From positions 1 to 64,000 of the forward strand of contig JAGVSM010003978.1 in assembly GCA_022494885.1 (NCBI GenBank): 64,000 nt of DNA, read 5' to 3'. The position numbers and the translations under genes are program-made. How positions within the stretch are numbered: position 1 is the stretch's first letter; the number at the start of each line of letters is the position of its first letter. The stretch is from Micrasema longulum. Taxonomy: Eukaryota; Arthropoda; Insecta; Trichoptera; Brachycentridae. This document shows positions 1 to 64,000 of this stretch, piece after piece. Below the pieces are notes generated by a model. It was given only the letters and a program-made list of their open reading frames with translations. It did not search any database and was not told the origin of the DNA.

Positions 1-144
1 TGTTTCTCTTTTATCCAGGTTCGCGACTGTATATTGGACTATCCATTATTATTCAATTTAATCAACATTCACATACCGAATCCCGGCTCTACGGTAAAAT
101 GTTCGGTTTGTTGTAGTAATATTGATTTTAGTAAAGTTAAAAAT

Positions 145-612
145 CTGAAACCTTTATTGTTGTGAAGAGATTCATCTGATCGAATTATTTCATAATCATA
201 TTCTATATAGGCAACGCCTGAAAACAATTTTCCAATTTTTAAACTTCTTCTTGGACCAGGACTGGTATTCCAAACGCTCTCGCGGCCGTATTATCTCGTG
301 TATTTAGACACAAAATACAAGAGAAAAACAGTTTTCTCGTGCCGCGAGAGTGGTTCAGAATAGCACCCCTGGTGGTTTTACAGTAACGTTTCTGAACCAC
401 CTGTTGATAAACAGTTTTTGCTTCTGTTTTTGTAATTGAAATTTGGTCATGAGGCTTAATGACAATATCCGACATGAGCCGTCCGTATAATTTGCCAAAC
501 TCACCATGAAAGGAGCAATGAAAGAATCAAGGTTAAGTTAAATAAAAAACGCGGTTTATGAAATGCAAATAAAATTGATAAACAATATTTTGAGCCTGTC
601 AAAATTTTTGTA
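145..612 (+). repeat. FB-A foldback repeat, fragment split by an insertion
   Basis: Bases 145-262 match the internal part of the FB-A repeat (AGGCAACGCCTGAAAA and a CTTCTTCTTGGACCAGG end), and 568-612 match its outer end (ATATTTTGAG followed by GTCAAAATTTTTGTAGA). The same two blocks are adjacent at 46440-46540, so about 300 bases have been inserted here. No protein coding is seen. Confidence 0.6.
262..335 (+). repeat. Short dispersed repeat, second copy reversed at 17540-17615
   Basis: The block with GGTATTCCAAACGCTC, CGCGGCCGTATTATCTCG and TGTATTTA recurs on the opposite strand near 17540-17615. It sits within the insertion that splits the FB-A fragment. The element type is unknown. Confidence 0.5.
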
Positions 613-639
613 GATATAAAATATTTATTTAAAGGAATA

Positions 640-750
640 TTTCGTAGTACCTTACCATAAAAATGATCAAAAATTAACAAAAAAAAATTCAAGATACGCT
701 ACGTACCAAAGCCGTGCTCTTTGCACCCATTAGGTGCGGAAAGGGAAGAT
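640..750 (+). mobile_element. SINE-G 3' fragment
   Basis: A diverged tail of the tRNA-Gly-like SINE: TTTCGTAGTACC, then ATGATCAA, ACCAAAGCCGTGC and CATTAGGTGCGGAAAGGGAA. It lacks the tRNA-like head. Confidence 0.55.
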
Positions 751-792
751 GAAATTATATTTTGTGTGCATCCAAATGTTGCAGACAAATCG

Positions 793-1010
793 TCGCTTCA
801 GTTTGTTTTTGTCCAACAGACCAAAACACAAATCTGCAGAAATAAAGCTTTAAAGTTTTAAAATAAATAGGCATAAATAATGACCACAACATAAGACAAA
901 GTTTGTTTAAAAAACAATTAATTTTTTTTTTTTCATTTTAATTTTATAAATAAAGGTTTTATCAAAACTTCTGTACGCTTAACTCAATTTCGTTAAAAAT
1001 GGTTTGTTAG
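793..1010 (+). repeat. Dispersed repeat R1, copy 1
   Basis: Shares a long alignment with 15150-15395, including AACACAAATCTGCAGAAATA and GCATAAATAATGACCACAAC. At both places a MITE-Q copy lies a few hundred bases or less downstream. No reading frame is conserved. Bases 1011-1480 hold nothing recognisable. Confidence 0.5.
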
Positions 1011-1480
1011 ACAAAATCGAATTAAAGCGACGAAATGCTGGATTTATTGAGATTGGTTCTTCCCGTTGAAAATAATATCAGTTTTGATACGGTTTCTGAA
1101 AACTAAAAATGCCGATAGAAAGTGTATGCTATTATAGGTATTATGATTGCCAAATTACCGCGCTGTGTTAACTCGGTTCCATCACGCTATTGCATTTTAC
1201 AGTATGTAGTTGTTCGCTGTTGTTAGAGTAAACGGTACTTAAATCGTGCGAATAAAAATTTCATTGGTCTAATTTCATATATTTCGTCAGTGATAATAAT
1301 AATCATTACTAACCATAATATACAATGTCATACATACAAAAATAATAACAAAGGTGAACACAGTCAAATGGCGGACTTATTGCCACTTGCAATTTCTAAC
1401 AGTCTAACCAAAACTAGGGCGTTTTTCAAAATGCCTTTTAATCGTTATAATAATTTAAAGAGAAATATCACATACACAAT

Positions 1481-1831
1481 AAGTTTTTCTGGGTTATTAT
1501 GCCGTGTGTCGTTCGTACTCTCTACCGACGTTTCGGATCGCGTTACAGCGTCCATCATCAGGGTTGATGTTATTTGTGTATAAATATGTGTTACGTTAGG
1601 TACTTAGAATTTTTACCGTGTCGTAGTCGTTTTTGTGTGATGTTATGTATTTGGGACTTGTACCGTGTCGTAGTCGTTTAGATTAATGTGTACCATTATG
1701 TACTACACATATTCATACACAAATATTCATACACAAATAACATCAACCCTGATGATGGACGCTGTAACGCGATCCGAAACGTCGGTAGAGAGTACGAACG
1801 ACACACGGCATAATAACCCAGAAAAACTTAA
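1481..1831. repeat. Foldback element H1 (inverted arms of about 110 bp)
   Basis: Left arm about 1481-1591, right arm about 1718-1831, almost perfectly complementary. The 126-bp spacer contains ACCGTGTCGTAGTCGTTT twice (1615-1632 and 1662-1679). There is no transposase ORF. Each arm contains the hammerhead-like core described separately. Confidence 0.8.
1746..1787 (+). ncRNA. Hammerhead-ribozyme-like motif H1
   Basis: Box CTGATGA is at 1749-1755, followed by extra base T1756. Stem II is GGA-CGC/GCG-TCC (1757-1762 with 1769-1775, bulged A1772), then GAAA at 1776-1779. A self-complementary ACGT (1779-1782) gives a GUC triplet ending at 1783. GGT (1784-1786) pairs with ACC (1746-1748) as stem I. 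The stems were read by eye; activity is an inference. Confidence 0.5.
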
Positions 1832-1864
1832 TGTGCATCTTAACGGCCGTGAAAATCTAAGAAG

Positions 1865-2252
1865 TTTAAATATCACATAATACGAATACCGATAAAAATG
1901 TATTAAATGGATTTAGAATAATTAATTGTATTTTCGTAATCAATATGGATATTGTGGAGAAATGTCTTGATACGTAAATGTAAAAAAATACATTTAATAA
2001 AAATACATTGCTAGAATAACGCGACGTGTTCGGCCTTGGTTGTTGTGACGTTAAGATTGGTGGTAATGTTCGAAACAAATTTCAATGGCCAGGAACAAGT
2101 AAACATAAATCGTGACGTATTAGGGGCGTGGCCAATGGAATGGCAGTTTTGCGAGAATTAAAAATTTAAAAATATTTTTTTTTACTAAACAGTATTTCAT
2201 GGACTTTTATTAATTTAAAAATATTTTTTTAAAAAGTGATATTTCCCTATTC
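1865..2252 (+). mobile_element. MITE-Q copy 1
   Basis: Runs from AAATATCACATAATACGAAT to GTGATATTTCCCTAT. It shares its interior with 15396-15645 and, reversed, with 19170-19604, where the ends TAGGGAAATATCAC / GTGATATTTCCCTA are clear. It looks like a non-autonomous DNA element. Confidence 0.6.
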
Positions 2253-2289
2253 TCAGTGTTAGAAGTGAGTCTATTTTGTGTTACAAAAT

Positions 2290-2476
2290 AATCTTAATAA
2301 TCTTGACGTCACAATTATCAATGCCATACATGTCGCAGTTTTCTAGGAACATATTTTTTTTTAATTTACTTTTTAAAGTTACGTATGAAAACATTTCTCC
2401 GCAATATCCATATTGATTTTGAAAATTCAATTATTAAAAAAAAAACATCTGTATTCGTAGTATATGATATTCCTCT
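2290..2476 (-). mobile_element. MITE-Q fragment, opposite orientation
   Basis: Contains AATATCCATATTGATTTTGA and ATTCGTAGTATATGATATTC, matching the 3' part of the reversed copy at 19170-19604. It lies directly after copy 1, so the two form a head-to-head pair. Confidence 0.5.
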
Positions 2477-2499
2477 GTTAGGAACTTTTACATCATGAG

Positions 2500-2984
2500 G
2501 CCGACTAATCTACACTCCATGTAAAATGGGCCTAACACTCTTAATTATCTAAAATATTCGCCAATTTACGAAGCGGCTAAACGTGGCTTGCCAAATTGTA
2601 AAATGCCAAGTGTTGACGATATGGCTTATCGCCGATTTGCCGTTTTGTAATTTAGCTAGTCAATATCGTGAGCATACAATGTTAACTGGCCAAGTCAAAA
2701 TTCTTGTTTGCTGGCAAATTTAGATTGAAGTTTTTGCATATACACAAACTCTTAGTTTTGCGATTTATTTTGACTTGGTCAATATTTCCTGTATGGTCAT
2801 AAACTGACACCAGGCCAGACGGTCAATAAGGAATAGTATTTAGGCGTATTGAAGCATTTGAAAGAATATTTGTCTAAAAATGCCAGATATATGGAAAGGA
2901 TAACTCTTAGTTTCAATCACGATTTCGCCGTCGCGCACACCTCTTCTAGTACGCGATTATTTGGCCAAAAACAGCCTAAAAGTC
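2500..2984. other. Unassigned intergenic DNA
   Basis: No ORF of note. CCAAGT, TTGACTTGG and related short blocks recur, but no boundary or family is recognised. Confidence 0.4.
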
Positions 2985-3205
2985 GTTACTCGTGCACAGT
3001 ATTAACCTGATTTGGCTCCGTGTGACTTTTTCCTGTTGCCTAAATTCACTTCGCGGAAAGCAAAAAGAAAATTCGCGGAGGGAGTTGAAAGCCATTCCGA
3101 AATCGGCATACGGGAATTATCATAAAGATTGGAAAACACGTTGGCGTGTGTGTATGCCTCTAATGGTGATTACCTCTGGTGATTGGTGGTTTTTGTGAGG
3201 AATTC
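2985..3205 (+). pseudogene. mariner-like transposase, C-terminal remnant
   Basis: The conserved mariner C-terminal order is seen across two frames: PDLAPCDFFLLPKF-like at about 3000-3045, then ENSRRELKAIPKSAYG and DWKTRWRVC at 3060-3165, then a broken copy of the usual NGDYFEG end. Frameshifts and stops make it dead. The N-terminal part and catalytic residues are not present nearby. Confidence 0.75.
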
Positions 3206-3689
3206 AGTATTATGACGAGAAGTAATTTCGCCTGAGTTCGATAGGGATCTTTTTAGGATCTGTGTTAGGATTTTGCCAGTAGTGTCTTGATAATTTGATG
3301 TTTCTCTGTATTTGGTATATATACGTATTGTTTTTCTTGTTGCTTGAGTGCATGTTGTACAGGGCAAATTATTCTAATGTTTCCTATATGTATTTGGGTT
3401 TTGTGTCGTTGTTTGGTTTGTTTGTATTACTACGTTCTTCTTCCTTTCCGAGGCGGGATCTGGAGCGTGCGGCCGCGGTCTCAATTTGAAACTAACACTG
3501 TATTCCTTCTCTGTCATACTGAGAAATTAGAAAAAGGTGATTGTGCTGACCACGTGTATTTGATTGATCACAAATTGACAATACTGCAGTGAAGGGGTAC
3601 AATGAAAGCTTTTAAAGTTTCTTTGTTTTGTTATTTCCGCGGTTTGATTGTAAAGAAATACTACATTTTCGCTCAATTAATTTTAAAAA

Positions 3690-3880
3690 TATTGATATTG
3701 ATATGCGAAACTGAAGAAAGACTCAAGTCTTCATGAACAGTTTCGGGAAAGGGGTGGATGCTTTCATTGTAATGGTGATTACTTTGAAGGGGATACAATA
3801 CATATTGATGAATAATTCAGCTAAAGTTGTTTTTTTTTTACAAATTCTGGGTCATATTTGAACATACGGTATATAATTCA
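3690..3880 (+). pseudogene. mariner-like transposase, extreme C-terminal remnant
   Basis: One frame reads NGDYFEGDTIHIDE and then a stop, the usual end of mariner transposases. It is followed by a diverged stretch resembling the 3' non-coding part of the copy at 19812-20125 (ACAAATTCTG). It is a separate decayed insertion from the one at 2985. Confidence 0.6.
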
Positions 3881-3922
3881 CCACTGTAATTGGGCCTCCT
3901 GCCCTGTTGTGTAGTGTAAAAC
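3868..3922 (+). mobile_element. SINE-T tail fragment
   Basis: TAATTCACCACTGTAATTGG and the following GCCTCC...GTAGTGTAAAA match the non-tRNA tail of the SINE at 52350-52517. The tRNA-like head is missing. Confidence 0.45.
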
Positions 3923-4379
3923 AAATAACAATTAGTTGACTTGGTAATTTTTTTAATAAGAGATTCCATCCAGTACTAAAACCTGGTCAAAAAATCTGAA
4001 AATCGTAAAATTTGACTTGGCTACTTCTGTATGCTCGCGATATGTATTCCGGCTAAAATAAAAATTCGGCTTCGACGTTTATAAGTAGGTATTTCTGTGT
4101 CTAGAATTTTATTTAAATTTTCACCGAAATTCCTAATTGACAGGCTAATAGGTAACACCACGTTGTATTGGCTCATAAAATAGTCAAAAGCGTCAGTCTT
4201 GTTAATACTGACAGCGGCAAATTCGAATGTTGTTATTTTTATTAATTTACCTATTTACACGAATACATTTTGAATATTATATTTTTGTTTTGTGATGAGT
4301 GATCTTTACTGACTTCCGAACATGTTTTTGGCTAACGTGTGGGGCCTGGATATACCTTCACAACATCCATTTTCGGTGC

Positions 4380-4595
4380 ATTCGTGGAGTGGTACAGATA
4401 TCGTAAGTTAGTTCAAGGTTCTAGTAGTATAAGTTCACTCATTTCTATCATTCATCGAGCGGTAAGAATAGCGTAAGTTAGTTCAACTTTCTAGTAGTAT
4501 AAGTAGACTCATTTCTATCATTCATTGAGTGGTAAGAATAGCGTAAGTTAGTTTATGGTTCTGGTAGTAAAAGTAAACTCATATATATCATTCGT
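4380..4595. repeat. Minisatellite, three units of about 70 bp
   Basis: Three successive imperfect copies of a unit containing GCGTAAGTTAGTTC, CTAGTAGTATAAGT and ACTCATTTCTATCATTC. The third copy is the most diverged. Confidence 0.85.
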
Positions 4596-4881
4596 TACAT
4601 ACGCACGCACACATTTAATAATGTACCATAATTTTACATGTATGAATATTATTTAGTAACTTCTGTCTGTCTTTCAACCTTATCTTTATTTTATAATTTA
4701 ATTATTGTTGACTGTATGTTTCTATAAAATAAATAAATTATAAATATTGGTTTCAGCTATAAGCCCGCCTAAATGTATGTGTTTTTTGTACTTGGAAGTT
4801 TTAAATAGGTATTTAAAAATACTATTAAAGCTGATTAAAAAGACTATTAAAGACCCGAATGGACTGTAAATCCTTTTATAT

Positions 4882-5258
4882 ACAGGGTGTTCATTAAACC
4901 CTGTCACATCTGAAACCACGATAATCAGTATGAGCAAGAAGACATATTGGCACATTAAAATATTTTTTTAGAACGAATAAAATTTACAAAAATAAAATAT
5001 TAAATAAAACAATTGGTTGCTTACTTCTGCAGGGGAGAAACGAGGAGGGGGGAGTCTGATACACTGTCAACCGCGCGGCCACGCTCCCCTCGCTTTTCCC
5101 CTGCAGAAGTCAGCAACCATTTGTTTTTTTTTTAAATATTTTATTTAAAAAAAAATTCTTCTTTCTAAATATTTTTTAAAAATATTCTAGTATGTCTTCT
5201 TGCCCATACTGATCATCGTGGTTTCGGATATTATAGGGTTTAAAGAACCCCTGTATAC
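4882..5258. mobile_element. MITE-T copy 1
   Basis: Terminal inverted repeats of about 60 bp (CAGGGTGTTCATTAAACCCT at the left, its complement with a small deletion at the right), flanked by TATA. An inner inverted pair CTTACTTCTGCAGGGGAG / CCCCTGCAGAAGT encloses a G+C-rich centre. There is no ORF. Four more copies lie in this window. Confidence 0.8.
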
Positions 5259-5719
5259 ACTCTTGATCGTGTAGCCACCCTCTTATTTTGCTCTCCTTAC
5301 GTAAAATAGTTTTCACGGAAGAAAAGTAAAACAACGTAATCGACTTAAATCTTAACATTGGCGCCCGTCTTGATCTGATAGTAAAATAAAAAATCTTATC
5401 TCATTAATAAAAAAAATAAAATATTCTTTAATCTTCAAAACAGCGGATATTTCTTTAAATCAATCAATCAATAGGGTCACGCGTTGTCCAGGGTTGGCAT
5501 AAATCATAATTTTCAATATCTTTAATTTTAAAATCAATGATTTGATTAATTTTTATCACTCTTTTTTTCATATTTTTGTAATGATTTATGATTAGATAAA
5601 AATTCCAGATTAGTTTTTTTTTTAATCCGTCATCTCTACATTATTGATTGAATAATAACTTGATACACGATTAAATATACAATTATTTTTTTATTTAGTA
5701 CTTCCCAAGAATACATTAT

Positions 5720-5840
5720 ATGTATTTTTATTTATTTTATTTATTTATTTTATTTATTTTATTTATTTTATTTTATTTATTTTATTTATTTTATTTATTT
5801 TACTTATTTATTTTATTTATTATTTTTTTATATGTATTTT
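5720..5840. repeat. TTTAT-type microsatellite
   Basis: Long imperfect run of TTTTATTTAT units with few interruptions. The flanks, 5260-5720 and 5840-5930, are A+T-rich and unassigned. Confidence 0.85.
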
Positions 5841-5939
5841 TTTCATTTTATTTATTATGGTTTACAAACAATAAATAATACATACGACAGAAAGTGGGGG
5901 GACATCGAAGCATTGGGATATCGAAGCATCGGGACTCTA

Positions 5940-6120
5940 CGTAATAATTATTTTATTTTATTTAATGCATATACGGCTTAAGCCAATTACAACAGTTACA
6001 TGAATAAACATAAATACAAGAAACTGAACAAAAAGAACATAAAACTATCTAGCAAAGACAAACAAGGGCAAAACAATAATGGTATACAATATATTCATAA
6101 AAACGAAAGACATAGTACTT
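5940..6120 (-). mobile_element. LINE 3'-end-like fragment
   Basis: Starts with T-rich TTTTATTTTATTTAATGC and contains AACATAAAACTATC and ACAATAATGGTATACAATAT. The reverse complement occurs at 47489-47610. The T-rich left border followed by 3'-untranslated-like sequence fits a retrotransposon 3' end on the minus strand. Confidence 0.45.
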
Positions 6121-6127
6121 TGAGCTT

Positions 6128-6371
6128 AAGCTAGGGTTTCCTAGGACAGCGGTGCCCGTATCTTAACGGCCGTAGTGAACGGTGATGCGGTATACAGCAG
6201 TTGTAACGGGGACTAGAGAGTGGTTTCCTAGGAAAACGGTGTTATCAACACCATTTAACACCGTTTTCCTAGAAAATCATTTTCTAGTCACTGTTACGAC
6301 GGCTGTCCACCGCATCACCGTTCACTACGGCCGTTAAGATACGGGCACCGCTGTCCTAGGAAACCCTAGCT
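6128..6371. mobile_element. Near-perfect hairpin MITE, 244 bp
   Basis: The outermost 63 bases on each side are exactly complementary (left AAGCTAGGGTTTCCTAGGAC, right its complement). The inner part contains a further palindrome around GGAAAACGGTGT / ACACCGTTTTCC. No ORF. The low divergence of the arms suggests a young insertion or gene conversion between arms. Confidence 0.85.
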
Positions 6372-6482
6372 TTAACCATGCCAATCGAACTTCATCCTAC
6401 ACTGTTTAGTCGCGAAGAGATCTATGTAAAGCCGAAAGATCTATCACAAAGAATTGTTATCGCGGAAGAATTGTTATCTATT

Positions 6483-6535
6483 GTAATCGCGGCCCTGGGC
6501 CCCGATTACAATGGGAAGCTTAGGCCGTCGTACAT
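6483..6535. mobile_element. MITE-P end fragment
   Basis: GGGCCCCGATTACAATGGGA at 6498-6517, preceded by an opposing TTGTAATCGCGGCCCTGG. These are two MITE-P termini back to back with little between them. Confidence 0.55.
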
Positions 6536-6614
6536 AAATTGTAATTAAAGCAAAAACTGTTTGAAAAAAAAATTGACGCATTTAATAATGAACTTATCTT
6601 TTTTTTATTTTTTA

Positions 6615-7165
6615 AAAATAAATATTTGCGTTCTTATAATTTACCCAAATATTTCATTTTGAGGGCCGTTTTCAACGAATTATAATTTTTTTTTTTTTTA
6701 TTTAACTTTTTGTACATAATTTTATTTGTACATTGGCGGGCTTATTGTCAAATGGCAATTTCTTCCAACCAACCAATAAAATAAAAGTTTTATTTTTATA
6801 ATTCAAGTTACAGAACATATTCAATAGAAAAAAAAGATTAAAAAGCTAAAGATATATAAAAACAGAAATAAACGTATTTGTTTATAAATTACCATTAATA
6901 TATTACCGTAATTCACTATTAAAAAACGGGAATCAATTTGTGGTAGGATCTTGATGTCCCTAATGTTTTTCAATGATTCTTTCACTCTTTTTTAATGTTT
7001 TTAACTATTCTTAATATTAATAATAGTTATAAACAATTCTTCCCTATAAATTATATAAATGGACAATGTCCTTATATTAATAAATAAAAAGAGTGGGATT
7101 CGGACCACGGACTTTTGAGCCGTGAGCCTGAGCCACTAGCCACGGGACCGCAACCCGATTCTTAC
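6615..7165 (-). mobile_element. SINE-S, interrupted twice
   Basis: SINE-S blocks lie in order at 6615-6685 (TATTTGCGTTCTTATAATTT), about 6903-6950 (AATTCACTATTAAAAAACGG) and 7088-7160 (TTCGGACCACGG, then CTAGCCACGGGACC). The intervening A+T-rich stretches look like later insertions. The pol III B box is degraded. Confidence 0.6.
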
Positions 7166-7179
7166 CTCAAAACTTACAG

Positions 7180-7400
7180 TCAGTAGTGTATCTTCGTAAT
7201 CGTTCGGGAAAATTTATCTTCAACTATGAAGTCATGATGAAGGTATGTCCCTTTAGTTCGTAGATATGTGTACCATGGCGTACGCTTCCCCTTGTTACAT
7301 ATCGATGTACCTACCTTAAATTTGTAGGTGGGGGATCGGTAGTGTATCTTCGTTATCGCTCGGGAGAATTTATCTTTAACTATACCGTCATGGTGAAGAT
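7180..7400 (+). repeat. TD repeat, copy 1 (tandem dimer)
   Basis: GTAGTGTATCTTCGTAATCG and GTAGTGTATCTTCGTTATCG mark two direct units about 145 bases apart. The linker contains CGTACGCTTCCCCTTGTTAC and ATATCGATGTACCTACC. Same layout as 41755-42060; related to 35780-35970. Confidence 0.7.
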
Positions 7401-7574
7401 ATAACTTACTCGACTTTAGCGCCCTTCAGGTGATTCTCACAAAAATGGCAATATATAAATATTATCCTAAATAAATCAAATAAAATAAATATTATCAAAA
7501 CTATAAAAATGAAACTAGTTTGACTTGCATAGGCTTGATTTGTACCTTTTACAATATATTAATATTAAGTTTTT

Positions 7575-7807
7575 GTCGGCCTCGTGGTGTAATGGTCAGC
7601 GCATTTGCCTACCATGCAAGAGAAGGGTTCGATTCCCGACATAGTTAATATGAAATATAATTTAAAAGGGTGTTTTCACACTAGAATATTTCGTAGTTCC
7701 GAAGCGTAAGACTGATCACCTTACCTTCATGTAACAAAATTGATCAAGATTCGCTGCTATTGGTGTACCAATGAAGTGCCCTATGCACCATTAGGTGCGG
7801 AAAGGGA
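7575..7807 (+). mobile_element. SINE-G, near full length
   Basis: The head resembles tRNA-Gly(GCC): GTCGGCCTCG start, A-box-like TGGTGTAATGG, TTGCCTACCATGCAAG and a perfect B box GGTTCGATTCC, closing with CCGAC. The tail runs through TTTTCACACTAGAATATTTC to GCACCATTAGGTGCGGAAAG. It is not a functional tRNA: the T and anticodon arms are imperfect and it continues into the SINE tail. Confidence 0.85.
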
Positions 7808-8559
7808 ATGGATGATGATGGATATCTTAATTTAACGATTCAATTACTCTACTATTTTTACTATCCCTTTCACTACGAGTTTGGCAAATTGTATGCAAGG
7901 CTTATTTATAGCATATATTGTTATTATTCCTCATTAACATATTGCGATTTTTTCTGTATCCAGACGGATGAAGAATACATTTCAGTGTGTGTTAAAGAAC
8001 CAGAATCCTGGAGGAATGCTTTCGACTCGATAACCACTCTTAGGTCCTAAAAAGGGAAATAGAGTGGAAAAAAGTCAAAAATAAGAATCCTTTTTTTTTA
8101 TTGTGGGCAAGGCAGTATTTGCTAATTAAGAGTTGCGGTTGGTAAGGGAATATCTTGTCTATTTCAGTTGTTTTACACGATTATCTTAATTTAATCCTAA
8201 TAGTTTATGTATTTGCGGACGATAAGTGGCGACCAGGAGAATATTAACTAAAATGTTCACCTTATATTCCGACATGATGTAAGATATATTGTCCTGACCC
8301 AACAAAATCACATAAACACATGTCAAATTAGACACATTAGTCAAAAACAACAATCGAAAATTATTCTATCGGGACCCCTTTTACAACAAATAATGTTATT
8401 TTTCACAAAGTGTCACTTTTAACACTGCCTGTTTTATCCCACGTACGCCAAGTTTTCACGACTAAAAGCCTCGAATCTTAGTACTTCGACACAATAAAAG
8501 AGGTATTCCATACGTTTTTAATATTCCATACGCGAATAGTTTTGATGTGTTCCTTTTGT
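7808..8559. other. Unassigned DNA
   Basis: A+T-rich DNA without recognisable coding, tRNA or repeat boundaries. An 80-codon open frame at 7808-8050 has low-complexity, tyrosine-rich content and no similarity I recognise. Confidence 0.4.
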
Positions 8560-8730
8560 GAATTTTAGCATTTTCTTGCGGGTTTTCATGTGATTTTTCG
8601 TCAGATCGGAGCGTGGCGTTTGCCGGAGCGAGACGCATGCGCGACTATTTCTTCCCCGCTATTGGTCGAATGGAAGTGGCGCGGTTTCGGCCACGCGGAG
8701 ATCAGAGATCCTCAACATTTAGTATCTAAT
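8560..8730. promoter_or_regulatory. CpG-rich island, possible distal promoter
   Basis: A sharp rise in CpG within A+T-rich DNA, with GACGCATGCGCGAC (NRF1-like GCATGCGC) and ATTGGTCG (inverted CCAAT box). It lies about 2.1 kb upstream of exon A. This may be an upstream non-coding first exon and promoter of the same gene, but no TATA box or splice donor can be fixed. Confidence 0.3.
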
Positions 8731-8839
8731 TACCAAATATTGCGTCGAAAAACTGTTAGTACATTTTTATATTTTACACCGAGAATTTTTGGTGTTAACC
8801 GAAATGTTTTCTTGGACATAACTGCACGAACATTTTGAC

Positions 8840-9618
8840 TGTAAAGCTAATTCACACTTGTGATATCATAATTTTACTTACGAATTTCCATCGGGGATTT
8901 TACAATTAATCTTCGCGCCTTTAAAATAAAACATTAAAAATGACGGACAATTCAATAGAAATAGAAATATTTTTTTTAATTAATACATGCATATAGTCTG
9001 GGCATTTACAGGGCTTGTGACCTGGCATTAGCTTTTTTTTTATTGAATTTTTTTTACATGAGTATTCTTTTGAACAATTGTTTCATTCTCGCCAAACTGC
9101 AAAATCAGTTTTTTCCAGGGATTTCTCTCTTTAAATATTTTGGTAACCCAATATAATAATGTTTTCATAAACATATAAAAAATCTTTCTTTCGTTTTGTA
9201 ACTTAATTAGTAAATATCTATCTATTTATTTATTTATTTAAACACTTGATGTATGTATTTAAAAAAAATAATAATTTGAAGATACATATGTTTGAGGCAA
9301 TTTCTTCCTACCTACCCAAAATTTATTCCTACCTATCAAACTATCGCATATATCAATATTACTTTGACTCAATCGAAATCGTATTTCGCTCTTGTTCTCA
9401 GCACATACGAACGAACACTATGAGTCGCCTACTAACTACACTGTGTTTTGAGAGTAAAGCTGCCTTTATGTGTCTTCAGCGCGTTTAGTATAAAGAACTA
9501 AACAAATCAAGTTGTCTCACTTACATTGTTTATTGTTTCAGAATTTACTTTGTGGAAAACCATTTTTTGATTTGTTAAATATAAACACTGTAATTTTACC
9601 ACATGCTAGTTTAACACA
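8840..9618. other. Unassigned DNA
   Basis: A+T-rich. It includes CATTTACAGGGCTTGTGACC near 9003, a diverged piece of FB-A, and TTTATTTATTTA runs near 9220. No gene is supported. Confidence 0.4.
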
Positions 9619-9735
9619 GTAATACTCCTAGTTTCAGGTATTCTGAATTACATATCATCAGGTGTAAATATAAATGATGTTTTTATTTACACCTGATGAT
9701 GGGTAATTCAGAATACCTGAAATTAGTAGTGTTAT
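9619..9735. repeat. Foldback element H2
   Basis: Arms of about 51 bp (9619-9669 and 9683-9735) are separated by about 14 bases. CAGGTATTCTGAATTA on the left pairs with TAATTCAGAATACCTG on the right. It carries the hammerhead-like core in both arms, better preserved on the + strand. Confidence 0.75.
9689..9732 (+). ncRNA. Hammerhead-ribozyme-like motif H2
   Basis: Box CTGATGA at 9693-9699, extra T9700. Stem II is GGGT/ACCT extended by ATT/AAT around loop CAG (bulged A), and GAAA is at 9719-9722. A one- or two-pair helix III gives GUA ending at 9728, and GTGT (9729-9732) pairs with ACAC (9689-9692). Fold read by eye; activity unproven. Confidence 0.45.
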
Positions 9736-9959
9736 TAGATCGAGACTTTACTGACAGGATGCTGTCATTTAAACAAGTTCCGAGATGATCGCATTTAAAG
9801 CTTTTTTATTCTTTCAACGCATTATTTTTTCTACATTTTTTTTTTTATCTTCGAAAGAGTAATCTTGATTCTAGGTATAGCATAAAATTGAAATCAACAT
9901 CTTGCACCTGTAAAAAAATATTTTAAATATATAAAGACTGTTGACTTAATTCATTTTGT

Positions 9960-10025
9960 CATATAGCCTCGAAATTCATCATCACTCCATGTCCTCTCCC
10001 TGGTTGAAGCATATGGTATCCACAA
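9960..10025 (-). mobile_element. LINE tail fragment
   Basis: TCATCATCACTCCATGTCCT and AGCATATGGTATCCACAAA match the start of the antisense reverse-transcriptase tail at 51945-52000. Too short to classify. Confidence 0.4.
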
Positions 10026-10198
10026 ATAAAAAAATTACAACTTGTTTTATTTTAAATAAATGTCTCACTTACTCTTTACTTCAAGCATAAAGAAAAATAT
10101 ATAAATTATTTCCCCTGGTATGGGACAGTAGGGAATATGTTTTTTTTTAATGCACAAACTGTAAAATTAAAAATAAATAAATTATGTCAATTTAATTA

Positions 10199-10640
10199 TT
10201 GAAAAAATGTTTCATTCCCCTGGCACCATCGATGCACTTTCAGTTCCAAGTTCCGAGCCACATCGTCAGCCGTCAGTCAGCGGTGGCAAATCGCCGGGTA
10301 GTGTCGCGTCTTCGCACATCACCTCCGCATTCTATCCGTCACTTGTCGCGTACGCGCTGTCACTCTTATAAACAAAACAAAACCGAGTAAATACATGTTG
10401 TTTTTAAGTCGAAAACCTCACATTTCGTCAGCGCTTTCGTGCGAATTCTCCAAAAGATCAAAGAAAATTCGTTTTAAACATAGTCATTCGTTATTATTCG
10501 TGCTTGACTACAATAATAATTCACATCTCGCGCCCGCTCGCCTACCTATATTTTTCGGTAAAAATATCACAATATTCGGCGAATTTAGTTAACACAAATG
10601 GCGTAGTATAAATAAAAAACAGTGTAAATAAATGTGTCGA
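10199..10640 (+). promoter_or_regulatory. Probable promoter and 5' UTR of the CCT gene
   Basis: Bases 10208-10360 are distinctly CpG-rich with two arthropod Inr-like TCAGT motifs near 10265-10280 (CGTCAGTCAGCGG), and C+G-rich blocks continue to about 10545. There is no convincing coding frame. The position, ending less than 200 bases before the exon A start codon, fits a TATA-less promoter with 5' UTR. A splice between this block and exon A is not excluded. Confidence 0.4.
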
Positions 10641-10815
10641 TACCCCACGTACAAAAATGACAATTTTAAATTTGGTATAATATGTTGACATTAAATAAAT
10701 ATGTTTTGTTTTAAATATCAAATACAGTGAACGCTTTAGGTTTACAATTACAGTGTATTTTTAATAACAGTTTTAAAAGTTTTTTTTCGAAATATCGTTT
10801 CAAAGTACCGTCAAG

Positions 10816-11058
10816 ATGAATTGTATAAAGCATGAGTTTGACCCGCGACTTTCCAAAGAGGCCAATGGCTATGCTCCTCTGTACTCCGAGGGGTTGTTCG
10901 CCAACGGTTTCGCCAGGAATGGATATCATGGCAACGGATTGCTCCCTAAAAACAGGGTGGTAAACAATAATTTAGACCACGGCCTCCTTCTAAGATACCC
11001 GAAGATTGTGGAGGAGTCAGAGTTGCCCAGAACACCGCCGATTCAGAAGCCGCACGTG
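10816..11058 (+). CDS. Pcyt1: Probable first coding exon of CTP:phosphocholine cytidylyltransferase (exon A)
   Basis: An open frame of 81 codons from an ATG with insect-like context (TCAAGATGA). It begins MNCIKHEFDPRLSKEANGYA and ends PRTPPIQKPHV at the donor GTG|GTAAAT (intron from 11059). Composition is that of a real exon: balanced codons, higher G+C than the flanks, and a polar, disordered product rich in Gly and Asn. The N-terminal part of animal CCT is variable and regulatory, so sequence alone does not prove identity. The exon ends in phase 0 and exon B starts in phase 0, on the same strand, with no other coding exon recognised between. Assignment to CCT is therefore an inference; it could instead be the first exon of an unrelated gene ending in the interval. 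An FB-A repeat begins only about 30 bases inside the intron. Confidence 0.6.
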
Positions 11059-11089
11059 GTAAATAAATTATTCATATCCAAAAAAAAAA

Positions 11090-11605
11090 CATCATTAAAT
11101 ATAAACAATATTTTGAGTTTGTCCAAATTTTTGTAGACAAGGACTGGATTCAACTCCCCGGGGAGCTGTTTATATTAACATATTACAACAGAGATGAAGA
11201 AAATTTAAGAGAAGATAATATAGAAGTCCAGGCATCTACAGGGCTTATGACCCGTCAATGGCTGGTTTAAGTGGCCACTTTACACACTGTGTAACATTCA
11301 CCATTCTGCCTATATTTGAACATCTATATTCCTTCGATTCTTTCATCTGTTGATGTTTGTGAAGTTAAAGAGCTAAAACCTTTATTTATGCTGGTGAAAT
11401 TCATTTTATTGAATTATTTCACCTACATACTAGGCAACGCCTGAAAATGTGTAAAGTGTAAAATGAAATGTAAAAAAATGTGTAAAGTGGCTACTTAAAC
11501 TAGCCATTGACAGGTCATAAGCCCTGTAGATGTATAGACTTCTTTATTACCTTCTCTTAAATGTTCTTCATCTCTGTTGTAATATGTTAATCATTAAATA
11601 TAGTT
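11090..11605. repeat. FB-A foldback, near complete, just inside the intron
   Basis: The left half runs from GAGTTTGTCCAAATTTTTGT through ATTACAACAGAGATGAAGAA, CTACAGGGCTTATGACC and AGTGGCCACTTTACACACTG to AGGCAACGCCTGAAAA. The right half from about 11476 returns on the opposite strand and ends CTCTGTTGTAATATGTTAA. No ORF. Confidence 0.75.
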
Positions 11606-11754
11606 TCATGTGATCTGTGGTTGTGGGGCCTATCAGACAAAGACTTGTTATAATCTAACTGCTATTTTTAAAAATGAATTTTTAACAAGTTATTTTTTCA
11701 TATTATTCAAACTCTTAACTTCATGGTCAAATTAAAACATAATGTACCTAAATG

Positions 11755-11975
11755 CAGGCGAGATTTCTTAACGTCCATGCGCTCTGTAGCTGCAAGACGT
11801 GCTGTAATCTAGCACCAATCTGTTATAATTGAAATATATCATAATTGGAAAGGAGGAACTAGAATCCAAATAGTCTCTGCGCTCTGTAGCTGCAAGACGT
11901 GCTAGGATATTTATTTATTGAACACCGCACCGCCTTGGGGTGATTTTCTCAAAAATGGCGCTGTATAAATTACCC
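11755..11975 (+). mobile_element. LINE 3' end with tandem units (truncated)
   Basis: Two units carry GCGCTCTGTAGCTGCAAGAC (near 11780 and 11880). They are followed by the terminal block TTATTTATTGAACACCGC and AAAAATGGCGCTGTATAAAT. The same order with four units occurs at 24000-24485 and 34735-35185. Confidence 0.65.
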
Positions 11976-11979
11976 AATT

Positions 11980-12145
11980 GTGGCATAGAGGATAGATCGC
12001 CACATCACTCGTACATCTTCTCATGCACGCGCGCCGATTATTCCGACTCCTTACATGCCAATTTTCAAGTATTTGCTGGATTTGATCATGCCATGTCTTT
12101 TTCGGTCTTCCTCTGTTTCTGCATCCATCAACATTCGCAGTGTAA
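11980..12145 (-). pseudogene. LINE-W reverse-transcriptase tail fragment
   Basis: On the minus strand the frame follows the DGCRNRGRPRKTWHDQI-like tail, with numerous changes; compare 45064-45465. It is interrupted where the inverted-repeat element starts at 12143. Confidence 0.65.
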
Positions 12146-13088
12146 ATATTTTTAGCTTATGCACTGAATCACAGTAACGAGCAAATGTTTAAAAAGGCTA
12201 TAACAATTGATAGTTAAGCTAGAAGCAAAATGGATTGTGTCATTCGGCAAAACTAATTTTATAATACCAGGGCCCCGATTACAATGGCATTTTCCATTTA
12301 TCTTCAATTTTATCTACAAAGTAAAATTAAGTTTTCTGTATGAAAAGCAGAATATGCATACACTTTTTTCTTCTTAATATGTTTAATTAAAGGTTACTGG
12401 TGAAGATACTTTGAATGTTCATGCAAATATATTCATTTTCGTACACAAATATCGGTTTTTATTTATGGACAGCTGAAGATAACTAATAAAATAAATTCAA
12501 AGCAAACAAGCTTCTTCGTCAAGGTTTACGTAACTAATGAATTCATTCCCACTTTTTTTTATGTTTACTAAATACTACACGTGGAGCCAATAAATCAAGT
12601 ATTTTTTTCCCTAAAAGGGTGGTAATTTGAGATTAATATTTTAGAAGCTAGACAGGAGTGGACTAAAAGAAATATTGTTTTGTGAATAGATAACACTTTT
12701 AACTTCCCATTGTATTCAAGGCCCTGCTACATAAACGTATATTTTTTGTCTAAATTTGTTGCAACAGAGAGGGAAAACATTTTTGAGAAGAGAATATAGA
12801 AGTCTAGGCATTTACAGGGCTTATGACCTATCATTGGCTGGTTTAAGAGGTCCCTTTTCAAAAATGTTTTCCCTCTCTGTTGCAACAAACTTAGACAAAA
12901 AATATACGTTTATGTAGCAGGGCCTTAAGTACAATGGGAAGTTAACAAATCCCATTGCTATCGGGTATTATAAAATTAGTTTTGCCGAATGACACAATCC
13001 ATTTTGCTTCTAGCTTAACTATCAATTGTTATAGCCTTTTTAAACATTTGCTCGTTACTGTGATTCAGTGCATAAGTTAAAAATGTTC
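12143..13088. mobile_element. Long inverted-repeat element with nested MITEs
   Basis: Outer arms of about 128 bp (12143-12271 and 12962-13088) are nearly perfect complements, e.g. TAGTTAAGCTAGAAGCAAAA against its complement. Inside lie MITE-P ends (12272 and 12705-12740, 12925-12960), part of the H5 foldback (12497-12600), and a second hairpin with 69-bp arms (12720-12788, 12858-12924) whose centre is an FB-A core. No transposase frame is present. Confidence 0.75.
12497..12600 (-). repeat. H5 foldback fragment
   Basis: Matches one arm of the element at 15705-16220, including AGCAAACAAGCTTCTTCGTC and AATACTACACGTGGA. The copy breaks off inside the hammerhead-like core: GAAA has become GAAT and the cleavage triplet is absent. 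Confidence 0.65.
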
Positions 13089-14004
13089 AAGTAATTGATT
13101 AAAATTAAAATCGCTAAAAAATATAAACTGTTTCAAAAATAGTATTATGGCATTGCAATACTATCAAATCGGCGTGATTCTGACGTCGGGATCATAGAAC
13201 AACGACGCATCTGATTTCTTCAACTTTTCGTGAGAGCGGTTTGAATTTTTCTTTGACACTTAATGTCACAACTTGATAAGTGCAAAAGTATACCATTTGA
13301 TACTCGGGTCAGCTATATATTATGTATTTTTAATTTTTTTCAAACCTGGAAAATCAAGTTATCGTTCTACGATCCCGACGATTAGTTAGTTATTTATGAC
13401 ATAATATGGAATTTTAACAAGTGAATGCCATTTTGATTAGAACCTAACCTTGTGCGCGCATATTACATACGCAGACTTAAAGTTTTCCTCAAATAACCGA
13501 CTTAATAACTCATATCGACGAACGATACACATTCATCTATATTTCACGCATGCATAGCTCTATCTGAAACATTTTCGCGAAAATGAAATCATCGGTAAAT
13601 TTAAACTTTCTCCTGCCGTTTATTGTGTCTCAAGGAGAGATAATACGAATCGTCTATTTACAACACTGGCCGTTTTCATACGGCATCGAAAAAAATATTC
13701 ACTAAAAGCACTAACCACATAGATTTAAATTCACACACGCGGTTCACTGATTTCCGGTTACAAATTATTCATCGAGCTAACTTGTGCATCTAAAACCCAC
13801 GCCATCTTAACTGTTGTGTGGCTGTGATGTCACTAGTCGACATAGGACTTGATATATCTCTTTTATTTTTTAAAATTATGAATTCGTATTTTTTGTATTT
13901 TTCAAATGGATATTTTCACACCCGATTTAGAAAGTAAAAAAATTGTAAAATGAACGCCCTCTCTGAACACGAGCGTTTTACTCCATTAGAGAGGCAGAAT
14001 CGTT
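13089..14004. other. Unassigned intronic DNA with a short inverted motif
   Basis: No coding seen. Bases 13948-14000 carry CGCCCTCTCTGAACA and CATTAGAGAGGCAGAA, a small palindromic block repeated at 57725-57783. Bases 13815-13870 share TGTGGCTGTGATGTCAC with 23260 and, reversed, with 30100. Confidence 0.45.
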
Positions 14005-14316
14005 ATGTTCGTAATGTTAAAATATCATAGTATTACGTATATTGAAAAAAAAACCCGCTTAACCTCTACTTTAGAGGCTTGTCGTCAGGTGGGAAGTCGT
14101 GAAAAATACACCGCAACACCCAGACCAATTGAGAAAGTCTTCTTTGTTGGATTTTTTTCTAGCAACTCGCGGGAATCGATCCTGCGACGCAAGTTTCACA
14201 GTAAGCTGTCTAAAGCCGCGGGTAAAAGCTATTATGAATATATGAGGGTATCGGATGCAAACTTAAAAATCTCCACCAAAAACGGAAAATTAGTTATTGT
14301 TGCCAAAATAAACTAA
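14005..14316 (+). other. Unidentified 103-codon open frame
   Basis: Open from ATG to TAA with a basic product containing VFFVGFFSSNSRESILRRKF. No family is recognised, no splice signals frame it, and it sits in repeat-rich DNA. It may be a degraded element or chance. I do not call it a gene. Confidence 0.15.
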
Positions 14317-15149
14317 ACATATAGACCTATCTACCTGAATAATAGCGTAATTCAAAACAATCTTTAAATCTTGCAAAAAACAGATTTCAATTATACTACT
14401 TGACACCGCAAACTTGGCATTCTCCATTGAGTTAGTGATGCATAATTAGAAATGTCACAATTTTTAAAAAAGTGTTTCGCAAATATCTCTCCTTCAATGG
14501 AGATTTCTAAGTGTGCTTCTAATAAATACACTTGTATATTGAATTACTGCCGTTCAATCCTTAAACCGACGTAAAATTCATTTTCGAGAGAAACGCAAAA
14601 AACTTTTCAGACAAGTTAATCGCAATGATATTAATAAAAGCTATTATGATGACGATTACTTTATAATTGCGAGAAAGAAGCGCGTCATATAATTCATTAA
14701 AAAAAAATAGTTTTTTTTCATTCGCATCAGTTACTGCAGACAAAAAGTTGCCCAAAACTATTTAAAACAGTATTAAAACTTGATTTGAAACTTTTAACTT
14801 GATACTGCAAAAAAAACTACTTTTAGTAATCATTATAGCATATAATGCATTATTTCATAAGGTTCAAATGCGTTTTATTTGGTTTTTGAGGAAAACTAGC
14901 AAATACATTTTTTTTAATTATAAGCAGTTTTAACTAAAACGCAATATTTTTTTTTTATCAAATTGTAATGTAAAAAAAAAACACTTGGCGTCAATTTTAA
15001 CCAATTAAAATTTTCAACTTAATCAATTAAATTATTTTTTTGAAAAACCGCATTTTTTAATTTAATTAATTTTAATCATTTATGGGATTGGTCAAGACCA
15101 TAAACTTGATGTTACGGCACGGGCGGGTATTTAATTTACAAACTTCCAG
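14317..15149. other. Unassigned A+T-rich intronic DNA
   Basis: Poly-A and poly-T tracts are frequent. No coding, tRNA-like or terminal-repeat structure was recognised. Confidence 0.4.
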
Positions 15150-15395
15150 TTCGTCGCTTCGGTTCGTTTTTGTCGTACTGAATAAAACACAAATCTGCAG
15201 AAATAGAGCTTAAAATATTTTTTACGATATAGGCATAAATAATGACCACAACTTAAGACGAAATTCGTAAAAAAACCGTTAAACAATAAAAAATACATTA
15301 TTTGAATTTTATAAAAAGGCTTTCTCAAAACGCACTATTATACACGCAATATTATATTTTTCATACATAAAACTTAATTTTGCTTTGTAGATAAA
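15150..15395 (+). repeat. Dispersed repeat R1, copy 2
   Basis: Aligns with 793-1010 through AAACACAAATCTGCAGAAAT and GGCATAAATAATGACCACAA. It is followed directly by a MITE-Q copy. Confidence 0.5.
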
Positions 15396-15645
15396 ATAGA
15401 GAAATATCACATACTACGAATACCTATAAAAATATATGAAATGGATTTAGAAAAATTAATTGTATTTTCAAAATCAATATGGATAACATTAAAAAAGAAA
15501 TTATTTAAAAATGTATCCTTTTAACGTGACATGTTTGGTCTTAATAATGTTGACTTCAAGATTCGTGACGATGTTCTACTTAAATTGAAACGGTCACAAA
15601 GTTCATAATTTATCCGAATCGTGACTTATTAAGAGCGTGGCCAAT
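15396..15645 (+). mobile_element. MITE-Q partial copy
   Basis: Begins GAGAAATATCACATACTACG and continues through AAATCAATATGGATA and GAGCGTGGCCAATGCAACG, like 1865-2150. The right terminal repeat is missing. Confidence 0.6.
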
Positions 15646-15704
15646 GCAACGAACCCTATTAATTTAAAATTATAAAATAACTTATATTTAAAATAGAATA
15701 AATA

Positions 15705-16220
15705 AAACAACTTTGTTTTTAACCACTAATATTTATTTTTCACCGACCGGTTTCAAAGCAAACAAGCTTCTTCGTCAAGGTTTACGTAACTAATGAATTG
15801 ATTCCTTTTTAAAATTTTATTTTTATATGTTTATCATGTTTACTAAATACTACACGTGGACCCAATAAATCAAGTCGTTTTTTTCCTTACACGGGTGGTA
15901 ATTTGATATCATTATTTTCGTAGTAAGACAGGAGAGGACTAAAAGAAATATTGTTTATTTGGTTATTAATTATTGTTTTTTTTATTATAAATCGCTTTTT
16001 TAAAATCTAAGATTTCTAAGTTACCCAATTTTAATATTTTATGATTGATTTATTGGGTCCACGTGTAGTATTTAGTAAAAATGATAAAAAAATAAATAAT
16101 AAAATTTAAAAAAGGAATCAATTCATTAGTCACGTAAACCTTGACGAAGAAGCTTGTTTGCTTTGAAACCGGTCGGTGAAAAATAAAAATTAGTGGTTAA
16201 AAACAATGTTGTTTTATTTA
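15705..16220. repeat. Foldback element H5
   Basis: Arms of about 180 bp (15705-15895 and 16044-16220) are nearly complementary, with about 150 bases between. Both contain CAAACAAGCTTCTTCGTCAA or its complement and TACTACACGTGGACCCAATA or its complement. No ORF. A truncated relative is at 12497-12600. Confidence 0.85.
16138..16177 (+). ncRNA. Hammerhead-ribozyme-like motif H5
   Basis: Box TTGACGA (C3 replaced by T) is at 16141-16147, extra A16148. Stem II is GAAGC/GCTTT (16149-16153 with 16160-16164, closing G.U) with loop TTGTTT, then GAAA at 16165-16168. Self-complementary ACCGGT is at 16168-16173 and the GUC triplet ends at 16174. GGT (16175-16177) pairs with ACC (16138-16140). A second copy is on the minus strand at 15741-15786. 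Confidence 0.45.
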
Positions 16221-17183
16221 TTTTATTATAATGAATAACCACAAAGTTAGTGCTTCAAATATAAATTATATAACTTATATTTACCTATGGAAGATAACTG
16301 TTAAGTTCCCTTTGTAATACGGGCCCTTAAATCTTTAGATATGTGTGCCAATCCACCCTGCTCGGTAAAATGAAGTTTTCTTAGTTAATTTTTTGTTAAA
16401 TTGGACCATTTTAGGTTTTTGGTTTTATTGGACCATTACTAAATCATGGATTAGCAAGAGACATGATTTATTTTATGGAATAAACCGATACGTGCTGTAT
16501 TGAAATAGTGCGCAGTAACAAAATAATAAATAAAACTGATAGGATTTATTATCATTAGCCGAAAATAACTGGATAGCTAGCTATCTATATATATATATAC
16601 ACCTAGGTGTATGTAATAAATATACCTTATCACGACCATACCGTACTACGTACGAAACGATAAAAAACGCTAATGGAAAATTGTACGTAAAGTAAATATT
16701 ATTCTACTTTATTTTATTGAAAAAAAAGATATGGTGTTTTTTGATGAATCGGATTCTTGATAATGATGTATAGGGAATCGAGTGCCCGTTTTAAGTATGC
16801 CTACGGGTGCCTGTCAGTATAACGAGAAATATGGTGCTATTCCCTACCGTACTGTCAATGTGTGAACTAGAGGTTGCAAATAAATACAGATCTATTTATT
16901 TATTTTTTTATATATTTTATGGACACATTTATGCATAGAAAATTATTATAACAAAATTAGAAAGATTCGATGGTTTATAGTAGACTTTGTGGGAGTGGAA
17001 GCGTTCATACAACTCTTGAATTTTAAAAGGCAGTGTATCAATTTACTATCTTCAAATTGAAATACCTATATAATACTAGGTATGTTCATTTGAATTGTGT
17101 GCCGTTGATTATATATCTGTATTCATTTTTTTTCTTTCTAACTTCTTCTAATTTTAAGATTCTTTTAATATAACTTATACGAC
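16221..17183. other. Unassigned intronic DNA
   Basis: A+T-rich. A T-rich block at 16880-16930 followed by ATGGACACATTTATGCAT resembles a minus-strand LINE 3' end. (TA)n near 16583. Confidence 0.4.
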
Positions 17184-17505
17184 AAAATGCACTTCTGTTC
17201 TCTCCACTGCAATATATGTATGCATACCCATATATTTTTTACTAATATAAGAAGATAGTTTTGTTTTTTTTTTTTTACTCTTCTTAATTTGTACTTTTTG
17301 CTACGTTTGTGTAAAATACATGTTTGTCTTTATATTTAAAAATGCACTTCTGTTCCTTCCACTGCAATATTTGTATATTCTATAAATATAAACATGTTTT
17401 AAACTAATATAAAAAGATGATTTTTTTTCATACTTTTATTTTTCTTCTTTAATTCTTTTTTTTTCTTTCTACTTCTGTGTAAAATGCGTGTCTGTCTTTA
17501 TACGT
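17184..17505. repeat. Imperfect tandem duplication, about 155-bp unit
   Basis: AAATGCACTTCTGTTC and CCACTGCAATAT recur at about 17186 and 17340, each followed by AATATAA, A+T runs, TTCTTC-rich DNA, then GTGTAAAATRCRTGT. The third partial unit ends near 17505. Confidence 0.6.
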
Positions 17506-17539
17506 ATATAAAACATTTAAAAGCCTACAAGGTGTTAAA

Positions 17540-17615
17540 ATAAATAAATGTAAATACACGAGATAATACGGCCGCGTGAGCGTTTGGAATACCACCCCCA
17601 AGCACGAAAATGATA
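17540..17615 (-). repeat. Short dispersed repeat, reversed copy of 262-335
   Basis: ACACGAGATAATACGGCCGC and GAGCGTTTGGAATACC are the complement of the block at 262-335. Function unknown. Confidence 0.5.
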
Positions 17616-18029
17616 ATGAAAAAATGCAGTGCTGGTTGCCTACCTTAAAATAAGAGCAACCTGAAATAACCTTTAAAATTTCAATTCCGGTTTTGTTATG
17701 GGGTAACAAATTAATGATACTCTTTCGTTATCATACTTGCGCGAACAGATGATTAATTGAAAAATAATTGGTCTTGCGAAGTACCCACCTAATATATTTT
17801 TTATCCAGCTATTGTGATTAGTGATTGCGATTGATTGCGAACATGGCGATACTGTGATTCACATATTTCCTAATTTTGCGATTGCATTTTACGCTAATGA
17901 ACAGTATTAAGTCAGTTATGAGGTAAGTTTGGCATGCGAAGTACAAAATAATTTGATTATGTTAGCAAATAATTTGGTGCTAGCTTCTCTATCATACGTC
18001 AATAAAAAGGTTTTTTTTTTTACTTAGGA

Positions 18030-18840
18030 ATTTATTTATTTTATTTATTTCGAATGCAAACAGATGAACAGGTTTAATGAATATTTTTTTTTTAAAACTA
18101 TATAAAATGTATACATAGTAGGGCCTGCCATCCAATTATATGTATTCACTAAATAATACTGTAATAAAGCGACGACGGCTTGAAGTTTAAACTACATAAA
18201 TAATAAATATACTATATATTAAAATAAGATAAATATGGACACAACAAGGAGATAGTGGAAAGGAAAAGAAGGAAATTGATAAGGAGTGGTAAAGGATGAT
18301 TGAAGGAAAGTAAGAGTGGAAAATTGCATTTGATTTAATGATTAAATGAATTATGAATGAAGAGCATGAATCAAGCCTATTAATTCTCTTCTGTACATAG
18401 TGTACGGAGTTTTAAATATATCAAGGCTATTAAATTTTTTGTTAAATGTTTCACATATACGAGGGATCGTAGAATGTTTCCGATGATTAGTTTTAAATTT
18501 ACGAATATAGAAAATATCAGAAAGTCTAGTTGGCCTGAAGGGGACACGGTAAGCAAGTAGATTAATGAGTTCCGGGGAATCGAATTTATTATTGACAATT
18601 TTATAAAGCAGGATCTGATCAACCATAACTCTTCTGTGTGTTAATTAATCAAGGTTATAAAATTTTAATGAAGCTAAATAATTTGGAAAATGCAAATAAT
18701 TTGTATTCTAGTTTTTTCAGGATTTTTTTTTGAACACTCTCGATTCTATTAATATTTCATTTATAAACAGGAGACCAGATAGCAGTGCAATATTCAATTA
18801 TTTTTGTCTTTTGCATTAACTAAGCCTAAGTCAACTCTGG
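18030..18840 (-). pseudogene. LINE-I-type retrotransposon 3' part
   Basis: On the minus strand the region from about 18820 down reads LEYCTAIWSPVYK, then NRIESVQKKILKKL, then VDQILLYKIVNNKFDSPELI and LLAYRVP. This is the post-catalytic part of a CR1/Jockey-like reverse transcriptase, with stops and shifts. It ends in A+T-rich 3' UTR and a T-rich border near 18030. The palm motif is not retained. Confidence 0.7.
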
Positions 18841-18925
18841 CGGCCCCTGTAGTGCAATAGCCAATACGATTAACGCACGTATTTTCTGGGTTCAATTCCA
18901 CGTGAGATAATAATATTTAAAATGT
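18838..18925 (+). mobile_element. Degenerate tRNA-derived SINE head
   Basis: CGGCCCCTGTAGTGCAATAG stands where the A box would be, and GGTTCAATTCC is a near-consensus B box. The sequence continues into ATAATAATATTTAAAATG rather than closing a tRNA acceptor stem. Resembles the SINE-T head at 52352. Confidence 0.45.
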
Positions 18926-19169
18926 TATTTCTCTCAATTTATCGCTTGGACTTCTTAGCCTTTTGTATTGCTAAAAGGTAGTTATTTTGAATTAAAAAAT
19001 AAAAATCTAATTATGTTGACCAAGTAGACAAACACAAACTTACACTTAATAAAAAAAAAGTAATAATACATTTGGATTATAGACAAAATGCCATAAAATA
19101 GATGCTTACATAAACCATGAACGACTAACTAAAATTGAACATGTTAAGTACTTAGGACTAACAAAAAAC

Positions 19170-19604
19170 AGACTATAGGGAAATATCACGGTTTTAAAAA
19201 AAACATTTTTAAAGTAATAAAGGTTTCTGAACTGTCCAGTAAAATTTTTTTTTTGTTAATTATTAGTAGCATAAAAAATAAATTTTAATTTGCAATTTTG
19301 AATCCCCGCAAAAACGGTCATTCCATTAGCCACGCCCCCAATACGTCTCGATTCATGCTTATTTGTTCCTGACCATTTAAATTTGTTTAGAACATTGTCA
19401 CGAATCTTGACGTCACAACTATCAAGGCCAAACATGTCGCGTTTTTCTAGTGACGTATTAAAAAAAATTCCATTTTAATTTATATATGAAAATATTTTTC
19501 CACAATATCCATATTGATTTTGAAAATACAATTAATTATTCTAAATCCATATCATATATTTTTATCGTTATTCGTAGTATGTGATATTTCCCTATTGACT
19601 TGTA
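19170..19604 (-). mobile_element. MITE-Q, full length
   Basis: Ends TAGGGAAATATCACG (left) and GTGATATTTCCCTA (right) are mutually inverted. The interior matches 1865-2252 and 15396-15645 in reverse, with CCACGCCCCCAATACG and AATATCCATATTGATTTTGA. A TTTAAAGTAATAAAGG block inside it recurs near 26175. Confidence 0.7.
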
Positions 19605-19811
19605 CAATTCATCTCAATAATTTAATTAAAAAAATATAAACATCATCGAGTCTTTTTTTCGAAACCAGGGACTAAAATAATACAATAAACTACCCGACAA
19701 AACTAAAAAAAGACTCAGACAAACATTACAAAAGATAACAATAGAATATGAATTTCGGACCGAAAATGAAAGACGCCTTTTTGACAAAAAAAACCACAAC
19801 GCATTGATATC

Positions 19812-20125
19812 TCAGACACCGTATTTAACGGTCTTGGCCCCATGCGATTTCCTCCTTTTACCAAAGGTTAGGACTATGAAAGGACGACGTTTTACGACCA
19901 TATAGGAGATAAAAACCGAATCGCTGGCGGAACTGACAGTCATACCAAAAAGTGAAAAAGTGCGTTGCAAAATGTTTTGAGGACTGGAAATTGTATTATA
20001 TTCGATGGTGATTGTGATTACTTCGAAGGGGACAATATTAATTTTGAGGAACAAATTAAGATTTTTTTAAATATACACAAATTCTGAAATTTTATTAATT
20101 CGAAATTTGACGGGACCAGGCCATA
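19812..20125 (+). pseudogene. mariner-like transposase C-terminus and 3' end
   Basis: Broken frames read VLAPCDFLLLPKVRTMKGRR, then ESLAELTVIPKSEKVRCK and DYFEGDNI-like sequence at about 20015. This is the mariner C-terminal order, including the last catalytic-region LAPCD block. Internal stops show decay. The 3' non-coding end reaches about 20125. Confidence 0.8.
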
Positions 20126-20647
20126 ATTAAAATACTATCCACATGTATTTTTTTAAGTTAATTCATGTAAGCGAAAATCTAGTTTTGATAATATTTTTAA
20201 TCAACATGTTATTGGGAATGTTTCCTTTCAAGGTTTACAAGTATAAAGGTGCAAACCTCACAGCACTGACAAGGAGGTTTAGAAACTTATGTCATTCCGT
20301 CTGGTTAGTACTTCCCGATCTGAAGGTCAGCTGCCGATAGTTTCAATATGAAAAAATGAGGAACTGATTGATAAAAGCAGACACCTCCACATTAAGGTTA
20401 AAACATTATGCTCTTTTACTTTAAAATGCTGTCGAAATTGAGAGATTTTTAAACAAAAATTGAACTGCCATTGCAATGTTTTTTCATCAACTGCAAAAAA
20501 CATTTTGTATAAAAGATTCGTGTAACTTTTTTTTTTTCTAAAGTTTCAAATATATTAAAGTAGCCCGATACTTTACGGATCTGGGCTTGAAAGGGGAGAT
20601 TTAGCATTTTTTTTGCTTTCTACGCAGTAGTCAGGCTCTTTAACACT
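20126..20647. other. Unassigned intronic DNA
   Basis: Mixed A+T-rich sequence with a 65-codon open frame at 20143 that shows no recognisable family. Nothing else supported. Confidence 0.4.
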
Positions 20648-21466
20648 TTGTATCCCAGGGCCGTGTAAACACGTGATTATTTATTTATTTAATTTTACAA
20701 TACGCCCAAGGGGCATTTACAAAAAATATACAGTTAAGTACAAACATAGTGCGTAAAAATTTAAAAGATAAACAATGCTTTTTTGTATACATTTAGAAAC
20801 AATAAGAAGCATACTGCCATGCAAAATAAAAAGTGAAACTTTACATAGTAAAAAAGAAAAAAAAAAATTATATGGATATAATAAAAGTAATTGAATTAAA
20901 AAGCAAATTGTAAATAACTTGTAAAGAATTCCAACAAAAAAATAAATAAATTTTCATATATTATAAAAAAAAAAAAATTTCGTATAAAAATAAATGGTAT
21001 CAACAAATTATTGTTAAAACAAATAATGAAAATTAGTCAACAGTAAGTATATATGTGAAAATAATATAATATACGGTACACAAAAATATTTCATAAATTA
21101 ATATCAGAAAGAGATAAGATAATAATAATAATAATGCACATCAAAAACAGAGAAAGAATTGTATGAAAAAGAAAGTTTTATTACGACATTAATAATTTGT
21201 TTCAAACAGTGCATTTAAGAACGTTTTAAAATTGATAATTGTCGTATTAAAAATGTCTATTTCACAAGTAAAATTATATAACCATGCGTTGTGTCCCGGT
21301 ACCGAGTTTTCACCTGGTTTACCAGCTGTCTACAAAAATGCATTTTATTGACATCTAGTAACTTTTTTTAGTACTTTTTCGCTGCTGGTAAACCACGTGA
21401 AAACGCGGGACCGGGACACCGCATTGTTATTATAATCACGTGTTTACACGGCTCCAGGATACCAAG
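20648..21466. mobile_element. Hairpin MITE split by a LINE 3' end, with a second hairpin inside
   Basis: Outer arms TGTAAACACGTGATTAT (near 20665-20681) and ATAATCACGTGTTTACA (near 21433-21449) are complementary. Between them is A+T-rich LINE-3'-like DNA beginning TTTATTTATTTAATTTTAC with CGCCCAAGGGGCATTTAC. A palindrome at 21282-21427 has arms of about 46 bp (GTTTTCACCTGGTTTACCAG against CTGGTAAACCACGTGAAAAC). Confidence 0.6.
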
Positions 21467-21710
21467 AACAAAAAAAGGAATGAGGCCCTGTATATGTGCG
21501 AACATTGCAATGCGCAATGTGGCTCTCCATAAAGGCTATCACACAAAAATGACTTATTTAATTATTTCAAATAATGTGAGATTTAACCCAGTATTTTCAT
21601 AATTATGACACTTTTAAGAAACCCTCCACAAAGCATGAAATTTCACAAAAATGGGCCGGGCACAGGGTAAATTCTATGTTTATTCGGCCAGTGATCAAAG
21701 TGTTAATAGA

Positions 21711-21958
21711 CCTGGGCCCCGATTACAATGGGAAGTTATCATTTATCTTCAATTTTATCTACAAAAGAATTTTTTTTTTTTCTGTGTAAAAGGCAGAATA
21801 TATACATTTTTTTTTTCTAAACATGTTCAATCATAGGTTACCGTCGAAGATACTTTAAATGTTCATGCAAATATACTCATTTTCGTACACTATTATCGGT
21901 TTTTCTTTGTAGACAGTCTAAGATCACTCTGTTAACTTCCCATCGTAATCGGGGCCCT
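21711..21958. mobile_element. MITE-P, full length
   Basis: The terminal inverted repeats GGGCCCCGATTACAATGGGA and TCCCATCGTAATCGGGGCCC enclose about 200 bp with TTATCTTCAATTTTATCTAC. No ORF. The right end runs straight into a second half copy. Confidence 0.75.
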
Positions 21959-22110
21959 GGGCCACGATTATGAACGGCTATCTTCATCGGTATATACTGA
22001 GACGGTATAAACTAATATCGATATTTGTGTACGAAAGTGTGTATATTTGTATGCAAATCAAAGTATGTTCGTCGGTAACCGGTAATTGAACATGTTTAGA
22101 AAAAAAAATG
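21958..22110 (-). mobile_element. MITE-P half copy, inverted
   Basis: Complementary to the interior of the copy at 21711: CGATATTTGTGTACGAAAGT, ATGCAAATCAAAGTATGTTC and GAACATGTTTAGAAAAAAAA. The outer terminal repeat is degraded (GGGCCACGATTATGAACGG). Confidence 0.55.
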
Positions 22111-22330
22111 TAAATATTTTTAATTTATTTTTTTATTTTCTTTTATTTAGGAAACAAACAGTACAGTGACATAGTTTTATATTTTACACAGTTAGACTTA
22201 ACTCTAATGGACCAGGGAAGTTTCCATATTATATAATAATTATATGTCAGGTTATTAATTAAAGTACAAAAAAGAGAAGTAAAATAACCATAAAAAGAAG
22301 TTGTTTAAAATTTTTAATTAATGTAAAAAA

Positions 22331-22525
22331 ATGAAGAAAATTTGTAAAAGTAATTAAAAGTTAAGAATTAAAATAAAGAATGAAAAACATGCTTAGATGT
22401 AAAAATAAAATAAAATAATATCGAAGTAAAAATATGAAGAAAATTTGTAAAAGTAATTAAAAGTTAAGAATTAAAATAAAGAATGAAAAACATGCTTAGA
22501 TGTAAAAATAAAATAAAATAATATC
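22331..22525. repeat. Identical 92-bp tandem duplication
   Basis: Bases 22331-22422 recur without visible difference at 22434-22525 (unit start ATGAAGAAAATTTGTAAAAG, end AAATAAAATAATATC). It lies at the inner edge of a LINE-3'-like stretch that begins near 22130 (TTTTATTTAGGAAACAAACA). Confidence 0.9.
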
Positions 22526-22528
22526 AGC

Positions 22529-22925
22529 AATGTTTGATAATGTCCAAATGCTTGCAGACTGGCTGGATTTCCTCCCTAGGGAGTTGTTCATATTTAAATT
22601 TATTTCACCTGAGAGGAAAAATTTTTTGAGAGGGAATATGGAAGTCTAGGCATTTACAGGGCTTATGACCTGTCATTGGCTGGTTTAAGTGACCACTTTA
22701 CACACAGTGATAAAGGTTTCAGCTCTTTTACTTCACAAAAGTCAGCAGATGGAAGAGTTGAGAAAATGTGGATGTTCAAACATAGGCAGAATGGTGAATG
22801 TTACACAGTGTGTAAAGTGGCCACTTAAACCAGCCAATGACAGGTCATAAGCCCTGTAAATGTCTAGACTTCCATATTCCCTTCTCAAAAATGTTTTCCC
22901 TCTCTGTTGAAATAAATCAAAAATA
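22529..22925. repeat. FB-A foldback, compact copy
   Basis: Left end AATGCTTGCAGACTGGCT..., then GGGAGTTGTTC, GCATTTACAGGGCTTATGAC. The central TCAGCTCTTTTACTTCAC is followed by inverted GTGTGTAAAGTGGCCACTTA and TGTTTTCCCTCTCTGTTG. The arms pair over about 100 bases. Confidence 0.75.
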
Positions 22926-23345
22926 ATATATATATTTTTAAAACTAAAAACATAAATATTCACATTTACACGTAAATATATTATATTTTTCATACAGAAA
23001 ACTTAATTTTACTTCGTAGATAACATCGAAGATATTTTTTTGTTCCCATCAGAATACGTACCCTGGGCTTGGAGGGCGTCACAATAGATCTTCACAGGTC
23101 GCAGTGACGTCAGAAGCTTGCATCGCACTGACCTCCACCTCTAAGAATAAATAAGAATGTGTACCTAAGAACCATTGAAGTCTTGACCGTTTTTTTTTCT
23201 TCAAATTTTGTTCATATTTCGCGTATTGAAACACCTTTATTTTTTTAACTCTTGTGTGGCTGTGATGTCACACTAGTCGACATAGGATACAAGACTTGAT
23301 ATATCTCTCGTTTTTTTTTTTTTTAAATGATGAACTCTTTTTTTT
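22926..23345 (+). repeat. Dispersed segment R2, inverted copy at 30055-30460
   Basis: Contains GGCTTGGAGGGCGTCACAAT, CACAGGTCGCAGTGACGTC, GTGCGATGC complement blocks and GTGTGGCTGTGATGTCACAC. The same order occurs reversed at 30055-30460, joined at both places to an FB-A arm. No open frame is conserved between the copies. Confidence 0.8.
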
Positions 23346-23999
23346 GTTATCTTCAAATGCACACTTTCACACCGGATTAAAAAATAATTTGCATTACTAT
23401 GCTGGATGTTAATACAAAAAATATTTATCCTTACTATGCGAAGAATGAATGTTCGCTAATTCAGCAACACATCATCTGTATAAGAGAGAGCACTAAGATA
23501 TAACTCATAACAAGGAAGACAGATACGCTGTTCTGTGGTGGTTGTTGTATAAAACAAATTCAGTCTTCAGTCGGTTGATGACAGTGCTGGGGGGCGCACG
23601 CGCGTTATACGGGCGACCTATTTATGATTTTTCACTTCATTTTGCTATAACAGGACTAAATTATGGAAAAAGAATTTAATTGATTAATTTATTCATATTT
23701 TTCTCTTACAAACTATAATTAATAACAAAAATAATGTGACCTCACTGGGGTTACCCGTGCCGAGGACACTTAACAATATACTTTTTGAAAATGTTTTTAC
23801 ATTAGAGAATAAACAAAGAAGACTAACTTAATAAACAGAGATAATTAACAAAATATTCACAGTTTCAAAAACTACGTATATATGTAAGTCTATATTATTT
23901 ATATTATAAAATGCACAATAAAAATAACAAAAACCTAACATAAGCTATACACTTGTGGAGCAGTTCTTGTAAGTTCTTCAGTTCTTGTTAAGTATATTG
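23346..23999. other. Unassigned DNA with a LINE 3' block
   Basis: Bases 23725-23770 (AATGTGACCTCACTGGGGTT, then ACCCGTGCCGAGG) match 44470-44505 and 61800-61835, a minus-strand LINE 3' untranslated block. The rest is unassigned. Confidence 0.45.
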
Positions 24000-24485
24000 T
24001 TGAAATTTCATTCGTCGATGCGTTTTGTAGCTGCAAGACTTTTTGTGATGTTAGCTATCATATTATTTTTATCATATTATGTAAATGTTATCAACTATCA
24101 AATATCTAAATTTAGTAAATGGGGTCTAAAATTTCAACCGTCCATGCGCTCAGTAGCTGCAAGACTTGTTGTAATCTAACTTCTATTTTTATAAATTTTC
24201 TTTTAATTTAGTTTTTTAAAATATCATTTAAACTCTAAACTTCATTGTCAAATAAAATGTTTAAAAATAAAAATGCAAATAGGGGCTAGATTTCTTACTG
24301 TCCCCTCGCTCTGTAGCTGCAAGACGTGCTGTAATCTAGTTCCTATATATCATAATTGGAGACGAGGAACTAGAATCCCAACCGTCCATGCGCTCTGTAG
24401 CTGCAAGACGTGCTGGGATATTTATTTATTGTACAGCGCCCTTGAGGTGATTTTCACAAAAATGGCGCTATATAAATTATCCAAA
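24000..24485 (+). mobile_element. LINE 3' end with four tandem units
   Basis: Four units carry TGTAGCTGCAAGAC or a close variant (near 24025, 24150, 24310 and 24390). They are followed by TTTATTTATTGTACAGCGCC, CTTGAGG and AAAATGGCGCTATATAAATT. In one frame each unit reads SMRxVAARL, so the units may have been coding or simply share codon spacing. Confidence 0.7.
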
Positions 24486-24489
24486 CATT

Positions 24490-24820
24490 ATTATTATAAG
24501 TGACTTATTTGATTTTATAAATTGCGTAACAGTTTTCCTGTAATTATTTAATGTATCGTTAAAGATATCAATACCAGCATTGATTTATACATTATTATAC
24601 AATCTTAACATACGTGATAATGCATTAAAGTGCGCCATATTATTATTGAAGGTTGTATACGATTTCAATCGCCGACTGGGGACATTCAGGGGTACATCCT
24701 CTAAACAAAATGTAGAATCAACATTACAATGAATTATTTTATAAAGATATATCAAGTCTCAAATCTGTCTCCTAAGTTCCAACTTATCTAGACCAAAATG
24801 TTGAACGGTAGATGAGGGTA
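24490..24820 (-). pseudogene. Reverse-transcriptase C-terminal fragment
   Basis: Minus-strand frames near 24660-24800 read HFGLDKLELRRQI, DLIYLYKIIHCNVD and VPLNVPSRRLKSYT, the usual tail pattern (L...L..RR...L..LYKIL) of CR1/Jockey-like enzymes. Stops are present. The flank to 25290 is unassigned A+T-rich DNA. Confidence 0.6.
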
Positions 24821-25289
24821 TTACTTGCAAACCCGGCAAAATCAAAAATCTTTTAAAAGTAAGATGTAAATTGAAACTTGTTAAGTATAAATTGTTTACA
24901 ATAATGATAACATTGTCCATTCATAATATGGCTTCATTTGTGAGAATCTGACTTTCAAATTATTGGGTTTGTTGCAAGCATGGCAATCTTTACTTGAATA
25001 TTGCGAAGTTGGCAATCTCCAAAATTAAATTAATTATTTCACTACTGTTTCTCGACATAATCATGATTATTTCATCACAAGTAATTTATAAAAAAACTTA
25101 CTGGTTATAATAAAAATGTGAAATGTAAAAACACATTGAAGCTATTTATTGTACAAGTTTTTTGTGATTTGCTCAAAATAAGGAAAGATGGATTTTGCCG
25201 GGTTTGCAAATACTTAGTAACCTCAGATATGAACTAATGTTAGATGTTAATCATAGAGCTTGATTTCATATTTTATGTATTTTTTTTCT

Positions 25290-25430
25290 CAATATTTTAA
25301 TTTTGAATCCATTTACGTTTAGTCGTAAAAACCCGCGTTAGAAAATGGGAAACAAGTTGAGTTGTGAAAGAGCGGGATTCGAACCTCGGACCGTCTGACC
25401 CGGAGTCCGCGGGATCACAACCCGTCTCAT
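25290..25430 (-). mobile_element. SINE-S, diverged copy
   Basis: TTAGAAAATGGGAAACAAGT, GGGATTCGAACCTCGGACC and GAGTCCGCGGGATCACAACC keep the SINE-S order on the minus strand. B box complement GGTTCGAATCC is intact. Confidence 0.7.
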
Positions 25431-25497
25431 ATTTATTTCGACTACTATCCCATTGATGTATGTATTTCATTGACAGTAAGATGATAAATACCATGTT

Positions 25498-25805
25498 TTA
25501 TTTTATTTTATTTAGAAAACATACAGTCATACATAATAAGTATTGAAAACAATATAAAATGTTATAGAATTGTATCATCATTTTGTATGCACATTAACGG
25601 CTTACATAGATGGTCCATTAAAACACAAACCCACATATTTATGAGATTAAAAACCGGTTTAATATCTCGCGAGATATCTCCCTGCAAGTATTCAAGAAAA
25701 TATATGAATAATTTCTATGCAGGAAAAATGTATAAGAAAAATACAAACATAAAATAATACATATGAATGAAAAATATCGCGTGTTTTTTTTAAGCGTGAT
25801 ATGAC
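25498..25805 (-). mobile_element. LINE 3'-like A+T-rich block
   Basis: T-rich left border TTTTATTTTATTTAGAAAAC followed by ATACAGTCATACATAATAAG, the same type of border as at 22130 and 36297. No coding remnant is readable. Confidence 0.4.
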
Positions 25806-26143
25806 TTATACAGGGTGTTCTTTAAACCCTGTCACATCCGAAACAACGAAGATCAGTACAAGCAAGTAGACATATTGGCACATTAAAATATTTTTTTAGG
25901 ACGACTAAAATCTTAAAAAGTAAAAGAGGAGGGGGGAGCTTGATACACTGTCAACCGCACAGCCGCGCCCCCCTCTCTTCTCCCCTGCAGAAGTAATCAA
26001 CCATTTGTTTTTTTTTAATATTTTTTTTTTTAAATTTTCTTCGTTCTAAATATTTTTTTAAATATGCAAATATGTCTTCTTGCCCATACTGATCATCGGG
26101 GTTCCGGATGTGACAGGGTTTAAAGAACACCCCGTATAAATAT
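25806..26143. mobile_element. MITE-T copy 2
   Basis: Ends TATACAGGGTGTTCTTTAAA and TTTAAAGAACACCCCGTATA. The central G+C-rich hairpin around TGATACACTGTCAACCGC is followed by CCCCTGCAGAAGTAA. It is flanked by TATA. Confidence 0.85.
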
Positions 26144-26254
26144 TTTTTTTTATCTCTATTTTTTTTTCATTTTTAAAGTAATAAAGGCCTGTGAAAACTG
26201 TCCAGTAAAATAATAATTATTTTGCTTAGTATTAGTAGCATAAAAAATATTTTT

Positions 26255-26400
26255 GCACTCTATGCCAACTTGATTTCCCTTTTCCAACGAGTTATTTACA
26301 ACTCGTTGAAAATGGTCACCAAAATTGAAATATTTGGGTAAATTATAAGAACGCTAATATCTTTTTTTAAAAATAATATACTAACCGAGGCGTTTTTATT
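26255..26400 (+). mobile_element. SINE-S tail, head missing
   Basis: CCAACTTGATTTCCCTTTTC, GAGTTATTTACAACTCGTTG and AATATTTGGGTAAATTATAA match the non-tRNA part of SINE-S. The tRNA-like head is lost. Confidence 0.7.
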
Positions 26401-27587
26401 GATCATTTTATTTATTTTATTTTTATTTTCTTTCTGTTGACGCCCATGGGGCTTTTACATTATACATACTATATAATAAGAAAAAGTTACACATTAAACA
26501 TAATTAACATTTTATCAAATATAAAAATTAAAAAAAAATAAAATTTTAAATTTAAAAAAAAGTTACATAGTTAACATAATACACTATTAAGACATAATAA
26601 TACATACATTATATTATGTTTATAATATAAGGCATAGTAGGATTAAAATAAAACATAATTATGATTATTTTTTTATTTTTTTTACACCGGTAAACTATTT
26701 TTATTAAAATCATCAACTATGGAGCTTTAAAAAAAAAACGAAAAATATAAATATGATCAAATTAAAATAGGTACAAACGAATCTAATAAATGTCCATCCA
26801 CTATTATTTTACCGCGCTGTTTATATTAAACGATATGTGTGAAATAGGTTATTCTCCGTCGGATTTCACGCGGCTGGTTTGTTTATTTGGAAATTATTGT
26901 AATAATTACCAGACTATAGTAAAAACAACAGCATTTTTTCTTATGACGGCAGAATAGGTGTTATGCAGTGACTTAAAAAATATTAACAAAATTGCATCTA
27001 AAAACACATTTTTTCTGAAGTTTTTAGTGTGACTCAAATATACGCAAAATGAAGACCACAAAATAACCAATGTATAGATGACTATTGACATGAAAACAAC
27101 TTCAAAATTATCATAGTAAATTATTTTTCATACAATTTGTTTTCACTACACTAATTGCTTCACAAGGGTTCAGCCTTTAGTCACGGATAAGCGTTTTAAT
27201 TGTAAAAGTTTATTTTTGTCTTTTCAGGTATAAATGAATCAGTGGACAATGACTTTCTCTCGCATAAGTCCGAACATTGGCATGTCATGTGTAATGTGAC
27301 ATCGTGCAGGAATGTGTGCAGCCATATTTGATTTGAGTATCGCAGATAGGTGACGTCCATTCTTCCTTTGTCCCATTAAAGGAAAATGAACCATGAAATC
27401 ATAAAATTAATCATACAGATTTAAATGATATTTGTAATTACTTATTTGAACTTTATTGCGTTAGTTCATAACATTTAAAGAATAAAAAAAAAAACAATAA
27501 TATCCTTTGGGAAATCTATTAAAAAATATCGCGTTGTTTATTCGCAATTGTAAGTTTTTTTCTGATTTAGTGTTGCTAGTATTTAAG
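26401..27587. other. Unassigned intronic DNA
   Basis: Begins with a T-rich LINE-3'-like border (TTTATTTTTATTTTCTTTC, GACGCCCATGGGGCTTTTAC at 26440-26459). No gene is seen in the remainder. Confidence 0.4.
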
Positions 27588-27660
27588 ACCATGCAAGAGG
27601 TCTCGGGTTCGATTGCCGACGTGGTTAACATGATATATATTTTAAAAAGAGGTTTTACAC
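27588..27660 (+). mobile_element. SINE-G fragment
   Basis: CATGCAAGAGGTCTCGGGTT, B-box-like GGTTCGATTGCC, then CGACGTGGTTAACATGA and TTTTACACTAAAG. It is cut off within the head and in the tail. Confidence 0.6.
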
Positions 27661-27799
27661 TAAAGTCTGTTTGTTATTACAAGAATTTCCAAATAAACAA
27701 ACTGGCCGCGTGATATCTGACGGAGAATAGCCTATATCACAAATATTGTATTAATCTAAATGACACGGTAAAATTATAGTTGATTGACATTTATTATTT

Positions 27800-28360
27800 A
27801 TTTATTTATTTATTTATGCTTTATTAAGTTACTTCATAACATCTTAAGAACTAATATAAACTTTTAATAAATATACAATTTTTTAATCAAAATTTCTCAA
27901 CATATTTTTTCAAATTATTTTTTTATATTTATATTTTTCTTTCTCCTTTATTTCTTCAGGTAACTTGTACAATGAGTTTCGAAATTCTGTTTTTCTCCTT
28001 ATTGGTAATCTTATATTTTTTTTACCCCTTGTTTCATACGTATGACATTGTTGGTTAAATTTTATTATTGTTTTTATTTTATTCATCCCCTTAATTATTT
28101 TATGTATAAAAATTGCTACATTATATTTAAATTGCTGCTTAACTGTGAGCAAGGCAATTTCTTTGTGCATTATTTCTACATTAGAATAGAGATTTCTTTT
28201 GAGTATAATCCTCATCGCCTTATTTTGAAGAATTGGTATATTTTTAATTTCTCCCTCATTACATAAAAAATAATGGAAGAACAGTAATTTATGAGTAGAC
28301 ATATGATTGTTTTATATATAAGAACACTGCTTTTTATATCTATTACATTTCGTAATCTTA
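27800..28360 (-). pseudogene. LINE-I-type reverse-transcriptase tail
   Basis: The minus-strand frame at 27910-28302 reads LQNKAMRIILKRNLYSNVEI, LLTVKQQFKYNVAIFIHK, then RLPIRRKTEFRNSLYKLPEE. This is the post-palm tail of an insect non-LTR reverse transcriptase. A T-rich border with TTTATTTATTTATTTA near 27797 marks the 3' end. Confidence 0.75.
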
Positions 28361-28559
28361 CCATAAATGAAAAATTAAAAAAAAAATGTTACATATTGAG
28401 AATGTGTTATTAGATTCGTTTGTACCTATTAAAATTTGACAATATTTTTCGTTTTTTTTAGAAAACTCAGTAGTAAATGATTTGAACAAAACTATCAATA
28501 AAAGCGCCTTGGTTAATATATTAAAAAAAGACAGGAAATATTAGTGTTGTTATAATGTT

Positions 28560-28712
28560 CCTAAATATTTCAATTTTGGTGAACATTTTCAACGAGTTGT
28601 AAATAACTCACTATTAGAAAATGGAACTTCAGTTGGGGTAGAGTGGGGTTCGAACCTCGGACCTCTGATCTGTGAGTCCGCAACACTAGCCACATGACCA
28701 AAACCCGATTTA
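28560..28712 (-). mobile_element. SINE-S copy
   Basis: TTTCAACGAGTTGTAAATAA, TCACTATTAGAAAATGG and GGGGTTCGAACCTCGGACC, then ACTAGCCACATGACC. The B box is intact on the minus strand. Confidence 0.75.
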
Positions 28713-29018
28713 AATAATACCTATAGTAAAACTTTAAAAAAGAGATTAATGATAATTTTATCAAAATCATTATTTAAATTTAGCGAGTACTCGGGTAAAA
28801 ATCCTGCAAAAGTAAATCGCCTGGAGATTAGTCGGTCTCAAAGTGTACTGGTTATTGGTTTTGCCAGGCATTAAATAAATAAATAATTATAAAACAATAA
28901 ATATCGATCTATCGTATTGTATTTATCACGCCGTGGTGTGAAATGGGCCAATCTTGCGATATCACGCAGTGGGCTCGTGGTTTCCACGTGCACAGCGGTC
29001 CCGTCTCCGTGAATTTAC

Positions 29019-29090
29019 GGTAGAATATTTCATAGTTCCTGGACTGGCACCTGAAGCGTAAGACTGATCATCTTACCTTTGTGTAACAAA
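29019..29090 (+). mobile_element. SINE-G fragment
   Basis: TAGAATATTTCATAGTTCCT, GGACTGGCACCTGAAGCGTA and GATCATCTTACC, the middle of SINE-G, without head or 3' end. Confidence 0.65.
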
Positions 29091-29160
29091 AAATATATAA
29101 ACATACAATGCTTATCTCCAAAATATGTTAATAATAGTATAAAAGCTGTAAACGTTGTAA

Positions 29161-29330
29161 ACAATTCACCAGTCTTGAAGATGCCTACTTGGGTGAAAGC
29201 GCTCGTTTTATTGATAACTTTATTTATAACTTTATTTATAATTACATTAAAATCATTAACTATGGAGTTTTATCAAGAAAAATCAACAAAAAACATCAAA
29301 ATATTAATGATGTAATAACTTTTATTTCCG
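29161..29330 (+). repeat. Degenerate H3 core and element end
   Basis: TTCACCAGTCTTGAAGATGC and GGGTGAAAGCGCT repeat the H3 core with changes. ATTAATGATGTAATAACTTT near 29300 matches the end of the RT tail at 42700, so this is part of the same element as 42310-42806. Confidence 0.5.
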
Positions 29331-29353
29331 TATAAGTTATTAATTTAAAAAAA

Positions 29354-29640
29354 TACTTGGTACACTTCCACTTATTTATTTTGACCAATAAGCGCTTTCA
29401 CCCTCTAATGGGCATCTTCAGACTGGTGAATATTATACAGTGTAAGGGTAATTTATACAAAACTAAATATTATCTTAAGTGTAGGTACATTTATTTAGTT
29501 TTATATAAATTACCCTTACACTGTATAATATTCACCAGTCTGAAGATGCCCATTAGAGGGTGAAAGCGCTAATTGGTCAAAATAAATAAGTGGAAGTGTA
29601 CCAAGCATTTTTAAAATTAATAACTTATATGTAAATATAA
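29354..29640. repeat. Foldback element H3
   Basis: Arms of about 120 bp (29354-29477 and 29504-29625) are almost perfectly complementary, e.g. TGGTACACTTCCACTTATTT against its complement. Each arm holds the hammerhead-like core. Flanking TAACTTATA / TATAAGTTA blocks extend the inverted symmetry. No ORF. Confidence 0.85.
29534..29577 (+). ncRNA. Hammerhead-ribozyme-like motif H3, best preserved
   Basis: Stem I is ACCAGT (29534-29539) with ATTGGT (29572-29577), six pairs with one G.U. Box CTGAAGA is at 29540-29546, extra T29547. Stem II is GCCC/GGGT with loop ATTAGA (29548-29561), then GAAA at 29562-29565. Self-complementary AGCGCT is at 29565-29570 and the CUA triplet ends at 29571. All core positions match the hammerhead consensus apart from the extra T. 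A mirror copy is on the minus strand at about 29380-29430. Confidence 0.55.
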
Positions 29641-29965
29641 GTTATTAAAAAAAAAAATAATAATAATACCGGTGAAGTGCTAACGATTGAGCGGTTCAGC
29701 GTACACATCATATTTAAGAAATGGCCCGCTTACGGCTTACTACATGCATACCTCTCTTGGTTATTTTAAAGATAGGAACAGATCAATAATCGCAGGTAGG
29801 AAAAATGGACAAGAGATTAAGGTAGTTTAAAGTAAACGGTATACAGAAACGCAAACATAATACGTACACGTATAAAAGATGGCACGTATTTTTATTATGA
29901 TGTTCACATTGTTCGCGCGGTGACGTATTTTAGTAAACTTTTTTTGATTCAAGATAAATATTTGC
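29641..29965. other. Unassigned intronic DNA
   Basis: No coding or repeat boundary recognised. Confidence 0.35.
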
Positions 29966-30018
29966 ATATTACAACAGAGATGAAAAACATTTCAGAGAAG
30001 GTAATAAAGAAGTCCAGG
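29966..30018 (+). repeat. FB-A fragment
   Basis: ATTACAACAGAGATGAAAAA, then GAGAAGGTAATAAAGAAGTC, cut off before the GGGCTTATGACC block. Confidence 0.55.
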
Positions 30019-30054
30019 AAGATAACAAAAAATACGAGTTCATCATTAAAAAAA

Positions 30055-30460
30055 AAACGCGAGATATATCACGTCTTGTATCCTATGTCGACAAGTGTGA
30101 CATCACAGCTCCCACAAGAGTTAAAAAAATAAAGGTGTTTCAATACGCGAAATATTAACAAAATTTGAAGAAAAAAAAACGGTCAAGACTTCAATTGTTC
30201 TTAGGTACACATTCTTATTTATTCTTAGAGGTGGAGGTCAGTGCGATGCAAGCTTCTGGCGTCACTGCGACCTGTGAAGATCTATTGTGACGCCCTCCAA
30301 GCCCAGGGTACGTTTTCTGATGGGAACAAAAAAATATCTTCGATGTTATCTACGAAGTAACATTAAGTTTTCTGTATGAAAAATATAATATATTTACGTG
30401 TAAATGTGTATATTTATGTTTTTAGTTTTAAAAAAATAATATTATTTTTGATTTATTTCA
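30055..30460 (-). repeat. Dispersed segment R2, inverted copy of 22926-23345
   Basis: Carries GACATCACAGCTCCCAC, AGTGCGATGCAAGCTTCTG and CGCCCTCCAAGCCCAGGGTA in the reverse order of the first copy, and continues into the FB-A arm. The copies are very similar over their whole length. Confidence 0.8.
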
Positions 30461-31085
30461 ACAGAGAGGGAAAACATTTTTGAGAAGGGAATATGGAAGT
30501 CTAGGCATCTACAGGGCTTATGACCTGTCAATGTCTGGTTTAAGTGGCCACTTTACACACTGTGTAACATTCACCATTCTGCCTATATTTGGACATCTAT
30601 ATTCCTTAAATTCTTTCATCTGTTGATGTTTGTGAAGTTGAATCCAGTCCTTGTCTACAAAAATTTGGACAAACTCAAAATATTGTTTTAAATTACCTGG
30701 TTCATGAAGAAGTATAGAAATTGAAAAAATAATATTTTCAGGCGTTGCCTAGGTATGTAGGTGAAATAATTCAATTTGATGAATCTCACCCGCATAAATA
30801 AAGGTTTCAGCTCTTTAACTTCACAAACATCAACAGATGAAAGAATTGAAGGAATATAGATGTTCAAATATAGGCAGAATGGTGAATGTTACACAGTGTG
30901 TAAAGTGGCCACTTAAACCAGCCATTGACAGGTCATATGCCCTGTAGATGCCTGGACTTCTATATTACCTTCTCTTAAATGTTCTTCATCTCTGTTGTAA
31001 TATGTTAATATAAACAGCTCCCCAGGGAGTTGAATCCCAGTCCTTGTCTACAAAAATTTGGACAAACTCAAAATATTGTTGATAA
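30459..31085. repeat. FB-A foldback, longest copy
   Basis: Left half from AACAGAGAGGGAAAACATTT through TCCTTGTCTACAAAAATTTG. The central AGGCGTTGCCTAGGTATGTA flips into the opposite orientation and ends with CAGTCCTTGTCTACAAAAAT and AACTCAAAATATTGTTGAT. This copy gives the fullest view of the family. Confidence 0.8.
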
Positions 31086-31225
31086 ATATTTGCGTTCTTA
31101 TGGTTTCCCAAATAGTTTAATTGTGTGGGGTATTTTCAAAACGTTAAAAATAGTCACTATTGAAAAATTGAAATCAAATTGTGGCCATGTGGAGTTCGAA
31201 CCTCGGACCTCTGATACGATATAGA
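31085..31225 (-). mobile_element. SINE-S diverged copy
   Basis: AAATATTTGCGTTCTTATGG at the left and GAGTTCGAACCTCGGACCTC at the right match SINE-S on the minus strand. It adjoins the FB-A end. Confidence 0.6.
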
Positions 31226-31409
31226 ACTCGTAAGAATAGAAAATGTGTTTTTTTGTCATAATATGACATATTTTAGCAGTGTTGAATCAAAATTCTTACG
31301 GAAAATGTCCGCACGTAAAATAAAATAAAATAGACAATTATTATGATACGAATAAAAACAAACGCAATAAATAAGAATGAAAGAAAGAATAGAAAAAGAT
31401 AGATATTTA

Positions 31410-31650
31410 CAGCGTGGGAACGGCTAAAAAGATCTACGATGCGAACGTTGACGGACGCAGAAAACGAGGAAGATCGAGAAAGACATGGCACAATCAAGTC
31501 CATCAAATACTTGACGGTGCACATGTCAAGAGTAGGAATAATCGGCGTGCATGCATGAGAAGTTGTATGAATGTAGAGGAAGCGAGGTTTGTGTGCAAAG
31601 ACAGAGTGATATGGCGCTCTATACTCTCTGCCTATCCCTTACGGGGAAAC
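31410..31650 (+). pseudogene. LINE-W reverse-transcriptase tail fragment
   Basis: Frame reads KKIYDANVDGRRKRGRSRKT, then WHNQVHQILDG, VKSRNNRRACMRSCMNVEEA and CKDRVIWRSILSA. It is the tail of the enzyme seen antisense at 45064-45465, with the same final WRSILSA. Confidence 0.8.
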
Positions 31651-31802
31651 GGCGTGGTAGTTTGTTTATTTAATAATAAATGCAATAATCGATACAGAAG
31701 ATATTTGATTAAAATTAAATTAAAAAATAGTTAATTAGACCAATCAATAAATAAAAATTACATATAAGATACAAGTAAAATTAGATAATTATGATCAGTA
31801 TT

Positions 31803-32050
31803 CCTTTTCTGCACCTAATGTTGCATAGGGCACTCCATTGGTACACAATCGCAGCGTATCTTGACCATTTTTGTTACATGATAGTAAAATGATCAGTCTT
31901 ACGCTTCAGGTACCAGTCCAGGGACTATGAAATATTCTGGTGTGAAAACACCCTTTTAAATAAATATTTCATGTCAACCATGTCGGGAATCGAACCCAAG
32001 ATCTGTCGTATGGTAGGCAATCGCGATGACCATTACACCAAGAGGCCGAC
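31803..32050 (-). mobile_element. SINE-G, full length
   Basis: Minus-strand order is intact: tRNA-like head ending at 32050 (GGTGTAATGGTCATCGCG, B-box-like GGTTCGATTCC), then the tail to GGTGCAGAAAAGG. Minor substitutions only. Confidence 0.85.
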
Positions 32051-32339
32051 CTAAAGCGTTCCAAATGTTTGGTTTGGTTTTAGTTTGGTTTTTAGTTCAA
32101 CAACAAACGTTTAATGGATGGTTTTAGTTTGCGCTTGCAATTTTCAACCCGTGTGCCTACGGCCCGTTGTATTGCTGTAATCTGTAGCTAACTTTGTGGT
32201 CAAAAGTCATAAAATCGTTTTTCTCTGTAAGGGCGATCCTATAAATTATTACTCTAAGGATAATAGTTAATTAATGAAATATTCAAATATCAGCTAAAAT
32301 GAAGTTCAGCTATCTCTCCATCGAAAGAAAAAGTTATTA
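32051..32339. other. Unassigned DNA
   Basis: TTTGGTTTGGTTTTAGTTTG low-complexity sequence near 32070, then unrecognised sequence. Confidence 0.35.
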
Positions 32340-32650
32340 TACCTCAACGCAAACAGCGCATTAAATTCGGCGAACGCGCATTTGCGGTCGCAGGCCCTAC
32401 GGCATGGGATGCTCTACCAGCACAGGTGTGAGGCTGTGAGAGTGAAGTGATGTTTCGGAAGAAACTCAAAACTCACTTGTTCTTTTAATCATTTAAATAA
32501 ATCCTTAGCATGTGGTGACAAAGTACATTGTTTTTCTTAAATTAAAAAGAAAATCAATTAAATTGATATCTTTATACTTATAATCACTTTGTATGGCGCC
32601 CTTGAGGTATTATGTTACGAAAATGGCGCTATATATGGCGTTATATATGT
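32340..32650 (+). pseudogene. LINE-C C-terminus and 3' end
   Basis: Frame reads PQRKQRIKFGERAFAVAGPT then AWDALPAQV, and after a shift FRKKLKTHLF, the common end of CR1-like reverse transcriptases. It is followed by the terminal block TGGCGCCCTTGAGG and AAAATGGCGCTATATATGG. Confidence 0.8.
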
Positions 32651-33144
32651 CAATAATTTACCACAAAACCTACGTCAGTAAATAAATTACGGAAAATTTA
32701 AGGATAAATTAAAAAAAGCTTGACATAATTCACATTAACTGTATTTTGAAAATAAAGATGTATGTTTAATATGTGCCTGTATGTATAAATTTTGTGTTTT
32801 TATTTTAAAAAAATTAGTGTTATATTTTCTCAATTTTTTAAATTGTTTTTTATTTATTTTATTATTTTGTTTTGCGTTTTTTGTTTCTTTGTTATGTTAT
32901 TTTGTAAACTTGCCAAACACAAGAGCCAGACTCTTTTTTGCCAAGTTCAACCTTAAGTGATAATTTTTTTTACTGAATGTATTGTTTATTTATGCTAATA
33001 AAGGTTTTAATTTTTTAAAAAAGGTATCTTTAATATGGCTAAAATCTATTTTCTATCTGTGATAAATCAGTTATTCAAAATTTTATTGATGTAGGTAAAG
33101 ATTCATCGAATGAATTATGCCTCGGCTTCCATATTAGCTTCTTT
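32651..33144. other. Unassigned A+T-rich DNA
   Basis: Contains GCCAAACACAAGAGCC and poly-T tracts. No gene. Confidence 0.35.
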
Positions 33145-33245
33145 AAACTGTTTTCCATCTCTGTTGTTAAATATAATTTTTGATTGTGAAATCCAGTATT
33201 TGTCGATAGCCATTTGGACAAACTCAAAATATTGTTGATTTTTGT
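33145..33245 (+). repeat. FB-A fragment
   Basis: CCATCTCTGTTGTTAAATAT, then TTTGGACAAACTCAAAATAT and TGTTGAT, one terminal part of the family. The CpG-richer stretch 33300-33450 downstream is unassigned. Confidence 0.55.
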
Positions 33246-33539
33246 CGTTGAACCCTAAATTTTAGCAGGAGGTCAAGGAATATAGTTTCGACGCAAGAAT
33301 TGCGGGTCTGTGTAGTTGCTCTCAATATGGCGGCCGAAAGTAGGCCAACGAACTAAACTAACTAACTCACCATACATCTAGGGCACCCGCATACAACAGC
33401 CTTTCACAGCTACCACTGACGCGACGCGCGACGGTCAGTATGCATAGGAGGTCGTCTACAAAAAGTAATATTTTCCTGTTTTTTTTTGCAGTTTCATGAA
33501 TATTTTTTACATCACAGCATACTAAGATTAGGGTTGCCG

Positions 33540-34130
33540 ACTTATTAGACCAAAAATCCGAAAGTGATATAGAAAAAGACTTTATTTAGAAAGAAAATAA
33601 CAGAATCTATATAATAATTGGATGGGGGGGAACTTACAACAACCATATTAAACCATTAGAAACTGTTCAAAAAATTATACTAAAAATAATGCTTCACAAA
33701 AATCGCACTTTTCCCTCTTTCCAATTGTTCCAAGAAGCTAAACTTTTAAACCTAAGACAAATATATTGTTTTCAATCTTTAAAATATATATTTAAGAACA
33801 AAAAATTATTTACAAGTAATTCAAATAGATCAAGTCAAAGAAGGAATCGTGTGTTAGAAATACCACATTGTAAAACGAGGCTAGCACAGAGACATGCATA
33901 TTTTATAGGCCCAAAAATTTTTAATTCTTTTTTTACTGATAATATTTCATTGATTCCAAACATTCAAAATTTTCCTTCTTTCAAAAAACACGCACTATCC
34001 TGGATTCAAACTAAAGATATGAACTCTTTTTTCTGTGATATATTTTGTTGGCCTTTAATAATAAATAATATTATGTTTTTTTATATTTTTTTTATTTCAT
34101 TTTTTAATTACTTTTTAAAATTTTTACACT
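33540..34130 (+). pseudogene. LINE-I reverse-transcriptase tail
   Basis: Reads IIGWGGTYNN, PLETVQKIILKIMLHKNRTF, LLNLRQIYCFQSLKYIFK, then LAQRHAYFIGPKIFNSF. This matches the conserved tail (IIGWGG, ...NR...IYxF, RHAYFxGPKxxN) of insect Jockey/CR1-like elements. A close relative is antisense at 41065-41465. The palm domain is not present. Confidence 0.8.
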
Positions 34131-34265
34131 AGAATATTTCATAGTACCTGAAGCGTCAGACTCATCATCTTACCTTCATGTAACAAAGATGATTAAGATA
34201 CGCTGCATTTGGTGTACCAATGCAGTGCGCTATGCGCCATTAGGTTCACAAAACGTAATTTATGA
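34130..34265 (+). mobile_element. SINE-G 3' part
   Basis: ACTAGAATATTTCATAGTAC, AAGCGTCAGACTCATCATC and CGCCATTAGGTTC; headless copy directly abutting the LINE tail. Confidence 0.7.
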
Positions 34266-34734
34266 AAAACAACGTCACTACTACTACACACGTTTTCTTA
34301 AAATTGAGTATAGTTTTTTTCAATATTCGATGTCGCTCACATGGCGATTTGAGTTTTTTAAAATAATTCAAAGCCAGTATGTATCGATTACATTAAAAAA
34401 ACTCACCAAAATACCCTAAAAACCGGCTTAAAAAATATCAAAGTCCTATTGTTTTTTCAAAACACAATATTATTGAACCCTAATTTCAATAATATGTCTT
34501 GGGTGCTAATGAAATATAACACACGTGCGTTTCCAGAAATTATCACATGGCGACGGTACCTACTATCTACAAAAGCTTCTCTTCGGACATATATCTCCCT
34601 TTGTTAACCATGGAGTTGAAACAGTGTTTTGTTTATTTAGTTTTTTATTGCTTACTTCTTGGCATGAACACTTGATAAATTTACTACTATGCTCTATTTT
34701 TTGTAAATTTATTGATATCATTTTAACTTTGATA

Positions 34735-35185
34735 GAATTCCACTCGTCCATGCGCTTTGTAGCTGCACGATGATTGGTTATCTAGGTTTCATATATCAAC
34801 TTTAAAATACCTAAATTTTGTAAATGGGGTCTAGAATTCCAATCGTCTATACGCTTAGTACCTGCAAGACGTGTTGTAATCTTACTCCTTTTTATTACTC
34901 ATGTTATTATTTGTTCAAATATTATTAATACAATAAACTTATTTGTCAATTTTAAAAATGTGTAAATGGGGGCTAAATTTCTAACTGTCTATGCCCTCTG
35001 TAGCTGCAAGACGTGTTGTAATCTAGCTCCTATCTGTTATAATTTTTGATTGATCTTAATTGAAAACGAGGAACTAGAATCCCAACCGTCCATGCGCTCT
35101 GTAGCTGCAAGACGTACTGGAATATTAATTGTACAGCGCCCTTGAGGGGATTTTAACAAAAATGGCGCTATATAAATTATCCAAC
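34735..35185 (+). mobile_element. LINE 3' end with four tandem units
   Basis: Units with GCTGCAAGACGTGTTGTAAT or variants near 34755, 34855, 34995 and 35098, then TTGTACAGCGCCCTTGAGGG and AAAATGGCGCTATATAAATT. Same four-unit plan as 24000-24485. Confidence 0.75.
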
Positions 35186-35210
35186 TATATATATATATAT
35201 ATATATATAC
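35186..35210. repeat. (TA)n microsatellite
   Basis: Uninterrupted TA dinucleotides directly after the LINE terminus, a common site of A+T microsatellite growth. Confidence 0.9.
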
Positions 35211-35699
35211 ATAAAAGAAAATTATTAATTATATTTAAATAATAAATTCGATCACCTTTAGCCTTAGTTGTAAGGTGTAATTTTTCAAAACAAAGATTGC
35301 TCACGCGAATCATAAAAAATCGTCTCCTGAAAAATTACGTTTCAAGCGAATGTAGAGTTTTGAAAAAACAGTCCTCAATTGTACTTTTTTACACTGCGAG
35401 TAGAATCAGAACGACTTTTTAACAAAAGTTCATTTACTCCGCTAAAAACACGCCAAGCTGTGCCATTTGGGATTGATGAATAAACGCAACATTTTTTCAT
35501 TCCTTTACCACATCTATTATCAAAATTGAATCTATCATACATGAATAGATTAGATTCCGGGAGATTTTAAATGCATTCCGGGGGTCAAAAGGTAAAAAAA
35601 TTCTGGGAGAATCCCGGAATTTAGAGAGGGTTGGCAGCCCTAAGTACAATGCCCATGCGAAATACAGCAAAAAACGCCCAGGCAAAAAGGTACAAATGC

Positions 35700-35970
35700 G
35701 CTAAATATTTGATCTTACCGTGCGTGAGGTGAGCTTCATAGCCATTACACCACGGAGGCTGCCGTGAGAGTAATATTAGTCTTGGGGGTCGATTACAATC
35801 AGAAGATACAGAACCATACAGTACCTTCGTTATGACGGTATAGTGGAAGATAAATTCTCCCGAGTGATTACGAATATACACTATCGACCCATCGTCTTCC
35901 AGTTTTGAGAAAAGTACATCGATGGCTATCGAGGTCAGCCGTACCCCACGTTACAGATATCTATGTACTG
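35700..35970. repeat. TD repeat, copy 2, after a tRNA-like SINE head
   Basis: CCATTACACCACGGAGGCTG (35742-35761) is the reverse of an A-box region. From 35790, TACCTTCGTTATGACGGTAT, AAATTCTCCCGAGTGATTAC and ATACACTATCGACCC are the reverse of the TD unit, ending with ACATCGATGGC and TACCCCACG. Confidence 0.55.
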
Positions 35971-36024
35971 TAAGTTACAAAATCATGTTGATGCAAGCAC
36001 TTTTGGGTTTTTCTTTTTTCTTTC

Positions 36025-36271
36025 CCTTTCCGCACCTAATGGTGCATAGGGTACTGCATTGGTACACCAATCACTGCGTATCTTGATCATTTTTGTTACA
36101 TGAAGGTAAGAAGATCAATCTTATGCTTCAGGTACCAGTCCAGGGACTATGGAATATTCAGGTGTGAAAACACACTTTTAAGTCATTTTTCATATCAACC
36201 ACGTCGGGAATCGAACTCGAGACCTCTTGCATGGTAGGCAAACGCACTGACCATTACACCGCGAGGCCGAC
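36025..36271 (-). mobile_element. SINE-G, full length
   Basis: Complete on the minus strand from the GTCGGCCTCGCGGTGTAATG head (36271) to CACCATTAGGTGCGGAAAGG. TTGCCTACCATGCAAGAGGT keeps the resemblance to the tRNA-Gly(GCC) anticodon region. The best-preserved copy here. Confidence 0.9.
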
Positions 36272-36424
36272 AAATCGTATACATCCGGCGTATTTATTTA
36301 TTTTAAAGAAACAAACAGTCGACAATGAAATAGTAACATTAAAAATAAATACAGTTTAAAGACAGACCAGCAAAGTTTCTAAATAAGAATCATACATATT
36401 ATTAAATTGTGTTACAACAAAAGG

Positions 36425-36515
36425 GTGTGTTTATGTGTATTTGTATGAGAGTAAGTGTAGATGTGTGTTTATGTGTATTAGTGTAGGAGTAAGTGTTCAG
36501 GCGTGTGTAAGTGTG
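36425..36515. repeat. GTGTATTT-type minisatellite
   Basis: Imperfect repeats of GTGTGTTTATGTGTATTWG and GAGTAAGTGT. The flanks 36297-36424 (T-rich LINE-3'-like border) and 36516-37026 are unassigned. Confidence 0.7.
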
Positions 36516-37026
36516 AGCATCATTAAATAGTAAGTGGGATCGTATCGGAGCCAGAAATAATGAGTCTTAATTTATTTTTAAATAAATTAAGGGGCATGAA
36601 AAATATATCAATAGATAAAAAAAAGCATTATAATTAGAGCAAGAACGATAGAGGAAAGAGTGTTGTGCATAGTTAGTGCTACAGACTGGCAGATGATTTT
36701 ATTTTAATTTGTTACGTCACCGCGTGTAAAGGGTTTTTTAAAACAGCATTTTAAGAGCTAAGAGTGGATATGGTTTCCTCAGTATTGAGTAACACATTAG
36801 GCATTAGCAATCAGACGTCGGTGACTGTCCTCCGCTCACCAATCAAAGTCAAGGTCAAGCCGACAATAAAGCCTGGTGAGCTACAAAAAAGTTCACACCC
36901 AAGAAATCGATTTATTATATGGCCACACTGGTAATTAAACGTCAAATAAACAGAACTCTAGATGACGATTCTCATTGAAAACATTATTGTATCAAATTAC
37001 AAATCATTACCCAAAGCACGTATGGC

Positions 37027-37178
37027 CTTACTCTTAAACTTGGCATAAAGTTACGCCTAGGTATAGTAGTATACGGATGGGAATACAATCTTTATTATAG
37101 GTTTAGAATAAGGATGGTATTTCCATCCTTATTTTACCATTTTCCCTAGGCATGACTTTATACCAGGTTTAAAACTCA
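37027..37178. repeat. Small foldback repeat
   Basis: CTTGGCATAAAGTTACGCCT at the left and its imperfect complement AGGCATGACTTTATACCAGG at the right. An inner pair AAGGATGG / CCATCCTT surrounds GTATTT. Confidence 0.6.
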
Positions 37179-37324
37179 GGCCCTTAATTAGATCAAATTA
37201 GATGTTTTCCGTTTTTGAACAATTTTATACGATATTTAGCTACAGTATTTTGAGTCCGTTCAAATGTTTGTTTATTTATTTAAAAAAGAAAACCATTTTC
37301 ACATATACTGGTGGTTTAACTTAA

Positions 37325-37515
37325 TGTTGATGGATGCAGAAATAGAGGAAGACCGAGAAAGACATGGCATGACCAAATCCAACAAATACTTAAAGATGGA
37401 CATTTCAAAAGTCGGAATAATCGGCGCGCGTGCATGAGAAGATTTTTTAAATTTTTTTATTACAATCCAGTGCCCTATGGTGCCATTTGGTGCGGAAATG
37501 GAATGATGATGATGA
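37325..37515 (+). mobile_element. LINE-W tail fragment joined to a SINE-G end
   Basis: 37325-37440 encodes the tail motif GRRPRKTWHDQIQQILKDG (one substitution from the other copies) up to RACMR. 37465-37515 (CCAGTGCCCTATGGTGCC) is the SINE-G 3' end. The two are joined by 25 A+T-rich bases. Confidence 0.65.
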
Positions 37516-38451
37516 AAATAGTGTTGATCACAAAAACGATACTTGTCAATTTGCAGAAATCACCCACAAGACTAGAAAAATCTTACGATTTAGTACTGGG
37601 AAGATTAATGAGAAAATAAAGGGGACAAATACGTAGGTGTTTTAATTTTATAAATCCATTAATAAAAAAATATCTGTAATAAAAGAATAAATGCAGTCAT
37701 TAATAGACTTCACTATCTAGGCAATGAGTACCAGGACGTTGGTGACTCATTTCACATGAAATTTAGTACATATAGAACGGCTCTTCTTCTTTATTTCATT
37801 GGTAATAGTTCTAGGTAACTATTTGTTACTATTGTTAAAAAATTGTTTTAAACTTCCTTTCTAGTGTTTTTTTTTCTTTTTTCGTTTCTTTTCTTGAATT
37901 AATTTATAAGTAAAAAATATTTCTCTTTATCATTTTTTTTACATCATTATATATTTTTTATGTTATTCAAAATTGTTTTCTTAGTTTTTTTTAACTGGTT
38001 CAAAGTATTTCTAATACCAAATTATCTTTTTTTTATCGATAATTCTATAACTGGTAATATTTTATTATTTTATATAGTTTATATTTCTTAAACTTTCTTC
38101 ATTAATAATATTGATTTAAATGCTCTGTATTACTTAAATTAAGCTTACATGTATGTATATTTAATTGTATTTGTAACTAATGTGTAAAAGGCACTAAGTG
38201 CCGTTTATTTCAATAAAATAAAAAATAAAATGTTTTAATACTGAATCTCATCTCATACATTCAAAGTTTCAATGAGGTACTATTCAATATTAGATCTCGC
38301 TGTTTTCTGCAAAATGCATATTATTTGTGTGGTCGCCAGGCTTAAAACAATCTGGATAATTCCTTATTGAGAACGCATAATTAAATTACTTTTAAAGGTA
38401 TTATAATAAATGAATTAATATTTCTTCACAATTATGTACCCCCATAATATA
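37516..38451. other. Unassigned DNA, probable LINE relic
   Basis: Bases 38040-38225 end in AAATAAAATAAAAAATAAAA after GGCACTAAGTGCCGTTTATT, resembling a + strand LINE 3' end. No coding is recognised. Confidence 0.4.
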
Positions 38452-38520
38452 TACAGGGTGTTCATTAAACCCTGTCACATCCGAAACCACGATGATCAGT
38501 ATTAGCAAGAAGACATATTT
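38452..38520 (+). mobile_element. MITE-T, left end only
   Basis: TATACAGGGTGTTCATTAAA followed by CCTGTCACATCCGAAACC, truncated after the terminal repeat. The other four copies keep both ends. Confidence 0.8.
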
Positions 38521-38751
38521 GTGGTAGTCATTAACATTTTTGATTAGAATACTTTGGAACTTCCCTCAAACTAGTGTTAAAAAATAAGATATTACGCTTT
38601 AAAAAAAAAAGGTGACGAACTAGAGAACTAACTTAGAGTAGAATAAATTATTGAAACACCGTAGTTTTTTTTTATTTCAGGTTGAATTTAATCGTACAAT
38701 TTTTTTTTAGTATTTTTTTTAAAAGCGTAATATCTTATTTTTAAGGAATAT

Positions 38752-38905
38752 ATATGTTAAAATACGGGCAAAATGATGGATGTTACACAGTGTGTAATGT
38801 GGCCACTTAAACCAGTCAATGACAGGTCATAAGCCCTGTAAATGCCTAGATTTCTATATTACCTTCTCTAAAATGTTCTTCATTGCTGTTGTAATATGTT
38901 AACAA
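38752..38905 (-). repeat. FB-A single arm
   Basis: GTGTGTAATGTGGCCACTTA, ACCAGTCAATGACAGGTCAT, then TGCTGTTGTAATATGTTAA. The partner arm is missing. Confidence 0.65.
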
Positions 38906-40381
38906 TATTAGAGTTTTTTCATTAACAACTTTCCTTTTCAATCGATAGGACATTTGCTTGACTACTCGCCCAAATTTAATCTAAATTTTTAGTAACATAA
39001 TCTATCGGCCAATTAGTAATTATATTTTAGCTAAGTATATAAAACTTTTAACCATATTTTTTTGTCAGTAATACCGTAGAAAATGTTTGTTGTCATCTAA
39101 AGTTTTAGCTTTTTTTATGGGGCGATTTTGAAAGAACGGCGTTTTAAAATTACAAAATCTTATCATTTCCTTACTTTATACAGCCTCATCAATACGATAT
39201 TCTTTCATTATTTGTCCTGAAGATGGGCAACTCGAACCAAATAGACGAAAAATATTCAATACCGTAAACGAAGCAATTAAAAATTATTACCCTGAACGTA
39301 GTCACTTGATTATTGCGATCATTTCATTATATTTTCATATTCACCTCCGTAGTGTAATGAACCCTAAATTCCGTTTCGTGTTCGCCATTGGGCCATTTTA
39401 CATTTATCGTCCAAATCCACAACGGTAAAAATAGGGTGGATTGTTGATTATATTATTTATTGCCTGTGTCCGGGCGGATGTAAAACTTTGCAATCATGAT
39501 TTTATTATCTTTTATTGGCTATACTAAATTTAATACGTGATTTAATCTAAAGAAAATTAATACAATGTTTTCTTTGCCTGCAGGCATATAATATTATGTA
39601 TCCGATGACCCTGAATATTAAAACTACAAAAAACAAATAAAATGACTTGCACTTTTTCCGAGAAATAGTAATATTTGCATTTTTTATTATTATTTAATTC
39701 TTCCGGGCCTAAGGGGGGGTATCTAGGGTCTCCCATGTAGTATATTTTTCAATAACTCTTTTCTTATTCATCAATTGATTTAATTGTTTGCATAATCCTA
39801 TTCCGAAATGTCAGAATGTATCAAAATTATTCAAATATTTTTTTGCCGAATTCTTTCAATAATAATGTAGGTACATTTGGATGCCTAAGTCCATTTTTGT
39901 AGTTCTGAGATATTTCAAGTTTAATTGTTTATTTAGTTCCTGAAATGTTAAATTACAGAATTTCGGAAAATTGAAAATACGTATTGTAATGTTTTTCTTT
40001 TTCTCTATTTTCAGATAAAAAAATACAAAAATGTTACATGTTTATTTACAAAATTATTGCTTGTCAAAATGTGGACGTATGCCTAAGGTCAGGACTTAGG
40101 GAATTTTTAAAAGTATTTAAAGGACTGAGGGATTTTTTCTCAGGAAAATAACTTAGATATTTTTAGGATTCAGGGATTTTTTGAAATTGAAATAATATTT
40201 TTTAATCATTTTTCAAATACATAAGTCGATATAAGTATTCCTTATTGAAAAATTAATTAGGTTAATAAATAGTTCACAAAATGGTTTACACGGCAGTGTT
40301 GCCAACTTAAAACCGATAAAATTGGACTTAGACATTTTTTTAAAATTAGACATCCTTTTGTCTTTGCTTTCCCCCGTTAAA
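38906..40381. other. Unassigned intronic DNA
   Basis: No gene. CCTGAAGATGGGCAACTCGA at 39217 resembles the hammerhead-like box but lacks GAAA. Confidence 0.35.
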
Positions 40382-40625
40382 ACACCTTTCATCGCTTTCA
40401 GTCAGTTTCGCAGTCAGGTCTTAATCCACTTGCCATTTTCTAGCTAACACGTCTCGTGTAGCCAAGTCTACAGGCGAGGAGACCGGCTGCATGTTGCGTA
40501 TATTTAGGCCACTTGGCTGCCTCCCATGCACTCGCCATTTGCCTGTCAGCTGAAAGGGAAATGCATTCGGCATTCTTCGAGGTTTTTGTGCAGACGAACA
40601 ATCCGCCAAATTTAATCAGGGGCCT
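40382..40625. other. G+C-richer island of unknown nature
   Basis: Contrasts with its A+T-rich flanks and contains CGAGGAGACCGGCTGC and GGCTGCCTCCCATGCACTCG. A minus-strand frame at 40421-40609 is open (62 codons, no family recognised). It could be an unrecognised exon, a regulatory block or an old insertion. Confidence 0.3.
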
Positions 40626-41064
40626 TGTATAACTGACTGCATATTTTATACAGTTTCTATGTGAAGTTTGGAAAATGTTTCTACATGTTTTAAATGTCAA
40701 AATTAGTGTAGTAAAAGCATTTATGTGTTTTTTTTACAGTATACATAAGAGGTAAAACAGAGCATTAAAAAATAAAGGATAATTACATAGCAATGAAATA
40801 CATATTAATGAAATACATATTAACAGTAAAAAAAAATCCCACAAAGGCATGGCCTGTTCGTGGGTATAATACAAGGAAAGTTTTTGAATTTTTGCTCCTA
40901 TAATAAAAAGACAGTTTAAATATTTTTTTGTAACATAAAGAGAAAAGAAAATAACCTGTAAAAGATTCTAATGTATTTTTTTTATGGTAATTAAAAAAGG
41001 AAATAAAAAATATTTAAAAATATGAAAATATTCCTTATTATCTAAGGGCAACAAAATATATCAT
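40626..41064. other. A+T-rich DNA
   Basis: Includes a 16-base direct duplication ATGAAATACATATTA at 40795-40825. It probably forms the 3' end of the minus-strand LINE that follows. Confidence 0.4.
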
Positions 41065-41465
41065 AGAAAAAAAGAGTTCATATCTTTAGTTTGAATAGTG
41101 CGTGTTTTTTGAAAGATTGGGATCAATGAAATATTATCAGTAAAAAAGGAATTAAAAATTTTTGGGCCTATAAAATATGCATGTCTCTGTGCAAGCCTCG
41201 TTTTACAATGTGGTATTTCTAACACACGATTCCTTCTTTGACTTGGTCTATTTGAATTACTTGTAAATAAATTTTGGTTCTTAAATATATATTTTAAACA
41301 TTGAAAACAACATATTTGTCGTATAGGTATCTAAAAGTTAAGCTTCTTGGAACAATTGGAAAGACAGAAAAGTGCGATTTTTGTGAAGCATTATTTTTTA
41401 TATAAATTTTTGAACAGTTTCTAATGGTTGTTATAAGCTACCCTCCATCCAATTATTCCATAGGA
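41065..41465 (-). pseudogene. LINE-I reverse-transcriptase tail, antisense
   Basis: Reverse complement of 33600-34050, including CTGTGCAAGCCTCGTTTTAC and TTCTTGGAACAATTGGAAAG. It carries small indels and ends near TCCATCCAATTATTCC (the IIGW codons). A degraded sister insertion. Confidence 0.8.
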
Positions 41466-41754
41466 AATAGTACACATATATATTCCATTGATATATATGT
41501 GTACACCAGATATTAATAGGACAGAATCTAGACACATTATTTGTGCGTCTAGGCATTTATTTTCAAAACTGACAGTTATGCCGGAATTTAATTCGGCTTC
41601 AAAATTTACTTTTTTTTTCTCTCATATTTTACTAGGCTTCAGAGTCCCACCAAGTTCAAGTGCCCCCCTCAGAACGATTAAAAATATAAATAAATCGTAA
41701 TTAAAGGAAAAATTGCTCGGTAGAATAAAAAAAAACACTTTTAATGCGTACATA

Positions 41755-42060
41755 CGCATATCGAGGGCTACTAGACCTGTCGGTATAAACCGATGTACTT
41801 ACATCAAAACTTTAAGTGGGGGGGGGGGGGGTTGGTAGTGTATCTTCGTAATCGCTTGGGAGAATTTATCTTTAACAATGACGTCATAATGAAGCTATGT
41901 ATCTTTAGTGCGTAGATATGTGTACTGTGACGTACGCTTCCCCTTGTTGCATATCGATGTACCTACCCAAAACTTGAAGGGGGGGGGGGGGTCGGTAGTG
42001 TATCTTCGTAATCACTCGAGAGAATTTATCTTCAACTGTACCGCCGCGGTGAAGGTATGA
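41755..42060 (+). repeat. TD repeat, copy 3, with two long G runs
   Basis: The two units each have a G run (14 G at 41818-41831, 13 G at 41979-41991), then TTGGTAGTGTATCTTCGTAA or TCGGTAGTGTATCTTCGTAA. The linker CGTACGCTTCCCCTTGTTGC matches copy 1. Confidence 0.8.
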
Positions 42061-42146
42061 CGTATAAAATATAATAAAATAAACATTTTATCTACTTGAG
42101 GGGTCATGTTCTGCCAACTTAATAGTTACCTCGTATTGCCCAGTTA

Positions 42147-42290
42147 GTAGTACCCAGTACCCAATGTGGGTAGTGCATTCCGTTAGCTGGTAACCAAGTT
42201 TCTGCATAATATTAGTGAAATATAGGTACTACCTATACCGAGACTATTTGCTGAAGATAGCCTTGACTTATCGCTGTATACCAGGGGCGA
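42147..42290 (+). repeat. Direct repeat DR, left copy
   Basis: AGTGCATTCCGTTAGCTGGT, CTGCATAATATTAGTG and TATACCGAGACT recur in the same orientation at 43541-43682. The two copies bracket about 1.25 kb holding two retroelement pieces. Confidence 0.7.
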
Positions 42291-42309
42291 ATCGCCCATA
42301 TAAGCGATT

Positions 42310-42806
42310 ATGCACAGCTTACCATTATATTTGACTTTCGACAGTAATGTTTTACAGCAATTTTTATTCACAGAATTTCTAGCACTAGACATAAGACAAA
42401 TATACATTAAGACAATTTTAAGAAATTTCCATCAACATCCTGACAGACATAATGATGGACAACAAATTTACGACACTAGGCAAAGACAAAAAACAATACT
42501 TCTGCTCCCAAAGAAAAAAACAATTTACGGACAAAGGCACTATACTTTTCTGGCCCCTAAGCTATACAACTTTTTAAGCAAGGACATATTAGTGAACAAA
42601 ATGAAAAACAATATTTTCAAAGTTCGAGTCCATAAATGGATTGCTAAAAAAATAGACAGGAAGCTGAGGAATATGTTTCATATATCAGAATTTAATAATG
42701 TAATAACTTATATTTACAGATAAGTTATTAATTTTAAAAATACTTGGTACACTTCCACTTATTTATTTTGACCAATTAGCGCTTTCACCCTCTAATGGGC
42801 ATCTTT
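42310..42806 (+). pseudogene. Reverse-transcriptase tail followed by half an H3 element
   Basis: The open frame 42310-42723 has the tail pattern FLALDIRQIYIKTILR, RQRQKTILLLPKKKTIYGQR, HYTFLAPKLYNFL and FKVRVHKWIAKKI. Directly after the stop come TACTTGGTACACTTCCACTT and AGCGCTTTCACCCTCTAATG, one H3 arm with its core on the minus strand, cut within the CTGAAGA box. The same join (AATGATGTAATAAC to the H3 arm) exists at 29300-29430, so H3 is probably the 3' region of this element. Confidence 0.7.
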
Positions 42807-42879
42807 ATATAAAACTAAATATTATCTTAAGTGTAGGTACATTTAAAAATTAAAACTTTTTTAATTTAAGAAAAACAAT

Positions 42880-43450
42880 GTTCTTTGTCACCACATGCTA
42901 AGGATTTATTCAAATTATTTAGAGAACAAGTGGGTTAAGTTTCTTCCGAAACATAACTTCACTATCACAGTTTTGCACCTCTGCTGGGAGAGCATTCCAT
43001 GCCGTAGGGCCTGCGACCGCAAATGCGCGTTTGCAGAATTTAGTGCGCTGTTTGCGTAGAGGTATAATAACGTTTCCTTTCGACGTAGATGTAGCTGATC
43101 TAAGCGTAAGACGTCTGTCAGCTAGTTCATCTGGAATGCAGAGTTCCCTTAGATATTCTGGAGCAGATTGTGCACTGACTTATACATAAGCCAACAGAGC
43201 TTTGTATGCTTTGTATTCCACCCTCAGTGGAAAACGTAGCCAGTGTAATTCCCGAAGTAGTGGAGTGATCTGACTGAACTTAGAGATTCCAAAAATAAGT
43301 CTCGCTGCGGCATTCAATACAGACTGCAGGCGAGTCATTTTATTCATTGGTAGACCTGCGTAGATACCATTACAATAATCGACTCTAGACACTACAAACG
43401 CATTTATTAATTGACGGGCGGCATCAACTGGCAAATTTTTGCGTATGCAT
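42880..43450 (-). pseudogene. LINE-C reverse-transcriptase C-terminal region
   Basis: The minus-strand frame 43180-43434 reads VVSRVDYCNGIYAGLPMNKM, RLQSVLNAAARLIFG and LLRELHWLRFPLRVEYKAYK, the highly typical post-palm block of CR1-like elements. After a frameshift come further tail codons equivalent to AVAGPTAWNALP near 43000. The catalytic YADD box is absent. Confidence 0.9.
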
Positions 43451-43540
43451 TTAATCTGTCTCAGCTTATATGTAGGTACAAATGAATGGACATTTTTTGT
43501 AGATTACCTATAAAATAAATCACTGCTCGCCACTGGTACC

Positions 43541-43682
43541 CAGTACCCAGCGTGGACAGTGCATTCCGTTAGCTGGTAATGCAAGTTTCTGCATAATATT
43601 AGTGGAATACAGGTACTGCTGATTACTGATACCGAGACTGCTGATGATAGCCTTGATTTAATATCGCTGTATACCGTAGTCG
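43541..43682 (+). repeat. Direct repeat DR, right copy
   Basis: Aligns with 42147-42290; the copies have diverged by substitutions and small indels. No coding. Confidence 0.7.
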
Positions 43683-43745
43683 CAGCTCGAACTTGTTTAT
43701 ACAACATTTTTTACAAAAATGTATTTTTATTTCATCATCACATTA

Positions 43746-44214
43746 CCTTTCCGCACCTGATGGTGCATAGGGCGCTGCATTGGTACACCGATCGCAGCGT
43801 ATCTTGATCATTATTTTTTTTGTATTTATTTTTATTTAAAAAGGTAAACACGAACAGCAAATATAAAAGGAAAAATAATGAATCCCACCAAACCGCGAAA
43901 CCGGCTTGTTAGCAGGTTTCTTATTTTTCCTTTACAAAGAAAAACGTTAGAGAAATAATATAAATTTAAAAAGTAATGTAAACATTATTAAGAACTAAAA
44001 GCATACGTATTTTTTACACAATTTTTTTTTTACAAAAATTTAAATAGATGACTGTGAAAATAAAATAAAAATCAATATAATTGCCTTGTTACATATTAGC
44101 CATTTACTTTTTTTTTTTTTAATATATTTTTTTGTTTTATTCGTAATAATATGATCAGTCTTTCGCTTCAGGCACCAGTCCAGGGACTGAAATATTCTAG
44201 TGTAAGAACACAGT
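43746..44214 (-). mobile_element. SINE-G split by an insertion
   Basis: The SINE-G tail lies at 43746-43812 (CCGCACCTGATGGTGCATAG) and 44150-44214 (AATATGATCAGTCTTTCGCT). About 340 bases of T-bordered, LINE-3'-like DNA lie between them, with a hairpin AAACCGGCTTGTTAGCAGGTTT. The tRNA-like head is absent. Confidence 0.7.
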
Positions 44215-44229
44215 ATTTTTACCAGAAGA

Positions 44230-44418
44230 AATATTTGCGTTCTTATAATTTACCCAAATATTTAATTTTGAGGGCCATTTAAAACGAGTTGTAAATAGCT
44301 CACCATTATAAAATGGGAATCAAGTTGGGTAGTACTCCTAGAGTAAGATTCGAACCACGAACCTTTGATACCTGAGTCCGAGACACTAGCCACGGTACCA
44401 CAACCCGATTCAATTGTA
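44230..44418 (-). mobile_element. SINE-S, full length
   Basis: AATATTTGCGTTCTTATAAT to AGATTCGAACCACGAACC and GACACTAGCCACGGTACC. Complete order with moderate divergence. Confidence 0.8.
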
Positions 44419-45045
44419 TGTATTTATACTTTTTTTTTCACATTATAAACAATAATTCATTATGAAAATAATGTGACCTCGTTGGGGTTACCCGTGCCGA
44501 GAAACTTTAATTTTAAAAAATAACCATGAAGAAGTAGTCAAAATAAAGGTGTGTGTATGAGTAAGCATATTCGCCTTACAAATGACTGATATTTATAGCA
44601 TTGTTCGGTCGTCATTAATAATTTATTAACTCGTATATTTTTACTGGATACGAAAATAGTGTACTTGTTACGTCATTGTTCCTCTAACCCTCGTTGTGCA
44701 CTGATAAAATCACAAACATATTAATGTTTATGCTTCTCGACTTACGTCATTTTCAGTTTAACAGCTGTTTTTTTCGCCGGTCACGCTTTTTGCCACCGAC
44801 GTGATTACACTTTTTTCTCTTTCAATTCGTGCATGTATTACGATGGCCCCCAAGGCCCATATCAAGGTGACTCGTATAGGAAGACATTATTCATATTATT
44901 TTGTTATTATTATTTCAAGTTTTTTTATTTTTATCTTTCGTCGGTAAAAACTCCTAACTGCGTATCTCCAGATTATCCAAATTTATGAACTGAAATAGTT
45001 GACTTTTTTTATAACTTAGAAAAAGGATGTTCTCCGTTTAAAAGT
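44419..45045. other. Unassigned DNA with LINE 3' block
   Basis: 44470-44505 (AATGTGACCTCGTTGGGGTT, then ACCCGTGCCGAG) is the 3' block also at 23730 and 61800. The rest is unrecognised. Confidence 0.4.
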
Positions 45046-45910
45046 ATGAAAATTATTTGTAAATTACAAACAAAACAAACAAGCCATCACGCAGGCAGAG
45101 AGGATAGAACCCCACATCACTCTATCTTTGCATACAGATCTCGCTTCTTCTACATTCATACATCTTTTCATGCACGTGCGCTGATTTTTCCGACTTTTAA
45201 CAAGTCCTTCGTCAAGTATTTGTTGGATTTGGTCATGCCATGCCTTTCTCGGTCTTCCTCTATTTTTGCATCCATCAACAATCGCATCGTAAATATTTTT
45301 AGCCATTCTTTCGCTGTCCATTCGCTCTACATGTCCAAACCAACGCAGACCTCCTTTCTTGATCTTGTCGATAATGCTTATCTCAGCCTTGCATAATGTA
45401 CGGATCTCAACATTTATGCATCTATCGTACATATTTTTACCACACATTCGCCTGAGAGATCGCATTTCAACAGCATTCAGCCTACTTTCATCCCTGTTTT
45501 TCCTAGTCTATACTTCGCTCCCATACATCAAGGTCGGGACCAGGCCCCCATTGTGAACTGCTAAGTTTACCTATTGCGACACACATATTTGCCAAGGTTT
45601 ATTTAAGTGCACCGTTCACTCTGTTCCCGGCACTCACCCTCCTCTCAATATCTTTCTTAGTCATTCCATCCCTTGTAAACATACTTCCCAAATATACAAA
45701 TTCCTCTACCTGTTTTAGTATTACCCAATGTGAATTCACAGTGATTTCACATTTATTCATACTTTCATTTCTTTCAAAAACCATTACATTTGATTTATCG
45801 ACATTCATCAGCAAATGGCTTCCCTCGCATACATCGTTGACCTTTGTTACCAAGAATTGCAGTTCCTCTTTGTTGTTAGCAAGAAGCACGGCATCAGTAA
45901 ATTAACATTG
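45046..45910 (-). pseudogene. LINE-W reverse transcriptase, C-terminal half, frameshifted
   Basis: Minus strand, N to C: 45889-45599 reads MLLANNKEELQFLVTKVNDV, HLLMNVDKSNVMVFERNES and VEEFVYLGSMFTRDG (the segment just after the YADD box, whose own codons are lost). Then 45465-45064 reads LRRMCGKNMYDRCIN, GGLRWFGHVERMDSERMAKN and RGRPRKAWHDQIQ, ending WGSILSACV. This fits RTE-like or related non-LTR enzymes. A frame break lies near 45500-45600. Confidence 0.85.
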
Positions 45911-46039
45911 TATAAATAATTTTTCTAAGGCATTCGTGGTATTTTTAGTTTATTTAAGTAATGTAAATTTAAAATGCTTGTATTTCTTTTTAAAAACCAA
46001 AATTAAAGTTTTTTCTTTAACGACCTTCTTGTGTAATTT

Positions 46040-46620
46040 ACATATCACAACAGAGATGAACAACTTTTTAGATAATGGAATATAGAAGTCTAGGCAGCCA
46101 CAGGGCTTATGGCCTGTCAATGGCTGATTTGAGTGGTCACTTTACACACTTTTTTATATTTTTTTATTTAATTACAATTTTTAAAAACCCGTTAGGGTTA
46201 CATTAGAAATTTAATATTGTCTAGTCATTTTATGTCTCGTCTAGTCTATTTAGTTCAGTCATCATGTGCTTTTTCAGATTGATTTTAAATTTGTGTAACA
46301 TTCACCATTCTGCCTATATTTAAATATCTATATACCTTCGATTCTTCCATCTGTTAACGTTCGTGAAGTTAAAGAGCTGAAACTTTTATTGTTGCGGGTG
46401 AGATTTATCTGATTGAATTATTTCACGTACATACTAGGCAACGCCTGAAACTATTATTTTTCAATTTTTATACTTCTTCTTGGACCAGGTGGATTTATCA
46501 ACAATGTTTTGAGTTTGTCAAAATTTTTGCAGACGACTGCTGGATGTGTGAATATTGCCCCCTAGGGACCTGTGAATATTGACATATCACGACAGAGATG
46601 AAGAGCATTTTATGAAGAAC
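46040..46620 (+). repeat. FB-A copy with a small LINE-3' insertion
   Basis: CACAACAGAGATGAACAACT, AGGGCTTATGGCCTGTCAAT, then an insertion at 46150-46298. It resumes at TGTGTAACATTCACCATTCT and ends with CTTCTTCTTGGACCAGG and GAGTTTGTCAAAATTTTTGC. Confidence 0.7.
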
Positions 46621-48439
46621 TTCTAGTTTGATTTATTATCAAAAAATCGTTCGAAATAATTTTACTTAAATACTTATCTTTATTATGAGTACCAATGTAC
46701 TTTGGTTTAATATAAATTTTAAGAGGCATAGTCTGCCTGTCGAAAACTACTCATTATTTAAGTCATTTAATTTTTTAATCATATTTTATCAGGAATACCT
46801 TAGAAAATTATTGTGTTTATCTAATAAATCGCTAATCAAATTTAAATGGAACACAAATCTAAAACCCCGAAATTTCGTTTTATTGCAAAACTGAATTTTA
46901 AATCAGTCACCTTTTTCTAAAAGAAAAAGACTCCCATGGATTGGTGATTTATGACCCAAATCGCACAACAGCCCTTTTGGCATTTTGCGTTTTGGTGGCT
47001 AACTTCAGAGCAAAACTGTCATCTGTTTTATGTTTCTGTGTCTCCATAATTAGATAGATACAGCTTTAAAAAACGCATCTAATAATATTAAAAACAAATA
47101 TAAAAGGAAGATAATAAAAAAAAAACATTAACTCATTTTAAAAACTTTGATTGGCTCGACTGAAAAAAGTCAAATTTCAATTTGTGGCAAATTTAGTTAA
47201 TTTTTAATGGCGATATTTTTTATGCTATAAGTGATGTCCCATCTCTGTTGCAATCAATTTCTTTTCATGTTCCCAAGCATGTCACCTGGAGTCAAAATCT
47301 GCTTTTTATTAAATCTTCTAAGGGCAACTATTTTTTTTATGGCCAAATGTCCAGAATGTGTAGATTAGTCAATTTGACACATAGCTTGGAATTATTTGGG
47401 ATGAATCTTCCGGCTTTTCGTAGATCTCTTTGCCACTAAATCAGTGTGGGATGAAAAAGGATTAACATGGTTTAGCTCGAAGTCTTGTATGTCTTTCGTT
47501 TTTATGAATATATTGTATACCATTATTGTTTTGCCCTTGTTTGTCTTTGCTACATAGTTTTATGTTCTTTTTGTTCAGCTTCTTGTATTTATGTTTTTTT
47601 CATGTAACTGTTGAATGAGGAATTCCAGCCCAACCCGGAATTAAATTTAAAAAATGTTTTCGTGTACACGTGAATATTTAAAAATTTTGGAGTAGGATGA
47701 AATATCTCAAAAACGCACGCAAAAATAAATAAAAAATGTTAAAAATAGTATTCATTTTAAAATCGTAAATAATGACGTCACTCCTTATATCTACGTGTAG
47801 TATTTCCGGTTTCCGCTTTAAAGCCCCCGCACCTTGTAAGGAACGTTTTTACCATAGAAAAAAATAAATTAATTTGTATAATTTGACATTTCAACCAGAG
47901 ATTATGTCAACTTTCTAGGTTTTTCTAAATCGAAACGTTCGTAAAAACAACCATAACATAAAAATGAGCAAATTACGATCAACTAAATGAAGTAATCAAA
48001 GCAATATTCCATAGATTTTTTTCAGGTCAGTGAAAGTAAGAACGCCAACCGTTTCATGATGTCACTACTGAAAAGTGACACACTGATTACAGTCATTTTG
48101 CGCGGTATTTGATAAATGTAACTTTAAAAAATCATATCTTTGTAAATAACGCACAAAAAAATTTAATATATATATTTGTTTGCTTATTAAAATAGTACGC
48201 TAATAGAAAAAAATACATTAGAAAACAGTAGAATTCCTCATTGCCTTAGGCCGTATATATAATAAATTAAAATAAAATAACATTATTTAGTCAAATGTTT
48301 GACTACAAAGATAATGCTTTAAATATTAATAATAGTAATTTAACGTCATTATTACATAACACGACACGATATTTTTCTAGTAAAAATCTGACGAGCTTAT
48401 TGATCCTCGAAGCCTCCAAGGCGATTTACATAGTAGATG
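46621..48439. other. Unassigned intronic DNA
   Basis: Contains the reverse complement of 5940-6120 at 47489-47610 (ATACCATTATTGTTTTGCCC). No gene is supported. Short open frames at 46685 and 47248 lack any recognisable family. Confidence 0.4.
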
Positions 48440-48710
48440 TTCAGTTTGCAGTTTTAGCTGACGATGCGTCGTAATTGTTCCAAATTGCTCAGCAAGTCGG
48501 TTTGTCTTGCCACAATAGCACTTCCTGTGAAATTAAAATATATTCAAGTCCAAGGGCGACATTGAGCGGTGAATGGAATCCGTGGCTTGTAATGAAATTT
48601 CGTTGGCGGTGTCCTTTTGAGGCGCGTTCGTCAACCAAACATTTCTCGCGTCAGTCATTTTCATGTGATTACATCTTTCTTTTCACATTTATAGTTTTTA
48701 AATAGCGCGT
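48440..48710. other. Moderately G+C-rich island, unknown
   Basis: Includes GACGATGCGTCGTAATTG, GGGCGACATTGAGCGGTGAA and GAGGCGCGTTCGTC. A 76-codon + strand open frame covers it (48475-48705) but has no recognisable motif or splice borders. Confidence 0.25.
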
Positions 48711-48842
48711 TCTTGAATAATCGGTCATATTGTACACTTTTCGTAAGTACAAAAGGTTTATGAATGTTGATAAATCGAAAGTGATGGTTTTTGAAAGGGA
48801 TGAAAATATAACCAAACGTTAGATCAGTGTGAACGGAGATAT

Positions 48843-49118
48843 TCTGCAATGTTTGGGTATGTCCAAATGCTTGCAGACTGGCTGGATTTCCTCCCTAGGG
48901 AGTTATTCATATTTGAATTTATGGCAACAGAGAGAGAAAATATTTTTGAGAAGGGAATATGGAAGTCTATGCGTTTACATGGCTTATGACCTGTCATTGG
49001 CTGGTTTAAGTGGCCACTTTACACACTGTGTAACATTCACCATTCTGCCTATGTTTGAACATCCACATTTCCTCAACTCTTCCATCCGTTGACTTTTGTG
49101 AAGTAAAAGAGCTGGCAA
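48843..49118 (+). repeat. FB-A half copy
   Basis: CCAAATGCTTGCAGACTGGC, then GGGAGTTATTC, TTTACATGGCTTATGACCTG and AGTGGCCACTTTACACACTG. It is very close to 22529-22760 and stops at the central axis. Confidence 0.75.
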
Positions 49119-50155
49119 GCCTAAAAACACATTTAACCTTTCCCTTACTGTCCTAAAAACACCCTCGAATTACGGTGCTGTGTAGTCACTACACATTCAT
49201 AAAATAAGAGATTTAAAAAGGGAAAAATGAAATATTTATAGGGAATGGCTTTATTTAACCATAATTTAATTCAAAGATGATAATATTTCAAATCTAACTG
49301 CTGAAAACATGAAAAAACCATTGGGTATCGCTAACGACTCGGGCTAAACGTGCACCCGCGCTAACTTCCCGAGAGCTACTAAGTAGCTATATAGTATTGG
49401 ACTACGTGACTGACGTGTATACTTTTGACGATTTTTTAAATTTTTCCCGATTTCCGATAAAATGTTTTTTTTGTACCCAATAAGTACTTTTTATTTAATA
49501 ACAAATTATTTCAGTCGATACGTAAATGTGTAATGTAGGAATACTGAAAATCTCAACTCAATATAGATTTTATTTATAAAGATATTATAGTTATTAGACG
49601 CAACGTGTACTAGCTACACATCAGCGCACTGGGAGGGAGGGTTAATATAATGAAACTGGGCTCGAAGCCTTTGTCCCGACCACAGACAATCTCTTTGGAG
49701 TTTTAACTTTTCCCTTTTTTACCATCACTTGTGCCTTGTGCCTACCGTGTTGTCAGTTCTCAGTCGCTACATTACATAACAATATACATATCAATATCCG
49801 ACTGATCAATAAGTATTTTATTATTCGTCTGACCTTATGCCGACTCATTCAGTTAACTCCGATCGATAAATTCAATTATAAATTATTATTGAGGCGTATT
49901 ATACGTAGTAGTAATGTAAAAACAAAAAATAAATGCCCACGGACAAACAAAAATTAATTTAGCGTACCGAGGTATGAAAAATTACGAAATCAATTTAGTT
50001 TTTGGTCGTTATTTATTTATTTATTGACGCCCTAAGCCAATTTGTACAGTTTACATACATGTTGTTTGAACAAAAAAGAATTTTTAAATATTACAGGTTC
50101 TAGGAGTTTTAAACATTTGAAGCGGTTTAAAGGAAAAACGCGTCTGTTCATGATA
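49119..50155. other. Unassigned intronic DNA
   Basis: A stretch near 50010-50065 (TTTATTTATTTATTGACGCC) has the T-rich LINE-3' border. No gene otherwise. Confidence 0.35.
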
Positions 50156-50832
50156 TCTTTATATATATAATTCTTCTGTACGTGTGATGTCACTGAACTT
50201 CTTCTAAACGGCTTAACCGATTTATGTGCAGTTTTCAGCGAAATGTAAATCTTTGCACTGTGCGTGTTCGTAGATATTATTTTTTAAAATTAAATCTGTG
50301 AAAAAAAAGTTAGAATCCTTATTTCATCTACCAGGGATGCATTCGACGAGAATGCACATTAAAAAAATGGAAGGATGTTGTTTTTTTGTGTTTCAAAAAA
50401 GATTGTTTTTGAATTTTTACAAACAACGTTCGATTTTTATGGATGCCAATCAGATTTTTTCCTTCCATTCCTTATAATTTCTTCCATTGATTTATTTTTG
50501 GTAATACTAAAATAATACTAACTGACAAAAAAAAAACATTTTTGAAAATCGCATTCATGAATAAAGTGAGCCCCTGTTGGTAAGAAGAGCCGAGTTTGAC
50601 ATTTTTAAAAAGAATTCTATATTTGAAAATCAATTATTTTATGTTTTAGAATTCAACCATAAACAAGTACCTAGGTACTTACTTAAATTCAATATTAGAA
50701 TATAAATATTTTTTAGTTTTGGAATTCAATCATAAACAAGTACCTAGATACCTAATTATCAATGAAAAGTCTTTTTCCAAGCTAATAGCAGGCAAGCCAA
50801 CGTTCGAGCAGGGCGTCTGTCGGGTCCGCTAG
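50156..50832 (+). mobile_element. Non-autonomous Helitron
   Basis: Starts TCTTTATATATATAATTCTT after A50155 and ends GTCGGGTCCGCTAG before T50833. These are the 5'-TC and CTRR-3' termini, with insertion between A and T expected of Helitrons. CTTCTAAACGGCTTAACCGA near the 5' end and the hairpin GGGC/GTCC just before CTAG match common insect Helitron termini. The 677-bp body has no Rep/helicase frame. It contains an internal repeated block (50643-50680 and 50717-50755, CATAAACAAGTACCTAG). Confidence 0.85.
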
Positions 50833-51317
50833 TAAAATATACATTTTATTATATTTTTTATATGTAAAATTATCGATAGGATATATTTTATTGTGATGAA
50901 AAATTTTGAACAAATTTTTTTAAAAATAAAAGTTGTATGTTCTAACACAGATGTTAAAAATAAATTGGGATTTACTATCAATATAAATCCCCAAATTACA
51001 AAATGTTAGCTGCCGTTTGTAATAAACAAAACTTGTCGGTAATTCTGGCAAAGAAAGTGTCTATTGCGGAGAACATTTTTGCAATATAGTTAGCAACATA
51101 TTGATCTTAATTCGCAACAATACGTTAAGCATCTTAAAGCTGCGTTGCGTCGTTTTTAATCTAGATGCGTGGTTTTTGGTTAACATAAATTTGTTAGTTA
51201 AAACTTATCAAACTATTTTTTTCTAAGTAAAAATATAACAATTTTTTTAGTATGTCTAAATCATTTAAGTTTGTAAGTGAAAATTCTTGATGGAAGTGCA
51301 TTGTAATTTATTATAGA
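50833..51317. other. Unassigned A+T-rich DNA
   Basis: No coding or repeat structure recognised. Confidence 0.35.
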
Positions 51318-51862
51318 AATAAAAGACGAGTGATACTTTAACCCACAAATTTGGAATATCTAGTGACCGGTTTCATCGCTTTCGCGACATCTTCGAGACT
51401 GCATCTTTATTAAGGAGTTCAGTGTATTAATAAAAAACAGAGGTAAGGATAGAGAATTCAAAATTATATGAGAGTAAATTAAATAAAGTTATTTTTATCT
51501 TAAGGATCATCATCAAAATTTTTTCGGGTTAACTAATGAGTTGATGTGATGCTATTTTAATGAGTTTAAGTATTTTATTTTTAGTGTCCCATCCTTCGTG
51601 AGTGTGATTTTTTTTCAATTATGATTTCTGAAAAACAAAGGGTAAAAAGTCATTAGTAAAAATATAATTTAATAATTTATTTCACTATAAAAATATAATC
51701 ATACAATTTTGAATTCTCTATCCTTACCTCTGTTTTGTATAAACACATTGAACTCATTAATGAAGACACCAGTCTCGAAGATGTCGCGAAAGCTATGAAA
51801 CCGGTCACTGGATATTCCAAATTTGTGGATTAAAGTATCACTCGTCTTTTATTTTAATAATA
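51318..51862. repeat. Foldback element H4
   Basis: Arms of about 155 bp (51318-51475 and 51697-51862) with about 220 bases between. AAATTTGGAATATCTAGTGA and its partner show arm complementarity. Each arm holds a hammerhead-like core. It ends in AAAAGACGAGTGATACTTTA / complement. Confidence 0.85.
51769..51811 (+). ncRNA. Hammerhead-ribozyme-like motif H4
   Basis: Stem I is CCAGT (51769-51773) with ACTGG (51807-51811), five perfect pairs. The box is CTCGAAGA (one extra C), extra T51782. Stem II is GTCGC-GAAA-GCTAT (perfect GCGAT in the left-arm copy, with a GAAA tetraloop), then GAAA at 51797-51800. ACCGGT is at 51800-51805 and the GUC triplet ends at 51806. The minus-strand copy spans about 51359-51405. 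Confidence 0.5.
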
Positions 51863-51944
51863 AAAAAAAAGTATGTCTAAATGTCTGTAGACAGGCTGGA
51901 TTTTCTCCCTATGGAGTTATTTAGATCTACATTTCTTGAAACCT

Positions 51945-52240
51945 CATCATCATCATTCCATGACCGCTCCCTAGTTGGAGCATATGGTATCCACAAAGAG
52001 CCTCCGTGCATCTCTATCGACTGCCGACTCCTTTGCGTCCTCCCAAGTCAGGTTCTCGTGCCGAAGTTCTGACATAAACTGCCGACGAACAGTCAGCAGT
52101 GACGTCCAGGACATCGAGAACTTGATGCCTTGTAAAGTAGGCAAGCGTGGTAAGGCTCTCAGGAGGCATCCGCAGTATACGGCCCAGCCAACCGTATCGC
52201 TTCCGCTTGACGACATTTGTCACGGGAGTTTTTAGACAGT
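51945..52240 (-). pseudogene. Reverse-transcriptase tail fragment
   Basis: Minus-strand frames read KRKRYGWLGRILRMPPES, RQFMSELRHENLTWEDAKES and DRDARRLFVDTIC. This is the common RTE-like tail (WLGHVxRM, then TWxxAxxxAxDRxxWRxxV), a different element from LINE-W. Frame changes occur between the blocks. Confidence 0.75.
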
Positions 52241-52349
52241 TTGCAACAGAGAGGAAAAGTATTTCTGAAAAGAATCTCACCCACAAGATAAAGGTTTCAG
52301 CTCTTTCACTTCACATAAGTCAACAGATAGAATAGTTGAGGAAATGTGC

Positions 52350-52517
52350 GGCGGCCTCCGTGGCGTAGTGGTCAAGACGCTCGACTTACACACGGAAGGT
52401 TCCGTGTTAGGTGCCCGGTGAGAACACAAAAAAAGTGATTTTTCTCAAGCCTGTGTGTTCTGCGATGTAATTCACCAATGTAATTGTGCCTCGTGGTCTA
52501 TCGTGGTGCAAAAAAAA
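52350..52517 (+). mobile_element. SINE-T with poly(A) tail
   Basis: The head GCGGCCTCCGTGGCGTAGTG has an A-box-like TGGCGTAGTGG and a degraded B box (GGTTCCGTGTTAGG). The tail GATGTAATTCACCAATGTAA ends in a 15-A run. Repeated AAATGTG on both sides suggests a target duplication. Confidence 0.75.
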
Positions 52518-52599
52518 AAAAAAAAGAAGGAAAAAAATGTGGATGTTTAAACATGGACACATGAAAAGTGTGTAAAACGGCCCCCTTTTTTTTTTTTTT

Positions 52600-53386
52600 A
52601 ATAAAAATAAATATTTGCGTTCTTATAATATACGCAAATATTTAATTTTGAGGGCCATTTTCAACGAGTTGTAAATAACTCACTATTAGAAAATGGGAAT
52701 CAAGTTGGGGTAGAGTGGGATTCGAACCACGGACCTTTGATCCGTGAGTCCGAGACACTAGCCACATTTGACCACATAATCGAGTATCGCACGCAACTAC
52801 ACTGGCTCAGTATCAGGCATAGAAGAAACATTCACATTCTATCACTTCTTCACAATATTTTAAATAATCCCACTTCGCCTGTTCATCCGAGAGAGCACAT
52901 CCAACCTCTTTCACAACACGGACTATCTCTTCGTTCTAGTAACGAGAGAACCCTTTTAATACCCTGTCATCGCTCTAATTTTCTTGCCTCCTCTTTCACA
53001 GTAGTAGCCGCTCGATTGTGGAATAATCTACCCACTAATGTTAGAGACGCACCTTCTTTATTTACATTTAAGTCAAGATTAAAACATTACTATCTAAATA
53101 TTTAAATTGTTCTTTTATCTTTCTTCTTTCCGTCTCATCCCCTTTCCTCTCTTCATTGTATAGTGTTAATTTTTAATTCTTTAATTAATATTTGTTTTTA
53201 ATTTTTCTATAAAATTGTAAGATTCAATATGTCCATGTATTTATAATTTTCTCAAACTGAACGGTTTGGGTAGGTAGAAAGAAAATGCCTTAAGGCAATA
53301 TGCCCGCCCTTATATGTATATATATTGTATATGTATATAAAGTGTCAAATAAATAAATAAACTAGTCACGGGACCACAACCCGCTT
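52600..53386 (-). mobile_element. SINE-S split by a LINE
   Basis: SINE-S runs 52600-52765 (AATATTTGCGTTCTTATAAT to GACACTAGCCAC) and resumes at 53361-53386 (ACTAGTCACGGGACCACAAC). The interruption is the LINE at 52766-53360. Confidence 0.85.
52766..53360 (+). pseudogene. 5'-truncated LINE with target-site duplication
   Basis: The frame reads TQLHWLSIRHRRNIHILSLL, then HNILNNPTSPVHPREH, LSLRSSNERTLLIPCHRSNF and VVAARLWNNLPTNVRDAPSL. It is a LINE C-terminal domain ending FKSRLKHYYLNI and stop. The 3' UTR ends in AAATAAATAAATAA. ACTAGCCAC (52757-52765) and ACTAGTCAC (53361-53369) are the target duplication with one difference. Confidence 0.9.
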
Positions 53387-53490
53387 TAACCAGCCAATGA
53401 CAGGTCATATGCCCTGTAATTGCCTAGGCTTCTATTTTCTGTTTTCAGAAATGTTTTCCCTCTGTGTTACAACAAAATTAAGATTACCAC

Positions 53491-55409
<1,919 letters not shown>

Positions 55410-55600
55410 AAAAATGAATATAAATGTACACATACACAACATACATATATATACATACGCAGACACATCCATATATATATATATACATATACATACATAT
55501 ACACACATGAACATGCATATATATATATATATATACATATATACATACACACATGAACATATATGCATACACAAATGCACATACATACATACGCGTACAT
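55410..55600. repeat. TATACA / ACATAC microsatellite
   Basis: Compound TATATACATA and ACATACACAC repeats. Open frames across it are artefacts of low complexity. Confidence 0.9.
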
Positions 55601-55603
55601 ACA

Positions 55604-55975
55604 GGGTGTTCTTTAAACCCTGTCACATCCGAAACCACGATGATCAGTATGGGCAAAAAGACATAAGCATATTGAAATAAATGTTTAAAACGAAGAAAAT
55701 TGAAAAAATAAATATTGAAAAAAACAAATAGTTACTTACTTCTGCAGGGAAGAAGCGAGGGGGGCGCGGCCGCGTGGTTGACAGTGTATCAGACTCCCCC
55801 CTCCTCGTTTCACCCCTCCAGATGTAAGCAACCATTTGTTTTTTCAAATATTTTATTTTTGTAAATTTTATTCTTTCTAAAAAAATATTTTCATGTGCAA
55901 ATATGTCTTCTTACTCATACTGATCATCGTGGTTTCGGATGTGACAGGGTTTAAAGAACACCCTGTATATATAGT
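55604..55975. mobile_element. MITE-T copy 4
   Basis: CAGGGTGTTCTTTAAACCCT at the left and AAAGAACACCCTGTATATAT at the right, with long complementary arms. Inner CTTACTTCTGCAGGGAAGAA is opposed by TCCAGATGTAAGCAACC. The central G+C-rich block is inverted relative to copy 1. Confidence 0.85.
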
Positions 55976-57205
55976 TAATAATAAAATAACATATAATTAA
56001 CTAATAAATAAAATAAAAATTTTGCTCTTGTGGATGTCTCTATCGCAATTTTGATATGTTTATTTTTATTTATTTATTTATTTTTATTTATTAAGGAAAA
56101 ACGACAGTTGTTATATAAGAATACAAAATATAAAAAATAGTACATACATCCAGAAAAAGTTTTTCATAAATATAATGAGAGAACATGTTACACAGTAAAG
56201 AGAAAAATAATATATTACATAAGACATGAGAGAAAAAAAAGAGTTCGTAAGAAGGTTAAGGGATGAAGAAATAGAGTGGAGGAGAGGAATTTTCAAAATA
56301 TAGTTGACCAATTCAAAATATTGATATTATAATAAAATAAACATAATTAAAGGAACATAAACTTATTACACACTGACAAATGTTTTATTTTACAGTGTTT
56401 CAAAAAGTTTTTTTTTGAAGTCACAAAATTTTGTATTAAAAATATCTAAATGGGGACAAAGTTAATTAAATTTGGAGCAGCTACAATAAATAAACGAGTT
56501 TTGAACATAATTTTTTTGGGCAATAAATTATTTAAAAAAATGATCTTGTCATGTTGACTTTACGGGACAATGAATGTTTTTTGAAACAATGTTTTCTTTC
56601 CTTAAAAAGATCTATCTTGCTAAAGATTATATCATATTCCGAGCATACTCGATAGATTTATTCGTTTTTACCCAGATTCGATTGTGATCATGATGAGTCT
56701 TTTTTACCTCGAATGAGATAAATTGTCTTCGTATTATTCCAACTGATCCCTCACCTACATGACCTCATCACCAATAATGGTGGAAATTTGTGATATCTCT
56801 CACTTATCTATAGTTTGAATGCTTATTTTGTATTTTCACTCCCAGGTCATGTTAGGTCACCTCACAGAGTACTGCTATCCATTTTGTTACTGGTCATTTG
56901 CCGTGTCATTCTAAAACATTGTCAATTATCTTGCTTAATAATTGAAGGTGTCGCTCGAATAAGGGTAAATATACAAAATGAAGGTTTTACAGGAGACATA
57001 AAAAACTATTCAAAAACTAATTAATAACAATTTTATGTTTTATTTATTTATTTAATTCACATAAACGCTCAGAGGGCTTGTACAAGAACAGTACATAGAT
57101 AAAATATATAAAGTAAGAAAAAAAATATAGCGTTTAATACATTCAAATATGTATTCCTACATATAACTAGTAAGAAAACATAATTTAAAAACACATACGT
57201 ATATA
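55976..57205. other. Intron, A+T-rich, LINE-3'-like blocks
   Basis: T-rich borders TTTTATTTATTTATTTATTT (56063) and TTTATTTATTTAATTCAC (57042) followed by GCTCAGAGGGCTTGTACAAG look like minus-strand LINE 3' ends. No coding. Confidence 0.4.
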
Positions 57206-57575
57206 TACAGGGTGTTCTTTAAACCCTGTCACATCCGAAACCACAATGATCAGTATGGGCAAGAAGACATATTTGCATATTTAAAAAAAATCTCGAGCAA
57301 AGAATTTTTTTCAAATAAAATATTTAAAAAAAACAAATGGTAGCTTACTTCTGCAGGGGAGCAGTGAGTGGAGTGCGGCGTAGTATCAGACTCCACCTCT
57401 CCCCCCTCCTCGTTTCTCCCCTGCAGAAGTAAGCAACAATTTGCTTTTTTTGATATTTATTATTTTTAATTTTATTCATTCTAAAAAAATATTTTAATGT
57501 GCCAATATGTCTTCTTGCTCATACTGATCATTGTGGTTTCAGATGTGACAGGGTTTAATGAACACCTGTATAAAG
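57206..57575. mobile_element. MITE-T copy 5
   Basis: Full element with ends TATACAGGGTGTTCTTTAAA and TTTAATGAACACCTGTATA, and inner arms CTTACTTCTGCAGGGGAGCA / CTCCCCTGCAGAAGTAAGCA. Confidence 0.85.
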
Positions 57576-57724
57576 ATGACATGATACACATAAATATTTT
57601 TAAACATTTAAATAAATCAATTTACCTACCCAGTAAGAAAATCTTTATTTTTTATTTTTTAAGATATGTTAGTATAAAATAAAAATCCTAATGATTTATA
57701 TTAATATTATATAAAAAGTGTGTT

Positions 57725-57783
57725 ATTGTAAAACAAACCCCCTCTCTAAACAAAAGCATCTTACTGCATTAGAGAGGTAGAAA
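57725..57783. repeat. Short palindromic block, second copy at 13948-14000
   Basis: CCCCTCTCTAAACA and CATTAGAGAGGTAGAAA enclose AAAGCATCTTACTG. The same arrangement occurs at 13948-14000. Confidence 0.45.
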
Positions 57784-58097
57784 TGTTAAGTATAAATAAA
57801 TATATAATTTTAAAACTTGCCAATCCATAACATTGATTTTCATGATAACATGAGTAGCTTTTGATAGCTATTTTGGAATGGTAATTTGTAGAATCTAAAC
57901 ATGTAGACCCTTATTATTCTGCAAGACTTACTGCACTCATGTACAGCACTTGTAACTACGCTTAACATGTAAAAATGTTGCCTTTTTAAAATTAATTAAA
58001 AGTTCATTTTTCATTTTCAATAATTTATTTTCATTTTCAACATACATACAGTAATTAATTAAAATAGACCCCTTCTTCGGGAAAAGGCCAATTATTC

Positions 58098-58161
58098 CAA
58101 TTTTTGATTATCCAAATGGAGTCTGGGCCCAATTGATTTGGATAATTGGAGTTCTACTGTA
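58098..58161 (-). mobile_element. pogo/Tigger-like MITE end
   Basis: GGATAATTGGAGTTCTACTG then TACC (58139-58162). Read in reverse it gives TACAGTAGAACTCCAATTAT, the usual pogo-type terminal repeat. An inner opposed TTTGATTATCCAAAT lies 40 bases away. Confidence 0.45.
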
Positions 58162-58279
58162 CCTTGAACAACGTCACAAGTTTTTTTAATTATAATTATT
58201 AATAATTTTAAGCGAGCAGCTTAAAGCTGATATGCTTAAATCTATTTAAACAAAAGTTAGTTGTAGGCGCACTTTAACT

Positions 58280-58720
58280 TTTCCAAAATAAATCTAGTCA
58301 TTTTTAAAACCCATTGAGACTACACATTGAGATCAGCTCTTGTGGCAGCTTATTTCAACCATCAACAACCCTATTGCTCAGGAAATGCTTCTGTGGATTT
58401 AGATTGAATCTCGTTTTCTCCAGCCTGAGACTGTGGCCTCGAAGACGAGCATCTTGTTTAAGCTCGAACATGGGATCCAAATTTGGGCAGCTATCGTGAC
58501 TGTTGAGTATCTCGTATGTCTCTATCAGGTCACCCTTTTCTCGCCGTTCCTGCAGCGTTGTGAGACCGAGAGTTTCCAGTATCTCCACACATAGAAGCCG
58601 TTTTAGGGTCGGCGACAACTTTGTAGCTCGTCTTTGGACTCTTTCCAACAAGTTGATATCCTTAACAAAATAGGGATTCCATATCTGAAACCTGTATAGT
58701 TCATATGAATCAACCAATGA
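58280..58720 (-). pseudogene. CR1-like reverse-transcriptase tail
   Basis: The minus-strand frame 58717-58355 reads FQIWNPYFVKDINLLERVQR, LGLTTLQERREKGDLIETYE and RFNLNPQKHFLSNRVVDG. This is the post-palm region common in CR1 elements; it is cut off before the 3' UTR. Related to but not identical with LINE-C. Confidence 0.9.
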
Positions 58721-59285
58721 TGAGAGTTGTGAAAGATTTCCGGTTTACTTACCGTCAGCGGACCAATCGGCAGAACTGATCTGAGTAATTTCATAAATAC
58801 AAAACTTTAAAAAATCATAGCTCTGATAATATAGGATACATAAATAAATATTCAGTTTATTTTAATAGTCTATTATCAAATGTTTTTTTTTTTAACCACT
58901 GAACTTCCTCATTGGCGGAGTTGGAGTTAGGAAGCATTTTTTAATCCATAAGCCAGCTCCACCTATTTGTCAATATGCCGAATTATCATTTTTACATTTT
59001 GCCACAAAAATATATTCTTCTTAAGCATTTTAAATTTATTTGATCTCCGAGTCAATATGATAATAAAACATGTCAGATTTTTTTGAGATTTCAATATTTT
59101 AGCCTGGCAGTAAACGTGATAAATTTGTTTGTAGATTGTACTGGATTTACCATTCAGCCAATATTTAAATTCTATATCTATATAATTTCTGATTCTTCTT
59201 CTTTCTTTGATTTTTGTCTCTGAGTTTGAAACTTTATCTGTTGATATTCCGTCTACGTTAATTACGTATAGGCATGCAATCTGAT
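58721..59285. other. Unassigned intron DNA, possible RT relic
   Basis: Minus-strand codons near 59060-59200 (FKYWLNGKSSTIYKQIYHVY) are lysine/tyrosine-rich, but no family is certain. Confidence 0.3.
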
Positions 59286-59462
59286 CAGGTTGTGGTCCCG
59301 TGGCTAGTGTCTCGGACTCACGGACCAAAGGTCCGTGGTTCGAATCCCACTCTACCCCAACTTGATTCCATTTTCTAATAGTGAGTTATTTACAACTCGT
59401 TGAAAATGGCCCTCAAAATTGAATATTTGGGTAAATCATAAGAACGCAAATATTTCTTTTTT
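59286..59462 (+). mobile_element. SINE-S, full length, 56 bp before exon C
   Basis: The head TTGTGGTCCCGTGGCTAGTG has an A-box-like CCGTGGCTAGTG and the B box GGTTCGAATCC. The tail CCAACTTGATTCCATTTTCT leads to TAAGAACGCAAATATT. The next exon's acceptor (59518) lies just downstream. Confidence 0.9.
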
Positions 59463-59518
59463 TAAAAAAAAAAACAAAAAATTATTTTTACAAATTGAAT
59501 TATTTTTTGTGCTTACAG

Positions 59519-59616
59519 TTTGCAGCGACGCCCTTACACACAGTAAGAAAGGAAGAACGGTAATGACAGACGATGAGAGATATGACGCAGTCCGGCATTG
59601 CAGATACGTGGATGAG
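59519..59616 (+). CDS. Pcyt1: CTP:phosphocholine cytidylyltransferase, catalytic exon (exon C)
   Basis: Acceptor TGCTTACAG|TTTGC, donor GATGAG|GTTAGT. Joined to exon B it completes V157 and reads [20 protein letters not shown] then [12 protein letters not shown], so the junction is IVG-V-CSD as in animal CCTs. The Lys of KGxTVM (substrate-binding Lys of vertebrate CCT) and the ERYDxVxHCRYVDE block are all present. The exon ends in phase 0. A frame through the acceptor is open upstream by chance only. The following exon (VxxxPWxLxxEFL-type) and the RTEGIST motif were not found to 64000, so the gene continues beyond the window. Confidence 0.95.
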
Positions 59617-61744
59617 GTTAGTTGCGTCATTTACCTAAAATCCTACTAAAACAAATGTCCACAAAAGTTAGAGTTTTATTTTTTTTTTTTTTTTTGGGAA
59701 ATCAACAGTTCTACATACATACATATTTTTAGTAAACAAACAGATATAGTTGTATAAACTCAGAACTAATAACAGATTTCCACATAATATACAAAGTTAG
59801 TAAAGAAAATATTACATATCAAATAAATACATACAATTTATACATATAAAAATGTTATTTTCATGTACTCAATAATCAAGGATTTCTTAAATATTTATTT
59901 TAAGAACATTAAGTTACTGTAAATTGGGCGGGATAAGGACAAAAATGTTTGAAGAGAGGCCCGGGTGCCGGTTACATGAAACCCGAAGGGCCGAATTCTC
60001 TAGCATGTAGCAGTTTGCAAAAGCCAGCTGTTGCCTGCTAGTTACATATAATTACTTCAGTTTCACGTATGGCTAAAGCCGTCTTTTGGACATTTCTTAA
60101 ATGATAGACACGATTTTGACGGCTATTCCAAGAATAGCCGGAAACGAGTCAAATACTTTACTAAAGACTTTGTCAATAAATAAATTTGTAAATTTCTTGC
60201 TCGTGTTATAACATTTTATAACCATGAAAGTTCTTGGACTTTGCAACAATGGTGATTGGATTGGATAAAGGTAATAAACCAAAATCAGTGATCAAACATC
60301 CCATTTCCAAGACAAACAAAAACGATTTTTTCTGAGTACCTTAGCCTTGTACATGACACGTAAGGCTACTAAATACAGGGGTCCAAATATATATAAAATT
60401 AAAAACCATGACCAAAAAAATAAATTATTCTGTTTGCTTTATCGTTCTACAATTTTTATTATTCACTCTCTAATATTTTGAAATTGATTGACCTTGGACA
60501 TAAAAAATATTTTTATGTTAAACTAGTAATTTGTGATTTGAACTCGAGATTAGCATAATCTTGCGTGCATGATTAAGCGTGGGAATCCTGCTATTGTAAT
60601 GTTTATTTATTGCGTCAACAACTTCTGTTTGTAACACAAGTGGGACGTTGTTAATTAAACGTAAGTTTATGTTATTCTGAAAAACGACTTGTTTGCATTC
60701 CGAGTGCATTGTTTACCGACTGTTTCTTTGCTCAGCGATGTTTGTATACATCGATAGCTGGAAGTAAAGGTGATTACTTTGTTGTCCCCGTAATTATGCT
60801 CTATTGTCTTTGGATCTTTGGGAATGCGTTTAATATTTTATTTTATTCAAGGCGTGTTTGTAGAGTACAGTTGTATATATAGGCAGCATTCACTGAGCAA
60901 GATTAGCATTTAATAAAAGGTCAAAAAATAAAATTAAATATGCTGCGTACCTTATTGCATGGCTGTAAGACACAAAGCATTAGTGAAAGAGATAAATAGT
61001 CTAGAAGCCATTGAGATGTATTCCTAAAAGAGAGCATTAGGAATTACATATGTATGTGTAAAGATCACATAACAAATTATAAAGTTGGAAAGGTTTTGTC
61101 AAATATTTTTTAAGTGAGACATATTTAATTTTGGTTCGGTACTCGTATGTCATCTAGGTGTTATTGGTGAAATTTAAAGTGTTGTTTTGAACAATGACAC
61201 AATTCCTGCTGATGCTTATGTAAAATGACTTCCTGAATCTGAGTATAACCCCCATTTTCGGAGGAGCCTCTCCTATTTTTATCACTTTTTGATCTCTAGT
61301 CTGCAAAAAAATGTTTTTTTCGATCCCCGACTCCTTTCCTGCTGATTTCTATGTGAAATGACTTCCTGAATCCGAATTAGACCCCCGTTTTCCCCCATCA
61401 CCCTCTGTTTTCGGGGTAGCTCCCCCCATATTCTAATCACTTTTCGATAGTAATTTTATGGCCACGAATTTGATTTGGAGGGGTAAAAACGATTTCATCT
61501 GTAAATTCAAAATTCATGTTTTAGAACTTTTTACTTCTCTAGCCCCTTAGAAGAAATGTCAAGGCTAAAATAATCCTTTTCATCTCTCAAAATTATCGAA
61601 AAGTGATAAAAATAGTTGGGTGAAATACACACTAATAAGTGATCTAGTAAAAAAGAATGGTAGAGTGAATGAAACATAGATGATGCCACTGAGGAGAAGA
61701 TTCTGGTGTTTGCTGAAAATTGGTTTGAAACCAGAATATGATAT
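59617..61744. other. Intron after exon C
   Basis: No further CCT exon recognised. At 61200-61440 an imperfect direct repeat carries CTGCTGATKYYTATGTRAAA, TGACTTCCTGAATC and CACTTTTYGAT. An opposed TATCGAAAAGTGAT lies at 61597. Poly-T at about 59680 marks an A+T-rich LINE-like border. Confidence 0.5.
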
Positions 61745-62545
61745 TTATTTATTTATTTATACTTTTACATTGTTTGTATTCTTTTTTTATTTAGAATAAT
61801 GTTCTCTCACTGGGGTATCCCGTGCCGAGGGAAACATTTTACAAAATGTGAAACATGCCTAAGATTAGCTATTTAACAAAGTTAAAATAATAATAACAAT
61901 AAAAAAAAAACGTAATTAATCCAATTAACCTAATTATCATTAACATAATAAACAACAAAAAACTAAAATAATCATAAAAAACATAACCAATTTATATAGA
62001 CCAATAGAACAAATTTCATTTATGAAATTTAGTTATTTATATTACTGTTTACAGTACACACATTTTACCTATTTGGCTTGATCCACTCATCGATCCTTGC
62101 GCAACCCCTCATCGATCCGTGCGCAACCCACTTCCACTATCCATTTCTTAATAGCAATTTTATATTGCGAGAACTTACTAATTGTCCTTATGGATAATGG
62201 AAGTAGATTGTACACTTTGACCGAGTAGTAGGCCAATCCTCTTTGATCGAAGGTTGTATTTATTTTTTGCCGCATCAGGGTGGAGTATCTAGTAACTCTT
62301 GTATTTGTAACGGAAGGTAGAGAATAATGTTTACGTGCGTATAGTAACAAAGCTTTTACATAAAGTTGTTTTATAGATTTTACATTAAGATTTTCAAGTA
62401 TACCGAGGGAGCTAGTTCTGATTGGGACTCTTAAGATGATTTTTATTAAAGCTTTTTGTGCAATTATTATTTGCTTGATCAGTGTGTCATTTGCACATCC
62501 CCATCCAATTATCCTTGTTGTTGTTGAAAAATATCTAGGATGGTG
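61745..62545 (-). pseudogene. LINE-I retrotransposon 3' part
   Basis: The minus strand from 62545 reads RIIGWGCANDTLIKQIIIAQ, KALIKIILRVPIRTSSLGIL, LLYARKHYSLPSV and QRGLAYYSVKVYNLLPLS. The 3' UTR includes the ACCCCAGTGAGAGAACATTA block, ending at a T-rich border. It is one of the less damaged tails. Confidence 0.85.
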
Positions 62546-63209
62546 GTTTCTTTAAGGAACAGACCTTCACCATTCCTTTAAAAGAGCTCGATCACATACT
62601 GATTTAGAGACATACGAAATATATCTGCCGACCTGCGTTTTAATTTAGTTAGCGCATTAGTTTATTGTAAATTAAAAGACAAGTGATATTTAAATATCAC
62701 TCTCCAGCAAACCAAGATCTGTTTGACAATATAATTGAATGAGAGTTGTCCAGTCTACTGTACTGCAAAATACGAGCTATGATGTCATCGTCACTATCAT
62801 AGCAATTGGCCTATTAGCATTTACTATGGCGGACCGAGGTGCCAAGTGACCGATGGCCAATGGCCGTCTTACACAGGTCAGAAAGCGGAACAAAATTCTG
62901 AGAACAAAGGCTGAGCAAGAAATCTTGTAGCTAATTCTTAAAATTTTTTGATTGGAAACGTCTGGCATGCGTAATAAGTTATAAGCAAAAAATACGCTAA
63001 TGCGTACAATACTGGGCGTAATGCGTACAGTACGCACGCGCAGTTTCTGAACAAAATACAAACAAATTCTTTAATCTGAATATGTATAGATTTTCATCCT
63101 TTTGAATTAAAACTTCCTGCTGATCTTGCTGCGAATCAAACTTTGCACCTCAGCGCAGGTGGCTCCTGACCAAAAACACTGGTAGTGCACTTCTTTACAT
63201 TTTGTAAAC
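62546..63209. other. Unassigned intron DNA
   Basis: A 94-codon minus-strand frame at 62777-63061 has no recognisable family. Nothing else supported. Confidence 0.35.
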
Positions 63210-63475
63210 TTGTACTGTAAACATAACTACTACTACCATCACGCCATTCGTACATCTTGTCATACATGCCCTTCGGTTCTGTCTGATTTTGACATGACCA
63301 GACTTAAGATTTTGGTTTATCTGATCATGCCACGTCTTCCTTGGTCGTTCTCGTCCAACGTTACTGTTCATTTTCGCCATATATACTTGTTTTTCCATTC
63401 TTTCGTCGTCCATTCGTTCTGCGTGACCAAACCATCTCGGAGACCCTTTCTTAATCTATCTAATCAGTACGCATG
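63210..63475 (-). pseudogene. LINE-W tail fragment
   Basis: Minus-strand frame reads KGSPRWFGHAERMDDERMEK, then MNSNVGRERPRKTWHDQIN and NRRACMTRC. The same tail as 45064-45465 and 31410-31650. Confidence 0.8.
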
Positions 63476-63544
63476 TTCAAAGTCATATTAGACATGCGTC
63501 AGTATCATATCATAGACAGGCGCCAGTATCATATCATAGACAGA

Positions 63545-63640
63545 CGCCGTGTTGCAGTTGGTTAGACGGCCAACCGTAAAACTGGCATCGCGGGTTCGAT
63601 TCCCGCCAGTTGCAAGAAAAAAATCAAAGAAAGATTTTTT
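63545..63640 (+). mobile_element. tRNA-derived SINE, fourth type
   Basis: The A-box-like TTGCAGTTGGTTAGACGG and a perfect B box GGTTCGATTCC (63593-63603) lie in a cloverleaf-like head. It is followed by AAGAAAAAAATCAAAG rather than a complete acceptor stem. The tail continues with GGTCTGGGTGTTGTGT to about 63740. Confidence 0.65.
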
Positions 63641-63954
63641 CTTAATTGGTCTGGGTGTTGTGTATTTTTCATTTTTTCATTTCATTCCATATCACCTTTA
63701 TCTCACCTGCTGACAAGCCTCAAAATAGAGGCTTAGCGGGTTATTCATTTAAAAATATAAAAAATTACAAGTGAACTACATATCTGCATGTGCATTGACG
63801 CTGCACATATTCTTTTCTTTCCCCGCTAAAGCATGATTAACTGCTACAAAGCACAGTCTATCTTACTCAAGCCACAGTTTCACCAGATTTTGTATTTTTC
63901 GTGACGTGAATCTTATACAACTGCATCAGCAACCTCTCGTTTCCACTAAAGTTA

Positions 63955-63992
63955 CCGTGTGGCGGGGGTGGTTCAAATCCCCCTGGCAATGC
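63955..63992 (+). mobile_element. Possible SINE head fragment
   Basis: B-box-like GGTTCAAATCCCC with GTGGCGGGGGT before it. Cut by the window end; could also be part of a tRNA-like element. Confidence 0.3.
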
Positions 63993-64000
63993 TGCGGAAT

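Follow-up and report, generated by a model that had tools for sequence, protein, structure and literature searches.

Hammerhead-like motifs at paired ends of probable Penelope-like elements in the Micrasema longulum genome

Five inverted-repeat elements in a 64,000-nt stretch of the Micrasema longulum genome (the window) carry a motif resembling the hammerhead ribozyme core, with an extra base after its conserved box. Why do such elements share this core, what accounts for the extra base, and how did their inverted form arise? A sequence-only reading had regarded them as five unrelated members of a group of mobile elements that use a variant hammerhead.

Motif structure, covariation and model searches

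All five motifs were found where they had been proposed (Table 1), with their parts in the order box, one base, stem II, GAA, helix III, NUH triplet and a strand complementary to the first. Also as claimed, one extra base follows the box in elements 1 to 5 (T, T, A, T and T, respectively), and the 10.1–11.1 pair closing stem II is G-C in family 1 and G·U in families 2 to 5. Three elements departed from the proposed pattern: element 3 has U at C3 of its box (UUGACGA) or, alternatively, a bulged stem; the box of element 5, CUCGAAGA, contains a second extra base; and helix III is mutated in the window copy of element 2. Across seven families (1 to 5, ple76 and ple63), the base after A9 is present in all. 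Apart from that base, the CUGANGA/GAAA/UH core is letter-perfect in families 1, 2, 4, ple76 and ple63, and it is not canonical in families 3 (UUGACGA or UUGACAA) and 5. In family 3 the extra base is A rather than U, the AUG is absent there, and many copies may be inactive, because A8 replaces G8 in 9 of 13 rows.

Both arms contain an intact motif in elements 1, 3 and 4; one pair is broken in one arm of element 5, and the left arm of element 2 is degenerate. A motif scan permitting zero or one extra base produced 9 matches in the window, every one with one extra base; 20 sequences simulated from a first-order Markov model yielded 2 in all (mean 0.1). This control calls for caution, the scan having been fitted to the five motifs after they had been viewed. 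Eight matches fall within inverted-repeat arms: elements 1, 3 and 4 contribute two arms each, and elements 2 and 5 a single arm each. The ninth is new and weak. The right-arm motif of element 5, noted in the sequence-only reading, was skipped because of its broken stem II pair. The inverted repeat of element 2 was seen in a separate comparison and is not among the 25 of 63 inverted-repeat pairs listed.

Table 1. Positions of elements, flanking duplications and motifs in the window
Feature	Position	Strand	Details
Element 1, two 3′ ends of PLE family 1 placed head to head	1472–1869		left tail-less, right tailed
Element 1 flanking duplication, 12 nt	left 1463–1474; right 1868–1879		AAATATCACATA
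Element 1 left-arm hammerhead motif	1524–1564	-	A9-U-G at 1555–1553; scan, covariance model
Element 1 right-arm hammerhead motif	1746–1786	+	box 1749–1755; A9-U-G 1755–1757; C17 1783
Element 2, short near-palindrome of old family	9595–9760 (approximate)		
Element 2 hammerhead-like motif	9689–9732	+	helix III AUUAGU (genomic family ACUAGU)
Element 3, head-to-head pair	15688–16272		left tail-less, right tailed; MNNHKVSASNI.. frame in tail
Element 3 flanking duplication, 14 nt	left 15677–15690; right 16270–16283		ATAACTTATATTTA
Element 3 left-arm hammerhead-like motif	15742–15781	-	UUGACGA; motif scan
Element 3 right-arm hammerhead-like motif	16138–16177	+	C17 16174
Degenerate family-4-like motif	29174–29204	+	CTTGAAGA box, stem I weak; motif scan
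Element 4, near-palindromic pair	29301–29647		arms 22 nt apart; neither end tailed
Element 4 left-arm hammerhead motif	29384–29427	-	motif scan
Element 4 right-arm hammerhead motif	29534–29577	+	A17 29571; helix III AGCGCU
Element 5, head-to-head pair	51264–51864		left tailed, right tail-less; ATG near 51301 on - strand
Element 5 flanking duplication, 13 nt	left 51249–51261; right 51870–51882		AGTATGTCTAAAT
Element 5 left-arm hammerhead motif	51360–51402	-	CUCGAAGA box; stem II intact
Element 5 right-arm hammerhead motif	51769–51811	+	C17 51806; one stem II pair broken

Between families, stems I and II covary, in line with the compensatory change that had been proposed: 6 of 8 stem pairs are changed on both sides, and 96.9% of 64 cells are paired, as opposed to 69.1% after shuffling. 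The count was made on an alignment (A5) with loops removed, in which family 2 is represented by the window copy and family 5 by its genomic form (L063-like), the latter out of register at two stem I pairs; MAFFT whole-motif alignments placed the 3′ half wrongly and were left out. When a four-row test was confined to the families with an open reading frame (ORF families), both-side pair changes were no better than shuffled (202/500), and other measures were better.

An Rfam search of the window gave 43 matches at E ≤ 10 with no hammerhead among them; a Twister-P5 line (E = 1.8) and miRNA lines were judged to be hairpin noise. With a covariance model constructed from the three ORF families (family 1, ple76 and ple63), family 1, itself included in the model, was recovered strongly (E = 2.9e-18 for the left arm of element 1), and families 2 and 3 appeared at E values of 0.49–1.1 only. 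Families 4 and 5 were not found in the window, and the model therefore provides no proof of their kinship with family 1. A further match at 39210–39250 (E = 0.026) lacked the GAAA core and was dropped. When the seven families were folded, the dimer minimum free energy (MFE) structure was the designed double hammerhead in families 4 and 5 only, and the monomer MFE structure contained both stems in ple76 and families 4 and 5 only. The motifs are predicted to be self-cutting hammerhead ribozymes.

Penelope-like identity and a probable start codon

Element 1 is made up of 3′ ends of a Penelope-like element (PLE). Family 1 has one ORF with reverse transcriptase (RT) and GIY-YIG endonuclease: in L010, a longer copy with a 632-aa frame, RVT_1 (35.4 bits) and GIY-YIG (22.7 bits) both scored above the Pfam cut-offs. 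The N-terminal part of the protein, taken from L011, matched no Pfam family. Homologues of the PLE protein include one from Anolis carolinensis that is 52% identical, and a search of the M. longulum genome with the protein identified at least 79 places in several families, including ple76 and ple63. Families 1, ple76, ple63, 3, 4 and 5 display two sharp classes of 3′ end, consisting of the pLTR and of an optional tail that enters the start of the ORF. Because this build is shared with element 1, elements 3–5 are likely to be PLE ends as well. No RT or endonuclease ORF joined to families 2–5 was found on translating the family 4 copies and reading the others. The sequence-only reading was right that these are mobile elements with a short self-complementary helix III. 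With PLE identity demonstrated in family 1 and probable in families 3–5, they belong to the group which that reading had named as a parallel, rather than to a separate foldback group, and the five elements are neither a new class nor unrelated in kind.

Minimal type I hammerheads of PLEs are reportedly in print already (Cervera and De la Pena in 2014; Lunse, Weinberg and Breaker in 2017), and the motif falls in this known group. Type I order, a self-complementary helix III of a few bases, location in the pLTR and expected dimeric action are common to both. In this genome the base after A9 is present in every family, and family 3 has U3 and mostly A8. According to the available portion of one account, all available PLE sequences show such minimal motifs (PMC6155905). 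The newt satellite hammerhead similarly has a very weak helix III and is efficient as a dimer, but it is described from tandem satellite repeats (PMC7229834, PMC6155905) rather than from paired PLE ends.

Three families have a gene that can be read (1, ple63 and ple76). There, A9, the extra U and G10.1 spell an AUG that shares the reading frame of the PLE ORF, the extra base being its middle letter, and this AUG is likely the start codon of the PLE gene. Translation from A9-U-G extended for 740 (L035), 732 (L036) and 447 aa (L047 and L056) in family 1, 821 aa in ple63 (L059) and 317 aa in ple76 (L051); the remaining rows were mostly 3′ pLTR ends or broken copies. The core from G12 to C17 (RNA G12-A13-A14-A15.1-C-G-U16.1-C17) encodes Glu-Thr-Ser. 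When residues 1–18 were compared without gaps, the prevailing forms in the three ORF families shared only M1 and E8-T9-S10. From 123 proteins examined, 16 with an N-terminus reaching the LYG region were sorted by eye from 45 rows, with one non-PLE serpin row excluded. M-x6-E-T-S is present in 6 of them, including a lizard protein (P0007, Anolis) and a ladybird protein (P0012, Henosepilachna), and absent from 10. L011, a full-ORF copy of family 1, has E-M-S in place of E-T-S, and its helix III is therefore changed. The frame opened by A9-U-G meets a stop after 5 codons in families 4 and 5, and in families 3–5 the presumed frame begins later. Since the motif lies upstream of the presumed ATG in these three families, a start codon does not explain their extra base.

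Head-to-head pairs with unlike ends

One tailed and one tail-less 3′ end were present in 47 of 48 head-to-head pairs (30/31 in a first set and 17/17 in a later one), the sole like-ended pair being element 4. The later set consisted of further opposite-strand pairs in the match lists of families 1, 3, 4 and 5, minus three (C991, C1185 and C1403; two without a listed 3′ end). Overlapping loci of a single insertion were entered once, five pairs with one end cut by the edge of the surrounding sequence were excluded (L011, L043, L054, L057 and L058), and two family 3 rows, L016 and L022, which the script had called 'through', were scored as tailed by hand.

Flank strings common to both sides measured at least 9 nt in 41 of the 48 pairs and at least 11 nt in 39, compared with 39 and 3, respectively, of 2256 mismatched flank combinations; no two left flanks were alike. 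Most pairs carry flanking duplications of 12–14 nt, and 7 of 48 lack one of at least 9 nt. Duplications are present at elements 1, 3 and 5, and none is clear at element 4. The foldback form of elements 1, 3 and 5 is that of two head-to-head copies from one insertion. The flank match of L026 is a simple repeat.

For 25 inserts with properly picked arms and no edge cut, arms ranged from 31 to 713 nt and spacing from 95 to 2272 nt; with outer ends assigned by reference match, an offset was confined to one outer end (27–49 nt vs. 0–8 nt). Self-comparison had picked other arms in L005, L012 and L013 and gave none for L023, L024 and L069; L057 was left out. In reference positions, the tails of the three ORF families terminate some +109 to +119 from the AUG. 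A conserved CACGGY..RCCGTG pair surrounds the tail-less start site and is absent as such from most MFE folds. Thirty single copies had no convincing inverted partner within their surrounding stretch.

The unlike ends and shared flanks fit two-strand reverse transcription from two RNA start sites. The foldback form was probably left by a double insertion, with each cut strand copied from a different RNA start. A related reaction has been described for Poseidon from Anolis carolinensis (PAc; available portion of PMC11167929), which corresponds in the optional tail and, on this reading, in the cleavage and extension of both target strands. There, likewise, stem II marks the start of the ORF, the ribozyme cut lies 26 bp downstream and reverse transcription begins 111–118 bp into the ORF. 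In that in vitro system the start site was equal between strands, whereas here one of each occurs in nearly every genomic pair. No reads were seen at the PAc cut site, ribozyme mutants were without effect on insertion in vitro, and that portion of the report mentions neither the extra base nor inverted element pairs.

Alternative explanations and a model for integration

Snap-back copying, in which one cDNA or an antisense template primes itself, would place the same 3′ end on both arms and does not fit the unlike pairs, so we consider it improbable, although element 4, whose two ends are alike, is close to a palindrome and family 2 is palindromic. Self-priming has been proposed for head-to-head copies with palindromic junctions (PMC3846280); in the available part of that 2013 paper, on Penelope families of Adineta vaga with few copies and no hammerhead mentioned, the origin of inverted pLTRs is left open and self-priming preferred. 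A distinct foldback or MITE-like class with a variant hammerhead, as in the sequence-only reading, would account for the location of all five motifs in inverted repeats and for family 2, a near-palindrome whose centre coincides in the 19 aligned rows, which is what a unit spreading as a foldback should show. It is unlikely given that family 1 physically belongs to an RT plus GIY-YIG element, that families 3–5 have the same pLTR/tail layout, and that the variable arms and spacing are unlike fixed terminal inverted repeats.

Retrozymes of the animal type are small non-autonomous elements amplified through hammerhead-cut circular RNA; the available portions of two accounts characterise retrozymes as repeats that bear type I hammerheads and have circular RNA (PMC7229834, PMC7761336). 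Families 3–5 resemble them in being short and numerous (1177–1995 first-look candidates); helix III is minimal here, however, and direct tandem hammerheads of these families were not found in the loci of the first pair set, leaving this explanation with little probability. Chance resemblance, in which signals for coding or reverse transcription gave rise to the core incidentally, is the least credible and very unlikely: GAAACGUC does encode the conserved E-T-S and Rfam gave no hammerhead match, but stems I and II are altered on both sides between families, and the motif is kept in families 3–5 without being coding.

Taken together, we consider it highly probable that the window contains hammerhead-bearing PLE ends, that core and start codon overlap in the three ORF families, and that the paired form is a double-insertion footprint. 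The ribozyme would cleave after C17, within the open frame, stripping the AUG and first codons from the message, and its activity would be greatest in a dimer held together by the palindromic helix III. Both target strands are probably nicked by the PLE protein, at sites about 12–13 nt apart; reverse transcription from both 3′ ends would begin at the tail site on one and about 30–45 nt upstream on the other, and the two 5′-truncated cDNAs would then be joined head to head as one insertion with unlike ends.

More tentatively, at slightly under an even chance, PLE integration may be a built-in two-strand reaction of an asymmetric complex, with hammerhead cleavage switching the RNA from message to template. 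Each head-to-head insertion would contain one tail-primed cDNA and one primed about 30–45 nt upstream; with one of each kind per insertion, two subunits or two RNA sites would therefore be distinguishable during integration. With the core overlapping the start codon, cleavage would turn the message into a transposition template by removing its AUG.

To our knowledge, there is no agreed role for PLE hammerhead ribozymes. That start codon and catalytic core overlap offers a possible reason, since cleavage and translation would be mutually exclusive. The motif is thus assigned to a known group, and its odd base has a plain reason in the ORF-bearing families. The rule of one tail per pair is the more useful result; in its light the better model is one in which target-primed reverse transcription takes place on both strands, from two start sites. 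If integration does proceed by the asymmetric reaction, foldback PLE fragments in animal genomes would be readable footprints of it.

Hammerhead motifs and the elements that carry them

The sequence-only reading had placed hammerhead-like motifs in five foldback elements (elements 1–5), and all five were recovered at the same coordinates, housed in the arms of inverted repeats. A scan written for these motifs gave nine matches in the window, each with a single additional base following the box (after A9), and 2 matches in 20 Markov control sequences. The Rfam check proposed with them named no hammerhead, even at E≤10; the Rfam scan therefore misses these motifs.

Features of the window
Feature	Position	Strand	Remarks
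Element 1 motif	1746-1787		
Element 2 motif	9689-9732		
Element 3 motif	16138-16177		
Element 4 motif	29534-29577		
Element 5 motif	51769-51811		
Degenerate family-4-like hammerhead	29174-29204		Single; outside listed elements; box CTTGAAGA; purpose-written scan
Long inverted repeats	6128-6372; 11174-11591; 12145-13087; 22611-22902; 30454-31002		No hammerhead-scan match; possibly other foldback or paired insertions
tRNA-like match	7578-7647	+	28.1 bits, just under Rfam cut-off; perhaps a tRNA-derived short repeat
tRNA-like match	36196-36268	-	34.8 bits, over Rfam cut-off; perhaps a tRNA-derived short repeat
Open frame	54669-55136	+	Presumably resembles part of choline-phosphate cytidylyltransferase
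AT microsatellite and cluster of overlapping inverted repeats	55460-57566		

Stem covariation, suggested as a further check, was found across families. The alignment, with loops cut out, held eight rows: one motif from each genomic family of elements 1–5 (families 1–5) and from ple76 and ple63, two Penelope-like element (PLE) families recovered by way of the PLE protein, with ple63 in two versions. Standard pairs filled 96.9% of 64 cells vs. 69.1% in shuffles, both sides had changed in 6 of 8 stem pairs, and sliding the partner strand by 1–3 columns left at most 47.7%. The four rows from ORF-bearing families (1, ple76, ple63) alone gave 94.4% vs. 76.8%, with 3 pairs changed on both sides, a number reached by 202 of 500 shuffles. 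Of the seven families, only 4 and 5 gave an exact double hammerhead on two-strand folding. In 13 family 3 rows (L016–L023) position 3 is U and position 8 is A (9 rows) or G (4 rows); under the predicted pairing, U3-A8 in place of C3-G8 would preserve the core pair.

The proposal that these are mobile elements using a variant hammerhead holds in part, as both ribozyme and element appear to be of known kinds, with cleavage a prediction from sequence. Within the 584 Mb assembly, the ORF of a longer family 1 copy (L010) contains RVT_1 and GIY-YIG, each over its Pfam cut-off, a combination that marks PLEs. Searching the genome with PLE protein gave at least 79 places in several families, and homologues are present in many animals (Anolis carolinensis at 52%). 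Further GIY-YIG places (G000:C86, C2333, C403, C5023 and others), several as opposite-strand pairs, are possibly another PLE group. Families 3, 4 and 5 are short, high-copy-number units behind which no ORF was found. Their 3′ ends form two classes, the longer extending ∼13–14 codons beyond an ATG (MNNHKVSASNINF, MEFHQELSINNFNE and MNFHQEFSLTNLN; copies vary), and match the Penelope layout of terminal repeat (pLTR) plus tail, an optional 3′ extension into the ORF start, in the available portion of PMC3846280. Family 2 comprises near-palindromes with a common centre in all 19 rows aligned, most places matching on both strands among the matches listed; its genomic form is CTGATGA-T-...-GAAACTAGTT-GTGT and includes a palindromic helix III; mutation has altered this helix in the window copy. 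Published work already describes minimal hammerheads in PLEs (PMC6155905, PMC7761336, as excerpted) and one or two additional nucleotides beside the box (PMC10085705).

The extra base and a likely start codon

In the three ORF families, A9, the extra U and G10.1 make an AUG, and reading from there enters the PLE ORF. Translation gave 740 and 732 aa at two family 1 loci (L035, L036), 821 aa in ple63 (L059) and 317 aa in ple76 (L051), where it stopped; remaining translated rows were mostly 3′ pLTR ends or broken copies. The N-termini (MDAVTRSETSVES, MDTAMCSETSAIQ, MAPAMVAETSDQI) have only M1 and E8-T9-S10 in common over their first 18 residues, ungapped, corresponding to A9-U-G10.1 and G12–C17 of the predicted ribozyme. 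M-x6-E-T-S, equally spaced, occurs in 6 of the 16 homologues whose N-terminus extends to the next conserved block (sorted by eye), including Anolis and a ladybird, and is absent from 10. This suggests an old, shared insertion, one that likely forms the start codon in the ORF families. For families 4 and 5, A9-U-G opens just 5 codons; the corresponding triplet in family 3 is AAG. All three keep the extra base without start-codon use. A cut after C17 would part the AUG from the remainder of the ORF; we infer that cleavage and translation are mutually exclusive.

Unlike ends and the mode of integration

3′ ends were compared over loci of six families, leaving out five edge-cut pairs. One end was tailed and the other tail-less in 30 of 31 non-redundant head-to-head pairs, the lone exception being window element 4, a near-palindrome. 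Ends were also unlike in 17/17 further pairs taken from earlier genome hit lists; about half would be expected for independent ends. With each insert compared with itself, the offset was confined to one outer end in 25 of 25 usable inserts. Outer flanks have common strings of ≥9 nt in 41 of 48 pairs and ≥11 nt in 39 (12–14 nt long in 31), window elements 1, 3 and 5 among them, against 39 and 3 of 2256 comparisons between different insertions; no two of the 48 left flanks are alike. A pair flanked in this way is therefore one insertion.

Snap-back (self-priming) of a single cDNA could make such pairs, but it predicts like ends, contrary to both samples. The simplest account is two-strand target-primed reverse transcription, in which both target strands would prime synthesis from two RNA start sites. 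In the ORF families tail ends lie at ∼+109 to +119 and tail-less ends ∼30–35 nt upstream, where CACGGY and RCCGTG flank the start site at constant spacing (ORF starts of L035, L051 and L059), with one compensatory change across the three families. In the available portion of PMC11167929, the Anolis protein cuts both target strands in vitro, extends each of them and begins copying 111–118 into the ORF, close to the tail ends here; it shows no strand difference, however, whereas our genomic pairs rarely use one site twice.

Earlier work describes pLTRs in inverted orientation, one of them with a tail, together with duplications (PMC3846280, as excerpted). The near-absolute rule of one tailed end per pair, its magnitude and the case it makes against self-priming did not appear in the accessible parts of PMC11167929, PMC3846280, PMC8969392 and PMC12910113, and we do not claim them as unreported. 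For the ORF families the inserted base is explained, and the integration signature was unexpected.
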